Assembly: GCF_932294415.1 (NCBI RefSeq)
Contig: NC_065543.1
Coordinates: forward strand, 43,050,277 to 43,114,276
Source of the DNA: Quercus robur
Lineage: Eukaryota > Streptophyta > Magnoliopsida > Fagales > Fagaceae
Reading direction: 5' to 3'
Length of the DNA: 64,000 nt
Shown here: positions 1 to 64,000 of the stretch, in pieces
Numbering within the stretch: the first letter of the stretch is position 1
Layout of the letters: every line of letters starts with the position of its first letter
Notes under the pieces: generated by a model
What the model saw: the letters and a program-made list of their open reading frames with translations, nothing else
What the model was told of the DNA's origin: nothing
Database searches by the model: none
Program-made: the position numbers and the translations under genes

Positions 1-535
1 AATTTATTTTCTTTTTTCCTTTATCTTGTGAACCAAGCGAGTATGTAAGGTATATTGTGCCAAAAATGGATTTTGGTCGTTTTCTTTGGAAAATTGGATA
101 ATAAGTTAAAAATATCTCATGTTTGAGCTCAGCTCTACTCGCTAAACTTACTAGCCAAGTTCTGAGCCATTTGGCTCTCATGACATTTGGTATAACTGCA
201 TTTCATATTATGTATAAGTATCTTGTTTTGAATGTCAAGAGAATGACATACTTTTCATCTTGCCTAGACACTTTGTTGTGACTTTTGACCAAATTGTGTT
301 TGTAACAATTCTGAATCAAAATGATTAAATTCTCCTTGTGAAGTCATTGATGAACAAAATATGCTGCTATTGGTTCTTGAAACCTTTAATGCTTAAAAAT
401 GAATGGTTAAGCTATAAGGTCCATTCTATACAAGTTCCTTAAGCTAGTTATATTATATCTTTCTATCAATGCTCTTGTTTTATGCATGGTATAGAATCAT
501 GAAAAATGTGTCATACTACATTCTTTCATGGACAG
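1..535 (+). other. Intron 1 of gene A (3' part)
   Basis: Non-coding AT-rich sequence that ends in the splice acceptor AG at 534-535, directly before an exon 2 that aligns with every other exon 2 of this cluster. No similarity to exon 1 is visible in these 535 bases, so exon 1 of gene A must lie to the left of the window or be lost. Confidence 0.7.
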
Positions 536-1729
536 GGCTTTCTCGGTATCAGTGGAGCAATACTAATCCAAATGTATGACACACTATGCAAGGGCGAACC
601 AAGCACATACCTTCTGATGCTTGCTTTGTTGCCTACACTTGTCTCTCTTGTGCTTATGTTTTTGGTGAGAATTTATAAAGCAACCACAGCTGATGACAAA
701 AAGCACTTAAATGGTTTCTCTGTGGTAGCTCTAAGCATTGCTGGTTATCTCATGATTATCATAATTTTGGAAAACATATTCACTTTGCCATTATGGGCAC
801 GCATTTCTACGTTCATTCTTCTTCTGATTCTAGTTGTATCACCTCTTGGAATTGCAATCAAGGCCCTGAGGGAGGACTCAAATAGATCATTACAAAAATA
901 TTCAATTGAGACTAATCTTTTAACAGACAATGCTGAGCAAATCACATCCCCTAAATTTTCTACAGCAGAGGATCCTATAGAGTATCATCAATTGCCAAGT
1001 GGTGACAGCAAAGTCAAGGGAACTTCTGATGACAAAATGCTTGTCAATGAAGAACAGTTGAATCTTTTGCAAGCCATGCGTACTGTAAATTTCTGGATGT
1101 TGTTTATTGCCATGATATGTGGAATGGGCTCTGGGCTGGCTACGATTAATAACATGAGCCAAATAGGGGAATCTCTAAATTACACAACTACAGAGATAAA
1201 TAGCTTGGTTTCTTTATGGAGTATCTGGAATTTTCTTGGCCGTTTTGGAGCTGGATATGTATCAGATTATTTTCTGCACTCCAGAGGTTGGGCAAGGCCA
1301 TTGCTGATGGCTTTTACTCTTGCCACAATGACTGCTGGCCACATAGTTATTGCATCTGGTTTTCCCGGAAATTTGTATGTTGGTTCAATCCTAGTGGGAA
1401 TTTGTTATGGTTCTCAGTGGTCATTAATGCCCACCATCTCTTCTGAGATATATGGTGTTAGGCACATGGGTACTATTTTCAACACTATTGCCATAGCAAG
1501 TCCAGTGGGATCTTATATTTTCTCTGTGAGAGTAATTGGTTATTTTTATGACAAGGAGGCATCTGGTGAAGATGACTCATGTTCTGGTACTCACTGCTTT
1601 AGGTTATCTTTTTTTATCATGGCTTCTGTGGCTTTTTTGGGGTTCATTGTTGCTGTTGCATTGTTCTTTCGGACTAAGAGATTCTATCAGCTAGTTGTGC
1701 TTAGAAGGTTAAGGCATGCTTTAAAATGA
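536..1729 (+). CDS. NFD4-like nodulin/MFS transporter, gene A, exon 2 only
   Basis: This is exon 2 of a two-exon NFD4-like membrane transporter: the end of the nodulin-like domain plus the C-terminal MFS half. It encodes 397 residues, starting GFLGISGAIL in phase 0 after an AG acceptor and ending at the TGA 1727-1729. Visible parts are repeated hydrophobic segments (for example LPTLVSLVLMFLVRIY), a hydrophilic cytosolic-type loop with PKFSTAEDPIEYHQLPSG, the conserved GMGSG segment, an MFS-like GRFGAGYVSDYFLHSRG motif, FGVRHMGT-like YGVRHMGTIF, and a basic tail. The reading frame is undamaged. It is clearly diverged from B, C and D, with a 13-residue longer tail region than B and different loop residues. 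Arabidopsis NFD4 is needed for fusion of nuclei in the gametophyte; the transported substrate of this family is not established. Whether the gene is whole depends on exon 1, which is outside the window. Confidence 0.85.
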   Translation, partial: GFLGISGAILIQMYDTLCKGEPSTYLLMLALLPTLVSLVLMFLVRIYKATTADDKKHLNGFSVVALSIAGYLMIIIILENIFTLPLWARISTFILLLILVVSPLGIAIKALREDSNRSLQKYSIETNLLTDNAEQITSPKFSTAEDPIEYHQLPSGDSKVKGTSDDKMLVNEEQLNLLQAMRTVNFWMLFIAMICGMGSGLATINNMSQIGESLNYTTTEINSLVSLWSIWNFLGRFGAGYVSDYFLHSRGWARPLLMAFTLATMTAGHIVIASGFPGNLYVGSILVGICYGSQWSLMPTISSEIYGVRHMGTIFNTIAIASPVGSYIFSVRVIGYFYDKEASGEDDSCSGTHCFRLSFFIMASVAFLGFIVAVALFFRTKRFYQLVVLRRLRHALK

Positions 1730-3957
1730 TGAGAAGTAAATATGAGAACTTTGTGTATGGTGAAAAGGAAATATTAGCTGAGGCCATAACCTTTGTGATT
1801 TTTTCTGGGTGTCATATATACGGTGGTTTATTTGATATCGGGTGAAATGGTATCTGTTTGTATGATAAAAGGAAAGTTTATGGAAAAACTTTTATAGTTG
1901 TATTTTGTCATCTTATTGATATTTATTGTAGTTTCACATCATTCATCATCTTTTTAAAAAGTGGTCAAATTGTTACACCCACTGAATGATTTTTCTAGGA
2001 CAAAGTTATTCTTTTCTTTTATCATAAGACTTTGCATAAGAGGGCTTCTATATAAAGTAAATTCTCAACATAAAAATCACCAGAAATCACTGAAATCCTA
2101 TAAAAGAAATCGTGTCAGAGAACAAGTCGGTCTAGAATTGCAACATGCATGAAGTTCAATCTTCACATCTATCAACCATTAAATTTTCAATGTTATTGAA
2201 CTTATCAGCCTATTTTAATCTTTCGAACCGAAGGGCGAAAAGAAAAACTCTCATTCTCTCAGCTTCTTCTGTATGATTCACCTACAAAATTTAGATGAAA
2301 AGAGGAATAGCAGTACAGGAAAATCTTAGAGATTTCAGCTACTCTGCTTTAAAAAGGAATGTATTTGTAAAATTCTAGGTAACTGTTGCCGCTTGAAATG
2401 CCAAATCTTCTCTCTTTCAAGATTGGGCTACCGAATAGGGTACCCTCCCCACGCTCTATTCATAAATCCCTTCACCCAAGGAAAAACAGGATTTGATCAG
2501 AGATCTTTGATACTATTTAAATATCTTAATAACTAAACTAACAGACACTTTTAGTTCCATGGGAAACATCCGGGTCGGTGATGGTTTAATAGAGTTGAAG
2601 AATGTATCGTAAACCCGAAGGTTCCAAGCTCCACCCACCACACTAGTGATCAATGAGATTTCCAGAGTATCTCATGGACAAACTGGAATAGTTTGATCCA
2701 AAAGACTAGGACACCATTTCCTAAAAAAAAAGAACCCTTCAGATACTGCCTTCATTTCTTAGAAAACACACACACATCACATTCTGTAGGGTTCATAATT
2801 TATGTTCCTTTATAACATAGCAGGGAGGGCGTGTCATAGCTCAGGGCAACAAATTCTGTTCCAAAAACAGAGAGTTTCCACTTTCCTGCCTTGTGAGGTT
2901 GAATTACTTTTCATAAAGCTCTGGCCTATCACCCATGATATTGATTTTTTTTTTTGATTGACCACTTACATCACTGTATCAACCAGCAGTCTTGGAGGTC
3001 TGCATTAAATTGGAAGAACACTACCCTATGTATCAGTCTATCCAAATTGTGATTTGCACGAAGATTTTAGGCAGAATTAGTTTTGGCAAGTCTTCTCTCC
3101 ATTGAGTTACCTGCCATTGTCAATGAAAACCCCCCGCGGTGTTTTTTTACATTATCACTATGTCTAACATACAGTGTCATTAATTTGAAACGCAATATAT
3201 TAGGTATTAGGATCCACTCTATTTAAGTCAATTTTATTTTTAAGCAAAAGCAATAGTACTTTAAACAAATTTATTTCATGATTCAAATTAAATATTATAA
3301 ATTTAAAGAAATTCTAGTGTCATGCCATCCAAAAAATATACTCAAGTCTTAACTATGAAATGGATTCTCTTCGTTTCAGATGAAAATTCTCTCTTAACCA
3401 TAAAAAGGACACTCTTCATTTCAAGTGAAAGCATATATGCCAACTCTCTGTATGGTCATACTCATACTGTGAGCATCAAGAATGAAGACATGAATTTGGT
3501 TGGAGTAGTAATGAAGATTCGATCACCTATTCTTCCAGAAATGGTCTAGGCCTCAAGGGTTGAACTGATTCACCGTTTACTTATGTATGTACTAGAAAAG
3601 AGCTCTATAAGATAATGTATCATATGTATAGCGTGGATCAATGAGTCCACACTGAAAATCCTCTTTTCTATTCAGAAAAAAAAAATATTATATATATATA
3701 TATTATTTCTTCAAACTTTGTTTTAATAAAGAGAGAATCTAGGCAAGTTGGGAGGAGCACAATGATATGATAACTTTGGACCCAGTAAAATGCTTCCAAT
3801 AGTTGAGATTATAACTATGATCAACTACCAAATCAATTTTATGACATCATAAATCTCTTTGGTTGAGGACTTCTTTTGCTTTTCGAAGAAGACGAACTAC
3901 TTAAAAAAAGAAAGAAAATACAAACAAACATTTATAAATTTATAATTACGTAAGAAA
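1730..3957. other. 3' flank of gene A, no gene
   Basis: No open frame that resembles a protein. Much of this stretch aligns by eye with DNA after the A-type tails near 12988 and 34971 (shared phrases around the stop codon, then the block near 1961-2160 with TGTCAGAGAACAAGT-like sequence). It is therefore the ancestral 3' flank of an A-type gene, carried along in each tandem unit. It also holds AT-rich runs near 3685-3710. Confidence 0.6.
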
Positions 3958-4667
3958 TGTTGGAGTATGTGTGTTTTAAGCTCTTAAACGTGCTTGTGTC
4001 CCACATTGGTTAGAGATGAGTTCTCATGTATGTTTATAAACCATAGCACCACTTCAGTGATGGGTTGAAAGATAATGGGCTAAGGGTTAGAGTTAGGCTT
4101 GTCTCTATCTCTCTTGGATCTCCTTTCTTTTCCTTTTAGCCCAATTTGGTTCTGCCCGTTGGGCATTAAACAAGCAGCCCGTTGGGGCATTTAATGTGCT
4201 GCCCGTTGACATGCACAGTGACCGTTGCAGCCCACAAGCCCTCACATTAGTTGGTTTATAAAACCCTCTATTCCCCTCTTTATTCTCTTCAATTTTTTTC
4301 AGCTACAAAGCCGCCTCTTCCCCTCTGTTTTGTTATGTTTTTTTCTACTCATCTCCACTAAAAATTTCAGCATCAATTTTTAGTTTTAAGGAAAAGCAAA
4401 TTAAGGTTGTTCTTAGTTTTTCTTACTTGTGTGATTAACTTGAAGAAATCACTATAATCTAATCTTGAGGGGTTGTTTGGTTAAGAGAGCCATTCACACT
4501 GAATTCTACTCTAAGTGGCATGAATCAACCTTTAAAGACAATGCATTTTGCGTGATTCTATAGTTTGTGAGATCTTTCTAACTCTATCTATTTATTTTTG
4601 TCATTGCTAATTTTTTAGGGTTTGTATTGTTGAATCAAACTTGTTCATTTTGCCTTATTTTCCTTCA
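3958..4667 (+). mobile_element. Solo LTR (Copia-like), 710 bp
   Basis: The element starts TGTTGGAGTATG and ends TTTTCCTTCA, so it has the TG...CA ends of an LTR. It is flanked by a perfect 5-bp target duplication AGAAA (3953-3957 and 4668-4672). The homologous DNA at about 16340 runs through without it. The start, with 'gtgtcccacattggtta' soon after, resembles Copia LTRs of many dicots. There are no internal genes, so it is a solo LTR left by recombination. Family assignment is by appearance only. It is a fossil. Confidence 0.85.
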
Positions 4668-4848
4668 AGAAACATAACACATTATATACAAAGGGACAAA
4701 TGAATTGGCTATTGGAGAAATAAATATCCACCTAATGCAATACTATAGTAGCAAATATGTTATATAAAATAATCTTTTAAAAAAAAAGTCGGCGGGCTTA
4801 CTAATTTCTGGGGAAAATGCTAAAGTTTATGCTTTTTAAACATTTTTC

Positions 4849-5012
4849 TGATATGGCCAGTGCAGTGAGATTAATCCAACGGCCTCCGGTGCTGTTGATT
4901 ATATTTCTTCGTGTTCTAGTGGGTTCATTCTCTGACTTTCTTTACAGCAAATGTAGTAAATGGCATGCACAAGTTCTCTCAATTTGGTGGTGGAACCAGA
5001 GTGTGCATTAAT
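4849..5012 (+). pseudogene. Relic of an NFD4-like exon 1 (3' half)
   Basis: The stretch still reads LIQRPPVLLI and SFSDFLYS, which line up with LIQRPPVALM and NHAAVFFATAN in exon 1 of gene C, followed by a decayed copy of the FPQ-SGT end. It lacks the first half of the exon and any usable donor. It sits in the same relative place as the relics at 17597 and 38131, between an A-type 3' flank and the promoter of the next gene. It is an old dead exon, not a gene. Confidence 0.75.
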
Positions 5013-5406
5013 ATAGTAAGAGACCATCTGTGAAGTTACTCAGAACTTTTTAATGTGTTTTTTTTTTTATTTTTTTTATTTTTTTTTAGAGAAGATAGCA
5101 AATACTTTATTCTTAATATTATGTATCATACTGTAAGATATGCATGCAGTATTGTGCAATATACTAATATTTATTAATAAATATATTAATATTTATTAAT
5201 AAACTTATAAGATATAATAAAAAATGTAGTAGAACATATTCAGATTGTAGCAAAAAAAACAAAAGACAGTAAGAAGTTTGAATTGAATTGTTTCACTCTA
5301 TGATTCAAAGTTTCCCATTAAAAAAATAATGGGATCCATCGAGAATATTGTATGGAAGCCCACTTACAAACCCAAGTTAGAAATGCATGTTTATTAAGAA
5401 ATTGAA
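5013..5406. other. AT-rich spacer
   Basis: T-runs (5059-5088) and short TATTAATAAATA direct repeats near 5165-5200. No gene seen. Confidence 0.5.
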
Positions 5407-5414
5407 CCTATAAC

Positions 5415-5858
5415 TAAGGGTGTGCATGAATTGGATTGGAGGGTTTTTTTTTAACTCAACCCAACCTTGTCGAGTTGAGAAATTCCCAACCCAACCCTTT
5501 GCGTTGGTGGATCGTGCATATATGTTTTATACCTTGTAAAAAATTGGGCTTTATTTGTAAATCAATTAAACTAACAAAATTAAACAATATCATATATGCT
5601 TAAACAATATCCCAAATTTCCAAATTCATAAAAGCTAATCCTTAAAATACTAAAACCAATTAAACTAACAAAATTAAAATAAGGATAATAAAATAAAATT
5701 ATATACATAGTGGGTCGAGTTGGGTCAAATAAGTTGAAAAAACTATTAACTCAAACCTGATTCAAAATAAAATTCTAACTCAACTCAACCCACCAACCAA
5801 CAAAAACCAACTTAAGGTATCGGATTGGGTCAATTTTATTGAGTTGGTGGATTTAATA
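5415..5858. mobile_element. 444-bp insertion with 8-bp target duplication (hAT-like MITE?)
   Basis: The 8-mer CCTATAAC occurs at 5407-5414 and again at 5859-5866. The paralogous site near 18604 carries it once with no insert, so the 444 bp between are an insertion. The left end TAAGGGTGTGCATG resembles the TAGGGGTGTGCATG ends of plant hAT MITEs, and 8 bp is the hAT target size. The right end does not pair well with the left, so family assignment is tentative. The inside is rich in CAACCCAACC and GGGTCGAGTTGGGT phrases. Confidence 0.6.
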
Positions 5859-5866
5859 CCTATAAC

Positions 5867-6597
5867 ACTTCACTCCAACCTTTTATAGCTCGATTGTGTT
5901 GATGAACAATCGCTTAAGATGAACATTTAAAGGACCTGACAACGTTTCTCCATCGTCGACTGGAGTAGGTCTAGTTCAAAGATTTGATTAGCTCAGTGAC
6001 TTGGAAAGGAAAACGGGTAGACTTAGAGAGGTGTTAATGTTGTCCTTCAGTTGTCCCATCTCAGGTTCCCTAAAAAGGCATGGGGTTGATTAACCTAACC
6101 TCCAAATTTAGATGAAGGTAAAATCACAATTACAGCACTTCCAATTATTTATTCTGCAAAAATTCTTCCTATTCATTTTTATTCGACTTAACATGTACCG
6201 CACCTCCAATCAAGCAGGCTTTTGTTCTAGTTGTAGGTCCTACTCCAATAGTCAAGTACCCTAGGGAGGTTCTTCCCAATTGAGAACTTAACTGGGACTT
6301 CCTCTCTAAAAATTTCTTGCCCCACAGTGAACTAACTATAATTAATTGAGTCTGATTAATGTGTGCACACATTAAGCCATCAATTTCTTAAAATATTTTC
6401 TCGAGAATTGAAAAAGTTGTCAATACTTCTTTAATTCTCGAGAAATTTTTTTTTCTAAAAATGATTAATTATTGTGTGACCTTAGGGCACACATTAACAA
6501 AATCCTAATTATTTTTTGTTTTGTTTTTAATAAACAATATTACTTTTAGAATAATGCTAAAAATACAGACTATTTTACTAAAAGAATTTACAACTTG
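5867..6597. other. Upstream region of gene B, distal part
   Basis: No gene. The part at about 6220-6350 aligns with 21850-21960 and 39280-39390, upstream of C and C' (shared 'gacttcctctctaaaaatt'), showing that B, C and C' inherited related 5' flanks. Confidence 0.5.
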
Positions 6598-6600
6598 TTA

Positions 6601-6777
6601 GAGCATTCACATTGGATCTTGCAAATGTCATATGTCGGTATGTTTAGCATCAATTCCTCAAAAACCACCCATTACTCGAACTTGTAAACTCAAAAAAATT
6701 TACAATTATGCTAATACCATCCCAAATATATGATGGTATTGTAACACAATTGTATAATTTTTAATTAATTTATTCTT

Positions 6778-6778
<1 letters not shown>
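6601..6778. mobile_element. Left end of a Harbinger/Tourist-like MITE
   Basis: GAGCATTCACATTGG right after TTA (6598-6600) matches the terminal GAGCATTCACATCAG of the complete element at 18675. The matching right end was not found; the sequence runs into the CT microsatellite, so only a partial element can be supported. Confidence 0.45.

Positions 6779-6871
<93 letters not shown>
6779..6871. repeat. (CT)n microsatellite, about 93 bp
   Basis: About 46 uninterrupted CT units. Such pure tracts are highly variable in length. Open frames here on either strand (Leu-Ser or Arg-Glu repeats) are artefacts of the repeat. Confidence 0.97.
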
Positions 6872-6874
<3 letters not shown>

Positions 6875-7327
6875 GTGCAATCATGGCCTGTTTGTTGTGG
6901 ATATCTGCGTGGCAAGGTCACGTTTTTTTTTTTAATAAGACAAAAGCTTTCTAAACTCAAGAAGAAAAACAAATAATAGAGTTAATAAATATCTACCAAT
7001 TTTATAAGATAATTCTAGTGTCACAAGTTACAAGATGTTACAAGGTGTGACAGAAGTCGCATTGCTCTACTTTATATAAATGCAGTGACAGCATAAAGTT
7101 GGACCCGCAAATTATTAATAATATTTCCGACAACCAAATGAAGCCTAATTCTAGCTCTAGATATCGTCTTAAACTAAAAGACACGCGAGAATGCCAACCA
7201 CTGAAAAATCAGCAGGTGGGCTTACTGTGTACTTTTGATAATTAATGAGACGTTTGAGGTTACTTCTCTTCCCATTAACATAGTTCACTTGAAAATTCAT
7301 GTGGGTGTGACACACGCGCACTGACAA

Positions 7328-7340
7328 CATAATATAAGAC
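7328..7340 (+). promoter_or_regulatory. Likely TATA box of gene B
   Basis: CATAATATAAGAC lies 48-60 bp before the ATG. The same block (TATAATATAA, then ACTCTCC, AGAA, CAAAAACAT) is kept in front of C and C', while surrounding bases drift. This fits a core promoter with a start site about 30 bp downstream. A second TATA-like string is at 7071-7080, further away. Inference only. Confidence 0.4.
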
Positions 7341-8569
7341 CTAGTACTCACTCTCCGAGAATCCAAAAACATTGGGAAAAAAAAAAAATGGATAAGCTTA
7401 GAACTAGAACTAGTTATACTAGCAGCAAATGGATTGCCACGGTGGCAAGCTTATGGATTCAGTGTAGCTGTGGCGTAGACACTTTCAGCATCTACTCCTC
7501 GGTTCTGAAATCAAGCCAAGGCTACGACCAATCAACGCTGGACACCGTGGCTGTGTTCAAGGACACTGGTGGCAACGCCGGGGTTCTAGCTGGGCTGCTC
7601 TACTCCGCCGTGACACACAATAATAACTACTGCGGTGGTTTTGGTGGGCCATGGGTGGTGCACTTGGCTGGTGCGATTCAGAACTTCTTGGGGTTTTTTA
7701 TGATGTGGGCTGCGGTGGTGGGGCTGATCAAACGGCCGCCGGTGGCGGTGATGGGTTTGTTTATATTCTTGTCAACTCATGCTTCGGCTTTCTTTACCAC
7801 AGCTAATGTGGTCACCGGAGTCCAAAACTTCCCGCAATCCGGGGGACCATTGTGGGCGTCATGAAGGTAGGTACATCAAATATTTTAGCCTTTTAAGGCA
7901 GTTCACGTGTGAATGTACTATTACAAAGCCTTTCACTATCCAGCTTTTAAAAGGGTATGATTCAAGGGTATATGTTTGAGTGCTTTGGGATATCAAATGT
8001 GAATGAATAAAGAAATAAAAAGGAAATAATTAATGTTAATCAGAATATTGATGTAATATTGAGGTCGATTAAGGTGTATATAAAAAATAGATGAATAAAC
8101 TATAAAAAGTTTTATTTTATTATTTTGGGTTCATTTATTTAGTGAATAGTGCGTGGAGCCTGATACATGGTTTTAAAAATTGATACAGTGAAAGAACCTA
8201 AAAAGGGATTGATTATCGATTTTTTGGTCGGACTGGAGTTCGACCGATGGTCAAATTAGTGATGTCATAAATAATTTATTTAATAATTATAAAAATAAAT
8301 AAATAAATAATTTTAAAACTGGTCATTTTAACTAAAAAAATTAAATAATAGTAAAACATTAAACTTTAACTTACCACAATTCAACCAAAACAAAAACAAA
8401 AAAACATATACAAGCACCCACCACCTACAAGCCAACTATAAAACATTTTAATTATTTTTTAACTTTTCAAATAACAAAAAGTAAGTACACTAAAAAATGG
8501 GTAGCAATATCATTGCCCATTTGATATTTTTTTTTCTCTACACATTCTACTAAGTGTACTAATGGGTAG

Positions 8570-9350
8570 TGTAGGGTCACAGTTCGGGGTCCAGGCCCAA
8601 CAGTTATGGGGTTCTGGCCCAAGGAGCCCTAGACAATGAATTTGTAGAGAGTGAGTTACAGAACTAGGTCCTAACGAAGTGCGTGCTAGTTAACTTTGGG
8701 CCATACAACAATCGAAAATAAGAAAATCTCCTTCACGTCCATTAGATATACGGTCCGAGGAGACGTATGGGATGTATCTCTATCTCTAATCAAAGGCTAT
8801 GGTTCTTCTCTTCTTCTTCTGTTCTAAGTTCCTCCTTTTTCTCGTCCTCTTCTTCATGGAGACTCCCCTCTCTTATATAGCCCCTGGAAGTCATCAGAAC
8901 CTTACACTTGTTGATCATCTGGACCTTCACTTGAGTGCTCGTCTCATCGGACATTTTCCCTATCTTACTATGAGTTGTAGTAGCCAAGATAACACTGTTC
9001 GCAAGTCCTCTCCACATTAATGCGGCTAGAAAAGTAGCTGTCATGCATTTAATGTGGCAGCTGTAGTCTCTCCATCGACATCCTACACTTTCTTCCCTCT
9101 CACAGGCTTGTAGGACTCATCCCTGCTACTAATACTCGTTGGAGCGAGTCTTTATTGCTGGCAGAGTGCATGTTTGAGTCATATTTGGTACGTCCGAGGA
9201 GATATTCTTCCTCGGACTGCCCTTTCAACAATTTTGGGCCCATAAGAATTGGGCCGGGAGCCCTTTTGGTGCCCACACCTTCTCCTCAGACGTGGTCGAA
9301 TTCTATATGGGGCCCAAGGGATTGTGTGATCTAGGGACTTTACCCCTACA
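8570..9350 (+). mobile_element. Solo LTR, 781 bp, only in copy 1
   Basis: Starts TGTAGGGTCACAG and ends TTTACCCCTACA, with a perfect 5-bp target duplication GGTAG (8565-8569, 9351-9355). The homologous site at about 31346 in copy 2 is intact and empty, so insertion and LTR-LTR recombination either followed the duplication or copy 2 derives from an empty haplotype. CCTCGGAC and GTCCGAGGAG motifs inside recall gypsy LTRs, similar in flavour to the one at 50587 but a different family. Fossil, no genes. Confidence 0.9.
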
Positions 9351-9504
9351 GGTAGCAATATCATTGCCCACTTGATATTTTTTTCCCTTCACACATTCTA
9401 CACGTTAATATCCCAACTACCACACATTTTGAAATCCATACATTCACACAATTGGTTCAACAATAGTTCTGTACATATAATTTTCCCATCTCACTTTTTG
9501 CTTT

Positions 9505-9508
<4 letters not shown>

Positions 9509-9539
<31 letters not shown>
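9509..9539. repeat. (CT)n microsatellite
   Basis: About 15 CT units; the copy-2 partner is at 31502-31529 and slightly shorter. Confidence 0.9.
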
Positions 9540-9544
<5 letters not shown>

Positions 9545-10289
9545 TATGTTCATGTGCAAGAGGCAAGAGCAACAAAAAAAAGCCTTAACTAAGCATACAG
9601 ATCATTACAAATCTACTTATCTTTGAGCTTCTTTGGTTCTTCCTCAACGCAAATATAGTAAATCAATTTTTTTTTGAGCAAAAGGTAAGTAAAGTAAATC
9701 TGATGTTTTTGGGTCACTATGGGTGTCTTAGGCTTCACCATTTCATACTTGAGAGAGCATTTTCAAAATCAAAATCTCTGTTCTTAAATCTGAAACAAGA
9801 TCTCTCTTTTTATTTTTTTATTTTTATTTATTTTTTGGGGTTAAAAAACACAACTACTAAAGTATTTATGAAGAAATGCTAAAACCGGTTTAACTGCACC
9901 GGTTTCCTGTTATGCTGGTTGAATGGGCGGTTTGCACTATTTGTTTGCTTTTTCTTTCATTTCCAGTTTTAACTAATAACTGGACCGGATTAAGGTCTAG
10001 ATCCCGGTTGAACTAGCCGGTCCGGTTTTTAAAACTATGGCTTGATATGAATATTAAGACTAGGTCACATCTATGAATATCTAAAAATCGAAGCGTAACT
10101 TTTAATATTGTCACATTCCTATTGAGTTACATCATCGACCATGTTACCATTTTATTTTATTTGTTCCTCTAAAATAATATTAAATATATGAATGTGTAAA
10201 GTCAATTAGTTAATATATTTAATATTATATATCAACCAATTAGAAGATCAAATCAATAACAAAAATGGTGATGTGGCCGATAATTCGAT

Positions 10290-10462
10290 CCACTTCAGTC
10301 AAGTTTTGTCAATTTGGTCCAACTCGGTTCAATTTAGTCTATTTTGGTCCATTTTTGCTCAATTTGATCTAATTTGGTCCAGTTCGGTCATTTTGATCTC
10401 ATTTGGTCCAATGCGGTCCATTTGGTCTACTTCATTCTAATTTGGTCCACTTTAGTTCGTTT
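10290..10462. repeat. Degenerate minisatellite of TTGGTCC-type units
   Basis: About a dozen imperfect units of 10-14 bp built on AATTTGGTCCA / TTCGGTCCATT follow one another. The same array is in copy 2 at about 32270-32450, so it predates the duplication. Confidence 0.75.
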
Positions 10463-12625
10463 CAATGCATTTACTTAAGAGTGAGAAATGATAGGTATGG
10501 GTAGAGAGTACCTATTCTAAATCCAAATTTATTAAAAAAACATAGATGACAAAAAGTAATATTATTATTTTTAGTTGTTTAATTTAATGATTTATGGTAT
10601 TATCTTTCTTTATGTTCTTTTCCCCCCTAGGTGATGTTAGTATTTTAGTTTTTGAGTGAATTACACAATTTTAGTATTTTGACATGATATAATTTGAATT
10701 TGAAGACCAATTTCTAAGTTATATAGAAATTAGGAGATTAATGTAACTATGGTTTTCTTAAGCTTTTAAATAATTCACTTGAGCACATGAAATTTTTTTT
10801 CTATTAACATGTGAAGCTCATCTTGAAATGTATAAGTTATTTAACATACCACATCATAAATTCTATTATAAATAATTTTATTGTCCTCACAATTTTCTAA
10901 CAAGAACGATATATACTTTCATACAAGCACTCAAAATAGTTAATATGAAAAAATAAAGCCGCATGAAGCAAGCTCTTTAAGTTAATGACTCAATTATGTG
11001 GTTGCAAGATGTATCCAACTTTTTACTAAACAATAATAATAATAATAATAATAAATGTCAACACAAAAAATTGTAACAATTCCATGCATTGTATGAGCGT
11101 GTGACTAGATTATCAATAAAATACAAATAGCTTTCTCTTTTAAAAAAATTAAATTTAATGGAGAAATCTAATATACTACACTTAAAATAGTGTACCTAAG
11201 TTTTATCTTAATTGAAAAATCTAATATACAGCACCTAATTGTATCTAAGTTTTAGTGGTGTGATTTCATTAACTCATTATGAATTCTTCTATGACTATTT
11301 TTGTTACAACTTTGATGATGTAGAGTTGTAGTACAAAAGTTATGTTTAGAGATTTCTCATTCGTTGTACTATATGGGTTGTTATTGGATATCTCTAGCCA
11401 CCTTACGTGAGAGGAAGAGAATATACTCTCAGAATATACAATAATTTTTCATACTATCTCTCTTTGCCAGGGCTTTCTCGGTATAAGTGGAGCAATCATG
11501 GTCCAAGTGTACAACATATTCTGCGAGGGCAAGCCGAGCAATTTCATTTTAATGCTTGCTCTATTGCCTACGTTCGTCTCTATTATTCTTATGTTTTTTG
11601 TGAGAATATATGAAGCAAACATAGTTGATGACGTGAAGCAATTGAATGGTTTCCCTATTGTTGCTCTGATTATTGCTGGTTATCTCATGATTACACTAGT
11701 ATTGAAAAATATTTTTAGTTTGCCATTATGGGCACACATTATTATGTTTATATTTATGTTGCTTCTACTTGCATCACCACTTGGAATTGCAATCAAAGCC
11801 CAGATGGAGGACTCCAAGAGACTTTCGCAAATGTTTTCTAGTGAAAGTAATCATTCAAAGGAGAACCCAGCCAAGGACACTCTAGCATATCATGAATTAC
11901 CCGATGGAGAAGGTCAAGTTAATGCTGCTTTAGATGACAAGATTCTTCCTTATGAAGAGAGCATGAATCTTTTGCAAGCCTTGCGTACCATTAACTTCTT
12001 CTTGTTGTTTTTGGCCATGGTATGTGGAATGGGCTCGGGGCTAGCTGTGATAAATAACTTCAGCCAAATAGGGAGATCTCTCAATTACACTGCTGAGGAG
12101 GTTGATAATTTGGTCAGTTTATGGAGTATATGGAATTTTGTTGGGCGTATTGGAGTTGGGTATTTATCTGATTATTTACTACACACAAGAGGCTGGACAA
12201 GGCCATTGTTGATGTCTATTTCTCTAGCAGCAATGACTACTGGCCACATTGTTTTTGCTTCTGGTTTGCCTGGAATATTATACATAGGTTCGATCCTAGT
12301 GGGCATTTGTTATGGTTCACTGTGGTCACTAATGCCCACGATCACTTCAGAGATATTTGGTGTTAGGCATATGGGTACTATTTTCAATGCTATTGGTTTA
12401 GCATGTCCTATTGGATCCTACATTTTCTCTGTGAGAGTTGTTGGGTACATTTATGACATGCAAGCAACTGGTGAAGATCATTCCTGCTTTGGTACTCACT
12501 GCTTTACGCTGTCTTTTCTAATCATGGCATCCCTAGCTCTCTTGGGGTGCCTTGCTGCTATTGCATTGTTCTTTCGTACTAGGCGATTCTATCAATTGGT
12601 TGTGATTAGAAGATTGAAGTTATGA

Positions 12626-12987
12626 AAATTGTTGTTTAAACAATAGTAACAAACGGGCCCTAATAACTCGGGCAATCATCTTTTTCACTCATTAGATATT
12701 ATTATCTGGATAGTTATAACTTGTTATTTTTATGTGATTTTTCCTATAATTATATAAACTTGTATTGCTCAAATAACAAATCCAATTCATAGAACCCTAT
12801 ATTGAAATGAAAACTATTCAAACTTTTTCCAATCAAGCATATTGGTCACAATTAATCGTGACAATTGGAATAATTATTTTATACAGGATGTTGAATCAGT
12901 TGATTGTAAGAGGGATTTGGACAAAACATCTTGAAGAGATTTCAATTTAGAAGTTAATATGACATATAAGGTACACTAGGTAACCCA
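12626..12987. other. 3' flank of gene B
   Basis: It aligns with the 3' flank of C (25625-26009), for example 'agaagttaatatgacatataaggtac', as far as GTAACCCA. After that the two part: C continues in its own flank, B switches to an A-type gene tail. No gene inside. Confidence 0.65.
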
Positions 12988-13014
12988 AGAAGGTTAAGGC
13001 ATTCTTTAAAATGA
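12988..13014 (+). pseudogene. Orphan 3' tail of an A-type exon 2
   Basis: Twenty-seven bases reading R-R-L-R-H-S-L-K-stop match the last codons of gene A (1703-1729), and the flank after the stop matches the flank of A as well. There is no exon 2 before it: the join to the B-type 3' flank is abrupt at GTAACCC/AGAAGG. This is the scar of recombination between tandem genes. Confidence 0.75.
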
Positions 13015-13282
13015 TGAGCAGTAAATATGAGAAGTTTGTGTAAAGGTAATATTAGCTGAGGCTATAACCTTTGTGATTAGTTCTGGGTGTTATATGATTG
13101 TTTATTTGTAATTGGGTAAATGATACCTCTGTTTTTTTAAAGGAAAAGGATAATTTAGGAAAGAGTCTTACTGATATTTATTATTAATAGTTTCAATTAA
13201 TCATCATCATTTTTGGAATCGTGCTCAGTGTGAAAGTGGTCAAATTCCTATACCTACTAAATGATGGTTTATTTTTTTGAAA

Positions 13283-14302
13283 GGTGAAAAACACATTTTA
13301 GTCCCTACATTTTCAGGCGATTCCCATTTCAGTCCCTAAATTTTATTTTTACCGTTTTTAGTCCCTATCCTGAAAAACGCTTTTTATTTTGGTCCCTGCC
13401 GTCACATCAGAAACGGAAATTGCATAGTTGGCAAACGGCATGCACTGTTGGCCTGACGTGGCCATTAAAATAATAATAAAAAATACCACGTCAACATTTA
13501 AATTAAAAAAATTAATTTATTAATTTTAACTAAATAAAAAAAATTAAAAACAGAATTAAAAACTAAAAATCATATGAATTGAGATCTAAGTGTGTCTTGA
13601 ACAAGAACAACAAGAACACAAACCCAGAAATTAAAAAAACAAACAAAAGGAAGAAGAAGGTATTTTTCACTATTTATCCACCTGACACTTCTTCTATTAA
13701 CTAAAACTAGAACCGGATAATAAAAAAACTCTCCTTCCCCAAAAACTCATCTCTCAAAAACGTTAGTCCCCAAAAACCATCTTCCCCTAACACTATTGAA
13801 AAAACAATCATTAGCGTAAAAGAAAAACCCAAACTGAAAAACCCTTTTGAACCCATAGCTAACGCATCAATTTTTGGGTTTGGATTGTCGAATCCGTAGA
13901 TCTCAGTCTCTCTATCCTTCCTCATTCTTAGATCGGAGCTTAGATTTTTTTTTTTTTTTTGGTGGAGAACCAAACGGTCCTCACTCTCAAATCGGCATGG
14001 AGCTTAGATCAGTGTGTATTGTGAGATATCTCCATATAGTGAAACGGAAAACAAATCAGTAAGTTGTGGTTTGGGTAAGTGATTGTTTTGATTTGGTATT
14101 TGTTGGGTGGTGGATTTCTGGGTTGATCTGAGCGTGATCGGAGCTGGGTGTGTGCTGTGATGTGTGCGTGGGTTTGGATCAGTGGGTTTCTCAGTGGGTT
14201 TCTAGGTTGATCTGGGCGTGACCGAAACTGGGTATGTGCTATGATGTGTGCGTGGGTTTGGATCGGCGGAGATCGGAGTGGGTTTGAACTAATGCTTTGA
14301 TG

Positions 14303-14346
<44 letters not shown>

Positions 14347-14700
14347 CTGGGTTTGTGTTCTTGGATTTGAGCTTGTGTTCTTGTTCAAGACATACTTAGA
14401 TCTTAATTCATATAATTTTTAGTTTTAAATTTTGTTTTTTAATTTTTTTTATTTAGTTAAAATTAATAAATTAATTTTTTTAATTTAAATGCTGAGACAT
14501 TTATTATTATTATTTTAATGGCCACGTCAGGCCAACAGTGCATGCCGTTTGCCAGCTGTGTAATTTCCGTTACGTCAGTAACGGCAGGGACCAAAATAAA
14601 AAGCGTTTTTCAGGATAGGGACTAAAAAAGGTAAAAATAAAATTTATGGACTAAAATAGAAATCGCTTGAAAATGTAGGCACTAAAATGTACTTTTCGCC
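13283..14700. mobile_element. Non-autonomous MULE, 1418 bp, long TIRs
   Basis: Ends GGTGAAAAACACATTTTAGT (left) and, reversed, GGCGAAAAGTACATTTTAGT (right). The inverted repeats run for about 360 bp each (to about 13645 and from about 14338). A 9-bp target duplication TTTTTGAAA flanks it (13274-13282, 14701-14709), the size typical of Mutator-like elements. Copy 2 has the empty site near 35252-35265. The 690-bp core has no transposase. It holds a T38 run (14303-14340) and a G-rich part with repeated 'gatcggagct' and 'gtgtgcgtgggtttggatc' phrases, which might be a captured piece of host DNA. Confidence 0.9.
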
Positions 14701-15743
14701 TTTTTGAAATGACTAAATGATGGTTTATGACAGAGCTATTCTTTTCTTTTATTATAATTTTTTTTGACATAAAGTAAGCTCTCAACATAAAAAATACCAA
14801 CAATCTCCGAAATTCTATAGAAAATCGTGTCAGACAAGAAGTTAGTCTAAAATTGCAACACATGCATACGGTCCGGATTCATGGAAGTTCAATCTTTGGC
14901 TGTATCAACCATTAAATTTCTCATGTTATAGAACTATTAACTCTTTGATTATCAGCCTATTTTAATATTTCAGACCAAAAGGGGAAAAGAAAAACACTTG
15001 AAACTCTCAGCATCTACTATCTAGGATACCTAGAAAATTTAATTAAAAAGAGGAACAGCTTACAAGGAAATCTTATAAATACTCTGATTTAAAAAGGAGT
15101 GCATTAATTTGTAGGTAACTATTGCTGTTTGAAATGCTTAATAAAGTAACAAAAAATTTCTCTCTCTAAAGATAGGGCTACCCAATAGGAAACCCTCCCT
15201 GTATCCAGAAATCCTTCAACCCAAGTTTGAAAAAAAAAAAAAAAAGGTTTTGATCTCTGATCTTTGATACTATCTTAATATTTTAATAACTAAATATACC
15301 TTTCATTTCTTAGAAAACACACGAGTATCACTTTCTATGAGGTTCAGAATTTATGTTCCTTTATAACATAGCAGGGCATATCATAGTTTAGGGCAACAGA
15401 ATCTGTTCCAACAAAACTGGAGGAGTTTCCTGCTTTATGGTAAGGTTGAATTACATTTCTTGAGGCTTTGGAAATTGAAGTCTTCTCTCCATCAAGCCAT
15501 CTGCCATCAAGGATTCAAGGTAGTGTCATTGATACTTTACATTGTCACTATGTCTAACATATAGTATAAAGGATTTAAGGTTGAAACATTTGACGATTCA
15601 AATTAAATATTAAAAATTTCAAAGAGCATTCAGCGTCATATTATTTAAGAAATAACTTTTAACTATGAAATGAATTATCTTCATTTCAAACAAAATAAAT
15701 GCCAAATTCAGCTCCCAGTGAGAGAAAGGGGGAAGCATATGCC

Positions 15744-15987
15744 AACTCTGGTCATAAAGAAGCAAATTTCGTTGGTGGACTTTTATTTAAAATTTGATCC
15801 ATAATTTTTCAAAAATATCAAGGTCTCAAGGGTTGGAATTCATCAAGCACTTTTTATTTATTTACAACTCTGGTCATAAAGAAGAAAACTTGGTTGGTGG
15901 ACTTTTAATTAAGATTTGATCCATAATTTTTCAAAAATATCAAAGTCTCAAGGGTTGGAATTCATCAAGCATTTTTTATTTGTTTAT
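15744..15987. repeat. 122-bp tandem duplication
   Basis: Two units begin AACTCTGGTCATAAAGAAG at 15744 and 15866 and share 'tttgatccataatttttc' and 'gggttggaattcatcaagca'. Copy 2 has the same pair (36291, 36413), while the first unit near 3460-3580 has one diverged copy only. Confidence 0.85.
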
Positions 15988-17315
15988 TTATAATGATTCA
16001 TAATGTCCGTATTGATGTATTAGATAAGAGTTCTATATGATATTCAGATATTATATGTTAACATTTTTTTTTAATAAAGAAAGAATCAGTGGCAAGTTGG
16101 CAAGACTCTTTGAGGACACCAATATGATTATAAGTTGATAACTTTGGTCCAAGAAAAATGCCACCAATAATAAAGATTGTCACTATCATGATCATCAACT
16201 ACCTACTTAAATTTATGATTTTAAAAATCTTTGAGGACTTTTTATTATTTATTTTTTTCTTAAGAATAGTATAAGTTTGGACTATTATTAAAAAAATTAT
16301 AACTTTGCCACAAATTCAATTAATGGCGCGCCCATAAATACGTACATTATATGCAAAGTGACAAATGGGATATGACCCCCTTCCATTGAATTTTTCAATT
16401 TGCTTGAATATTTATTTAGATGTATGATTGTATTTAAAGGAAAAAAAATGCACGTGTCTCATACCGGATAAAAATGGGAGGAAATTCACTTATTATTGGC
16501 GTGCACTGTCAACATTTTGTTCTCCCCCTCTCTAATCCCTCTCCTCTCCTCTTAATCATTTAAATTTAGTTTATTATATATATTTTCTTTGATAATCATC
16601 ATGTTTATGTAATTTGATAATTTCACAGTTGAAGTTTATGTTACTGTGCAGTAGATGTTTACTCTATTGTGTTAATCCTTTTTTTTAATCACTGTGTTAA
16701 TCCTTTTACTTGACATTACTGGACACTTTTCAGTTTTCACTAGACTAAGAGAAATATTCTAATCTTGTTACTATTGCTGGCTGAAAATGGCTGAAAATGC
16801 TTGCTTAGCAATGATGGACATTTTCTTACTTTTACTGGACATATTCATTTAAGTTTATTGAACCATTTGGATATTGCCAACTTAGCCATGCAGGACACAT
16901 TTATTTGGATTTCATTGAATACATTTGATCACCATTGCTAGATGCCATTGTCCTAGCTTTATTAGAAACTTTACTTTCACTTCACTAAAATATTATCCTA
17001 GTTTTGCTGGATGAAAAATTAAGATTTTATTAAGCATGTTATTTTAATTTTGTCAAGCACACTTCTTTTGATCTGAATGTTTCTAAATGCATTAATATTA
17101 TTTTGCTAGCACTTCTTGAGGCAAACTCATGTCATTTTTCACTTATTTTGACATGATTTACATGCAGATCTAAATCGACACTAATATAAGTCACCACAAA
17201 GCAAACTCCAATGCTTTTAAAATATTTTGCAACTAATCTTAATGTTCTCAATGTTGTTACTGAATGCTTTGGGTCATAATTATGAGAAAGTATACCTTAT
17301 ATCAAGTATATGTAA

Positions 17316-17379
17316 CATCTCTCTCACAGCAAGTAAGTCTTGCATATCAGTGGGTTCACCTGCTGTGAGAGCAGAGATG
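17316..17379. other. Hairpin: 16-bp arms, about 29-nt loop
   Basis: Left arm CATCTCTCTCACAGCA (17316-17331), right arm TGCTGTGAGAG...GAGATG (17361-17379) with a 3-base bulge. In copy 2 the two arms pair perfectly. The role is unknown; see findings. Confidence 0.6.
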
Positions 17380-17573
17380 CTATATATATTGGATATGAGG
17401 TATAATTTTTTCATAATTACACCACCACTTAATTTCACTTATTAATTACATCACTTTATTGTTTAAAAAGAAGCACCGTACTAGCTAGCCAATTGGTCAT
17501 CCATTGGCATGAGTTTCATACTTGACTATTCCTTAAACTTGATTCTAACTGTAGACATATCAAAGAATAACAC

Positions 17574-17596
17574 GAGAGAGAGAGAGAGAGAGAGAG
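17574..17596. repeat. (GA)n microsatellite
   Basis: Eleven GA units; the copy-2 partner is at about 38108-38131. Confidence 0.9.
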
Positions 17597-17808
17597 TAGT
17601 CCACTTGGTGGGGACGATTCAAACCTTATTGAGGTGATATGGGCTTGTGCGGTGGGATTATTCCAACGGCCTTTGGTGCCGTTGATGTGTTTCTTCCTGT
17701 TCTTGTTAACTCATTCTGTGACTTTCTTTACTTAACTATAGTCAATGTAATTATTGTTGCGCACAACTTCCCTCAATTTGGTGGGACCATCATGAGCATA
17801 ACGAAGCC
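17597..17808 (+). pseudogene. Relic of an NFD4-like exon 1 (3' half)
   Basis: Aligns with exon 1 of B from VVHLAGAIQNF onward: decayed 'gtccacttggtggggacgat', then GLCGGIIPTAFGAVDVFLPV against VVGLIQRPPVALMCLFIFL, and FPQFGGTIMSITK against FPQSSGTIVGILK, ending where a donor should be (AAG then CCA instead of GT). By chance 93 codons stay open, but key residues and the donor are gone. Same position in the unit as the relics at 4849 and 38131. Confidence 0.8.
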
Positions 17809-18671
17809 ACATCATTTTTCAAATAATAATAATAATAATAAAGGGTGTACATCAACATTTTTTTATACAAGGAACTTACTTTCTAAGTTTGATAAGATTA
17901 TTTCACTTTTTATTAACTAGATATCTTGAAACATCTCATGAACCGATGATGTGGTGAATGGAGCATGAGACCTTTGGATTGATGGCATGTCCTTCAAGTC
18001 CATTGAGTCCACCATTCAATTGTTCCTATATATACATTAGTTCTTGACCTTCTTGAATCGATAATCAATTTTTTAATGCATAAAACCATTAGCACCTCTA
18101 AAATTATTAAAATGTTATCATTTTCATATAAATTTCATTCGTTTTTTTTTTGTGTATTCTTTCTGTATGCTTCCATTAAAGGAGTTGTCATCTAGTGACC
18201 TAAAGTAACATTGTATTTAGGACACATAACAACACAATATGACAGAATTAGACCAAAAAACCGTATTGAGTAGAAGTAAAAGTTATGAGATTAAAATGAA
18301 TAAATCAGATGTTACAAGATTGAATTGACTTTGAGAAAAGTTAGATAGTGTAATTTGTAAGTATATGTTCAAAGCTTGTTAATAGAGAAATTAACAACCC
18401 TTGACAAGTCTCTTTAAGGAAGCAATCATGATAACTTGGTCCAAGTAAAACGCTAGCAATAATTGAGATTATCACTATAATGAATCTGGAGGAGGAAGAG
18501 ATACGCTTGGACCCCTAACTTGAGAATGCAGGGGGAGCCCATTAACTCCAAACATGGTCAAGCCCAAATCTAAAGAGGCATGTTCGTACACTGAGAAATT
18601 GAACCTATAACACTCCCCTCCAACCTCACATATTGGTAATTGGAGACAGCCTATGCTAACTAACAACCCCT
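17809..18671. other. Spacer after the exon-1 relic
   Basis: AT-rich with no protein-like frame. It aligns with 38342-39104 in copy 2 (up to the point where copy 2 has lost DNA) and in part with 5250-5420 of the first unit. Confidence 0.5.
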
Positions 18672-18674
18672 TAA

Positions 18675-19726
18675 GAGCATTCACATCAGCTCTTGTATAA
18701 ATGTGTAAAATATACATTTTGGCCACTTTTGCACATTTTGAACAAAAAAAAACACTACATCAGTCCATTTAAAATCGTGTATAATCATTTAAAATTTTCA
18801 ACGAGCTATAGTACCCGTGTAAATTTACAGGGGCACTGTAGCATATGTATTTAGTTTTTTATTAATTTCCGTTCGCACTAATTTTTCTCTCTTCTCCGTG
18901 CACAACAACCTCAACTCCTCATTTTCTTTTCCTCAGATGCACACAAACACATCCTCACAGAAAAATCAACACAGAGATATACTTGCTAAAAAAAAAAAAA
19001 AAAAAAAAGGAGATACACAAACACACCGACACACAAACAAACCCAAACGGAAAAACAAAAAAGAGACAGATTGGTGCTTATCGGAACGATCGGAGCTCGT
19101 GGGTCTCGCTTGATCGGAGCTCATGGGTGTGGGTCTTGCCTGATCGGAGCTCGTGGGTATGGGTCTTGCCTGATCGGAGCTTGGGAGATCGGTGCTTGTG
19201 GATCGGAGCTAGGGAGAACTGAGCTGTGGATCGATGCTTGTGATCGGAGCTATGGATCAGTGCAGCTGTGGATCGATGCTTGTGATCGGAGTTGTGATCG
19301 GAGTTGTGGATCGGTGCTGTGGATCGGAGCTGTGGATTGATGTTTGTGATTGGAGCTGTGATCAGAGCTGTGGATCGATGCTTGTGATCGGAGCTGTGAT
19401 GATGTGGATTGGTTTGTGACCGAGAGGGAGAGAGATAAGTATAGAGAGATAGACCGAGAGGGAGAGACTGGGTATGGAGAGATAGAAGAGAGAGAGAAAG
19501 AAATCAGAAAATATGATAGAGAGAGAGAGCGCGTATTAAAATGGGTAAAATGAGTTAGGTGAGAGAAATAATAAAATAATTAAGAAAATTGATTATTTAA
19601 ATAAGAGAGGTGATAGAATAGATGAACTGATGTGGGTGTTTTGTAAAAGTGATGATGTAAAATAGAAAAAGTAGGTTTTTGGTGTAAAATAGACGGAATC
19701 TTTTAGATGAGCTGATGTGAATACTC
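18675..19726. mobile_element. Harbinger/Tourist-like element 1, 1052 bp
   Basis: Inverted ends GAGCATTCACATCAGCTC (left) and GAGTATTCACATCAGCTC (right, reversed) lie between TAA duplications at 18672-18674 and 19727-19729. A 3-bp TAA target is characteristic of PIF/Harbinger. There is no transposase. The middle is a GATCGGAGCT-rich array; the right part is GA-rich. Confidence 0.8.
19085..19405. repeat. GATCGGAGCT minisatellite inside element 1
   Basis: About fifteen to twenty imperfect units: first 28-29-bp units of 'gatcggagctcgtgggt' plus 'tgggtcttgcct', then shorter units such as 'gtggatcgatgcttgt'. It codes for nothing convincing; frames here give Cys/Asp/Gly/Ile/Arg repeats. Confidence 0.75.
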
Positions 19727-19729
19727 TAA

Positions 19730-21372
19730 GAGCATCAGCAGTGGGGCTTGTATATGTCAAATGTTAGGAACATTTGGCATTTAAGCCCCAAAACTGCTCA
19801 ACAATGGGAAGGCCATATTGTATATGCCAAAATTTTTTTGAGATTTAGCTACAGTACCATCTCAAATGTAAGATGGTACTGTAGTTGAATGGTATAAAAA
19901 AAATATTTTTTTAATACTCTCAAACCGTTTTAAAACCCGGTAATTTCTCTCTCCTCTCTCATTTTTTCTATTTCTTTTCTCTCTCTTCCTTCTTTGTTTC
20001 TCATCCCCTCTCTCTCTCGCCATTTTGAAGCTTCTCTCTTGGAGCTCACGCCGAATCACCAAGCCAGATCGGAGCTCACGCCTGATCGGATTTATAGATC
20101 GGCGTGGTGGCGAGGCTGGTGGCGCGGCTGCGATGGGCGTGGTGGTTGGAAGTCAGCGTGGTGGAGATCGGCGTGGAGACCGATGTGGGTCTTGGCATAG
20201 AGACCGATGTGGAGCTCGGCATAGAGACCGGCGTTTGGTGGTGTTGACATGGTGGCCGGTTTCTGGGTTTGGTGGCCGGCGTTTGGTTGGTTGAGTTGCT
20301 ATGGGTTTGCTGGGTTTGGGTTGGATTTGGGTGGCGTTTGGGTGGTGTTTGGGTTGGTGTTGGGTGGTTGGATTTAGGTCCGGTAGTTGTGATTTTTTTC
20401 CGATGGGTTGGGGGATTTGTTCCGATGGGTTTGATGGTGGGTTTCGGTGTTTGCTGGGTTTGTTTGTGCAGAAGGTGGGTCTCCACCTTTTTCCTTCTCC
20501 GGCAACTCTTTCTCTCTTTCATTTTTCCTTCTCCGCGTGAGTCAACAAAATCAACTTCCTTCAAGCTTCCCAGCGGTGAATCCGCTTCCTTCGAGCTTCG
20601 ACGGTGGTGGGTTTGGTTTTTAACCGTGGGTTGCTGTGTGTGTGCTTTTTTTTTTTGTGGTGTTGATGGGCGGAGAGGGTGGTGGTGGTGGTGTTGACTG
20701 TTTTTTGACCGTGGTTGCAAGGTTTGCTTTTGACTGTTTGGTGTGTGAGACAAAAATATTGTGGGTTTTTTTGTTTCTGTTTTGGTTTGGGTGTTAGGGG
20801 AAATTGTTGATATAAACCAAAATTTGTCTGAATTAATGTGAAAGTTGATTGATTTAGATTTGAGGGAATGAACCCAATTTTTGTGAATCGTTTGTGTGTG
20901 TGTGTGTTGGCTCGATTGATTTGGAAATGGAGTCCGATTTTTTTGAATCGGTGTGGATCGTGGTGGGTTGTGGTGGCTCTAGGGCTGAGGATCGGCGGGT
21001 TTGGAGTTTTGGGTTAATCTATGGGTTTGATTTTGATTTTAATTTTGTTAATCTATGGGTTTCTGGGTTTGGATGGCCATGAGTTTGTGGCTGGTGTTTT
21101 TGGGGTTTCAAGAAAACGAATAGTTTGGGTATGTTCTTCGTGGTGGTGGTAGCAGCAGTTGGTTGCAGAGGTTATTTGGGGATTGGGTTTTTGTTTTTAT
21201 TTGGGTTTTAGGATATATTATTTTATTGTGTAAAAATATTATTTTAATGAGTAAGATAGAAAAATAAAAGTTGGGATGTTGGGTGTATTGAAAAATGGTA
21301 TGGTATAAGTAATAAAGTAGCTTTTTGGGATGGTAAAATAAGATGAGATATGAGATCCGGATGTGGATGCTC
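19730..21372. mobile_element. Harbinger-like element 2, 1643 bp, abutting element 1
   Basis: Starts GAGCATCAGCAGTGG and ends (reversed) GAGCATCCACATCCGGATC, between TAA at 19727-19729 (shared with element 1) and TAA at 21373-21375. It has no transposase. The core, 20040-21100, is GT-rich with 'gtttggttggttgagtt'-like repeats and one 'gatcggagctcacgc' pair. Long open frames in the core are low-complexity. Confidence 0.7.
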
Positions 21373-21375
21373 TAA

Positions 21376-22374
21376 GAAGGACATGTAGATGACCTAACTA
21401 CCTTTTTTCCATGGTTGGCTGAGTAAGTCTTCCTCTAGAGCTCCTAATTCGAAAATGACTGGCGCCGGCCATTAAAGGATTAGTTTGATGCAAGGATCCC
21501 TACTCTCAATTGCATTAATTGTAGTATTACATTTGATTAGTTCTACAGACTCAAAATTTTGGGAGGGAGTAGGGGAGGTGTTCTTCTTCAACCACCTCGT
21601 CTCGGGCTCTCTAAAGAGAGAAAGTACCTCCTGCGTCGATCTCATGAGTCCCATAGAAATTATCATTTTGCCCTCAAAGGAAACCCTATAGATACTCAAG
21701 CATCATTCTAATAAAGGTATACAAAATCATAAGCCTTTACTCTTATATTACGCAAAAAATCTAGCCATTGTCGTATGACTAAACCTTCATAGTACATCCG
21801 ATCAACCCTACAAGTTGCGCTTTGTGTGGTAATCATTAAATAAGTTAGGTCCTATTGAACCAGTCAAGCATCCTCGGACATTCTTCCCATTTGAGTACTC
21901 AACTCAACTGTGACTTCCTCTCTAAAAATTCATTTTCCCACAAATAAACTAGTTATAACAATTTCTTTTAGTTTCTAATATTAAATTTCTTTTTGTTTAA
22001 TTTTGTTGCGTGAGATTTTAGCTAGCTACAGAAAGCTTTGGCCCATCCCATTGCTAGCATTGGGTCTTTTTCTTATCTGACTTTTAGCCATAGGCCACCT
22101 ACTTCACTTTCTATCCCAAACTGGTATGTGATGTGAGTGAGCGAGTCATTCAGATAGAATGACTCAGAGATGAAAAAAAAAAGTATAGTAAATTATTAAA
22201 TTGTTTACGATATTCAAAATATCTTCCATCGAGGACTCCAGGGCCCAGGTTCCTGTTGTTTTCCGAAGAATCTAATCATGGACTTTCATTAAAGCCAAAA
22301 ATGGTGAAACACGATCAGGGTTGTTGTATTAAACGAGTGAAACACAAAACACAAGCTCATGCGCGCGTGCAATA
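21376..22374. other. Upstream region of gene C
   Basis: No gene. It aligns with 39107-39804 upstream of C' from 21675 on, and in part with 6200-6350 upstream of B. Another copy of its 21690-21890 part stands before the exon-1 relic at 26942. Confidence 0.55.
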
Positions 22375-22390
22375 GTATAATATAATAAGA
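22375..22390 (+). promoter_or_regulatory. Likely TATA box of gene C
   Basis: GTATAATATAATAAGA lies 77-92 bp before the ATG and is followed by ACTCTCC, as in B and C'. Position and conservation suggest the core promoter. Confidence 0.4.
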
Positions 22391-23097
22391 GCTACTCTCC
22401 AAGAACGAGAATTCAAAAACATAGGAAAGACTCTTTTTTTTTTTTTTTTTTTAGACAAGAAAAAACATGTGGAGGCTTAGAATTAGCAGCAGCAAATGGA
22501 TAGCCACGGTGGCAAGCATATGGATTCTGTGTAGCTGTGGCGCAGACACTTTCAGCATCTACTCCTCAGTTCTGAAATCAAGCTAAGGTTACGACCAATC
22601 AACGCTTGACACCGTGGCATTCTTCAAGGACTTTGGCAGCAACTCAGGGATCTTAGCTGGGCTTCTCTACTCAGCCGTAACAGTTAATAATAACCCTTCC
22701 ATCTGGAGTCGTGGTGGGCCATGGGTGGTACATGTGGCCGGTGCGATCCAGAATTTCCTTGGGTATTTTATGATGTGGGCTTCTGTGGTGGGATTGATCC
22801 AACGGCCACCGGTGGCGTTGATGTGTTTGTTTATATTCTTGCCTAACCATGCTGCGGTTTTCTTTGCCACAGCCAATTTGGTTACCGGAGTCCGAAACTT
22901 CCCTCAATCCAGTGGGACCATTGTGGGCATCTTAAAGGTAGGTGCTTCAATATTCTTTGGCCACTCCCTTCTATTATTATTACTTGCCTTTCACTATCTC
23001 GCTTTTAAAAGAAGAATGTTAGTTTCACAAGTTTCATAATAGCTGGTTACGTGGGAAATTATGAGAAGCAGAGATGTGGACTTTATGAACCCACTAT

Positions 23098-23700
23098 ATT
23101 TTTTCTTTTTTCTTTTTTCGAGGGGGAAAACTGAAATTTTATTAATGAACGCCTATCAAATCGGCTTGTACAACTGAAAGTAACTGTGGTGGGACATCTT
23201 CCATCCACACTATAAAATCTGGAATGCTTTTTACATGTTTAACCAGACCATGCGCTATTTGATTACCTTCTCTCCTAGTGTGAGAGTAAGATAATTCCTC
23301 AAAATTATTAGCTAAAGACTTGACATCATCTAACAACAAACCAAAAGGAGATAAACTGCTAGAGTCCTCCCTTAACGCTTTTATCACTGCTAATGAGTCA
23401 CCCTCCAGGATAGCTCGTTTAATGCCGATATCTGAAGCGAAAGAAAGAGCAACAGCTGCTGACATCGTTTCTATCTCACACCCACTGTATGCCACTGGAA
23501 TTTTCTTCGCACAGGACGCTAGAGTCAAGCCTCCCTCGTTCCTTATAACCACGCCAATCCCAGACTTATTTTCATTCACAAACACCGCACTATCGAAGTT
23601 AATTTTTACTAACTCCACAGAGGGCGGTCTCCAACGTTTTTCTTCAGCTCTAAATTTAGAGGTCACTAAATTTTTTCTATTATTCATAATTCGCCACATG
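23098..23700 (-). mobile_element. L1-type LINE 3' end with RNase H domain, in intron of C
   Basis: On the minus strand a 185-codon frame (23699-23142) carries the RNase H fold of plant L1 elements: INFDSAVF (first Asp), ETMSAAVAL (Glu), LEGDSLAVI (Asp), and SYSHTRREGNQIAHGL near the end. It is followed on the same strand by an AATAAA-type signal and an A tract (T-run at 23098-23119 on the plus strand), so it is a 5'-truncated LINE insertion. It has no upstream reverse transcriptase. Copy 2 has the same insertion (40603-41170), so it predates the duplication. The frame is surprisingly open. A domesticated single-domain RNase H protein is the alternative, but position and tail favour a dead-on-arrival LINE. 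Confidence 0.8.
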
Positions 23701-24054
23701 ACAAGATATGGTAAAAGTTGTGAAACTTTTTATGGCACTAAAATTTCTCTTTTAAAAAGTTATTATCTCCTTACACAACCAAAAACTAAATAAAATAATA
23801 ATAATAATAATGAAAAGCTATTTAGAAGGGTAAATTGTATTTTTGTCTCTTAGCTAGAAATAGTGCTTACTAGTCTTCAAAACTTTTAAAACATAACAGC
23901 ATTAGCATATAAATTAACATTTCATTTTTTTTTTTAAATTAAAATGATAGTTCATCAAGCTCAACAAACTAGCACGTGAAAATTTAACAAATAAATAGTA
24001 ACTCAATACCTCTATTAAGTTATTGCTCGATCATCAAAAATACTAAATAAATTT

Positions 24055-24057
<3 letters not shown>

Positions 24058-24087
<30 letters not shown>
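24058..24087. repeat. (AT)n microsatellite in intron of C
   Basis: About 14 AT units; the copy-2 partner (41573-41618) is longer. Confidence 0.9.
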
Positions 24088-24089
<2 letters not shown>

Positions 24090-25624
24090 ATTTGGTTGTG
24101 GATTTTGGGATTACAAATTTGAATGAACAAACATGTAGAAAGGAAATGGTATTTAATTGTAATAGTGAAGTAGTATTGAGACGGATATAGATGTATGTGT
24201 AGAGCCTAATGTAAATGCCAATACTGGTTGCATTTATTCATAAATACCAAGAGTTTTATCTTAATTGAAAAATATAATATAGAGCACCCAAGTAAGTAAT
24301 TTTCATTAATTTAAATATGAATTGCTTTAGAAGCACAATTTTTATTACAATTTTAGTACGGTTAAATTGTGAATGATTGTTTATCATTTTTACATATACT
24401 TACTATTTTTTTTTTCTATACACTCACGGCCAATTACATCAAAATTTTGGATGAAAGGGCTTTCTCGGTATAAGTGGAGCAATTATGGTCCAAGCGTACA
24501 GCATATTCTGCAAGGGAAAGCCGAGCACTTTCATTCTCATGCTTGCTCTATTGCCTACATTCGTCTCTATTGTGCTTATGTCTTTTGTGAGAATCTATGA
24601 AGCAAATACAGTTGATGATGTGAAGCGAGTGAATGGTTTCCCTATAGTTGCTCTGATCATTGCTGGTTATCTCATGATCATACTAATTTTGGAAAATATT
24701 TTTAGTTTGCCATTATGGGCGCACATTATTACGTTTATCTTTATGTTGCTTCTACTTGCATCACCACTTGGAATTGCAATCAAAGCCCAGAGGGAGGACT
24801 CCATGAGATTTTCACAAATGTTTTCTAGTGAAAGTAATCATTCAAAGGAGAACCAAGCTAAGGATAGTCTAGAATATCACGAACTGCCTGATGGAGAAGG
24901 TCAAGCTCATGATGCTTTAGATGACAAAATTCTGCCTTATGAAGATCAGGGCATGAATCTTTTGCAAGCCTTGCGTACCATAAACTTCTGGTTGTTGTTT
25001 ATAGCCATGGTATGTGGAATGGGCTCCGGGGTAGCTGTAGTAAATAACCTCAGCCAAATAGGGAAATCTCTCAATTACACTGCTGTGGAGGTGAATAATT
25101 TGGTCACTTTATGGAGTATATGTAATTTTGTTGGGCGTATTGGAGTTGGGTATTTATCAGATTATTTGCTACACACAAGAGGTTGGACAAGGCCATTGTT
25201 GATGGCTATTTCTCTAGCAGCAATGACTACTAGCCACATTGTTTTTGCTTCCAATTTTCCTGGAATTTTATACATAGTTTCGATCCTAGTGAGTCTTTGT
25301 TATGGTTCACTGTGGTCACTAATGCCCACGATTACTTCAGAGATATTTGGTGTTAGGCACTTGGGTACTATTTTCAATGCTATTGGTTTAGCGTGTCCAG
25401 TTGGATCTTATATTTTCTCTGTGAGAGTTATAGGGTACATTTATGACACGCAAGCTGCTGGTGAAGATCATTCCTGCTTTGGTACTCACTGCTTTCTGCT
25501 ATCTTTTCTAATCATGGCCTTTCTGGCTCTCTTGGGGTGTCTTGCTGCTATTGCATTGTTCTTTCGTACCAGGCAGTTCTATCAGTTGGTTGTGATTAGA
25601 AGATTAAAGCATTATTTAAGATAA

Positions 25625-26941
25625 TGAGAAGAAATATATCAAATTTGTGTACAGAGAAAAGCTAATAACTTAGGCATTCATCGTTTTTGCTCCTTAGCAT
25701 GTTATCTGGATACTTATATGGTTGGAGTGTGTGTGTTTTGTTTTGGTTTGATTTTTTTTCCCCTAAGGTCTCAGTTGATTTCAGCTATCTTATTATTTTT
25801 ATGTGATTTTTCCTATTATAATATTAATTTTTTATCTCATAAATAATAAATCTAACTCATAACACCCTATATTGGAAAGCAAACTATTCAAACTATGTAT
25901 GACCCATTTGGACAAAATATTTTTTTGAAACTATTTGGACAAAATATTGTGGGAAGACTTCAACTGAGAAGTTAATATGATACATATAAGGTACATCATG
26001 TAACCCAAAACTTTAAGCATGTGGATTTGGGCAATTATGTTATATTAATAATTCTTCAATTTCTTTACTTTTTTTGTGTGAAATTTTTATTTACATGTGT
26101 ATACCCAACAATTCTTCTTTTATGCATGAGTCATTGTGTCTTTGTGGACATAAAATAGGCATGTGCATCTAACCTATCAACCTAAAGGCCAACAAAGCAA
26201 CCCAACCCAATGTCTCTAGTTGGTTTTCATAGGTTGAAATTTTGTTGAGTCTTGAGTTGAATTGGGTTTGAGTTGATAGTTTTTAACTCATGTGTACCCA
26301 ATAATACCTCATTTATGTGTAAGTCATTGCCTCTTTGTAGGCCACAAACAGGTGTGCGTGCATCCAACCTATTGCCTTGACAAAGCAACTTAATTAACCC
26401 AATATTACAAGTTGGTTTTTGTGGGTTGGTGAGTTGCATTAGGATTTTATTTTGTGTATTAAAGTTGAATTGGGAGTGGGTTGATAGTTTTTAACCCATA
26501 TGGTCCAACTCGACTCACCATGTATATATAAGTTTTGGTGTGCATTTGAGTGGAGTTGTGGTGTGCTTTTGTGTTGGAATCCCTTTCTCTCTCCTTTGTA
26601 TATGTGTGTTTGTTTCTAAAAAAAAAAAAAAAAAAAAGTATATATAAGTTTATCTTATCACTTTATTTTAATTGTTTTTAGGCATATTATGTAAATTACA
26701 ATAATTTATTAAAAAAGTAATTAAATAATTAATTTAAGTCCAATTTTTGAGGAAACCCTATAAATACTCAAGCATCACTCTAATAAAGGCATGCAAAATC
26801 ATAAGTCTTTACTCTTATATTACGCAAAAATTCTAGCCATTGTCGTCAGGCTAAACCTTTATTGTACTTCCGCTCAACCCACAAGTTGGGCTTGTTTGGT
26901 AATTAGTAAATAGGTTAGGTCCTATTGCACCAGTCAAGCAT
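25625..26941. other. 3' flank of gene C
   Basis: No gene. It holds a diverged direct repeat of roughly 190 bp (26080-26270 and 26280-26450: 'acccaataatacctc', 'gcatccaacctatt', 'caacccaacccaatg'), an A20-type run near 26620, and at 26750-26941 a second copy of DNA that lies upstream of gene C (21690-21890). This shows that a further C-like promoter once stood here. Confidence 0.55.
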
Positions 26942-27087
26942 TGCCGGGGTCCTAGCTGGGCTCCTCTACGGGGTGGTGGGCCATGGATAATACCCGTGTC
27001 AGGCGCGATCCAGAATTTCTTTGGGTATTTTATGATGTGGACTTGTGTGGTGGGGTCGAACCAACGACAACCGATGGCGTTACTAGT
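26942..27087 (+). pseudogene. Relic of a further NFD4-like exon 1 (E)
   Basis: 'gccggggtcctagctgggct', then with an internal gap 'ggtgggccatgg' and 'tttgggtattttatgatgtgg', align with exon 1 of B and C from AGVLAGLL through FLGYFMMW to RPPVAL. Its start and its 3' end are missing. It lies behind promoter-like DNA copied from the C type. The copy-2 partner at 43996 keeps a different part of the same exon. Confidence 0.75.
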
Positions 27088-27263
27088 CTTTCAAAACTTA
27101 TTAAAACATAACAGCATTAGTATCTGAAGTTGAATTCCCTTTGATAATAGAATATAATCATCAGTAAGTTGAATTCTATCCTATCTTAAAAGAAAAAAAA
27201 AACACAACTAATAATAGCCTTAGAGTTAAAGGCAAGAAAAAACCATAGAAAAAAGTAGCAGGG

Positions 27264-29437
27264 ATGATGGAGAGGGTGAGTAACAAATGGATGGCGACGG
27301 TGGCAAGCATGTGGATTCAGTGTAGCTGCGGTGTTTACACCTTCAGCGTCTACTCCTCTGTTCTGAAATCAAGCCAAGGCTACGACCAATCAACGCTCGA
27401 AACTATGGCCGTTTTCATAGACATTGGATCAATCGGTGGTGTCCTAGCCGGGCTCCTCTACTCCGCCGTAACAAACGGTAGTAATCACTCTGGTTTCGGT
27501 GGGCCATGGGTGGTTCTCCTGGCCGGAGCAACCCAGAATTTCTTGGGCTATTTTCTAACATGGGCTTCTGTCGTGGGATTAATCAAACGGCCTCCGGTGC
27601 CTTTGATGTGTCTCTTCATGTACTTGTCGAGTCAATCTATGCCGTTCTATAACACAGCCAATACAGTTTCAGGTGTGCAAAACTTCCCTGATTATAGTGG
27701 GACTATTGTGGGCATAATGAAGGTACATTTCATATATGATATTTTTATAAAATGCATATATAAATTGAGTAAACATATGACCAATAAATTTGAGTAGCAA
27801 TTAATATGATTTGCATCACATCAATAACATTGTAGACAGAAAGAGAGTGGTTTATTCTGGACAATGGATGTAAACTTTCATTTCAGACACACAAAATATG
27901 TATAATACTATACTTTTTTTTTTGCAGATATGAAAAACATTGTACATATTTTGGGTGTTTATAATATAAGTTTACATTGCTAGTACACTAACTAAGAAAT
28001 TTTAAATATATTTATTTATTTATTTATTTATGACCTCCCGTTTGATTGAAGCATAAAGATAAAAAATAAAAATGATTCTTGTCCATAATATATACTATTA
28101 TACTCATTAGCAACCTAATAATATGATTGCTTAAACTAGGCATAAACATGACTTCTTTTAAGAACAAAAATAAGTATGGCTTTTTAATATATATATATAT
28201 ATATAAACCCTCTTGCTTGAGCTATTTATATATGCTATACCTGTGATATTACTTTCTTTCCCAGGGATTTTCTGGTATTAGTGGAGCAGTACTACTACGT
28301 GCATATAACACATTATACGAGGGCGAGCCGAGTAAATTCATTCTAATGCTTGCTCTGTTGCCTACACTCATCTCCCTTGTGCTTATGCTCTTGGTAAAAA
28401 TTTATAAAACAAACACAGGCGATGACAAGAAGCACTTGAATGGTTTCGTTGCTGTTGCTCTGATCATTGCTGGTTATCTCATGATTATAATAATTTTGGA
28501 AAATATCTTCAGTATACCATTATGGACACACAGAGTCACCTTTATACTTCTTTTGCTTCTACTCGCATCACCTCTTGGAATTGCAATCAGAGCCCAGAAT
28601 GAGGACTCCAAGAGAGTTCTAGAAACGCTTTCCTTTGACAGTAATCCATTAAGAGGACACCCTGAGTTACTGCGATCCTCTGACTCTTCTGTACCCGAGG
28701 ATATGGCATACCATGAACTGCCTAGTGGTGCTCTAGATGACAAAGTTCTGTTTGATGAAGAAGGCATGAATCTTTTGCAAGCCATGTGCACTGTAAACTT
28801 TTGGTTGTTGTTTATTGCGACGATATGTGGAAAGGGCTCTACAATGGCTGTGATAAACAACTTGAGCCAAATGGGACAATCTCTCAATTACACTAGTGTG
28901 GAGGTGAATAATTTGGTCTCTTTATGGAGTATATGGGATTGTCTTGGCCGTGTTGGAGCTGGTTATTTATCGGATTATTTACTACACACAAGAGGCTGGG
29001 CAAGACCATTGTTGATGGCTATTACTCTAGCAACAATGATTATTGGCCTCATCGTTATTGCATCTGGATTTCCTAGAATATTATATGTGGGTTCTATCCT
29101 AATAGGCATTTGTGATGGTTCTCTGGGGTCATTAATTCCCACAATTACTTCGGATATATTTGGTGTTAGGCATATGGGTACTATTTTCAGCGCTATTACC
29201 CTAGCATCTCCTGTTGGATTTTATATTTTCTCTGTCAAACTTATAGGCTATATTTACGATAAGGAAGCAGGTGGTGATGATCACTCATGCTTTGGCACTC
29301 GTTGCTTTATGTTATCTCTTTTAATCATGGCATCCTTGGATCTTCTGGGGTTTCTTTTGGCCATTGCATTATTCATTCGTACTAAGAGGTTCTATTCGCT
29401 AAGGAGATTAAAGGACTCTGTAAAATGGAGTAAATAA
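27264..29437 (+). CDS. NFD4-like nodulin/MFS transporter, gene D, complete (543 aa)
   Basis: Exon 1 is 27264-27722 (153 codons from MMERVSNKWMATV), intron 27723-28264 (542 bp, GTACAT...CCCAG), exon 2 28265-29437 (390 codons and TAA). The start is the first ATG of a pair (ATGATG) and aligns with D'. Exon 1 has the nodulin-like core (SMWIQCSCGVYTFSVYSSVL, KSSQGYDQS, GGPWVVLLAG, LIKRPPVPLMCLF, FPDYSGTIVGIMK). Exon 2 has five or six membrane segments, a polar loop at about 262-324, GRVGAGYLSDYLLHTRG and FGVRHMGT. The frame is whole, but four residues invariant in its relatives are replaced by radically different ones: Met to Lys in GMGS (28832), Trp to Gly in SLWSL (29126), Ser to Phe in VGSYIF (29219) and Ala to Asp in SLALLGF (29339). 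The gene may be losing function. Family members sit in membranes; the substrate is unknown. Confidence 0.88.
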
Positions 29438-29723
29438 CTATATATGCAAACTTTGTGTATAAGGTCATGGCTGAGGCCATCCTTTTTTTTTTTTTTTTTT
29501 TTTTTGCATTGCAGGTGACTAGCTTGTTTTTGGACCATTTATTGTTGCTTCATCAGTTTCATGTACATTACTCTTCCTATAAGATGAGTCCTCGGAGGAT
29601 CCCTGGCATAAGAGAGGGTGATGTGAAAGAAATATGAAATGTCTCTTTCCTTACCCTAATCAATTCATAATTAACTTTGAATGTTATATTGTTAAAGCTT
29701 TTTATTTTTATTATTTTTAAATG

Positions 29724-29729
29724 AATAAA
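29724..29729 (+). promoter_or_regulatory. Possible poly(A) signal of gene D
   Basis: AATAAA 287 bp after the stop, inside 'aaatgaataaatggtgtctc'. D' has the same hexamer at 47004-47009. Confidence 0.3.
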
Positions 29730-29829
29730 TGGTGTCTCTATTCACAATACTACAGAATGTTAAAAAAGAAGAACAAAAATTATTAAAATTTATTGTAACT
29801 ATCCTTTCAATGTTAGTTTCATCCTAGTA

Positions 29830-30071
29830 ATTCCCAAGCAGGCCTTTATTGGTTGGCTGGTCATGTTGAATAGATTGTCAACCAAAGAAAGAATGCTTAA
29901 TTGGGGCTTTAATGCAGATGCTAAATGCACCTCTTTTTTTATTGCTCTTTTTCTAGGAGATTATGCTGGACTCTCATGAGTTGGTGCATGGTGAAGCACC
30001 CTAACTTTTGTTAGGATGAGATAATGGCTTGGGGTGAGAGACATGCCAAAGGTAAGAGCCTTAGATCCAAA
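29830..30071 (+). mobile_element. L1 LINE fragment (zf-RVT region), cut by the duplication junction
   Basis: The plus-strand translation reads KQAFIGWLAMLNRLSTKERM and LNWGF, the zinc-binding-like region that follows the reverse transcriptase in plant L1 ORF2. It breaks off at 30071. The partner in copy 2 (47112-47785) continues to the LINE 3' end. It is decayed, with several stops. Confidence 0.75.
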
Positions 30072-30597
30072 GAGAGGCAGAAGAGCTCTTTAGTTAAAAA
30101 CCTGAAAAAAAATCGAAATGGGTCCTTAAAAAAAAACGATTCAAGCCAAACCCACATCACAAAACGCAAGAAAATCAAACCCAAACAGGCTATTCACATG
30201 GAAAAAAAACCCCAAAATCCGAAAGTATTAAAAACCCAACTATATTAACAAGAAACAAAGATAACAAGGAATAGGTTTAGCTATTTATTAAATGACTTAC
30301 ACAAAGACAAATGGAGCAAATAGCTTGAAACTGGCTTGTAAGGATGAGGTTTAAGCCTTTGAGGAACAAAGAGAGAGCTGAGGGAGGCGGAGACTGAAGA
30401 GAGACCAACGTAGGGTTTTTTTTTCAAAAACACAGAAATCGGGTTTAGACTGAGGGTATTTATATGACCCGAACCCGACAATAACCCGAAAATAAGACCC
30501 GAAACCCGACCCGAATATTCTCAGACCCGCCCAAAACCTATCGGGTTGGTTCGGGTCGGGTCGGTTTTGGGTGGGCCGGGTCAAGTGCTCAGTCCTA
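30072..30597. other. Unique DNA at the junction of the two segmental copies
   Basis: These 526 bp occur in neither copy elsewhere. The left part is A-rich; 30450-30594 is built of CCCGAACCCGAC and GGGTCGGGTCGG blocks ending GGGCCGGGTCAAGTGCTCAG, which looks like the end of a hAT-type element (TAGGACTGAGCA ends, reversed). It therefore marks the join and may be an insertion or filler. No gene is supported. Confidence 0.6.
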
Positions 30598-30943
30598 CAT
30601 GTGTGTATGTACTATTACATAGCCTTTCACTATCCAGCTTTTAAAAGGGTATGATTCAAGGGTATATTCTTAAAAAAAAATGGTTTATCTTATTAAAACT
30701 TAATAAATACATTTTTAATTGTAGATTTGATTGAATTGGGTCCATGGAGTTTGAGTGCTTTGGGATATCAAATGTGAATGAATAAAGAAATAAAAAGGAA
30801 ATAATTAATGTTAATCAGAATATTGATGTAATATTGAGGTCGATTAAGGTGTACATAAAAAATAGATGAATAAACTATAAAAAAGTTTTATTTTATTATT
30901 TTGGGTTCATTTAGTTAGTGAAGAATGCGTGGAGCTTGATACA

Positions 30944-31498
30944 TGGTTTTAAAAATCGGTATGGTGAAAGAACCTAAAAAAGGATTGATTATCAATTTTC
31001 TGGTCGGACTAGAGTTCGACCGATGGTCAAATTAGTGATGTCATAAATAATTTATTTAATAATTATAAAAATAAATAAATAAATAATTTTAAAACTGGTC
31101 ATTTTAACTAAAAAAATTAAATAATAGTAAAACATTAAACTTTAACTTACCACAATTCAACCAAAACAAAAACAAAAAAACATATACAAGCACCCACCAC
31201 CCACAAGCCAACTATAAAACATTTTAATTATTTTTTAACCTTTCAAATAACAAAAAGTAAGTACACTAAAAAATGGTTAGCAATATCATTGCCCATTTGA
31301 TATATATATTTTTTTCTCTACACATTCTACTAAGTGCACTAATGGGTAGCAATATCATTGCCCACTTGATATTTTTTTCCCTTCACACATTCTACACATT
31401 AATATCCCAACTACCACACATTTTGAAATCCATACATCCACACAATTGGTTCAACAATAGTTCTGTACATATAATTTTCCCATCTCACTTTTTGCTTT

Positions 31499-31534
<36 letters not shown>

Positions 31535-32027
31535 TATGTTCATGTGCAAGAGGCAAGAGCAACAAAAAAAAGCCTTAACTGAGCATACAAATCATTACAA
31601 ATCTGCTTATCTTTGGGTTTCTTTGGTTCTTCCTCAATGCAAATATAGTAAATCAAAAAAAAAATTTTTTTGAGCAAAAGGTAAGTAAAGTAAATCTGAT
31701 GTTTTTGGGTCACTATGGGTGTCTTAGGCTTCACCACTTCATACTTGAGAGAGCATTTTCAAAATCAAAATCTCTGTTCTTAAATCTGAAACAAGATCTC
31801 TCTTTTTATTTTTATTTTTATTTTTTGGGGTTAAAAAACACAACAACTAAAGTATTTATGAAGAAATGCTAAAACCGGTTTAACTGTACCAGTTTCCTGT
31901 TATGCTGGTTGAATGGGCGGTTTGCACTATTTGTCCGCTTTTTCTTTCATTTCCAGTTTTAACTAATAACTAGACCGGATTAAGATCTACATCCCAGTTG
32001 AACTAGCCGGTCCGGTTTTTAAAACTA
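30944..32027. mobile_element. Copy-2 partner of the 1084-bp TTTTAAAA-ended element
   Basis: TGGTTTTAAAAAT at the left and TTTTTAAAACTA at the right, as at 8168-10037 but without the nested LTR. The empty LTR site (single 'gggtagcaatatcattgccc' context) is at about 31345. Confidence 0.4.
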
Positions 32028-32274
32028 TGGCTTGATATGAATAGTAAGACTAGGTCACATCTATGAATATCTAAAAATCAAAGCGTAACTTTTAATATTG
32101 TCACATTCCTATTGAGTTACATCATTGACCATGTTACCATTTTATTTTATTTGTTCCTCTAAAATAATATTAAATATATGAATGTGTAAAGTCAATTAGT
32201 TAATATATTTAATATTATCAACCAATTAGAAGATCAAATCAATAACAAAAATGGTGATGTGGCCGATAATTCGA

Positions 32275-32440
32275 TCCACTTCAGTCAAATTTTGTCAATT
32301 TGGTCCAACTTGGTTCAATTTAGTCTATTTTGGTCCATTTTTGTTCAATTTGATCTAATTTGGTCCAGTTCGGTCATTTTGATCTCATTCGGTCCAATGC
32401 GGTCCATTTGGTCTACTTCATCCTAATTTGGTCCACTTTA
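32275..32440. repeat. TTGGTCC minisatellite, copy 2
   Basis: Partner of 10290-10462, with a few substitutions and the same unit order. Confidence 0.75.
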
Positions 32441-33453
32441 GTTCGTTTCAATGCATTTACTTAAGAGTGAGAAATGATAGGTATGGGTAGAGAGTACCTA
32501 TTCTAAATCCAAATTTATTAAAAAAACATATAAGACAAAAAGTAATATTATTATTTTTAGTTGTTTAATTTGATGATTTATGGTATTATCTTTCTTTATG
32601 TTCTTTTCCCCCCTAGGTGATATTAGTATTTTAGTTTTTGAGTGAATTACACAATTTTAGTATTTTGACATGATATAATTTGAATTTGAAGAACAATTTC
32701 TAAGTTATATAGAAATTAGGAGATTAATGTAACTATGGTTTTCTTAAGCTTTTAAATAATTCACTTGAGCACATGAAAACTTTTTTCTATTAACATGTGA
32801 AGCTCATCTTGAAATGTATAAGTTATTTAACATACCACATCATAAATTCTATTATAAATAATTTTATTGTCCTCACAATTTTCTAACCAGAATGATATAT
32901 ACTTTCATACAAGCACTCAAAATAGTTAATATGAAAAAATAAAGCCGCATGAAGCAAGCTCTTTAAGTTAATGACTCAATTGTGTGGTTGCAAGATGTAT
33001 CAAACTTTTTACTAAACAAAAATAATAATAATAAATGTCAACACAAAAAATTGTAACAATTCCACGCGTTGTATGAGCGTGTGACTAGATTATCAATAAA
33101 ATACAAATAGATTTTTCTTAAAAAAAAAAAAAAATTAATGGAGAATCTAATATACTACACTTAAAAAAGTGTATCTAAGTTTTATCTTAATTGGAAAATC
33201 TAATATACAACACCTAATTGTATCTAAGTTTTAGTGGTGTGATTTCATTAATTAACTCATTATGAATTCTTCTATGACTATTTTTGTTACAACTTTGATG
33301 ATGTAGAGTTGTAGTACAAAAGTTATGTTTAGAGGTTTCTCATTCGTTGTACTATATGGGTTGTTATTGCATACCTCTAGCCACCTTACGTGAGAGGAAG
33401 AGAATATACTCTCAGAATATACAACAATTTTTCATACTATCTTTCTTTGCCAG

Positions 33454-34593
33454 GGCTTTCTCGGTATAAGTGGAGCAATCATGGTCCAAGTTTACAACAT
33501 ATTCTGCGAGGGCAATCCGAGCAATTTCAATTTAATGCTTGCTCTATTGCCTACGTTCGTCTCTATTGTTCTTATGTTTTTTGTGAGAATATATGAAGCA
33601 AACATAGTTGATGACGTGAAGCAATTGAATGGTTTCCCTATTGTTGCTCTGATTATTGCTGGTTATCTCATGATTACACTAGTATTGAAAAATATTTTTA
33701 GTTTGCCATTATGGGCGCACATTATTATGTTTATATTTATGTTGCTTCTACTTGCATCACCACTTGGAATTGCAATCAAAGCCCAGATGGAGGACTCCAA
33801 GAGACTTTTGCAAATGTTTTCTAGTGAAAGTAATCATTCAAAGGAGAACCCAGCCAAGGACACTCTAGCATATCATGAATTACCCGATGGAGAAGGTCAA
33901 GTTAATGCTGCTTTAGATGACAAGATTCTTCCTTATGAAGAGAGCATGAATCTTTTGCAAGCCTTGCGTACCATTAACTTCTTCTTGTTGTTTTTGGCCA
34001 TGGTATGTGGAATGGGCTCGGGACTAGCTGTGATAAATAACTTCAGCCAAATAGGGAGATCTCTCAATTACACTGCTGAGGCGGTTGATAATTTGGTCAG
34101 TTTATGGAGTATATGGAATTTTGTTGGGCGTATTGGAGTTGGGTATTTATCTGATTATTTACTACACACAAGAGGCTGGACAAGGCCGTTGTTGATGTCT
34201 ATTTCTCTAGCAGCAATGACTACTGGCCACATTGTTTTTGCTTCTGGTTTGCCTGGAATATTATACATAGGTTCGATCCTAGTGGTCATTTGTTATGGTT
34301 CACTGTGGTCACTAATGCCCACGATCACTTCAGAGATATTTGGTGTTAGGCATATGGGTACTATTTTCAATGCTATTGGTTTAGCATGTCCTATTGGATC
34401 CTACATTTTCTCTGTGAGAGTTGTTGGGTACATTTATGACATGCAAGCAACTGGTGAAGATCATTCCTGCTTTGGTACTCACTGCTTTACGCTGTCTTTT
34501 CTAATCATGGCATCCCTAGCTCTCTTGGGGTGCCTTGCTGCTATTGCATTGTTCTTTCGTACTAGGCGATTCTATCAATTGGTTGTGATTTGA
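33454..34593 (+). pseudogene. NFD4-like gene B', exon 2 without exon 1
   Basis: This exon 2 is nearly identical to that of gene B: about six substitutions (Lys to Asn in CEGKPSN, Ile to Asn in NFILM, Ser to Leu in RLSQM, Glu to Ala in AEEVDN, Gly to Val in LVGIC among them) and a stop at AGA to TGA (34591-34593) that removes the last five residues. It begins at a good CCAG acceptor in phase 0. The intron sequence before it (30598-33453) is that of B, but the duplication started inside the intron, so no exon 1 or promoter of its own exists. It could be expressed only by read-through and splicing from D exon 1 (about 5.7 kb upstream, also phase 0), which would give a complete but chimeric transporter. 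No evidence for that is visible in DNA alone. Confidence 0.85.
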
Positions 34594-34970
34594 AGATTGA
34601 AGTACTGAAAACTGTTGTTTAAACAATGGTAACAAATGGGCCCTATTAACTCGGGCAATCATCTTTTTCACTCATTAGATATTATTATCTGGATAGTTAT
34701 AACTTGTTATTTTTATGTGATTTTTCCTATAATTATATAAACTTGTATCGCTCAAATAACAAATCCAATTCACAGAACCCTATATTGAAATGAAAACTAT
34801 TCAAACTTTTTCCAACCAAGCATATTGGTCACAATTAATCGTGACAATTGGAATAATTATTTTATACAGGATGTTGAATCAGTTGATTGTAAGACGGATT
34901 TGGACAAAACATCTTGAAGAGATTTCAATTTAGAAGTTAATATGACATATAAGGTACACTAGGTAACCCA

Positions 34971-34996
34971 AGAAGGTTAGGCATTCTTTAAAATGA
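34971..34996 (+). pseudogene. Orphan 3' tail of an A-type exon 2, copy 2
   Basis: Partner of 12988-13014 with one base fewer (GGTTAGGC for GGTTAAGGC). The join GTAACCC/AGAAGG is identical, so the recombination is older than the segmental duplication. Confidence 0.7.
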
Positions 34997-37900
34997 TGAG
35001 CAGTAAATATGAGAAGTTTGTGTAAAGGTAATATTAGCTGAGGCTATAACCTTTGTGATTAGTTCTGGGTGTTATATGATTGTTTATTTGTAATTGGGTG
35101 AATGATATCTCTGTTTTTTTAAAGGAAAAGGATAATTTAGGAAAGAGCCTTACTGATATTTATTATTAATAGTTTCAATTAATCATCATCATTTTTGGAA
35201 TCGTGCTCAGTGTGAAAGTGGTCAAATTCCTATACCTACTAAATGATGGTTTATTTTTTGAGATGACTAAATGATGGTTTATGACAAAGCTATTCTTTTC
35301 TTTTATTATAATTTTTTTTGACATAAAGTAAGCTCTCAACATAAAAAAATACCAACAATCTCCGAAATTCTATAGAAAATCGTGTCAGACAAGAAGTTAG
35401 TCTAAAATTGCAACATATGCATACGGATTCATGGAAGTTCAATCTTTGGCTGTATCAACCATTAATTCCCATGTTATAGAACTATTAACTCTTTGATTAT
35501 CAGCCTATTTTAATATTTCAGACCAAAAGGGGAAAAGAAAAAGACTTGAAACTCTCAGCATCTACTATCTAGGATACCTAGAAAATTTAATTAAAAAGAG
35601 GAACAGCTTACAAGGAAATCTCATAAATACTCTGATTTAAAAAGGAGTGCATTTGTAGGTAACTATTGCTGTTTGAAATGCTTAATAAAGTAACAAAAAA
35701 TTTCTCTCTCTAAAGATAGGGCTACCCAGTAGGAAACCCTCCCTGTATCCAGAAATCCTTCAACCCAAGTTTGAAAAAAAAAAAAAAAAAATGGTTTTGA
35801 TCTCTGATCTTTGATACTATCTTAATATTTTAATAACTAAATATACCTTTCATTTCTTAGAAAACACACGAATATCACTTTCTATGAGGTTCAGAATTTA
35901 TGTTCCTTTATAACATAGCAGGGCATATCATAGTTTAGGGCAACAGAAACTGTTCCAACAAAACTGGAGGAGTTTCCTGCTTTATGGTAAGGTTGAATTA
36001 CATTTCTTGAGGCTTTGGAAATTGAAGTCTTCTCTCCATCAAGCCATCTGCCATCAAGGATTCAATGTAGTGTCATTGATACTTTACATTGTCACTATGT
36101 CTAACATATAGTATAAAGGATTTAAGGTTGAAACATTTGACGATTCAAATTAAATAGTAAAAATTTCAAAGAGCTTTCAGCGTCATATTATTTAAGAAAT
36201 AACTTTTAACTATGAAATGAATTATCTTCATTTCAAACAAAATAAATGCCAAATTCAGCTCCCAGTGAGAGAAAGGGGGAAGCATATGCCAACTCTGGTC
36301 ATAAAGAAGCAAATTTCGTTGGTGGACTTTTATTTAAAATTTGATCCATAATTTTTCAAAAATATCAAGGTCTCAAAGGTTGGAATTCATCAAGCACTTT
36401 TTATTTATTTACAACTCTGGTCATAAAGAAGAAAACTTGGTTGGTGGACTTTTAATTAATAAGATTTGATCCATAATTTTTCAAAAATATCAAAGTCTCA
36501 AGGGTTGGAATTCATCAAGCATTTTTTATTTGTTTATTTATAATGATTCATGTCCGTATTGATGTATTAGATAAGAGTTCTATATGATATTCAGATATTA
36601 TATGTTAACTTTTTTTTTAATAAAGAAAGAATCAGTGGCAAGTTGGCAAGACTCTTTGAGGACACCAATATGATTATAAGTTGATAACTTTGGTCCAAGA
36701 AAAATGCCACCAATAATAAAGATTGTCACTATCATGATCATCAACTACCTACTTAAATTTATGATTTTAAAAATCTTTGAGGACTTTTTATTATTTATTT
36801 TTTTCTTAAGAATAGTATAAGTTTGGACTATTATTAAAAAAATTATAACTTTGCCACAAATTCAATTAATGGCGCTCATAAATACGTACATTATATGCAA
36901 AGTGACAAATGGGATATGACCCCCTTCCATTGAATTTTTCAATTTGCTTGAATATTTATTTAGATGTATGATTGTATTTAAAGGAAAAAAAATGCACGTG
37001 TCTCATACCGGATAAAAATGGGAGGGAATTCACTTATTATTGGCGTGCACTGTCAACATTTTGTTCTCCCCCTCTCTAATCCCTCTCCTCTCCTCTTAAT
37101 CATTTAAATTTAGTTTATTATATATATTTTCTTTGATAATCATCATGTTTATGTAATTTGATAATTTCACAGTTGAAGTTTATGTTACTGTGCAGTAGAT
37201 GTTTACTCTATTGTGTTAATCCTTTTTTTTAATCACTGTGTTAATCCTTTTACTTGACATTACTGGACACTTTTCACTAGACTATGAGAAATATTCTAAT
37301 CTTGTTACTATTGCTGGCTGAAAATGGCTGAAAATGCTTGCTTAGCAATGATGGACATTTTCTTACTTTTACTGGACATATTCATTTAAGTTTATTGAAC
37401 CATTTGGATATTGCCAACTTAGCCATGCAGGACACATTTATTTGGATTTCATTGAATACATTTGATCACCATTGCTAGATGCCATTGTTCTAGCTTTATT
37501 AGAAACTTTACTTTCACTTCACTAAAATATTATCCTAGCTTTGCTGGATGAAAAATTAAGATTTTATTAAGCATGTTATTTTAATTTTGTCAAGCACACT
37601 GCTTTTGATCTGAATGTTTCTAAATGCATTAATATCATTTTGCTAGCACTTCTTGAGGCAAACTCATGTCATTTTTCACTTATTTTGACATGATTTACAT
37701 GCAGATCTAAATCAACACTAATATAAGTCACAACAAAGCAAACTCCAATGCTTTTAAAATATTTTGCAACTAATCTTAATGTTCTCAATGTTGTTACTGA
37801 ATGCTTTGGGTCATAATTATGAGAAAGTATACTTTATATCGAGTATATGTAACATCTCTCTCACAGCAAGTAAGTCTCGCATATCAGTGGGTTCACCTGC

Positions 37901-38107
37901 TGTGAGAGAGATGATATATATATAGGATATGAGGTATAATTTTTTCATAATTACACCATCATTTAATTTCACTTATTAATTACATCGCTTTATTGTTTAA
38001 AAAGAAGCACCGTACTTGCTAGCCAATTGGTCATCCATTGGCATGAGTTTCATACTTGACTATTCCTTAAACTTGATTCTAACTGTCGACCTATCAAAGA
38101 ATAACAG
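34997..38107. other. Intergenic DNA, copy 2
   Basis: Partner of 13015-17573. It contains the empty MULE site (about 35252-35265), the 122-bp tandem pair at 36291-36537 and the hairpin. No gene seen. Confidence 0.6.
37853..37913. other. Perfect 16-bp hairpin, copy 2
   Basis: CATCTCTCTCACAGCA (37853-37868) pairs perfectly with TGCTGTGAGAGAGATG (37898-37913) across a 29-nt loop. The copy-1 partner has a 3-base bulge. Confidence 0.65.
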
Positions 38108-38130
38108 GAGAGAGAGAGAGAGAGAGAGAG

Positions 38131-38341
38131 AAGTCCACTTGGTGGGGGCGATCCAAACCTTATTGAGGTGATATGGGCTTGTGCGGTGGGATTATTCCAA
38201 CGGCCTTTGGTGCCGTTGATGTGTTTCTTCCTGTTCTTGTTAACTCATTCAGTGACTTTCTTTACTTAACTATGGCCAATGTAATTATTGTTGCGCACGA
38301 CTTCCCTCAATTTGGTGGGACCATCATGAGCATAACGAAGC
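38131..38341 (+). pseudogene. Relic of an NFD4-like exon 1, copy 2
   Basis: Partner of 17597-17808 with a handful of substitutions (95 open codons from 38173). It lacks the first half of the exon and a donor site. Confidence 0.8.
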
Positions 38342-39804
38342 CACATCATTTTTCAAATAATTATAATTATAATAATAATAAAGGGGGTACATCAACATTT
38401 TTTTATACAAGGAACTTGCTTTCTAAGTTTGATAAGATTATTTCACTTTTTATTAACTAGATATCTTGAAACATCTCATGAACCGATGATGTGATGAATG
38501 GAGCATGAGACCTTTGGATTGATGGCATGTCCTTCAAGTCCATTGAGTCCACCATTCAATTGTTCCTATATGTACATTAGTTCTTGACCTTCTTGAATCG
38601 ATAATCAATTTTTTAATACATAAAATCATTAGCACCTCTAAAATTATTAAAATGTTATCATTTTCATATAAATTTCATTCGTTTTTTTTTTGTGTATTCT
38701 TTCTGTATGCTTCCATTAAAGTAGTTGCCATGTAGTGACCTAAAGTAACATTGTATTTAGGACACATAACAACACAATATGACAGAATTAGACCAAAAAA
38801 CCGTATTGAGTAGAAGTAAAAGTTATGAGATTAAAATGAATAAATCAGATGTTACAAGATTGAATTGACTTTGAGAAAAGTTAGATAGTGTAATTTGTAA
38901 GTATATGTTCAAAGCTTGTTAATAGAGAAATTAACAACCCTTGACAAGTCTCTTTAAGGAAGCAATCATGATAACTTGGTCCAAGTAAAACGCTAGCAAT
39001 AATTGAGATTATCACTATAATGAATCTGGGGGAGGAAGAGATACGCTTGGACCCCTAACTTGAGAATGCAGGGGGAGCCCATTAACTCCAAACATGGTCA
39101 AGCCCAAAGGAAACCCTATAGATACTCAAGCATCATTCTAATAAAGGTATACAAAATCATAAGCCTTTACTCTTATATTACGCAAAAAATCTAGCCATTG
39201 TCGTATGACTAAACCTTCATAGTACATCCGATCAACCCTACAAGTTGCGCTTTGTGTGGTAATCATTAAATAAGTTAGGTCCTATTGAACCAGTCAAGCA
39301 TCCTCGGACATTCTTCCCATTTGAGTACTCAACTCAACTGTGACTTCCTCTCTAAAAATTCATTTTCCCACAAATAAACTAGTTATAACAATTTCTTTTA
39401 GTTTCTAATATTAAATTTCTTTTGTTTAATTTTGTTGCGTGAGATTTTAGCTAGCTACAGAAAGCTTTGGCCCATCCCATTGCTAGCATTGGGTCTTTTT
39501 CTTATCTGACTTTTAGCCATAGGCCACCTACTTCACTTTCTATCCCAAACTGGTATGTGATGTGAGTGAGCGAGTCATTCAGATAGAATGACTCAGAGAT
39601 GAAAAAAAAAAGAATAGTAAATTATTAAATTGTTTACGATATTCAAAATATCTTCCATCGAGGACTCCAGGGCCCAGGTTCCTGTTGTTTTTCGAAGAAT
39701 CTAATCATGGACTTTCATTAAAGCCCAAAATGGTGAAACACGATCAGGGTTGTTGTATTAAACGAGTGAAACACTCAAACACAAGCTCATGCGCGCGTGC
39801 AATA
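38342..39804. other. Spacer and upstream region of C', with deletion junction
   Basis: Up to about 39105 it matches 17809-18574; from about 39106 it matches 21675 onward. The join CAAGCCCAAAGGAAACCC fuses 'caagcccaaa' of the left with 'caaaggaaaccc' of the right, so four bases (CAAA) are shared: a microhomology-type deletion of about 3.1 kb. No gene. Confidence 0.8.
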
Positions 39805-39820
39805 GTATAATATAATAAGA
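39805..39820 (+). promoter_or_regulatory. Likely TATA box of C'
   Basis: GTATAATATAATAAGA followed by ACTCTCC, identical to the block before gene C. Confidence 0.4.
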
Positions 39821-40330
39821 GCTACTCTCCAAGAACGAGAATTCAAAAACATAGGAAAGACTCTTTTCTTTTTTTTTTTTTTTAGACAAGAAAAAACATG
39901 TGGAGGCTTAGAATTAGCAGCAGCAAATGGATAGCCACGGTGGCAAGCATATGGATTCTGTGTAGCTGTGGCGCAGACACTTTCAGCATCTACTCCTCAG
40001 TTCTGAAATCAAGCCAAGGTTACGACCAATCAACGCTTGACACCGTGGCATTCTTCAAGGACTTTGGCAGCAACTCAGGGATCTTAGCTGGGCTTCTCTA
40101 CTCAGCCGTAACAGTTAATAATAACCCTTCCATCTGGAGTCGTGGTGGGCCATGGGTGGTACATGTGGCCGGTGCGATCCAGAATTTCCTTGGGTATTTT
40201 ATGATGTGGGCTTCTGTGGTGGGATTGATCCAACGGCCACCGGTGGCGTGGTGGGCCATGGGTGGTACATGTGGCCTAACCATGCTGCGGTTTTCTTTGC
40301 CACAGCCAATTTGGTTACCGGAGTCCGAAA

Positions 40331-40476
40331 CTTCCCTCAATCCAGTGGGACCATTGTGGGCATCTTAAAGGTAGGTGCTTCAATATTCTTTGGCTACTCC
40401 GTTCTTCCCTCAATCCAGTGGGACCATTGTGGGCATCTTAAAGGTAGGTGCTTCAATATTCTTTGGCCTCTCCCTT
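40331..40476 (+). repeat. 73-bp tandem duplication over the exon-1 donor of C'
   Basis: Two copies of 'cttccctcaatccagtggga' through 'ggtaggtgcttcaatattc', starting at 40331 and 40404. Both carry an intact AAAG/GTAGGT donor. Gene C has a single copy. Confidence 0.9.
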
Positions 40477-40602
40477 CTATTATTAATACTTGCCTTTCAC
40501 TATCTAGCTTTTAAAAGAAGAATGTTAGTTTCACAAGTTTCCTAATAGCTGGTTACGTGGGAAATTATGAGCCACAGAGATGTGGACTTTATGAACCCTC
40601 TA

Positions 40603-41170
40603 AATTTTTTTTTTTGGGGGGGAAAAATTGAAATTTTATTAATGAACGCCTATCAAATCGGCTTGTGCAACTGAAAGTAACTGTGGTGAAACATCTTCCA
40701 TTCACACTACAAAATCTAGAATGCTTTTTGCATGTTTAGCCAGACCATGCGCTACTTGATTACCTTCTCTCCTAGTGTGAGAGTAAGATAATTCCTCAAA
40801 ACTATTAGCTAAAGACTTGACATCATCTAACAACAGACCAAAAGGAGATAAACTGCTAGCGTCCTCCCTTAACGCTTTTATCACTGCTAATGAGTCACCC
40901 TCCAGGATAGCTCGTTTAATGCTGATATCTGAAGCGAAAGAAAGAGTAGCAGCTGCTGTCATGGTTTCTATCTCACACCCACTGTATGCCACTAGAATTT
41001 TCTTTGCACAGGACGCTAGAACCAAGCCTCCCTCGTTCCTTATAACCACGCCAATCCCAGACTTATTTTCATTCACAAACACCGCACCATCGAAGTTAAT
41101 TTTTACTAACTCGATCCACAGAGGGCGGTCTCCAACGTTTTTCTTCATCTCTAAATTTAGAGGTCACTAA
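40603..41170 (-). mobile_element. L1 LINE 3' end with RNase H domain, in intron of C'
   Basis: Partner of 23098-23700. The frame 41148-40702 (minus) reads INFDGAVF, ETMTAAATL, LEGDSLAVI and SYSHTRREGNQVAHGLAKH, keeping all RNase H acidic residues. Its first Asp context (NFDGAVF) is closer to the canonical form than that of copy 1. The A tract is the T-run at 40603-40613 on the plus strand. Confidence 0.8.
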
Positions 41171-41280
41171 ATTTTTTCTACTATTCATAATTCGTCACAT
41201 GACAAGATATGGTAAAAATTGTGAAACTTTTTGTGGCACTAAAATTTCTCTTTTAAAAAGTTATTATCTCCTTACACAAC

Positions 41281-41301
41281 AAAAAAAAAAAAAAAAAAAA
41301 A

Positions 41302-41330
<29 letters not shown>
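41281..41330. repeat. A-run followed by (AAT)n
   Basis: About 22 A then nine AAT units. The copy-1 site (23794-23812) has only four or five units. Confidence 0.85.
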
Positions 41331-41333
<3 letters not shown>

Positions 41334-41567
41334 AAAGCTATTTAGAAGGGTAAATTGTATTTGTGTCTCTTAGTTAGAAATAGTGCTTACTAGTCTTCAA
41401 AACTTTTAAAACATAACAGCATTAGCATATAAATTAACATTTCAATTTTTTTAAAATTAAAATGATAGTTCATCAAGCTCAACAAACTAGCACGTGAAAA
41501 TTTAACAAATAAATAGTAACTCAATACCTCTATTAAGTTATTGCTCGATCATAAAAAATACTAAATA

Positions 41568-41572
<5 letters not shown>

Positions 41573-41618
<46 letters not shown>
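41573..41618. repeat. (AT)n microsatellite in intron of C'
   Basis: About 22 AT units against about 14 at 24058-24087. Confidence 0.9.
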
Positions 41619-41620
<2 letters not shown>

Positions 41621-43156
41621 ATTTGGTTGTGGATTTTGGGATTACAAATTTGAATGAACAAACATGCATGTAGAAAGGAAATGGTATTTAATTGTAATAG
41701 TGATGTAGTACTGAGATGGATATAGATGTATGTGTAGAGCCTAATGTAAATGCCAATACTGGTTGCATTTATTCATAAATACCAAGAGTTTTATCTTAAT
41801 TGAAAAATATAATATAGTGCACCCAAGTAAGTAATTTTCATTAATTTAAATATGAATTGCTTTAGAAGCACAATTTTTATTACAATTTTAGTACGGTAAA
41901 TTGTGAGTAATTGTTTATTATTTTTACATATACTTACTATTTTTTTTTCTATACACTCACGGCCAATTACATCAAAATTTTGGATGAAAGGGCTTTCTCG
42001 GTATAAGTGGAGCAATTATGGTCCAAGCGTACAGCATATTCTGCAAGGGAAAGCCGAGCACTCTCATTCTCATGCTTGCTCTATTGCCTACATTCGTCTC
42101 TATTGTGCTTATGTCTTTTGTGAGAATCTATGAAGCAAATACAGTTGATGATGTGAGGCGATTGAATGGTTTCCCTATAGTTGCTCTGATCATTGCTGGT
42201 TATCTCATGATCATACTAATTTTGGAAAATATTTTTAGTTTGCCATTATGGGCGCACATTATTACGTTTATCTTTATGTTGCTTCTACTTGCATCACCAC
42301 TTGGAATTGCAATCAAAGCCCAGAGGGAGGACTCCATGAGATTTTCACCAATGTTTTCTAGTGAAAGTAATCATTCAAAGGAGAACCAAGCTAAGGATAG
42401 TCTAGAATATCACGAACTGCCTGATGGAGAAGGTCAAGTTCATGATGCTTTAGATGACAAAATTCTGCCTTATGAAGATCAGGGCATGAATCTTTTGCAA
42501 GCCTTGCGTACCATAAACTTCTGGTTGTTGTTTATAGCCATGGTATGTGGAATGGGCTCTGGGGTAGCTGTAGTAAAAACCTCAGCCAAATAGGGAAATC
42601 TCTCAATTACACTGCTGTGGAGGTGAATAATTTGGTCACTTTATGGAGTATATGTAATTTTGTTGGGCGTATTGGAGTTGGGTATTTATCAGATTATTTG
42701 CTACACACAAGAGGTTGGACAAGGCCATTGTTGATGGCTATTTCTCTAGCAGCAATGACTACTAGCCACATTGTTTTTGCTTCCAATTTTCCTGGAATTT
42801 TATACATAGTTTCGATCCTAGTGAGTCTTTGTTATGGTTCACTGTGGTCACTAATGCCCACGATTACTTCGGAGATATTTGGTGTTAGGCACTTGGGTAC
42901 TATTTTCAATGCTATTGGTTTAGCCTGTCCAGTTGGATCTTATATTTTCTCGTTGAGAGTTATTGGGTACATTTATGACACGCAAGCTGCTGGTGAAGAT
43001 CATTCCTGCTTTGGTACTCACTGCTTTCTGCTATCTTTTCTAATCATGGCCTTTCTGGCTCTCTTGGGGTGTCTTGCTGCTATTGCATTGTTCTTTCGTA
43101 CCAGGCAGTTCTATCAGTTGGTTGTGATTAGAAGATTAAAGCATTATTTAAGATAA

Positions 43157-43995
43157 TGAGAAGAAATATATCAAATTTGTGTACAGAGAAAAGCTAATAA
43201 CTTAGGCATTCATCGTTTTTGCTCCTTAGCATGTTATCTGGATACTTATATGGTTGAAGGGGTATGTGTGTTTTGTTTTGGTTTGGTTTGGTTTGATTTT
43301 TTTTTTCCCTAAGGTCTCAGTTGATTTCAGCAATCTTATTATTTTTATGTGATTTTTCCTATTATAATATTAATTTTTTATCTCATAAATAATAAATCTA
43401 ACTCATAACACCCTATATTGGAATGCAAACTATTCAAACTATGTGTGACCCATTTGGACAAAATATTTTTTTGAAACTATTTGGACAAAATATTGTGGGA
43501 AGACTTCAACTAAGAAGTTAATATGATACATATAAGGTACATCATGTAACCCAAAACTTTAAGCATGTGGATTTGGGCAATTATGTTATATTAATAATTC
43601 TTCAATTTCTTTACTTTTTTTGTGTGAAATTTTTATTTACATGTGTATACCCAACAATCCTTCTTTTATGCATGAGTCATTGTGTCTTTGTGGACATAAA
43701 ATAGGCATGTGCATCTAACCTATCAACCTGAAGGCCAACAAAGCAACCCAACCCAATGTCTCTAGTTGGTTTTCGTAGGTTGAAATTTTGTTGAGAGTCT
43801 TGAGTTGAATTGGGTTTGGGTTGATAGTTTTTAACTCATGTGTACCCAATAATACCTCATTTATGTGTAAGACATTGCCTCTTTGTAGGCCACAAACAGG
43901 TGTGCGTGCATCCAACCTATTGTCTTGACAAAGCAACTTAATTAACCCAATATTACAAGTTGGTTTTTGTGGGTTGGTGAGTTGCATTAGAATTT
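43157..43995. other. 3' flank of C'
   Basis: Partner of 25625-26455, including the diverged 190-bp direct repeat. The flank then jumps to exon-relic sequence: about 570 bp present in copy 1 (26456-27017) are missing here. No gene. Confidence 0.6.
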
Positions 43996-44186
43996 TATTT
44001 GGGTATTTTATGATGTGGACTTGTGTGGGGGGATTGATCCAACGACAACCGATGGCGTTGATGTGTTGGTTTGTATTCTTTTCTAACCATGCTACTGTTT
44101 TCTTTGCCACAGCCAATTTGGTTACTGTCCAAAACTTTCCTCAAATCAAGTAGGACCATTATGGGCATCTTTAAGGTAGGTGCTTC
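43996..44186 (+). pseudogene. Relic of a further NFD4-like exon 1 (E'), 3' half
   Basis: 'tttgggtattttatgatgtgg', then LIQRQPMALMCWFVFFSNHATVFFAT-like codons and a decayed GTIMGIFK end with a still good AAG/GTAGGT donor at 44175-44180. The following intron start matches that of C ('gcttcgatattctttggg'). The front half of the exon is missing. Copy 1 (26942) keeps the front and has lost this back half. Confidence 0.78.
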
Positions 44187-44508
44187 GATATTCTTTGGGT
44201 ACTGTCTTCTATTATTACTTGCCTTTCACTATCTAGCTTTTCAAAAGGTAATTATCTTCAAAAAATATAAAAAAGGAAAAGCATTTTAGAGGAGTAAATT
44301 GTATTTTTATCTCTTAGAAATAGTCGTTACTAGTCTTTCAAAACTTTTTAAAACATAACAGCATTAGTATCTGAAGTTGAATTCCCTTTGATAATAGAAT
44401 ATAATCATCAGTAAGTTGAATTCTATCCTATCTTAAAAGAAAAAAAACACAATTAATAATAGCCTTAGAGTTAAAGGCAAGAAAAAACCATAGAAAAAAG
44501 TTGCAGGG
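44187..44508 (+). other. Intron relic and upstream region of D'
   Basis: Starts as the intron of relic E', then matches 27088-27263 before gene D. No clear TATA box in either; 'agccttagagttaaaggcaag' is shared near the start codon. Confidence 0.5.
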
Positions 44509-46678
44509 ATGATGGAGAGGGTACTGAGTAACAAATGGATGGCGACGGTGGCAAGCATGTGGATTCAGTGTAGCTGCGGTGTTTACACCTTCAGCGTCTA
44601 CTCCTCTGTTCTGAAATCAAGCCAAGGCTACGACCAATCAACGCTCGAAACTATGGCCGTTTTCAGAGACATTGGATCAATCGGTGGTGTCCTAGCTGGG
44701 CTCCTCTACTCCGCCGTAACAAACGGTAGTAATCACTCTGGTTTCGGTGGGCCATGGGCGGTTCTCCTGGCCGGAGCAAGCCAGAATTTCTTGGGCTATT
44801 TTCTAACATGGGCTTCTGTCGTGGGATTAATCAAACGGCCTCCGGTGCCTTTGATGTGTCTCTTCATGTACTTGTCGAGTCAATCTATGCCGTTCTTTAA
44901 CACAGCCAATACAGTTTCAGGTGTGCAAAACTTCCCTGATTATAGTGGGACCATTGTGGGCATAATGAAGGTACATTTCATATATGATATTTTTATAAAA
45001 TGCATATATAAATTGAGTAAACCAATAAATTTGAGTCGCAATTAATATGATTTGCATCACATCAATAACATTATAGACAGAAAGAAAGTCGTTTATATTG
45101 AACTATCGATGTAAACTTTTATTGTAGAGACATGTATAATATTATAGATATTTTTTTTTGCGCAAATACGAACAATATTACTCGTATTTTACGTTTTTAC
45201 GATATAAGTTTACATTGCTAATACACTATAACTAAGAAATTTCCAATTTATTTATTTATTTATTTCTTAGGTCATATATATATATATATATATATTTATT
45301 TATTTATGACCTCCCGTTTGATTGAAGCATAAAGGTAAAAAATAAAAATGATTCTTGTCAATAATATATACTATTATACTCTTTAGCAACCTAATAATAT
45401 GATTGCTTAAACTAGGCATAAATATGACTTCTTTTAAGAACAAAAATAAGTTTGGCCTCTTGCTTGAGCTATGTATATATGCTATGCCTGTGATATTACT
45501 TTCTTTCCCAGGGATTTTCTGGGATTAGTGGAGCAATACTAATCCGTGCATATAACACATTCTACGAGGGCGAGCCGAGTAAATTCCTTCTAATGCTTGC
45601 TCTGTTGCCTACACTCATCTCCCTTGTGCTTATGCTCTTGGTAAAAATTTATAAAACAAACACAGGTGATGACAAGAAGCACTTGAATGGTTTCTTTGCT
45701 GTTGCTCTGATCATTGCTGGTTATCTCATGATTATAATAATTTTGGAAAATATCTTCACTTTTCCATTATGGGCACACAGAGTCACCTTTATACTTCTCT
45801 TGCTTCTACTCGCATCGCCAATTGGAATTTCAATCAGAGCCCAGAATGAGGACTCCAAGAGAGTTCTAGAAACGCTTTCCTTTGACAGTAATCCATTAAG
45901 AGGACACCCTGAGTTACTGCGATCCTCCTCTGACTCCTCTGTACCCGAGGATATGGCATACCATGAACTGCCTAGTGTTGCTCTAGATGACAAAATTCTG
46001 TTTGATGAAGTAGGCATGAATCTTTTGCAAGCCATGTGCTCTGTAAACTTTTGGTTGTTGTTTATTGCGATGATATGTGGAATGGGCTCTACAGTGGCTG
46101 TGATAAACAACTTGAGCCAAATGGGACAATCTCTCAATTACACTAGTGTGGAGGTGAATAATTTGGTCTCTTTATGGAGTATATGGGATTGTCTTGGCCG
46201 TGTTGGAGCTGGTTATTTGTCAGATTATTTACTACACACAAGAGGCTGGGCAAGACCATTGTTGATGGCTATTACTCTAGCAACAATGATTATTGGCCTC
46301 ATCGTTATTGCTTCTGGATTTCCTAGAATATTATATGTGGGTTCTATCCTAATAGGCATTTGTGATGGTTCTCTGTGGTCATTAATTCCCACAATTACTT
46401 CGGATATATTTGGTGTTAGGCATATGGGTACTATTTTCGGCGCTATTACCCTAGCATCTTCTGTTGGATCTTATATTTTCTCTGTCAAACTTATGGGCTA
46501 TATTTACGATAAGGAAGCAGGTGGTGATGATCACTCATGCTTTGGCACTCGTTGCTTTATGTTATCTCTTTTAATCATGGCATCCTTGGCTCTTCTGGGG
46601 TTTCTTTTGGCCATTGCATTATTCATTCGTACTAAGAGGTTCTATTCGCTGAGGAGATTAAAGGACTCTGTTAAATGA
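44509..46678 (+). CDS. NFD4-like nodulin/MFS transporter, gene D', complete (542 aa)
   Basis: Exon 1 is 44509-44970 (154 codons from MMERVLSNKWMATV), intron 44971-45511 (541 bp), exon 2 45512-46678 (388 codons and TGA). The nodulin-like domain spans about residues 8-250 and an MFS C-terminal half about 320-530. Membrane segments include SNKWMATVASMWIQCSCG at 7-24, residues 78-103, 182-200, 215-235, 246-262 and 504-526. A polar loop lies at 263-323, with GRVGAGYLSDYLLHTRG at 383-399 and FGVRHMGT at 454-461. Length, splice sites (AAGGTACAT; TTTCCCAG) and all family motifs are normal; it keeps GMGS, SLWSL, VGSYIF and SLALLGF that D has lost. It differs from D by one added codon (Leu6). By sequence this is the soundest gene in the window. 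NFD4 in Arabidopsis acts in karyogamy; a role of this copy in that is not implied. Confidence 0.92.
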
Positions 46679-47003
46679 TGGAGTAAATAACTATATATGC
46701 AAACTTTGTGTATAAGGTCATGGCTGAGGCCATCCTTGTTTTTTCTTGCATTACAGGTGGGTAGCTTGTTTTCGGACCATTTATTGTTGCTTTCATCAGT
46801 TTCATGTGCATTACTCTTCCTATAAGACGAGTCCTCGGAGGATCCCTGGCATAAGGGAGGGTGGTGTGAAAGAAATATGAAATGTCTCTTACCTTACCCT
46901 AATCAATTCATAATTTGGTTCCTCAAAAAAAAAAAAAAATCAATTCATAATTTACTCTGAATGTTATATTGTTAAAGTCTTTTATTTTTATTATTTTAAA
47001 ATG

Positions 47004-47009
47004 AATAAA
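47004..47009 (+). promoter_or_regulatory. Possible poly(A) signal of gene D'
   Basis: AATAAA 326 bp after the stop, in the same context as at 29724. Confidence 0.3.
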
Positions 47010-47111
47010 TAGTGTCTCTATTCACAATACTGTAGAAAGTTAAAAATTAAAAAAGAAGAAAAAACAAAAATTATTGCAATTAATTGTAAAAATTCTGTAA
47101 ATGTTAATGTA

Positions 47112-47785
47112 TACAAGTAATTCCCAAGCAGGCCTTCATTGGTTGGCTGGTCATGTTGAATAGATTGTCAACCAAGGAAAGAAGGCTTAATTAATTGGGT
47201 CTTTAATGCAGATACATAATGCACCTCTTCTTTGATTTCTCTTTTTCTAGGAGATTATGTAGGACTCTCATCAGTTGGTGCATGGTGAAGCACCCTAACT
47301 TTTGTTAGGATGAGATAATGGCTTGGGGTGAAAGACATGCCAAAGGTAAGAGCCTTAGATCCAATGTATTCCACTTAGCCTTGTGGTCTGTTGTATATCA
47401 CATTTGGCAGTAGGGAATGTAATGTTTCACCAAGGGAGAATTTATGTTGAAGAAAATATCCTTCACTTGATCAAGTGGGAAGTTAGAAGGAAAGTTGAAG
47501 GGAATGACTATTTTACTAATTCTATCTAAAACAGAATCTTGTGATGTATATGGGGAATTTCTTTAGATGTTCTTTAATCAGTTGAATTTTGTGATGTGCA
47601 TGGGGAATTTTGTGATGTTCTTTAATTCCTTTCCCTTGTTGTGGCCAAGTGATTGTCTCCCTTGTATATGAGTTAATTTTAGAGTTTATTGGTGTTCTAG
47701 TTTTGCTATTAAGTGTTGTTACTTGAACTTTGTACTCTATTCATTTGATGCAATGCAATCTTCTCGTTCATCAAAAAAGAATAAA
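47112..47785 (+). mobile_element. L1 LINE 3' fragment behind D'
   Basis: The translation shows KQAFIGWLAMLNRLSTKE-like residues, then with breaks WGERHAKGKSLRS and NVFHLALWSVVYHIWQ, a succession typical of the C-terminal, zinc-binding part of plant L1 ORF2. The 3' end is non-coding with two similar 'ttgtgatgtrtatggggaat' phrases and ends near the A-rich tract at 47775-47824. It is decayed, with several stops. The first 250 bp are shared with 29830-30071. Confidence 0.72.
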
Positions 47786-48508
47786 GTCACACAAGTATCT
47801 TTCAAGACCCCAAAAAAAAAAAAATAATAATAATATTAAAATAACAGTCACAAGCCTTGTGGAGGCACTGCTCCGGTTTATCTAGCTAGAATCAAAGTTA
47901 TTTATTTATTTATTTTTCTCACTTGTTATAATAATAAAAAAATTAAAAAAAAAATTGATTACAATTTCTTGTCACGACCATGGAATTAAATGATATGGTC
48001 TGCGAGATTTTCTTTTCATCGGATTAAGAATCTACTTAAGTTGACTCCTAAACATAAATTTGTCCAGAGTCTGCAACATGCATATGAAACTAAAGATGGT
48101 TTGATACTTTGCCATTGATGATGGTTGTTTTTGGGTTTACCATCGAACGGTAAGAAAATGAAACTTAGTCTATGGTCTTTTATTATTTATTTTAAATACA
48201 ATAGGATTTGAATCTATAGCTTAATGATAACTATTAATTCTTTATCATTAGTTTAAGAAACCAATTACTTTTTTTTAGGTAAACGCAATTCGAAGTCAAA
48301 TTCTTAATTAGAATAAGTTGAGCTAACAGCTAACTGAAAACCTATATAAACATCTTTAACTTAATTCTTGATACTTCTTTAGATTATGGATTTGTTGTAT
48401 TTTCGGAAAAATCCAATAACGATTGTTGAAAAACATTGTCGCTTTGTAATAAATATTTAAATACAACACGTGTCAAGAGTTCATACAATATGTACATGCA
48501 AAGACAGA

Positions 48509-48541
<33 letters not shown>
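47786..48541. other. AT-rich spacer with microsatellite
   Basis: A-runs at 47811-47823 and (AT)n at 48510-48541. No protein-like frame. Confidence 0.6.
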
Positions 48542-48545
<4 letters not shown>

Positions 48546-49017
48546 GGGGATGGACGAATTTACACCTAGGGCTAAGGCCCAAATGCTTGGAGGATCCCAT
48601 GAAGTGGAATGGGCCAGGCCCATCTACTTAAGAAGCAAAGAAAATCTCTACGGATCATTCCCTTGAAATTCACAATACACTCCATCTCCAGGAGACTTAT
48701 CAGAGGTCACAAGCGTGGACAATCCACCAAGTGCCCTTATATAAACTTGGGAAATCTCCTAAACAGATAAGGATAATAGAGATCTTTACCTTCTCATTAA
48801 TGAAGGGTTCTCAACCTAACTTTTGATGCATTAAATATGTATAAGACAACCTAAACAGTACAAACACCCCCAAAAATCTTGTTTCAGGATAAGAAATGGG
48901 GGAAACCAATAAAGAAGGAGAGAAATATCCAAGAGAATTCGGCTAGGAATAGGCCGACTGGGAGGATAAGGGAAGAGAACATGCCTATAAAAAGGGGGGA
49001 CTGGCAACTGTTTGGGG

Positions 49018-49065
<48 letters not shown>

Positions 49066-49344
49066 GAGAAAGAAAGGGGAAGAGAGAAAGAGAAAAGTAA
49101 GTAGGAGTGAGTGAGCCCTACATTTTGAAACCCAACACCACATGAAAAGGTTGTTTTTCCTCTGGAGTATGTTTATTTCGATGTTGATGCAATCTTGTTT
49201 CTACAAATCAGTTGTTTAAGCTTCCCATTGTGGAGTATTCACCATGTATTTTTACTAAATAAATTGTGTTTGTCAATCACCCTAGTATTTGTCACAGAAG
49301 TTCTCTTAAAGATCCTTTTCTTTGGGTTGCTTTTAACCCCCACA
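48542..49344 (+). mobile_element. Solo LTR, 803 bp, inserted in an AT microsatellite
   Basis: Starts TGTGGGGGATGG and ends TTTTAACCCCCACA, so the ends are TG...CA with inverted TGTGGGGG/CCCCCACA. ATATA stands on both sides (48537-48541, 49345-49349) as the target duplication, though in an AT repeat this is weak evidence. Inside are GGGCC-rich words ('gaatgggccaggccc') and an (AT)n tract at 49021-49063. It has no genes and is a fossil. Confidence 0.75.
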
Positions 49345-49351
49345 ATATATA

Positions 49352-49380
49352 TTGAGCCAAATAGGACAATCTCTCAAATT
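49352..49380 (+). pseudogene. 29-bp scrap of an NFD4-like exon 2
   Basis: 'ttgagccaaat' plus 'ggacaatctctcaa' match the NLSQMGQSLN codons of gene D exon 2 (28861-28887) with one mismatch in about 26 bases. Nothing else of the exon remains around it. Confidence 0.5.
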
Positions 49381-49382
49381 TA

Positions 49383-50044
49383 TAAGAATGAAAAAGATTA
49401 TAGAAGACCTGGCTTGAGCTTAGACATCACTTAGACAGACTCTTGTAATTGCCAATGATAACCCCCAAAAATTGTCATTCTCTTCCTCCATTTGTGTCCC
49501 CAAACCCAAAATCTTCATGATCCAACATTGCAAGTAAAGCAACCAAAAAGAAAAAAACTCATAACCATCCAAAAATTAATCCAATCAAATAATAAAAAAA
49601 TATGAGAAAGAAATCAATTTTGTCCCTTAACAGGGATAGTTTGTAATCCAACATGAGAGAGAGAGGCCTAGTCAGTCTCTCTCTCACTGACTCGTCTGGT
49701 CCCTTCTTTCTCTCTTGCCGCCTTTTTCTCTTTGTGTTGAATTTTTTTTTTTTCTCAGCAAAATGCACCTTTTTAAATTTTGCCTTTGTCTCACCCAAAC
49801 ACACTGTTTTGCCTCAAAACTTGACTAAACCAAAACTAGTAGTTAAGTTTTTGCTCATTTTATATAGTTAATAGAAATAGAAATAGATAATATATTTATA
49901 TTATATTATATTATATTTTGATTAAGACCTATTTGCCCTTTTACCCAAATTAAAAAAATTAAGGGCCTTTTATTAGCTAATAGAATGCATTGTATATTAA
50001 AAAAAATCCCACTATAATACAAAACACAGAAAACTAGTCTATAC

Positions 50045-50077
<33 letters not shown>

Positions 50078-50586
50078 CAATAGATAAAGATTAAAGAGTC
50101 TATAGACTCTAGCCATTATGAGTTAATGTGAATGTTGTGAATACCATTTCAGTGCTTGTTTCGGTTTGCCCATTATATTGGAATAGTTCAGTACCAGTCT
50201 ATTTCAGCATACCGTTTCAGAATTACCTTTATTAATCTAAAATATTCAAAATACTAATCTAATGCATAGTTTAAAACTTTAAAAGGAAAAAAAAAATGGT
50301 ATTTTTGTAAATAATCAACTATGCAATGGTCTAATTAACATGTTATGAACGCCGTTTCAGTGCCTGTTTTGAATTGTTTATTGGAACAGAATATTTCGGT
50401 ACCAGTTTATTTTATTGTACTATTTCAAAGTTACCACTATTTAATTTATATACATATATTTCTTTATATATTATTAGTCAAAACCTATATAATTTATTAA
50501 GTGGCTTAGGTTATTAGTTCATATTTTAATAAATATATGGATCTCAAACCAAATAATAGTAATGATAAATTAATAATGATAATAAT
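49383..50586. other. Repeat-rich spacer before the gypsy element
   Basis: No gene. It contains an A28 run (50048-50075), and two similar blocks at about 50135-50240 and 50345-50440 ('gtttcagtgcttgtttcgg', 'ggtaccagtytatttya'), a diverged direct repeat of unknown origin. Confidence 0.55.
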
Positions 50587-51267
50587 TGTAGGGATATTGG
50601 GCCTAGGAGCTCATTATCTATGTATATATTGGGCTTGGGGTCCAATACGACGACGAAAGGACGTCCGAGGAGGGGTAAACATTGTCAAGGAAATCTGTGT
50701 TAGTGAAAGAGAAAGTTGGTTTTGGTTATAAGGGCCTAGGAGGGTGGGCCGAGGATGAATACCTCCTCGACTGACCAAAGCTGAGGTCCGAAGAGATGGT
50801 CTGCCATCTAGGGGAACGTTGTAGGAAATTCTATTGATATAGATAAGCATTACAGAAACATAGGACAAGGGGGGAGTCCTAAAATATTTAAGGAGAAAGC
50901 TACTACCACCACATTAAATGCTCTGCAGCTAACCCTCTGGCAGCATTAATGTGAAGGTGATACCTGAACAGTGGTTTTCAGCCTTACAGTTACTACATAA
51001 AAGACTTTAGGAAGGTGTTGATGGGACAAGTATCAACACCAACCATCTAGCTTGCACATGGAGGGTAAAGATGAAAGGTGGAGAGAGTATAAAATAAGAA
51101 GGAAGCAATGAGAGAAGAGGATGGAGAAATCAAAAAAGAAACACTGTAGCAATCAGGAAACAAATTTGTAATCAAACTTAGGAGCAATATATAAGAACTG
51201 ATCTCCTCGGACTGTGCCGATGACGATTTTCTTTAGTTTAAATCAATTTATCTTTCTATTTTTGTCA
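50587..51267 (+). repeat. 5' LTR of the gypsy element
   Basis: The start is fixed by TGTAGGG and by alignment with 59621 (TGTAAGGGTATTAGG). The part 51041-51180 aligns with 63870-64000. The right edge is uncertain because the partner runs off the window; about 51267 is a guess from a TTTGTCA end. Confidence 0.65.
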
Positions 51268-51399
51268 TTTGAGCCCACTTTATTTGTTGTCCAACTCATT
51301 TTAGTCCAGTTTTCCAACCCACTCTCTACAAATTCATTGTTTTGGACTTTTTGGGCCTGAGTCCATCCATCATTTAGGCTAGGAAGCCAAATCCAATTG

Positions 51400-54300
51400 A
51401 TGCTGAGTTTTTCAGATGAAGACAAGATTGGAACCATCCAGCCACATGATGATGCTTTAGTGGTCACCCTCAAAATAGGAGGGTATGATATGAAAAGGAT
51501 GAAGATAGACTAAGACAGTAGTGCAGAGATTATGTACACTGATTTGTATAAAGGGTTGAACTTAAAGCCTAAGGATCTGACAACCTATGATTCACCTTTG
51601 GTGAATTTTGATGAGAAAGTTGTCATCCCAAGGGGTCAGATTAGGTTGCCCATGCAGGCAGGTTCAGAGGTGGTTGAAGTGGACTTCATTGTGGTGGATG
51701 CATACTCTCCATATATGGCCATTGTGTCCAAACCCTAGCTTCATGCCCTAAGGGCCGTTTCTTCAACTCTGCATTTGAAAGTGAAGTATCCATCAAGGGA
51801 CCGGATTGAGGAGCTTGGGGGGAGTCAGTCCATGGCTAGGCAGTGTCTCGTGGCTGCCATCATGCATCAGCTTGCGGCTGAGTCCTTAGCCTTTGCATAG
51901 GGGGGCTCATAGCAATTAAGGATTTCAATCCTACCTACAGATGCGGTGACGAGAGAGGCAAAGTGTGAGAGGTTGGAGAAAATTGCTATAGATGGAAATC
52001 CGAAGAAGTTTTTTTAGGTTGGAGCTTAGTTGCCACCTCGAAAGAAGGAAGAACTGTTAGCGTTTCTTAGGAGGAATATTGATATGTTCACCTGGAATGC
52101 CTATAAGGCTCCTGGGGTAGATCCTGACTTCATTTTCCACCATTTGAATGTCAACCCAACTGTCCTCCCTAAAAAACAACCACCTCGGCGCTTATCCAAA
52201 GAGCATTTCGATGCTGTTAAGGAAAAGGTGAACAAGCTTAAGCAAGCTGGGGCTATCAAAGAAGTATTCTACCCTGAATGGTTGACTAATATAGTGGTAG
52301 TAAAGAAGAAGAATGGGAAGTGGCGGGTGTATGTAAACTTCACAGACTTAAACAAAGCCTGTCCAAAGGACCCCTTCCCCATGCCTCGGATTGATCAACT
52401 AGTGGATGCGACTGTAAGCCATCCTTGGATGAGCTTTTTGGATGCCTTTCAAGGGTACTATCAAATACCTTTAGCCTTGGATGACTAGGAGAAAACAGTT
52501 TTTGTTATTCCTACTGGGAATTACCACTACAAAGTGATGCCCTTTGGTCTAAAGAATGCAGGATCTACCTATCAGAGGATGATGACTAGGATGTTTGAGC
52601 CATTGTTAGGAAAGAACATTGAGATTTACATAAACGACATGGTAGTTAAGAGTAAGTTGGAATTTGAGCTCATTAACAATCTTGGGAATATCTTTGAGAT
52701 CTTGAGGAGGCATAAATTGCGACTCAATGCTTCTAAGTGTTTTTTTGGGATTGGATCGGGTAAGTTCTTGGGGTACATGGTTACACACCGTGGAATTAAA
52801 GTCAACCCTGACCAGATTAAAGTAATCAACAATTTACAACCACCTTGGAATCCCAAAGAGGTTTAGAAGCTAACATGGATGACTGCTACTTTAAACTGAT
52901 TCATCTCCCGGTCAGTAGACAGGTGTAGACCTTTTTTCCAATTGCTGAACAAGTGGAAGGGATTTGAATGGATCGAGGAGTGTGTTTTAGCCTTCCAGCA
53001 GTTGAAAGAATATCTATCTCGTCCCCCCATTATGTCTAGGTCTGAGGTGGATGAGGTTTTGTTTTTCTATATCGCAGTGGCTTCCCATGCGGTAAGCTTA
53101 ATGTTGGTGCGGGTTTATAGTGGTGTGTAGAGGCCAGTTTACTATGTGAGTATCACTATATGAGGTCAAGGTTTGTTACCTACCACTGGAGAAGGCCATT
53201 TTGGTAGTGGTGCATGCTACACGTAAGCTCCTCCACTATTTCCAATCTCACACAATTGTTGTCTTAACCCAGCTCCCACTTAAATCTCTACTTCGAAGTG
53301 CTGATTACATAGGAAGGGTTGCAAAGTGGGGTATGATCCTAGGGCTTTTGATATCAACTACATGCCTCGCACCTCTGTCAAGGGTTAGGTCCTCGCCGAT
53401 CTGGTGGCCGTGTTTGCTGAAACCTCATTAGAAAAGAGAGTAAAAAAGCAAAACATGGATGGAAAATCGGTTGGTGCAATCTACTTATAAGAACCTTTGT
53501 CCTGGAAGGTATACGTTGACGGTGCTGCGAACCATAGAGGATCTGGAGTGGGGCTAGTTTTAATATCTCCAGAGAGGATCACAATTAAGAAATCCTTGAG
53601 ATTGAGCTTCTCAGCCACAAACAATGAGGCTAAGTATGAAGCTCTGTTGGTAGGGATGACCATGGTTTAGAAAATGGGTGGAAAAGTAGTGGAAACCTTC
53701 TCTGACTCAAGGTTGGTTATGGGCCAAGTTCAAGGAGATCTAGAAGCCAGAGATCTCAGAATGTAGGAATATTTGAACTAGGTAATATACTTACAGCCTG
53801 GATTTGAGTCTTTTAATTTATCACAAATCCCTAGAAGTAGGAATACACACTCTGACTCTCTTGCCACATTAGCAACCTTTTCGGCACAAAGTTTACCTTG
53901 AGTGATCCTTGTGGAAGACTTGTGTAAACCTACTAAAGTAGGGAGAAATGTGGCTTGTATTTATCATATTAGGGTGGGTCCTAGTTGGATGGACTATATC
54001 GTATTGTTCCTTAAGGAAGATATCTTGCTTAAGAGTAAGTTCGAGGCCGATAAGGTACGAAGAAAGGCTCCTTGGTTTTAGCTGTCCGAGGACCAAAAGT
54101 TGTATAAAAGATCTTTTTCTGGACTGTATTTGCTATGCATACACCTTGAAGCAGTTGAACTACTCTTGGAAGAGTTACATGAAGGGATTTGTTGAAGTCA
54201 CATAAGAGGCAGGTCTTTATCTCACAAAGCCCTCACTCAGGGATACTAGTGGCCAAATATGCAGAGGGAGGTACAAGAGTATGTGAAAAAATGCGACCAA

Positions 54301-55206
54301 TGCCAAAGATTTACCCCAAGCATTCACCAACCAAGAGATGTCCTTAATCCTCTATCTAGCCCTTGGCCATTTGCTTAATGGGGCTTGTACATTGTAGGTT
54401 CTTTCCCAAGGGCAGCAAGGAATAAAAGATATTTGTTGGTCGGCACAAATTACTTCACCAAGTAGGTTGAAGCTGAACCATTGGCGAATATCAAGGACGT
54501 GGATGCCAAGAGATTCGTTTGGAAAAATATTTTCACTCGGTTTGGAATCCCTCGTACCCTTATCTTGGACAACGGACTTCAGTTTGATAGCAAAGCTTTC
54601 AGGAGATATTGTTGTAACCTAGGCATAACGAATAGATATTCCACCCCGGTATATTCACAAGGGAATGGACAGGTTGAAACTGTCAATAAGGTCATAGTAA
54701 GTGGGCTTAAAAAGAGGTTGGACGACGCAAAGGGAAAATGGGTAGAAGAGTTGCCACATGTCCTATGGACGTACAGGACTACACCTCATAGGTCCACTAG
54801 GGAGACCCTCTTTTCAATGACTTATAAAGCCGAGGCTATTATTCCTCTAGAGACTGGATTTCCAGCATTGAGAATGAGTTCTTTCACTTCGAGCAACAAT
54901 GATGAGCTATTAAGAAAGAGCATAGACTTAATTGAAGAGCGAAGAGAAAGTGTCATGGTCCAATTAGCTTATTATCAACACAAGCTCAAGTAAGGGTATG
55001 ATGCTAACGTGAAGCTAAGGCCACTGGCACCTGGAGACTTGGTGTTAAGAAAGGTTTTGGGTACTGTAAAGAACCCAGCATGGGGAAAGTTAGGGCCCAA
55101 CTGGGAAGGGCCATATCGCATCACTTCGATGGCTGGAATAGGTGCGTATCATCTTGAAGACCTAGATGAGAATGTTTTACTACAGTCCTGGAATGTAATA
55201 ACTTGA
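51400..55206 (+). pseudogene. Gypsy pol region (fossil)
   Basis: In order: a protease-like part (51400-51740, with a decayed active-site region), reverse transcriptase (52030-52866; KKKNGKWRVYVNFTDLNKAC, MPFGLKNAGSTYQRMM, and the region of the catalytic box), RNase H (about 53500-53760; YVDGAANHRGSGVGLVL, NNEAKYEALLVGM), integrase zinc-finger (about 54210-54320), integrase core (54481-54993; ILDNGLQFDSKAFRRYC, STPVYSQGNGQVE) and the C-terminal chromodomain-free end (55009-55206; LGPNWEGPYRI). Family: Ty3/gypsy. Many breaks; not functional. Confidence 0.85.
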
Positions 55207-55289
55207 AAATGTATTATTATTAATGAAAGTCTTCCTTGTCACATTCCCGTTTATTACATTACCTGTTGAGCTTCATATTATTGTTATTC

Positions 55290-55990
55290 CAAGTATCAAA
55301 CAAATCATTAGTCATGCTTGACTCCTCAGACCACATACCTTGGGTAAATTGATATGTTAAGTCACTTTTTTAAGTATTAAACAAAACCTTAGCTATGTCT
55401 AGTTCCTCGAACCACATACTTTGGGTAAATTAATATTTAATGGCATCTTTCTAAGTATCAAATAGAACATTGGTCATCCTTGACTCCTCGAACCACATAC
55501 CTTGGGTAAATTGATACATTGAGTTACTTTTTTGAGTATTAAACAGAACCTTAGCTATGCCTGGTTTCTCAGACCACATGCTCTAGGTAAATTAATACTC
55601 CCTAACATCTATTTCAGTGTTAAATAGAACCTTAGTTATGTCTAGTTCCTCATATCACATACTTTGGGTAAATTAATACTTAATGACATCTTTCTAAGTA
55701 TCAAACAAAACTTTGGTCATGCTTGCCTCCTCGGATCACATGTCTTGGGTAAATTGATACGTTAAGTTACTTTTTTGAGTATTAAACAAAACCTTAGCTA
55801 TGCCTTATTCCTCAAACCATATGCTTTGGGTAAATTAATACTCCCTGACATCCGTCTAAGTATTAAATAAAATCTCAGCTATACCTGACTCCTCAAACCA
55901 TATATTTTGGGTAAATTAATACTTCCTATCATTTTACCAAGTGTCAGGGCAAAACCTTAGTTATTTCAAACTCCTTCGACTACATATTTA
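55290..55990. repeat. Tandem repeats, about 85-90 bp per unit, behind pol
   Basis: Eight or nine units, each with 'accacatacyttgggtaaatt', a T-rich step and 'agtattaaacaaaacctta'. Alternate units are more alike ('cttgactcctcrga' versus 'tctagttcctcgaa'), which suggests a double-length higher-order unit. Confidence 0.85.
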
Positions 55991-56589
55991 AGGTAAATTA
56001 GTGCTTCTTATTGATTACTTGAATGTCGAAAATGATCAGCCACTTTAAACAGCAAAAATTTTCAGTGTGATAACAAGCTCAAGTGGATGCTCATGAGCAT
56101 CACTTAAAGCATTTACAGGCATATCTGTATTTGTTTGAGAATTGATTATCACTCTGGTCCTTTAAACTTGCTAATGAGTAGGGTGCAGATTAAGTTTAAA
56201 CCTGTATGTAGGCCATATCACTGTGTATGTCCTTGAAGTTAAAATTATGCTTTGCCAAGATGATGAACTTAGTAGATTTAACTTGTTTTGCTGCTGACCA
56301 TATGAGATAGGATAACCTTTCTGTTACTTATGCAAATTAATGAGAAGAGTTTTACCTCATTACTATATTTATTAAGTGTTAGATAAGATAGAAATTATAT
56401 CAACACCATTATGAGAATCATAGGAAGAAAGGAAATATACATAACTTTCATTAATTAAAGCCTTCAAGCAAGGCAGATTGAGTACAAAAGGGGCAACTTG
56501 GTTACAAACTTTGAAAACCAAAATAGAAGTTGCAAGCAAAACAAAAGAAAAGAAAAACACAAAAGAAAGAACAACACTAAAATCTATTT

Positions 56590-59129
56590 CTATTTTATTA
56601 CAAGTTTTTCCTTAGGAAGGGCTTTCTTAGGCTGGGTGGATGCTGCTTCTGATGTCTCGGGGCCCTTGCTTGTAGGATTAGCCTTGGCAGGCAAGGGGAG
56701 AGTGGCCAAGACAATCTCCATCTTTTTAGGAGCTTCTTTCTCGATAGGAGGATCCTGGGTGACAGTTGGGGGCTTTATGGCATCAGTGGCCACTCCTTGA
56801 TTTGCGTTCTTTTCTTTTTCTGTGACCCCGGGTTGCTCGGCCTCCTCAGAAGGGGTGTCAGAAGAGGTTGGAACATTGGCTATGCTGTCTTTACCTACTT
56901 CTGCAACCTTGGAGGTGGTATCAGTCCTCGAGCCAGATGGAACAGACACTTGGATGGCAGGGGAGTAGTATACATTCTCTGCCCTCCTAAGCACAGATGA
57001 AGCCTCAACCCCAGCTTGGTTGAGAGCTTCATACCACACTTGGGACTAGTAATTTCTACACACTCCCGAGATCTCAGCCCTAAGGGCTTCCTCGGTCTCT
57101 GCCACTCCAATGTCATATCCCTCTTGCTTGGCTTGATCCCGGGCCCTCTTCGCTTGTTCCTTAGCCTTCTTGGCCTCTTTCAATTTCTTCTTGAGGGCAA
57201 CGATCTATACTTTAGAGGTAGCCAGCTGATCCTCGGCATTGTGAAGAAGCACCTGTTGGCCTTCAACCTGCCTCTCAGCATTGTCCAGGGCAGCCATAGC
57301 GCTCTTCCTTTCTCTCTCCTCCTTAAGCACCCTACACTTGAGCTCCTGGATTTTCTTTTCGGCCACATCGAAGGCCTTCACTGCAGCGTTGCGCCTTCCT
57401 TCCTCTTCCTTCATCTGCCAGTGGCAGTAGTTGGTTATCTTTTCCACCTGAAATGAGGCTTGAACAGCCTGCTGAGGAAAGAGACAGATAAAAAAAAAAG
57501 AAAGAGAGGAAAGCAGTAAAAAAAAAATTAAAGAGAGAGAGAGAGAGAGAGAAGAAAAAGGGGCTAAGTGGAGTACATACCATGGCGAGGTACCTCCTCA
57601 TGGGCCAGAGCTCGGCCATGTCCTTGGGGAGCAGTAGAGCCTACTCCACCGCATCAGCCACGTAGCCAGCCATCCTTCCTTGGAAGTCCCTAATAGAGGC
57701 ATTGGCTGGCAGTGGAACCCTATCCAACATTGGGGTGCGGGTCCAGGCTAGAGGTGTGACCTAAAGATCACTCATCTTCTCAACTTCCACCACCTCCTTG
57801 CCCTTTGGCTCCCTTTTCCTTTTTAGGTCAGTAGGTTCAAGTTAGAGGGGTAGGGCAGGTGGGGGGGGGGGGGGAGGCTTAGTCTGGGCTGCCTTCCCCG
57901 ACGTGTCCCTCCCTGGTTGGGACTCCAGCAGTTCCTGAAGGGTGGACCTTTACCTGTGTTGGATCCCCATCTCATTTAGTATTGGTGTGAACGGATGGCC
58001 GAAGTCAAAAGTTGAAGTTGCTAGGGACAAAACTTGATTGAAGACTTCAAACTCGTCCTCGGAATCAGATACTTCAACTATTTCTTCCTCTTTTTCTTCT
58101 TCTGTGTTGGCAGGGTGAGAAGAAGTGGCCACTTCGATTGTCTGTTGTGGTGGCAAGGCTACCTTTGGTATGCCCTCGGGTATGGGCTCGATGGTGAATG
58201 TGCCTTCTGGAACAAGGCCGGTGAGGAGAAAGCCTGGAGCAGCAACACTAATTCATTGCAGCCAAGGATCTTTAGCTTTAATGACGCACTTAGGCGCCTA
58301 GAAACTCTTGGATATTGGAATGTAATCCAATATTAGGTGGGCTGCCCTGAGTTAGCCGTCTATGTGGACGAACACCTCGGCCTTCAGGATCTTGTCCAAA
58401 CTCGGCTGGTTCACAAGATTGAAGTTGGGGATAGAAGCGTTTTTGTCTGCAAAACCATTGGGAAAGACAAAAAACATTATTAGTCAAGAATAAAGCAAAT
58501 CAAAGGGAATTTCATGCACAAACATAAACAAAAGGAAAAGAAAAAGGAGGTAACTTTAAAATAATCATCTTAGGTCTAAAATCCTACCTGGCTGCCCCTC
58601 TCTCGTCGGGCAGGGGAGGCCATCGTGCCATTCCCCTTATACAATTATGAAATCCTTATTCGGGCCTTTGTTACTAAATGAGCCTAACCTCGAGGTACCT
58701 GAATTTTAGGTAATACCCCTGTCCCTTTAAATGGTGGAGGTTGTAAACTCAGTTAATATCATGGTGGGTTAACCCTAAACCCATTCTTTCATTAAGGGCG
58801 TCTACACTTCCTAAAATTCTAAACATGTTTGGGGCACACTGGGTGGAAGCTAACCTATGGGCCCTAAGGTAATCCCTAGTTATAGTGCCCATGTGAATTC
58901 TTATCCCACCCTTTATGAAGGCAATCATTAGGATCACTACTTCTCCCTTTTGCCTTTTTTCGTGCCACTCTCCCTCCTTACAATACTTAATGAACGCTCC
59001 TAGAGAAATCCTATACAGAGCTCTAAAACTCTCTATTCCCTCCATGGAGTTTACGAAATGAGCGAACCTACCCATTTCTAAGAAAGACTTGTAGATACTA
59101 AGGAGATAATGAGAAGGAAGAAGAGCCAA
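56590..59129 (-). pseudogene. Antisense extra reading frame of the gypsy element (fossil)
   Basis: Pieces on the minus strand, from 59129 down: a part with MGRFAHFVNSMEGIESFRAL and FRILGSVDALNERMGLGLTH, an acidic part (EEEKEEEIVEVSDSEDEF), a coiled-coil part rich in Lys/Glu/Arg/Ala (57447-57205), and a Pro/Thr/Ser/Glu-rich C-terminal part (57039-56590). The order fits one antisense gene of the kind found between pol and the 3' LTR in Tat-lineage elements; its function is unknown. It is broken at several places, some of which may be introns. Confidence 0.65.
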
Positions 59130-59620
59130 GGAGGAAAAGACACAAAGAAAAGAAAAGTGTATAGAAAAATAAAGTTTAAAGGTTTGTGAAAACTTATAGA
59201 AAGAAGAAAAGTATCCTCGGACAGGCTTTGAGTATTTGTAAGGGCACGAGTGAATTGGGAAAGTTTGTAGGTTCAGTGTATGTACGCTAAAACAAAATGA
59301 ATGCTAAAGTGAGATGAATGATTGATTTGAGTAGTATTTATATCAAGGAGGGAGTTAGAAGCGGAAAAACTCCCGCTCGATTCCCAGTGAAATCCTCAGC
59401 CGTTGGATTCGCATCGTACCATAGAATGTTGGGAGCAGAAAGCCATAAAAATTTAATGAAGGCGCGTCTTGTATGTCGAAGCATCAGGAGCATGCCTTAA
59501 GCAATTAAAAAGGCACCTACACAATCAGAGGTGACGTGTAATGAGCAAGCGGTAAGTGCAATGACATCGAAATCCTTCTTTCTTCTCAAGGAGCCAAAAA
59601 GAAGAATCTCGAGAGGCTGT

Positions 59621-59660
59621 TGTAAGGGTATTAGGTCCAGGAGCTCATTATCTAATCGTC
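59621..59660 (+). repeat. Left piece of the 3' LTR
   Basis: TGTAAGGGTATTAGGTCC and 'aggagctcattatcta' match the start of the 5' LTR. A purine-rich tract (about 59591-59608) precedes it. The LTR is then interrupted by a LINE and resumes at 63870. Confidence 0.7.
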
Positions 59661-62600
59661 TGGTTTCTTCTTTGGTCAATGTTCACAATGAAAATTTGGC
59701 AGAGGCTGTTCAACAGCCCTGCCATAAGCAATGAGTTTTCTAGTTTGAAATTGTCGTGGGCTTGGGAACCCACAAACAATTCGAGAGCTCGGAAATTTGG
59801 TCCTGGCACAAGATCCCGTAGTTGTGTTTATAGCCGAGACATGGCTAGATGAAGCAAGGCTACGGTTACTTTTGAAAAATTTCGACCTTGGACAGAAGCA
59901 TGTTGTATCTAAGGTAACGCAAGGAGGCGGTTTGGTTTTGCTATGGAGATCTGATTTTGATTTAACGGTTGTTAACTCCTTTCTAAACTACATTGACGCC
60001 GTGATCAACGCCGACAAGGAGAACCCATGGCGCTTTACCGGTTTTTACAGATACCCGGAAACCCACAAGCACTCTGAATCTTGGCGTATCCTGAAAACTC
60101 TAAATCACAACTCCCCTCTACCGTGGTTATGTGCCGGCGATTTCAACGAGATTGTTAAGTCTCATGAGAAACTGGGTGGGCAAGCCAGACTGGAAAATCA
60201 GATGCGAGACTTCCGTGACGTGCTTGATAAGTGTAGTTTTGCTGATTTGGGTTATGTAGGACAGAAATACACTTGGAGCAAACGTTTGGCAGGGAGCATC
60301 ACAGTTTGGGAGCGACTGGATAGGGCTGTAGCAAACACCCAATGGCTCTCACTCTTTCCAGGCTCATCTGTTATCCACCTCGACTCAGTTTTCTCTGATC
60401 ACAAGCCACTAATCATTCACCCTGAAGGCATCCCAATCAAGAAACTTAGACCATGGAGATTTGAACAGGTTTGGTTAAAGGAAGATGCTTGCCACACAAC
60501 GGTCGAATCGGCTTGGACTCCCTCTCTTTTTTCACTCTCTCCTATGTCAGTTGTGGAATCAAATTTGATGACTTGTCAAAAAAAGTTAAGATGTTGGAGT
60601 AAGGAGTCTTTTTGCAATATCACTCGGGCCGTAAGGGATAAAAAAAAAAAGGAAATTGAGGAAGCTGAAAAGCAGGCTATTCATGGGGCTTGTGTTGACC
60701 GAGTGCACTATCTAAGGGCTGAATTAAGAGACCTTTTGACTAGTGAAGAAAAGTTATGGCAACAACGTTCAAAACAACATTGGTTGAAGGAAGGCGACCA
60801 AAATACAAGCTTCTTCCATGGAAAAGCCTCCCAAAGATTCAGAAGAAACAGTGTCAAACGGTTAAGAAATTCAAATGGGGAATGGGGTGAAGGTGATGAT
60901 CAAATAGGTGGACTGTTTACGGAGTATTTCAGAACGCTTTTCTCATCCTCAAATCCGAGCTAGGTTGAGGTTGTCCTTGATACTATCCCTCGAACAGTGA
61001 CTGATACAATGAATGTGGGTTTAGTCAAAGTTTTTACGAGACAAGAAGTTGACATAGCCCTAAAACAAATGGCCCCCCTGAAAGCTCCAGGCCCGGACGG
61101 TATGCCTCCCATCTTTTATCAACACTATGAGAATTCCATTGGTGACGATGTTGCATGTGCAGTATTATCTTGTCTAAATGCAGGTACTATCCCAGCCAGT
61201 ATCAATCATACTTATATTACTCTCATTCCAAAAGTTAAAAGTCCTGAAAGAGTTTCTGAATTTAGAACTATTGCTCTATGTAATGTTCTTTATAAGCTTA
61301 TTTCCAAAGTTTTAGCTAATAGGCTGAAAAGTCTTCTACCACATGTTATATCAGAATCCCAGAGTGCTTTCCAACCTGACAAAGCTATCTCAAATAAAAT
61401 TTTGGTGGCTTTTGAGACTTTACATCACATGAAAACAATAAAAAAGGGGCAAGGAGGGATTTATGGCGATGAAGTTGGATATGAGTAAGGCCTATGATAG
61501 GGTGGAGTGACTCTTCCTTGAGCAATTGATGTTGAAGATGGGTTTTCATGCTAAATGGGTAGGTTTGGTGATGGAGACCGTTAAAACAGTTTCTTATTCA
61601 ATCCTCATAAATGGTGAACCACATGGCAAAATCCAACCAATAAGGGGGATCTGACAAGGGGATCCTTTATCACCCTACCTCTTCTTGATTTGTTCTGAAG
61701 GTCTGAATGGACTTATCAAAAAAATTGTTGCTTCGGGTGAGCTTAAAGGCTTTTCTCTATGCAAGAATGGCCCACAAATCTCTCATCTTTTTTTCGACGA
61801 TGATAGCCTAATTTTCTATAGGGCGGAGATGGGGGATGTGAAGGCACTTCAAACTGTTTTGTCCCAATATGAATTAGCTTCGGGGCAGAAAATCAATAGC
61901 TTGAAGAAAACTTTATTTTTTGGCAAGTCAGTTTCCAATGACACCAAACTTGCTTTGAAAAATTTCCTAGGGGTTCCAGAAATCAAAGAGTATGAAAAAT
62001 ATTTGGGTCTTCCAGCGGTGGTGGGAAGAAAAAAAAAGGAAAGTTTGAATTACATCAAGGAGAAGATTTGGGGCAAGTAACAGGGATGGAAGGAAAAACT
62101 TTTGTCGCAAGCGGGAAGGGAAGTCCTACTTAAGGCCATTGCCCATGCCATCCCAACTTTTGCAATGAGTTGCTTTAAACTACCTTTGGGATTGTGCCAT
62201 GATATAGAGGTTATGATAAAGAAATTTTATTGGGGTTAGAGGGACGATAAGAGGAAGATACATTGGAAGAAATGAGAGACCCTTTGTTTGCCAAAAAATG
62301 AAGGTGGTTTGAACTTCAAAGACCTAAGGAAATTCAATAAAGCAATGCTCGCCAAACAAGTATGGAGATTAATCCATGACAAAGAGTCCCTTTTCTACAA
62401 AGTCTTCAAGGCAAAATTCTTTCCAAATGGTGATATCTTTTCCGCTCAATTGAAGTTAGGTTCCTATGCTTGGTGAAGCATCCTGAGTGCTCGCAAAGTA
62501 ATTCTTGCAGGTGCTAAATGGAGATTAGGCAATGGACTCAATATCCGAGTCTACCAAGATAGCTGGCTGCCTGGAGATGGACCGGGAAAGGTCATCTCCC

Positions 62601-63869
62601 CTGTTTCGGTTCTACATACTGATGCATGGGTCACTGATCTCATTGATTGTAATTCGGGTTGGTGGAATATACAGCTCATAGATTTTTGCTTCCTACCTTT
62701 TGAAGCACAAAGAATCAAGTCAATCCCAATCTGCTTAACTCCTCAGGAAGATATACTCATCTGGCCAAAAACAAAGGATGGAAAATACTCAGTTAAGACA
62801 GGGTATCAACTTATTTGTGATATGGAGAAGGTGGATGCTGCTTCGGCTTCAGAATCTGGGGAGAATAAAAAATTCTGGGCTAGCCTGTGGAGGTTGAAGG
62901 TGCCAAACAAAATCAAAACCTTTGCATGGAGAGCTTGTACAGATTCTCTTCCTACAATGGAAAACTTGGTGAAGCGTAGGGTAGCGCAGATGCCAATCTG
63001 TTCCAACTGTAACAAGGAACCTGAAACTGTGTCTCATGCACTGTGGGGCTGTGAAAAAATTAGGCCAGCCTGGGGAACACTCTTCACGGATCTACAGGCC
63101 GCAACAACCTCTTCCTAACGTTTGCTGATGTTTTCAGGTTATCTCTACGAAATCTCCAAGGATCAGATGTGTTTATCACAATTTGTTGGTTTAGTTGGTG
63201 TAGGCAGAACAAAATTCGAGTTAAGGAACTCGTGGCACCTCTGGAAAAAACCACTGATTTAGCACAGCAGTACCTCCAAGAGTACCAACGTCTTCATGCC
63301 AAGCCCATCTTAAAGCAGCCACAAAATAAGGTCATCTGGAAGCCACCTGATCCGAGCACAGTGAAAACAAATTTCGACGGAGCCATTTTTGAAGAACTAG
63401 GAGTAGCCGGCATAGATGTAGTGATCCGAAACTCTTTAGGTGAAGTGCTGGCAGCGATGTCTGAGATCATTCCCTTGCCATCCTCCATTGTCGCTCTAGA
63501 AACACTGGCTGCCCGAAGAGCAGTAAGCTTCCTCCAAGAAAACGGCTTGCATAGTTCGATCTTTGTAGGTGACTCGGAGGAATCAATTCTAGCAATCAAA
63601 AACTAGTCCTTTCACCACCCTTCTATGGGTCATTTGATTAAAGACATTATGTCTTCAGTTTACTCTTTACAATCTTTTTCTTTCTCTCACACGTGTCGGC
63701 AAGGCAACGCTCTAGCACATGCCCTAGCCCGGAGAGCAAAAAGATCTTTTCCCATTTTAGTTTGGAAGAGTCATGTCCCCCCTGACATTTTTAAGTTGTA
63801 TGTTTCTGATGCTTCAGCAATTAAATAGTTGGCCCCTCTTTGGCCGGATTCTCAAAAAAAAAAAAAAAA
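59661..63869 (+). mobile_element. L1-type LINE, about 4.2 kb, nested in the gypsy 3' LTR
   Basis: ORF2 starts at 59731 (MSFLV-stop-NCRGLGNPQT). Endonuclease: NCRGLGNPQ, FIAETWLDE, GDFNEIV, SDHKPLII (to about 60420). Reverse transcriptase: APGPDGMPPIFYQ, LIPKVKSPE, MAMKLDMSKAYDRVE, QGDPLSPYLFLI, FFDDDS (normally FADDS), KYLGLP. A zinc-binding-like region follows (62880-63110), then RNase H (NFDGAIF, ALETLAARR, VGDSEES, HTCRQGNALAHALARR) to the stop at 63826. The poly(A) tail is 63854-63869. ORF1 is absent, so it is 5'-truncated. Flanks AATCGTCTGG (left) and AACCATCTGG (right) may be a worn 10-bp target duplication. ORF2 has nine in-frame stops and two frameshifts (near 61460 and 63115). It is dead. 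Confidence 0.88.
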
Positions 63870-64000
63870 CCATCTGGCCTGCACATGAAGGGTAAAGACA
63901 AAAGGTGAAGAGAGTATAAAAGAAGAAGGAAGCAATGAGAGAAGAGGATTGAGAAATCAAGAGAAAAACACTATAGCAATCAAGAAATAAATTTGTAATC
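63870..64000 (+). repeat. Right piece of the 3' LTR, cut by the window end
   Basis: 'gcacatgaagggtaaagac' through 'aaatttgtaatc' aligns with 51048-51180 of the 5' LTR with about 14 differences in 130 positions. Confidence 0.75.

Follow-up and report, generated by a model that had tools for sequence, protein, structure and literature searches.

A direct tandem duplication in an NFD4-like gene array of Quercus robur, with the remainder of a hAT-type transposon at its middle junction

A stretch of 64,000 nucleotides of the Quercus robur genome (the window; C39:43050277-43114276) carries two runs of the same genes and relics, which raises the question of whether they arose as one simple and recent 22-kb tandem duplication with foreign DNA in its middle junction, as a sequence-only reading had proposed. 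The self dot-plot suggested as a check was carried out as a self-comparison of the window, which listed alignments of at least 100 bases in one run and of at least 60 bases and 80% identity in a second. Collinear direct blocks were found, the order B exon 2, C, relic X, D recurred in both copies, and the four edges given earlier (7906, 30071, 30598 and 47365) were correct within 2 bases. The two copies and their collinear blocks (copy 1/copy 2) are as follows.

7904..30070, + strand: copy 1 of the tandem unit, 22,167 bp, with part of intron 1 and exon 2 of B, C, relic X, D and part of a dispersed LINE-like repeat
30598..47364, + strand: copy 2 of the tandem unit, 16,767 bp, with B′ exon 2, C′, relic X′, D′ and part of the LINE-like repeat
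7904-7973/30598-30667, direct: collinear block
7974-8569/30749-31349, direct: collinear block
9351-13277/31345-35259, direct: collinear block
14701-18568/35255-39108, direct: collinear block
21675-26460/39105-44007, direct: collinear block
27078-30070/44325-47364, direct: collinear block

The copies differ at 400 of 16,118 ungapped aligned sites, a similarity far above chance. They are adjacent, collinear and direct, and the middle junction joins the right end of the unit to its left end with the remainder of a transposon in between; as had been claimed, no counterpart of B exon 1 lies there, and the repeat ends at 30070 without its far end. A direct tandem duplication is confirmed at the level of the assembled sequence, and apart from its left edge, filler, size and date it had been well described. 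The size of 22 kb holds for copy 1, but not for copy 2. Near the joint, about 80 bp (30668-30748) occur only in copy 2, and no relative of them was found in the 260 kb examined.

The genes concerned have two exons and are NFD4-like (Nodulin-like/MFS): PF06813 (Nodulin-like) covers exon 1 and the beginning of exon 2, and the remainder of exon 2 matches PF23262 (NFD4_C) and MFS_1. Both PF06813 and PF23262 scored above cut-off in D and in D′, as in other members of this family, from which only the decay of B, C and C′ sets the cluster apart.

7388..7866, + strand: B exon 1, frameshifted by the loss of 1 bp close to its 3′ end; no counterpart before B′
11471..12625, + strand: B exon 2, open
33454..34593, + strand: B′ exon 2, open to a slightly early stop; exon 1 absent
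24458..25624, + strand: C exon 2; exon 1 (~22488-22937) with a nonsense codon
41991..43153, + strand: C′ exon 2, with a frameshift; exon 1 (~39919-40443) with a copied tract of ~30 bases and a 73-bp tandem repeat
27264..29437, + strand: gene D, exons 27264-27722 and 28265-29437, both open
44509..46678, + strand: gene D′, exons 44509-44970 and 45512-46678, both open

Because D and D′ are open, B, C and C′ are damaged and B′ lacks exon 1, the duplication would have added at most one working gene, judged by open frames. Ka/Ks between the second exons of D and D′ was 0.57. The copied tract in C′ exon 1 (40247-40276, ~30 bases) repeats exactly what lies 106 bases upstream (40141-40170) and replaces the C sequence; the 73-bp tandem repeat (40331-40478) spans the end of that exon. 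Rfam at the gathering score and tRNA scans returned nothing, and the literature retrieved for NFD4 and tandem does not, in the portions available, appear to treat a duplicated cluster.

The surrounding array was surveyed with B exon 2 as the query against the 785.7-Mb genome. Among 24 matches, 18 sizeable ones, B included and two of them partial, lie at 43.01-43.34 Mb of C39 and are 73-100% identical to the query (B itself included); the others are a 45-base remnant in the same array and five short matches elsewhere. A third D copy with its own relic X, D″, lies at C39:43219316-43221475 (window coordinate 169040-171199), ~124 kb downstream of D′, among the alignments listed in the array comparison (at least 400 bases long in one part).

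The difference in length between the copies is associated with the following insertions and losses.

8570..9350, + strand: copy-1-only insertion of 781 bp, solo-LTR-like, TG...CA, with GGTAG at 8565-8569 and 9351-9355
13283..14700, unstranded: copy-1-only insertion of 1,418 bp, MULE-like, with inverted repeats of ~370 bp and TTTTTGAAA at 13274-13282 and 14701-14709
18569..21674, unstranded: copy-1-only block of 3,106 bp, two abutting dispersed repeats plus ~400 bp outside them, with only CAAA at its edges
26750..27080, + strand: relic X, a C-like 5′ flank with an exon-1 remnant; its deletion differs from that in X′, with CGTT at the cut
43989..44327, + strand: relic X′, the 3′ part of exon 1 and the start of the intron, with TTT at the cut

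For the 3.1-kb block, 40 of 4,112 candidate relatives were scored; among these, dispersed relatives span its bases ~100-1165 and ~1155-2823 separately, and ~400 bp at its two ends are unmatched. Insertion of the whole block as one transposon is therefore unlikely, and because of the unmatched ends, with only CAAA at the edges, a loss from copy 2 is likelier than a gain in copy 1, so that this difference is probably a deletion in copy 2. Relic X, which lies between C and D, was shortened by different deletions in the two copies. Given the copy-1-only insertions, the loss from copy 2 and the deletions in relic X, we estimate that the unit was nearer 17 to 20 kb than 22 kb at its birth. The homology of relic X to the 5′ flanks of C and C′ begins beside the right edge of the 3.1-kb block (21678, 26750 and 39108).

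The junction between the copies had been described as holding 526 bp of foreign DNA. Genome searches indicated that it is instead the 3′ part of a dispersed transposon.

30071..30597, + strand: 3′ remainder of a hAT-type transposon, 527 bp, with an intact terminus ...CAGTCCTA at 30597 and truncated at 30071
30598..30605, + strand: CATGTGTG, presumed to be the right-hand copy of an 8-bp target-site duplication that has lost its left one
7904..7911, + strand: empty transposon site in copy 1, CACGTGTG, identical to CATGTGTG at 7 of 8 positions

With 40 of 81 candidates scored, the 527 bp had at least 46 matches in the genome, and at least 13 of the scored matches span bases 1-527 (both counts including the window's own); within the 260 kb examined, other copies amounted only to matches of at most 39 bases. 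Eight relatives were taken with their flanks, three of them near-identical with the same flanks, leaving six distinct insertions. All eight share the same final base (...TCCTA) and are followed by differing flanks, and all eight continue past the truncation of the window's element, sharing at least ~22 bases there and ~100 or more in six. Random foreign DNA is rejected as the origin of the filler by these genome matches and by the relatives with their fixed terminus.

The opposite end of the element reads TAGGACTGATATTGGG in most matched ends. Ten complete relatives, 0.9 to 4.8 kb long, were chosen from a larger number of possible end pairs, three of them matching only the last ~220 bases of the filler. 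Every one of the ten is flanked by 8-bp repeats (eight perfect, two with 7/8); they represent eight distinct insertions, since three share flanks, and six of the eight have perfect octamers. Both ends of the complete relatives carry the short terminal inverted repeat TAGGACTGA, with one or two changes in some. A pattern search for the left end, allowing up to 3 mismatches, gave 36 matches and its reversed control 12, which means that the 36 include chance hits; the search for the right end gave 7 versus 0. An 8-bp target-site duplication with short inverted ends is the hAT pattern, from which the superfamily name is drawn; the relatives display both features, and the window's own element keeps one side only.

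In copy 2 the transposon terminus at 30597 is followed directly by CATGTGTG, and the homology between the copies begins exactly at CACGTGTG of copy 1 (7904), where copy 1 carries a single octamer at the homologous base and no doubled remnant. Because the homology in copy 2 begins at the terminus with its matching octamer, the left homology edge coincides with an insertion site: on this sequence evidence 7904 is the transposon insertion point, and as a duplication breakpoint it is not supported. The earlier placement of this edge in intron 1 of B was accurate within 2 bases, but its role as the edge of the duplication was not borne out, since it consists of a transposon terminus and a target octamer. 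We infer the insertion in B′ from one side, with the left flanking repeat missing and one octamer base differing.

The novel joint lies on the other side of the transposon remainder.

30067..30071, + strand: novel joint of the LINE-like repeat (...GATCCAA) to the transposon interior (AGAGAGG...), with CCAA common to four of eight transposon relatives

The joint reads GATCCAA/AGAGAGG (30070/30071), and its counterpart in copy 2 reads GATCCAA/TGTATTC. Before AGA, CCAA stands in four of the eight transposon relatives (two of six distinct insertions, three of the four being near-identical with the same flanks) and CAG or AAG in the other four, so the overlap at the joint is four bases or fewer. 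A query of 47100-47800 returned 29 match rows, including the window's two copies and D″, which identifies a dispersed repeat. The D″ row covers query bases 1-701 unbroken across the position of 47364, and at least three dispersed rows (27-679, 26-686 and 21-480) cross query base 265, which corresponds to 47364 and at which copy 1 ends. Because these rows run across 47364 and copy 1 stops there, the right flank of copy 2 represents the old state and 30070/30071 the new joint.

The right edge had been placed inside an L1 fragment. The repeat does end at 30070 in copy 1 and run past 47364 in copy 2, but the L1 or LINE label was not confirmed by Pfam: neither reverse transcriptase nor zf-RVT was matched in four open frames of two relatives or in one frame of the window, and tblastn of the repeat against pieces of the LINE at 59749-63606 gave nothing significant (best E 1.5). 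To the eye the repeat looks LINE-like. The LINE at 59749-63606 is itself degenerate, with reverse transcriptase and zf-RVT matches.

Divergence between the copies was counted as substitutions only, with gapped sites left out throughout. The second exons of B and B′, said earlier to differ by about 2%, differ at 10 of 1,137 bases (0.9%). The part from B to C differs at 264 of 13,182 sites (2.00%) versus 136 of 2,936 (4.63%) in the D part (Fisher p = 2.5e-14), or 108 of 2,797 (3.9%; p = 3.5e-8) when the hypervariable intron tract 27850-27995 is left out of the D part. Counts per 250 sites are overdispersed, with an index of dispersion of 4.1 over 63 intervals (27850-27995 left out) and of 3.3 over 52 intervals in the B-to-C part alone, and difference-free runs of 586 and 495 compared sites lie beside intervals with 18, 19 and 27 differences. 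Ks in exon 2 was 0.016 for B-B′, 0.015 for C-C′ (200 codons, as far as the C′ frameshift) and 0.047 for D-D′.

The three D copies are nearly equally distant from one another (D-D′ 4.63%, D-D″ 3.93%, D′-D″ 4.17%). In the exon-2 tree, B-B′ and C-C′ are firm pairs and D, D′ and D″ form a trichotomy; over 2,911 compared columns, 64 changes are unique to D, 71 to D′ and 43 to D″, and six columns differ in all three. In the stretch 29478-30070, D′ holds 35 of 55 single-copy changes. The conclusion drawn earlier, that the duplication is recent, fails with such mosaic divergence (0.9%, 2.0%, 4.6%) and strong overdispersion, which do not serve as a clock; percent identity between tandem copies is not age. 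A single clock-like event misfits these data, so no date is given; different alleles, or conversion among the D copies, would fit. The trichotomy of D, D′ and D″ is explained by no single event. The intron tract at 27850-27995, ~145 bases, is ~18-26% different among the three D copies, with 98-99% identity in its left flank and ~95% in its right.

The reading that we favour, with a probability of roughly 0.55, is a real direct tandem duplication in an NFD4-like array, in which the LINE-like repeat was end-joined to the interior of the transposon and the copies came from two alleles or were mixed later. The order of events, the allelic origin and the end joining we infer as follows. On the chromosome from which copy 2 came, a hAT-type transposon would have entered intron 1 of B. 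The LINE-like repeat that follows D, on a chromosome without the transposon, would then have been joined to the transposon interior; no long homology would have been involved, though up to 4 bases may have overlapped. This would have yielded a copy 1 without the transposon and a copy 2 with its remainder. Since the other end of the unit lies inside the transposon, the remainder would be part of the unit and not filler. The bare site in B of copy 1 and the patchy divergence suggest that the copies are probably derived from two alleles, by unequal exchange between homologues, or were mixed later by recombination or conversion. The outcome would be one extra open gene (D or D′), a B′ exon 2 without exon 1, and broken C copies.

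This end-joined duplication is supported by the collinear blocks, the transposon family with fixed termini, the single octamer in copy 1, the rows across 47364 and the uneven divergence of B, C and D. Against it stand the 4-base overlap, present in only two of the six distinct insertions, the differing octamer base, the missing left flanking repeat, and the finding that D has diverged from D′ as much as from D″, which is not what one simple event predicts.

An identical sequence would result if the duplication had originally been longer and included B exon 1, the transposon had then entered intron 1 of B′, and a deletion starting in the LINE-like repeat and ending in the transposon had afterwards taken away the first junction together with B′ exon 1 and the 5′ part of the transposon. 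The unit does contain other short-overlap losses (CGTT in X, TTT in X′ and CAAA for the 3.1 kb). This course needs one event more than the favoured reading, however, and neither a second B exon 1 nor anything derived from the far side of 47364 is seen between the copies; we regard it as unlikely.

An assembly artefact, in which two haplotypes of one locus were placed in tandem, comes into consideration because the copies differ as two alleles might: the patchy divergence and the insertions present in one copy only are what alleles would show, and haplotype duplication errors are described (PMC9516828). The window contains no N, however, the joined sequences share at most ~4 bases, which offers little for an overlap-based false join, and the joint is a clean breakpoint between repeat and transposon, so an artefact seems quite improbable.

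The transposon might also have produced the duplication directly, by alternative transposition of the reversed-ends type, a process considered here because hAT elements of maize (Ac/Ds, dhAT) make tandem direct duplications in this way, including a case with fractured elements (PMC3744419). A broken hAT in the LINE-like repeat of one homologue would have inserted its intact end at 7904 of the other. The middle junction resembles those duplications in its fractured element and in its intact hAT-type terminus and octamer, copy 2 starting exactly at that terminus, followed by the octamer that matches the empty site; an ordinary insertion, however, explains the terminus and octamer at 30597/30598 equally well. 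Unlike the cases described in PMC3744419, in which the element initiates each repeat, copy 1 here begins with an empty site (7904-7911), the truncated side meets the repeat without a terminus, the right-edge repeat of copy 2 runs on without an element, and the 260 kb examined yielded no other element containing this 3′ part. Alternative transposition is thus very unlikely to have made this duplication, and its published form is rejected, as a defining feature, an element at the start of each repeat and the first with matching flanking repeats, is absent. We likewise consider it very unlikely that the transposon's own transposase acted on a broken hAT and placed its intact end in B intron 1 of the homologue, enlarging the cluster and fusing two alleles in tandem. 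Unequal crossing-over between homologous array genes (NAHR), for which the sizeable exon-2 matches could have offered substrates, is highly improbable and is rejected at the visible joint, where unrelated sequences with at most ~4 shared bases in place of long homology are linked and no hybrid gene lies at 30071; it could survive only within the longer original duplication described above.

The favoured end-joined duplication resembles end-joined or short-overlap tandem segmental duplications of plant gene clusters in its direct copies, its non-homologous ends and its short or absent overlap, and differs from them in that one end lies inside a transposon carried by one copy only and the copies are unevenly diverged. 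Apart from the transposon origin of the "foreign DNA" and this uneven divergence, it is an ordinary duplication of a known kind. The locus illustrates clearly how what looks like the edge of a duplication, with "foreign filler", turns out to be the place where a transposon inserted. If the two copies represent fused alleles, divergence-based dating of tandem duplicates would tend to overestimate their age in outcrossing plants.

A larger, older duplication of ~123 kb was observed in the same array, between 25546-26530/43078-50585 and beyond in the window and C39:43216462 to ~43255200. Substitutions amount to 1.7-10% in the segments compared, and the left joint of this duplication is at C39:43216462, close to where a C-like exon 2 ends. 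At 55287-56011 of the window an 81-bp unit is repeated in tandem about eight times, next to a stretch (52030-54993) that matches reverse transcriptase and integrase weakly, below the cut-off.
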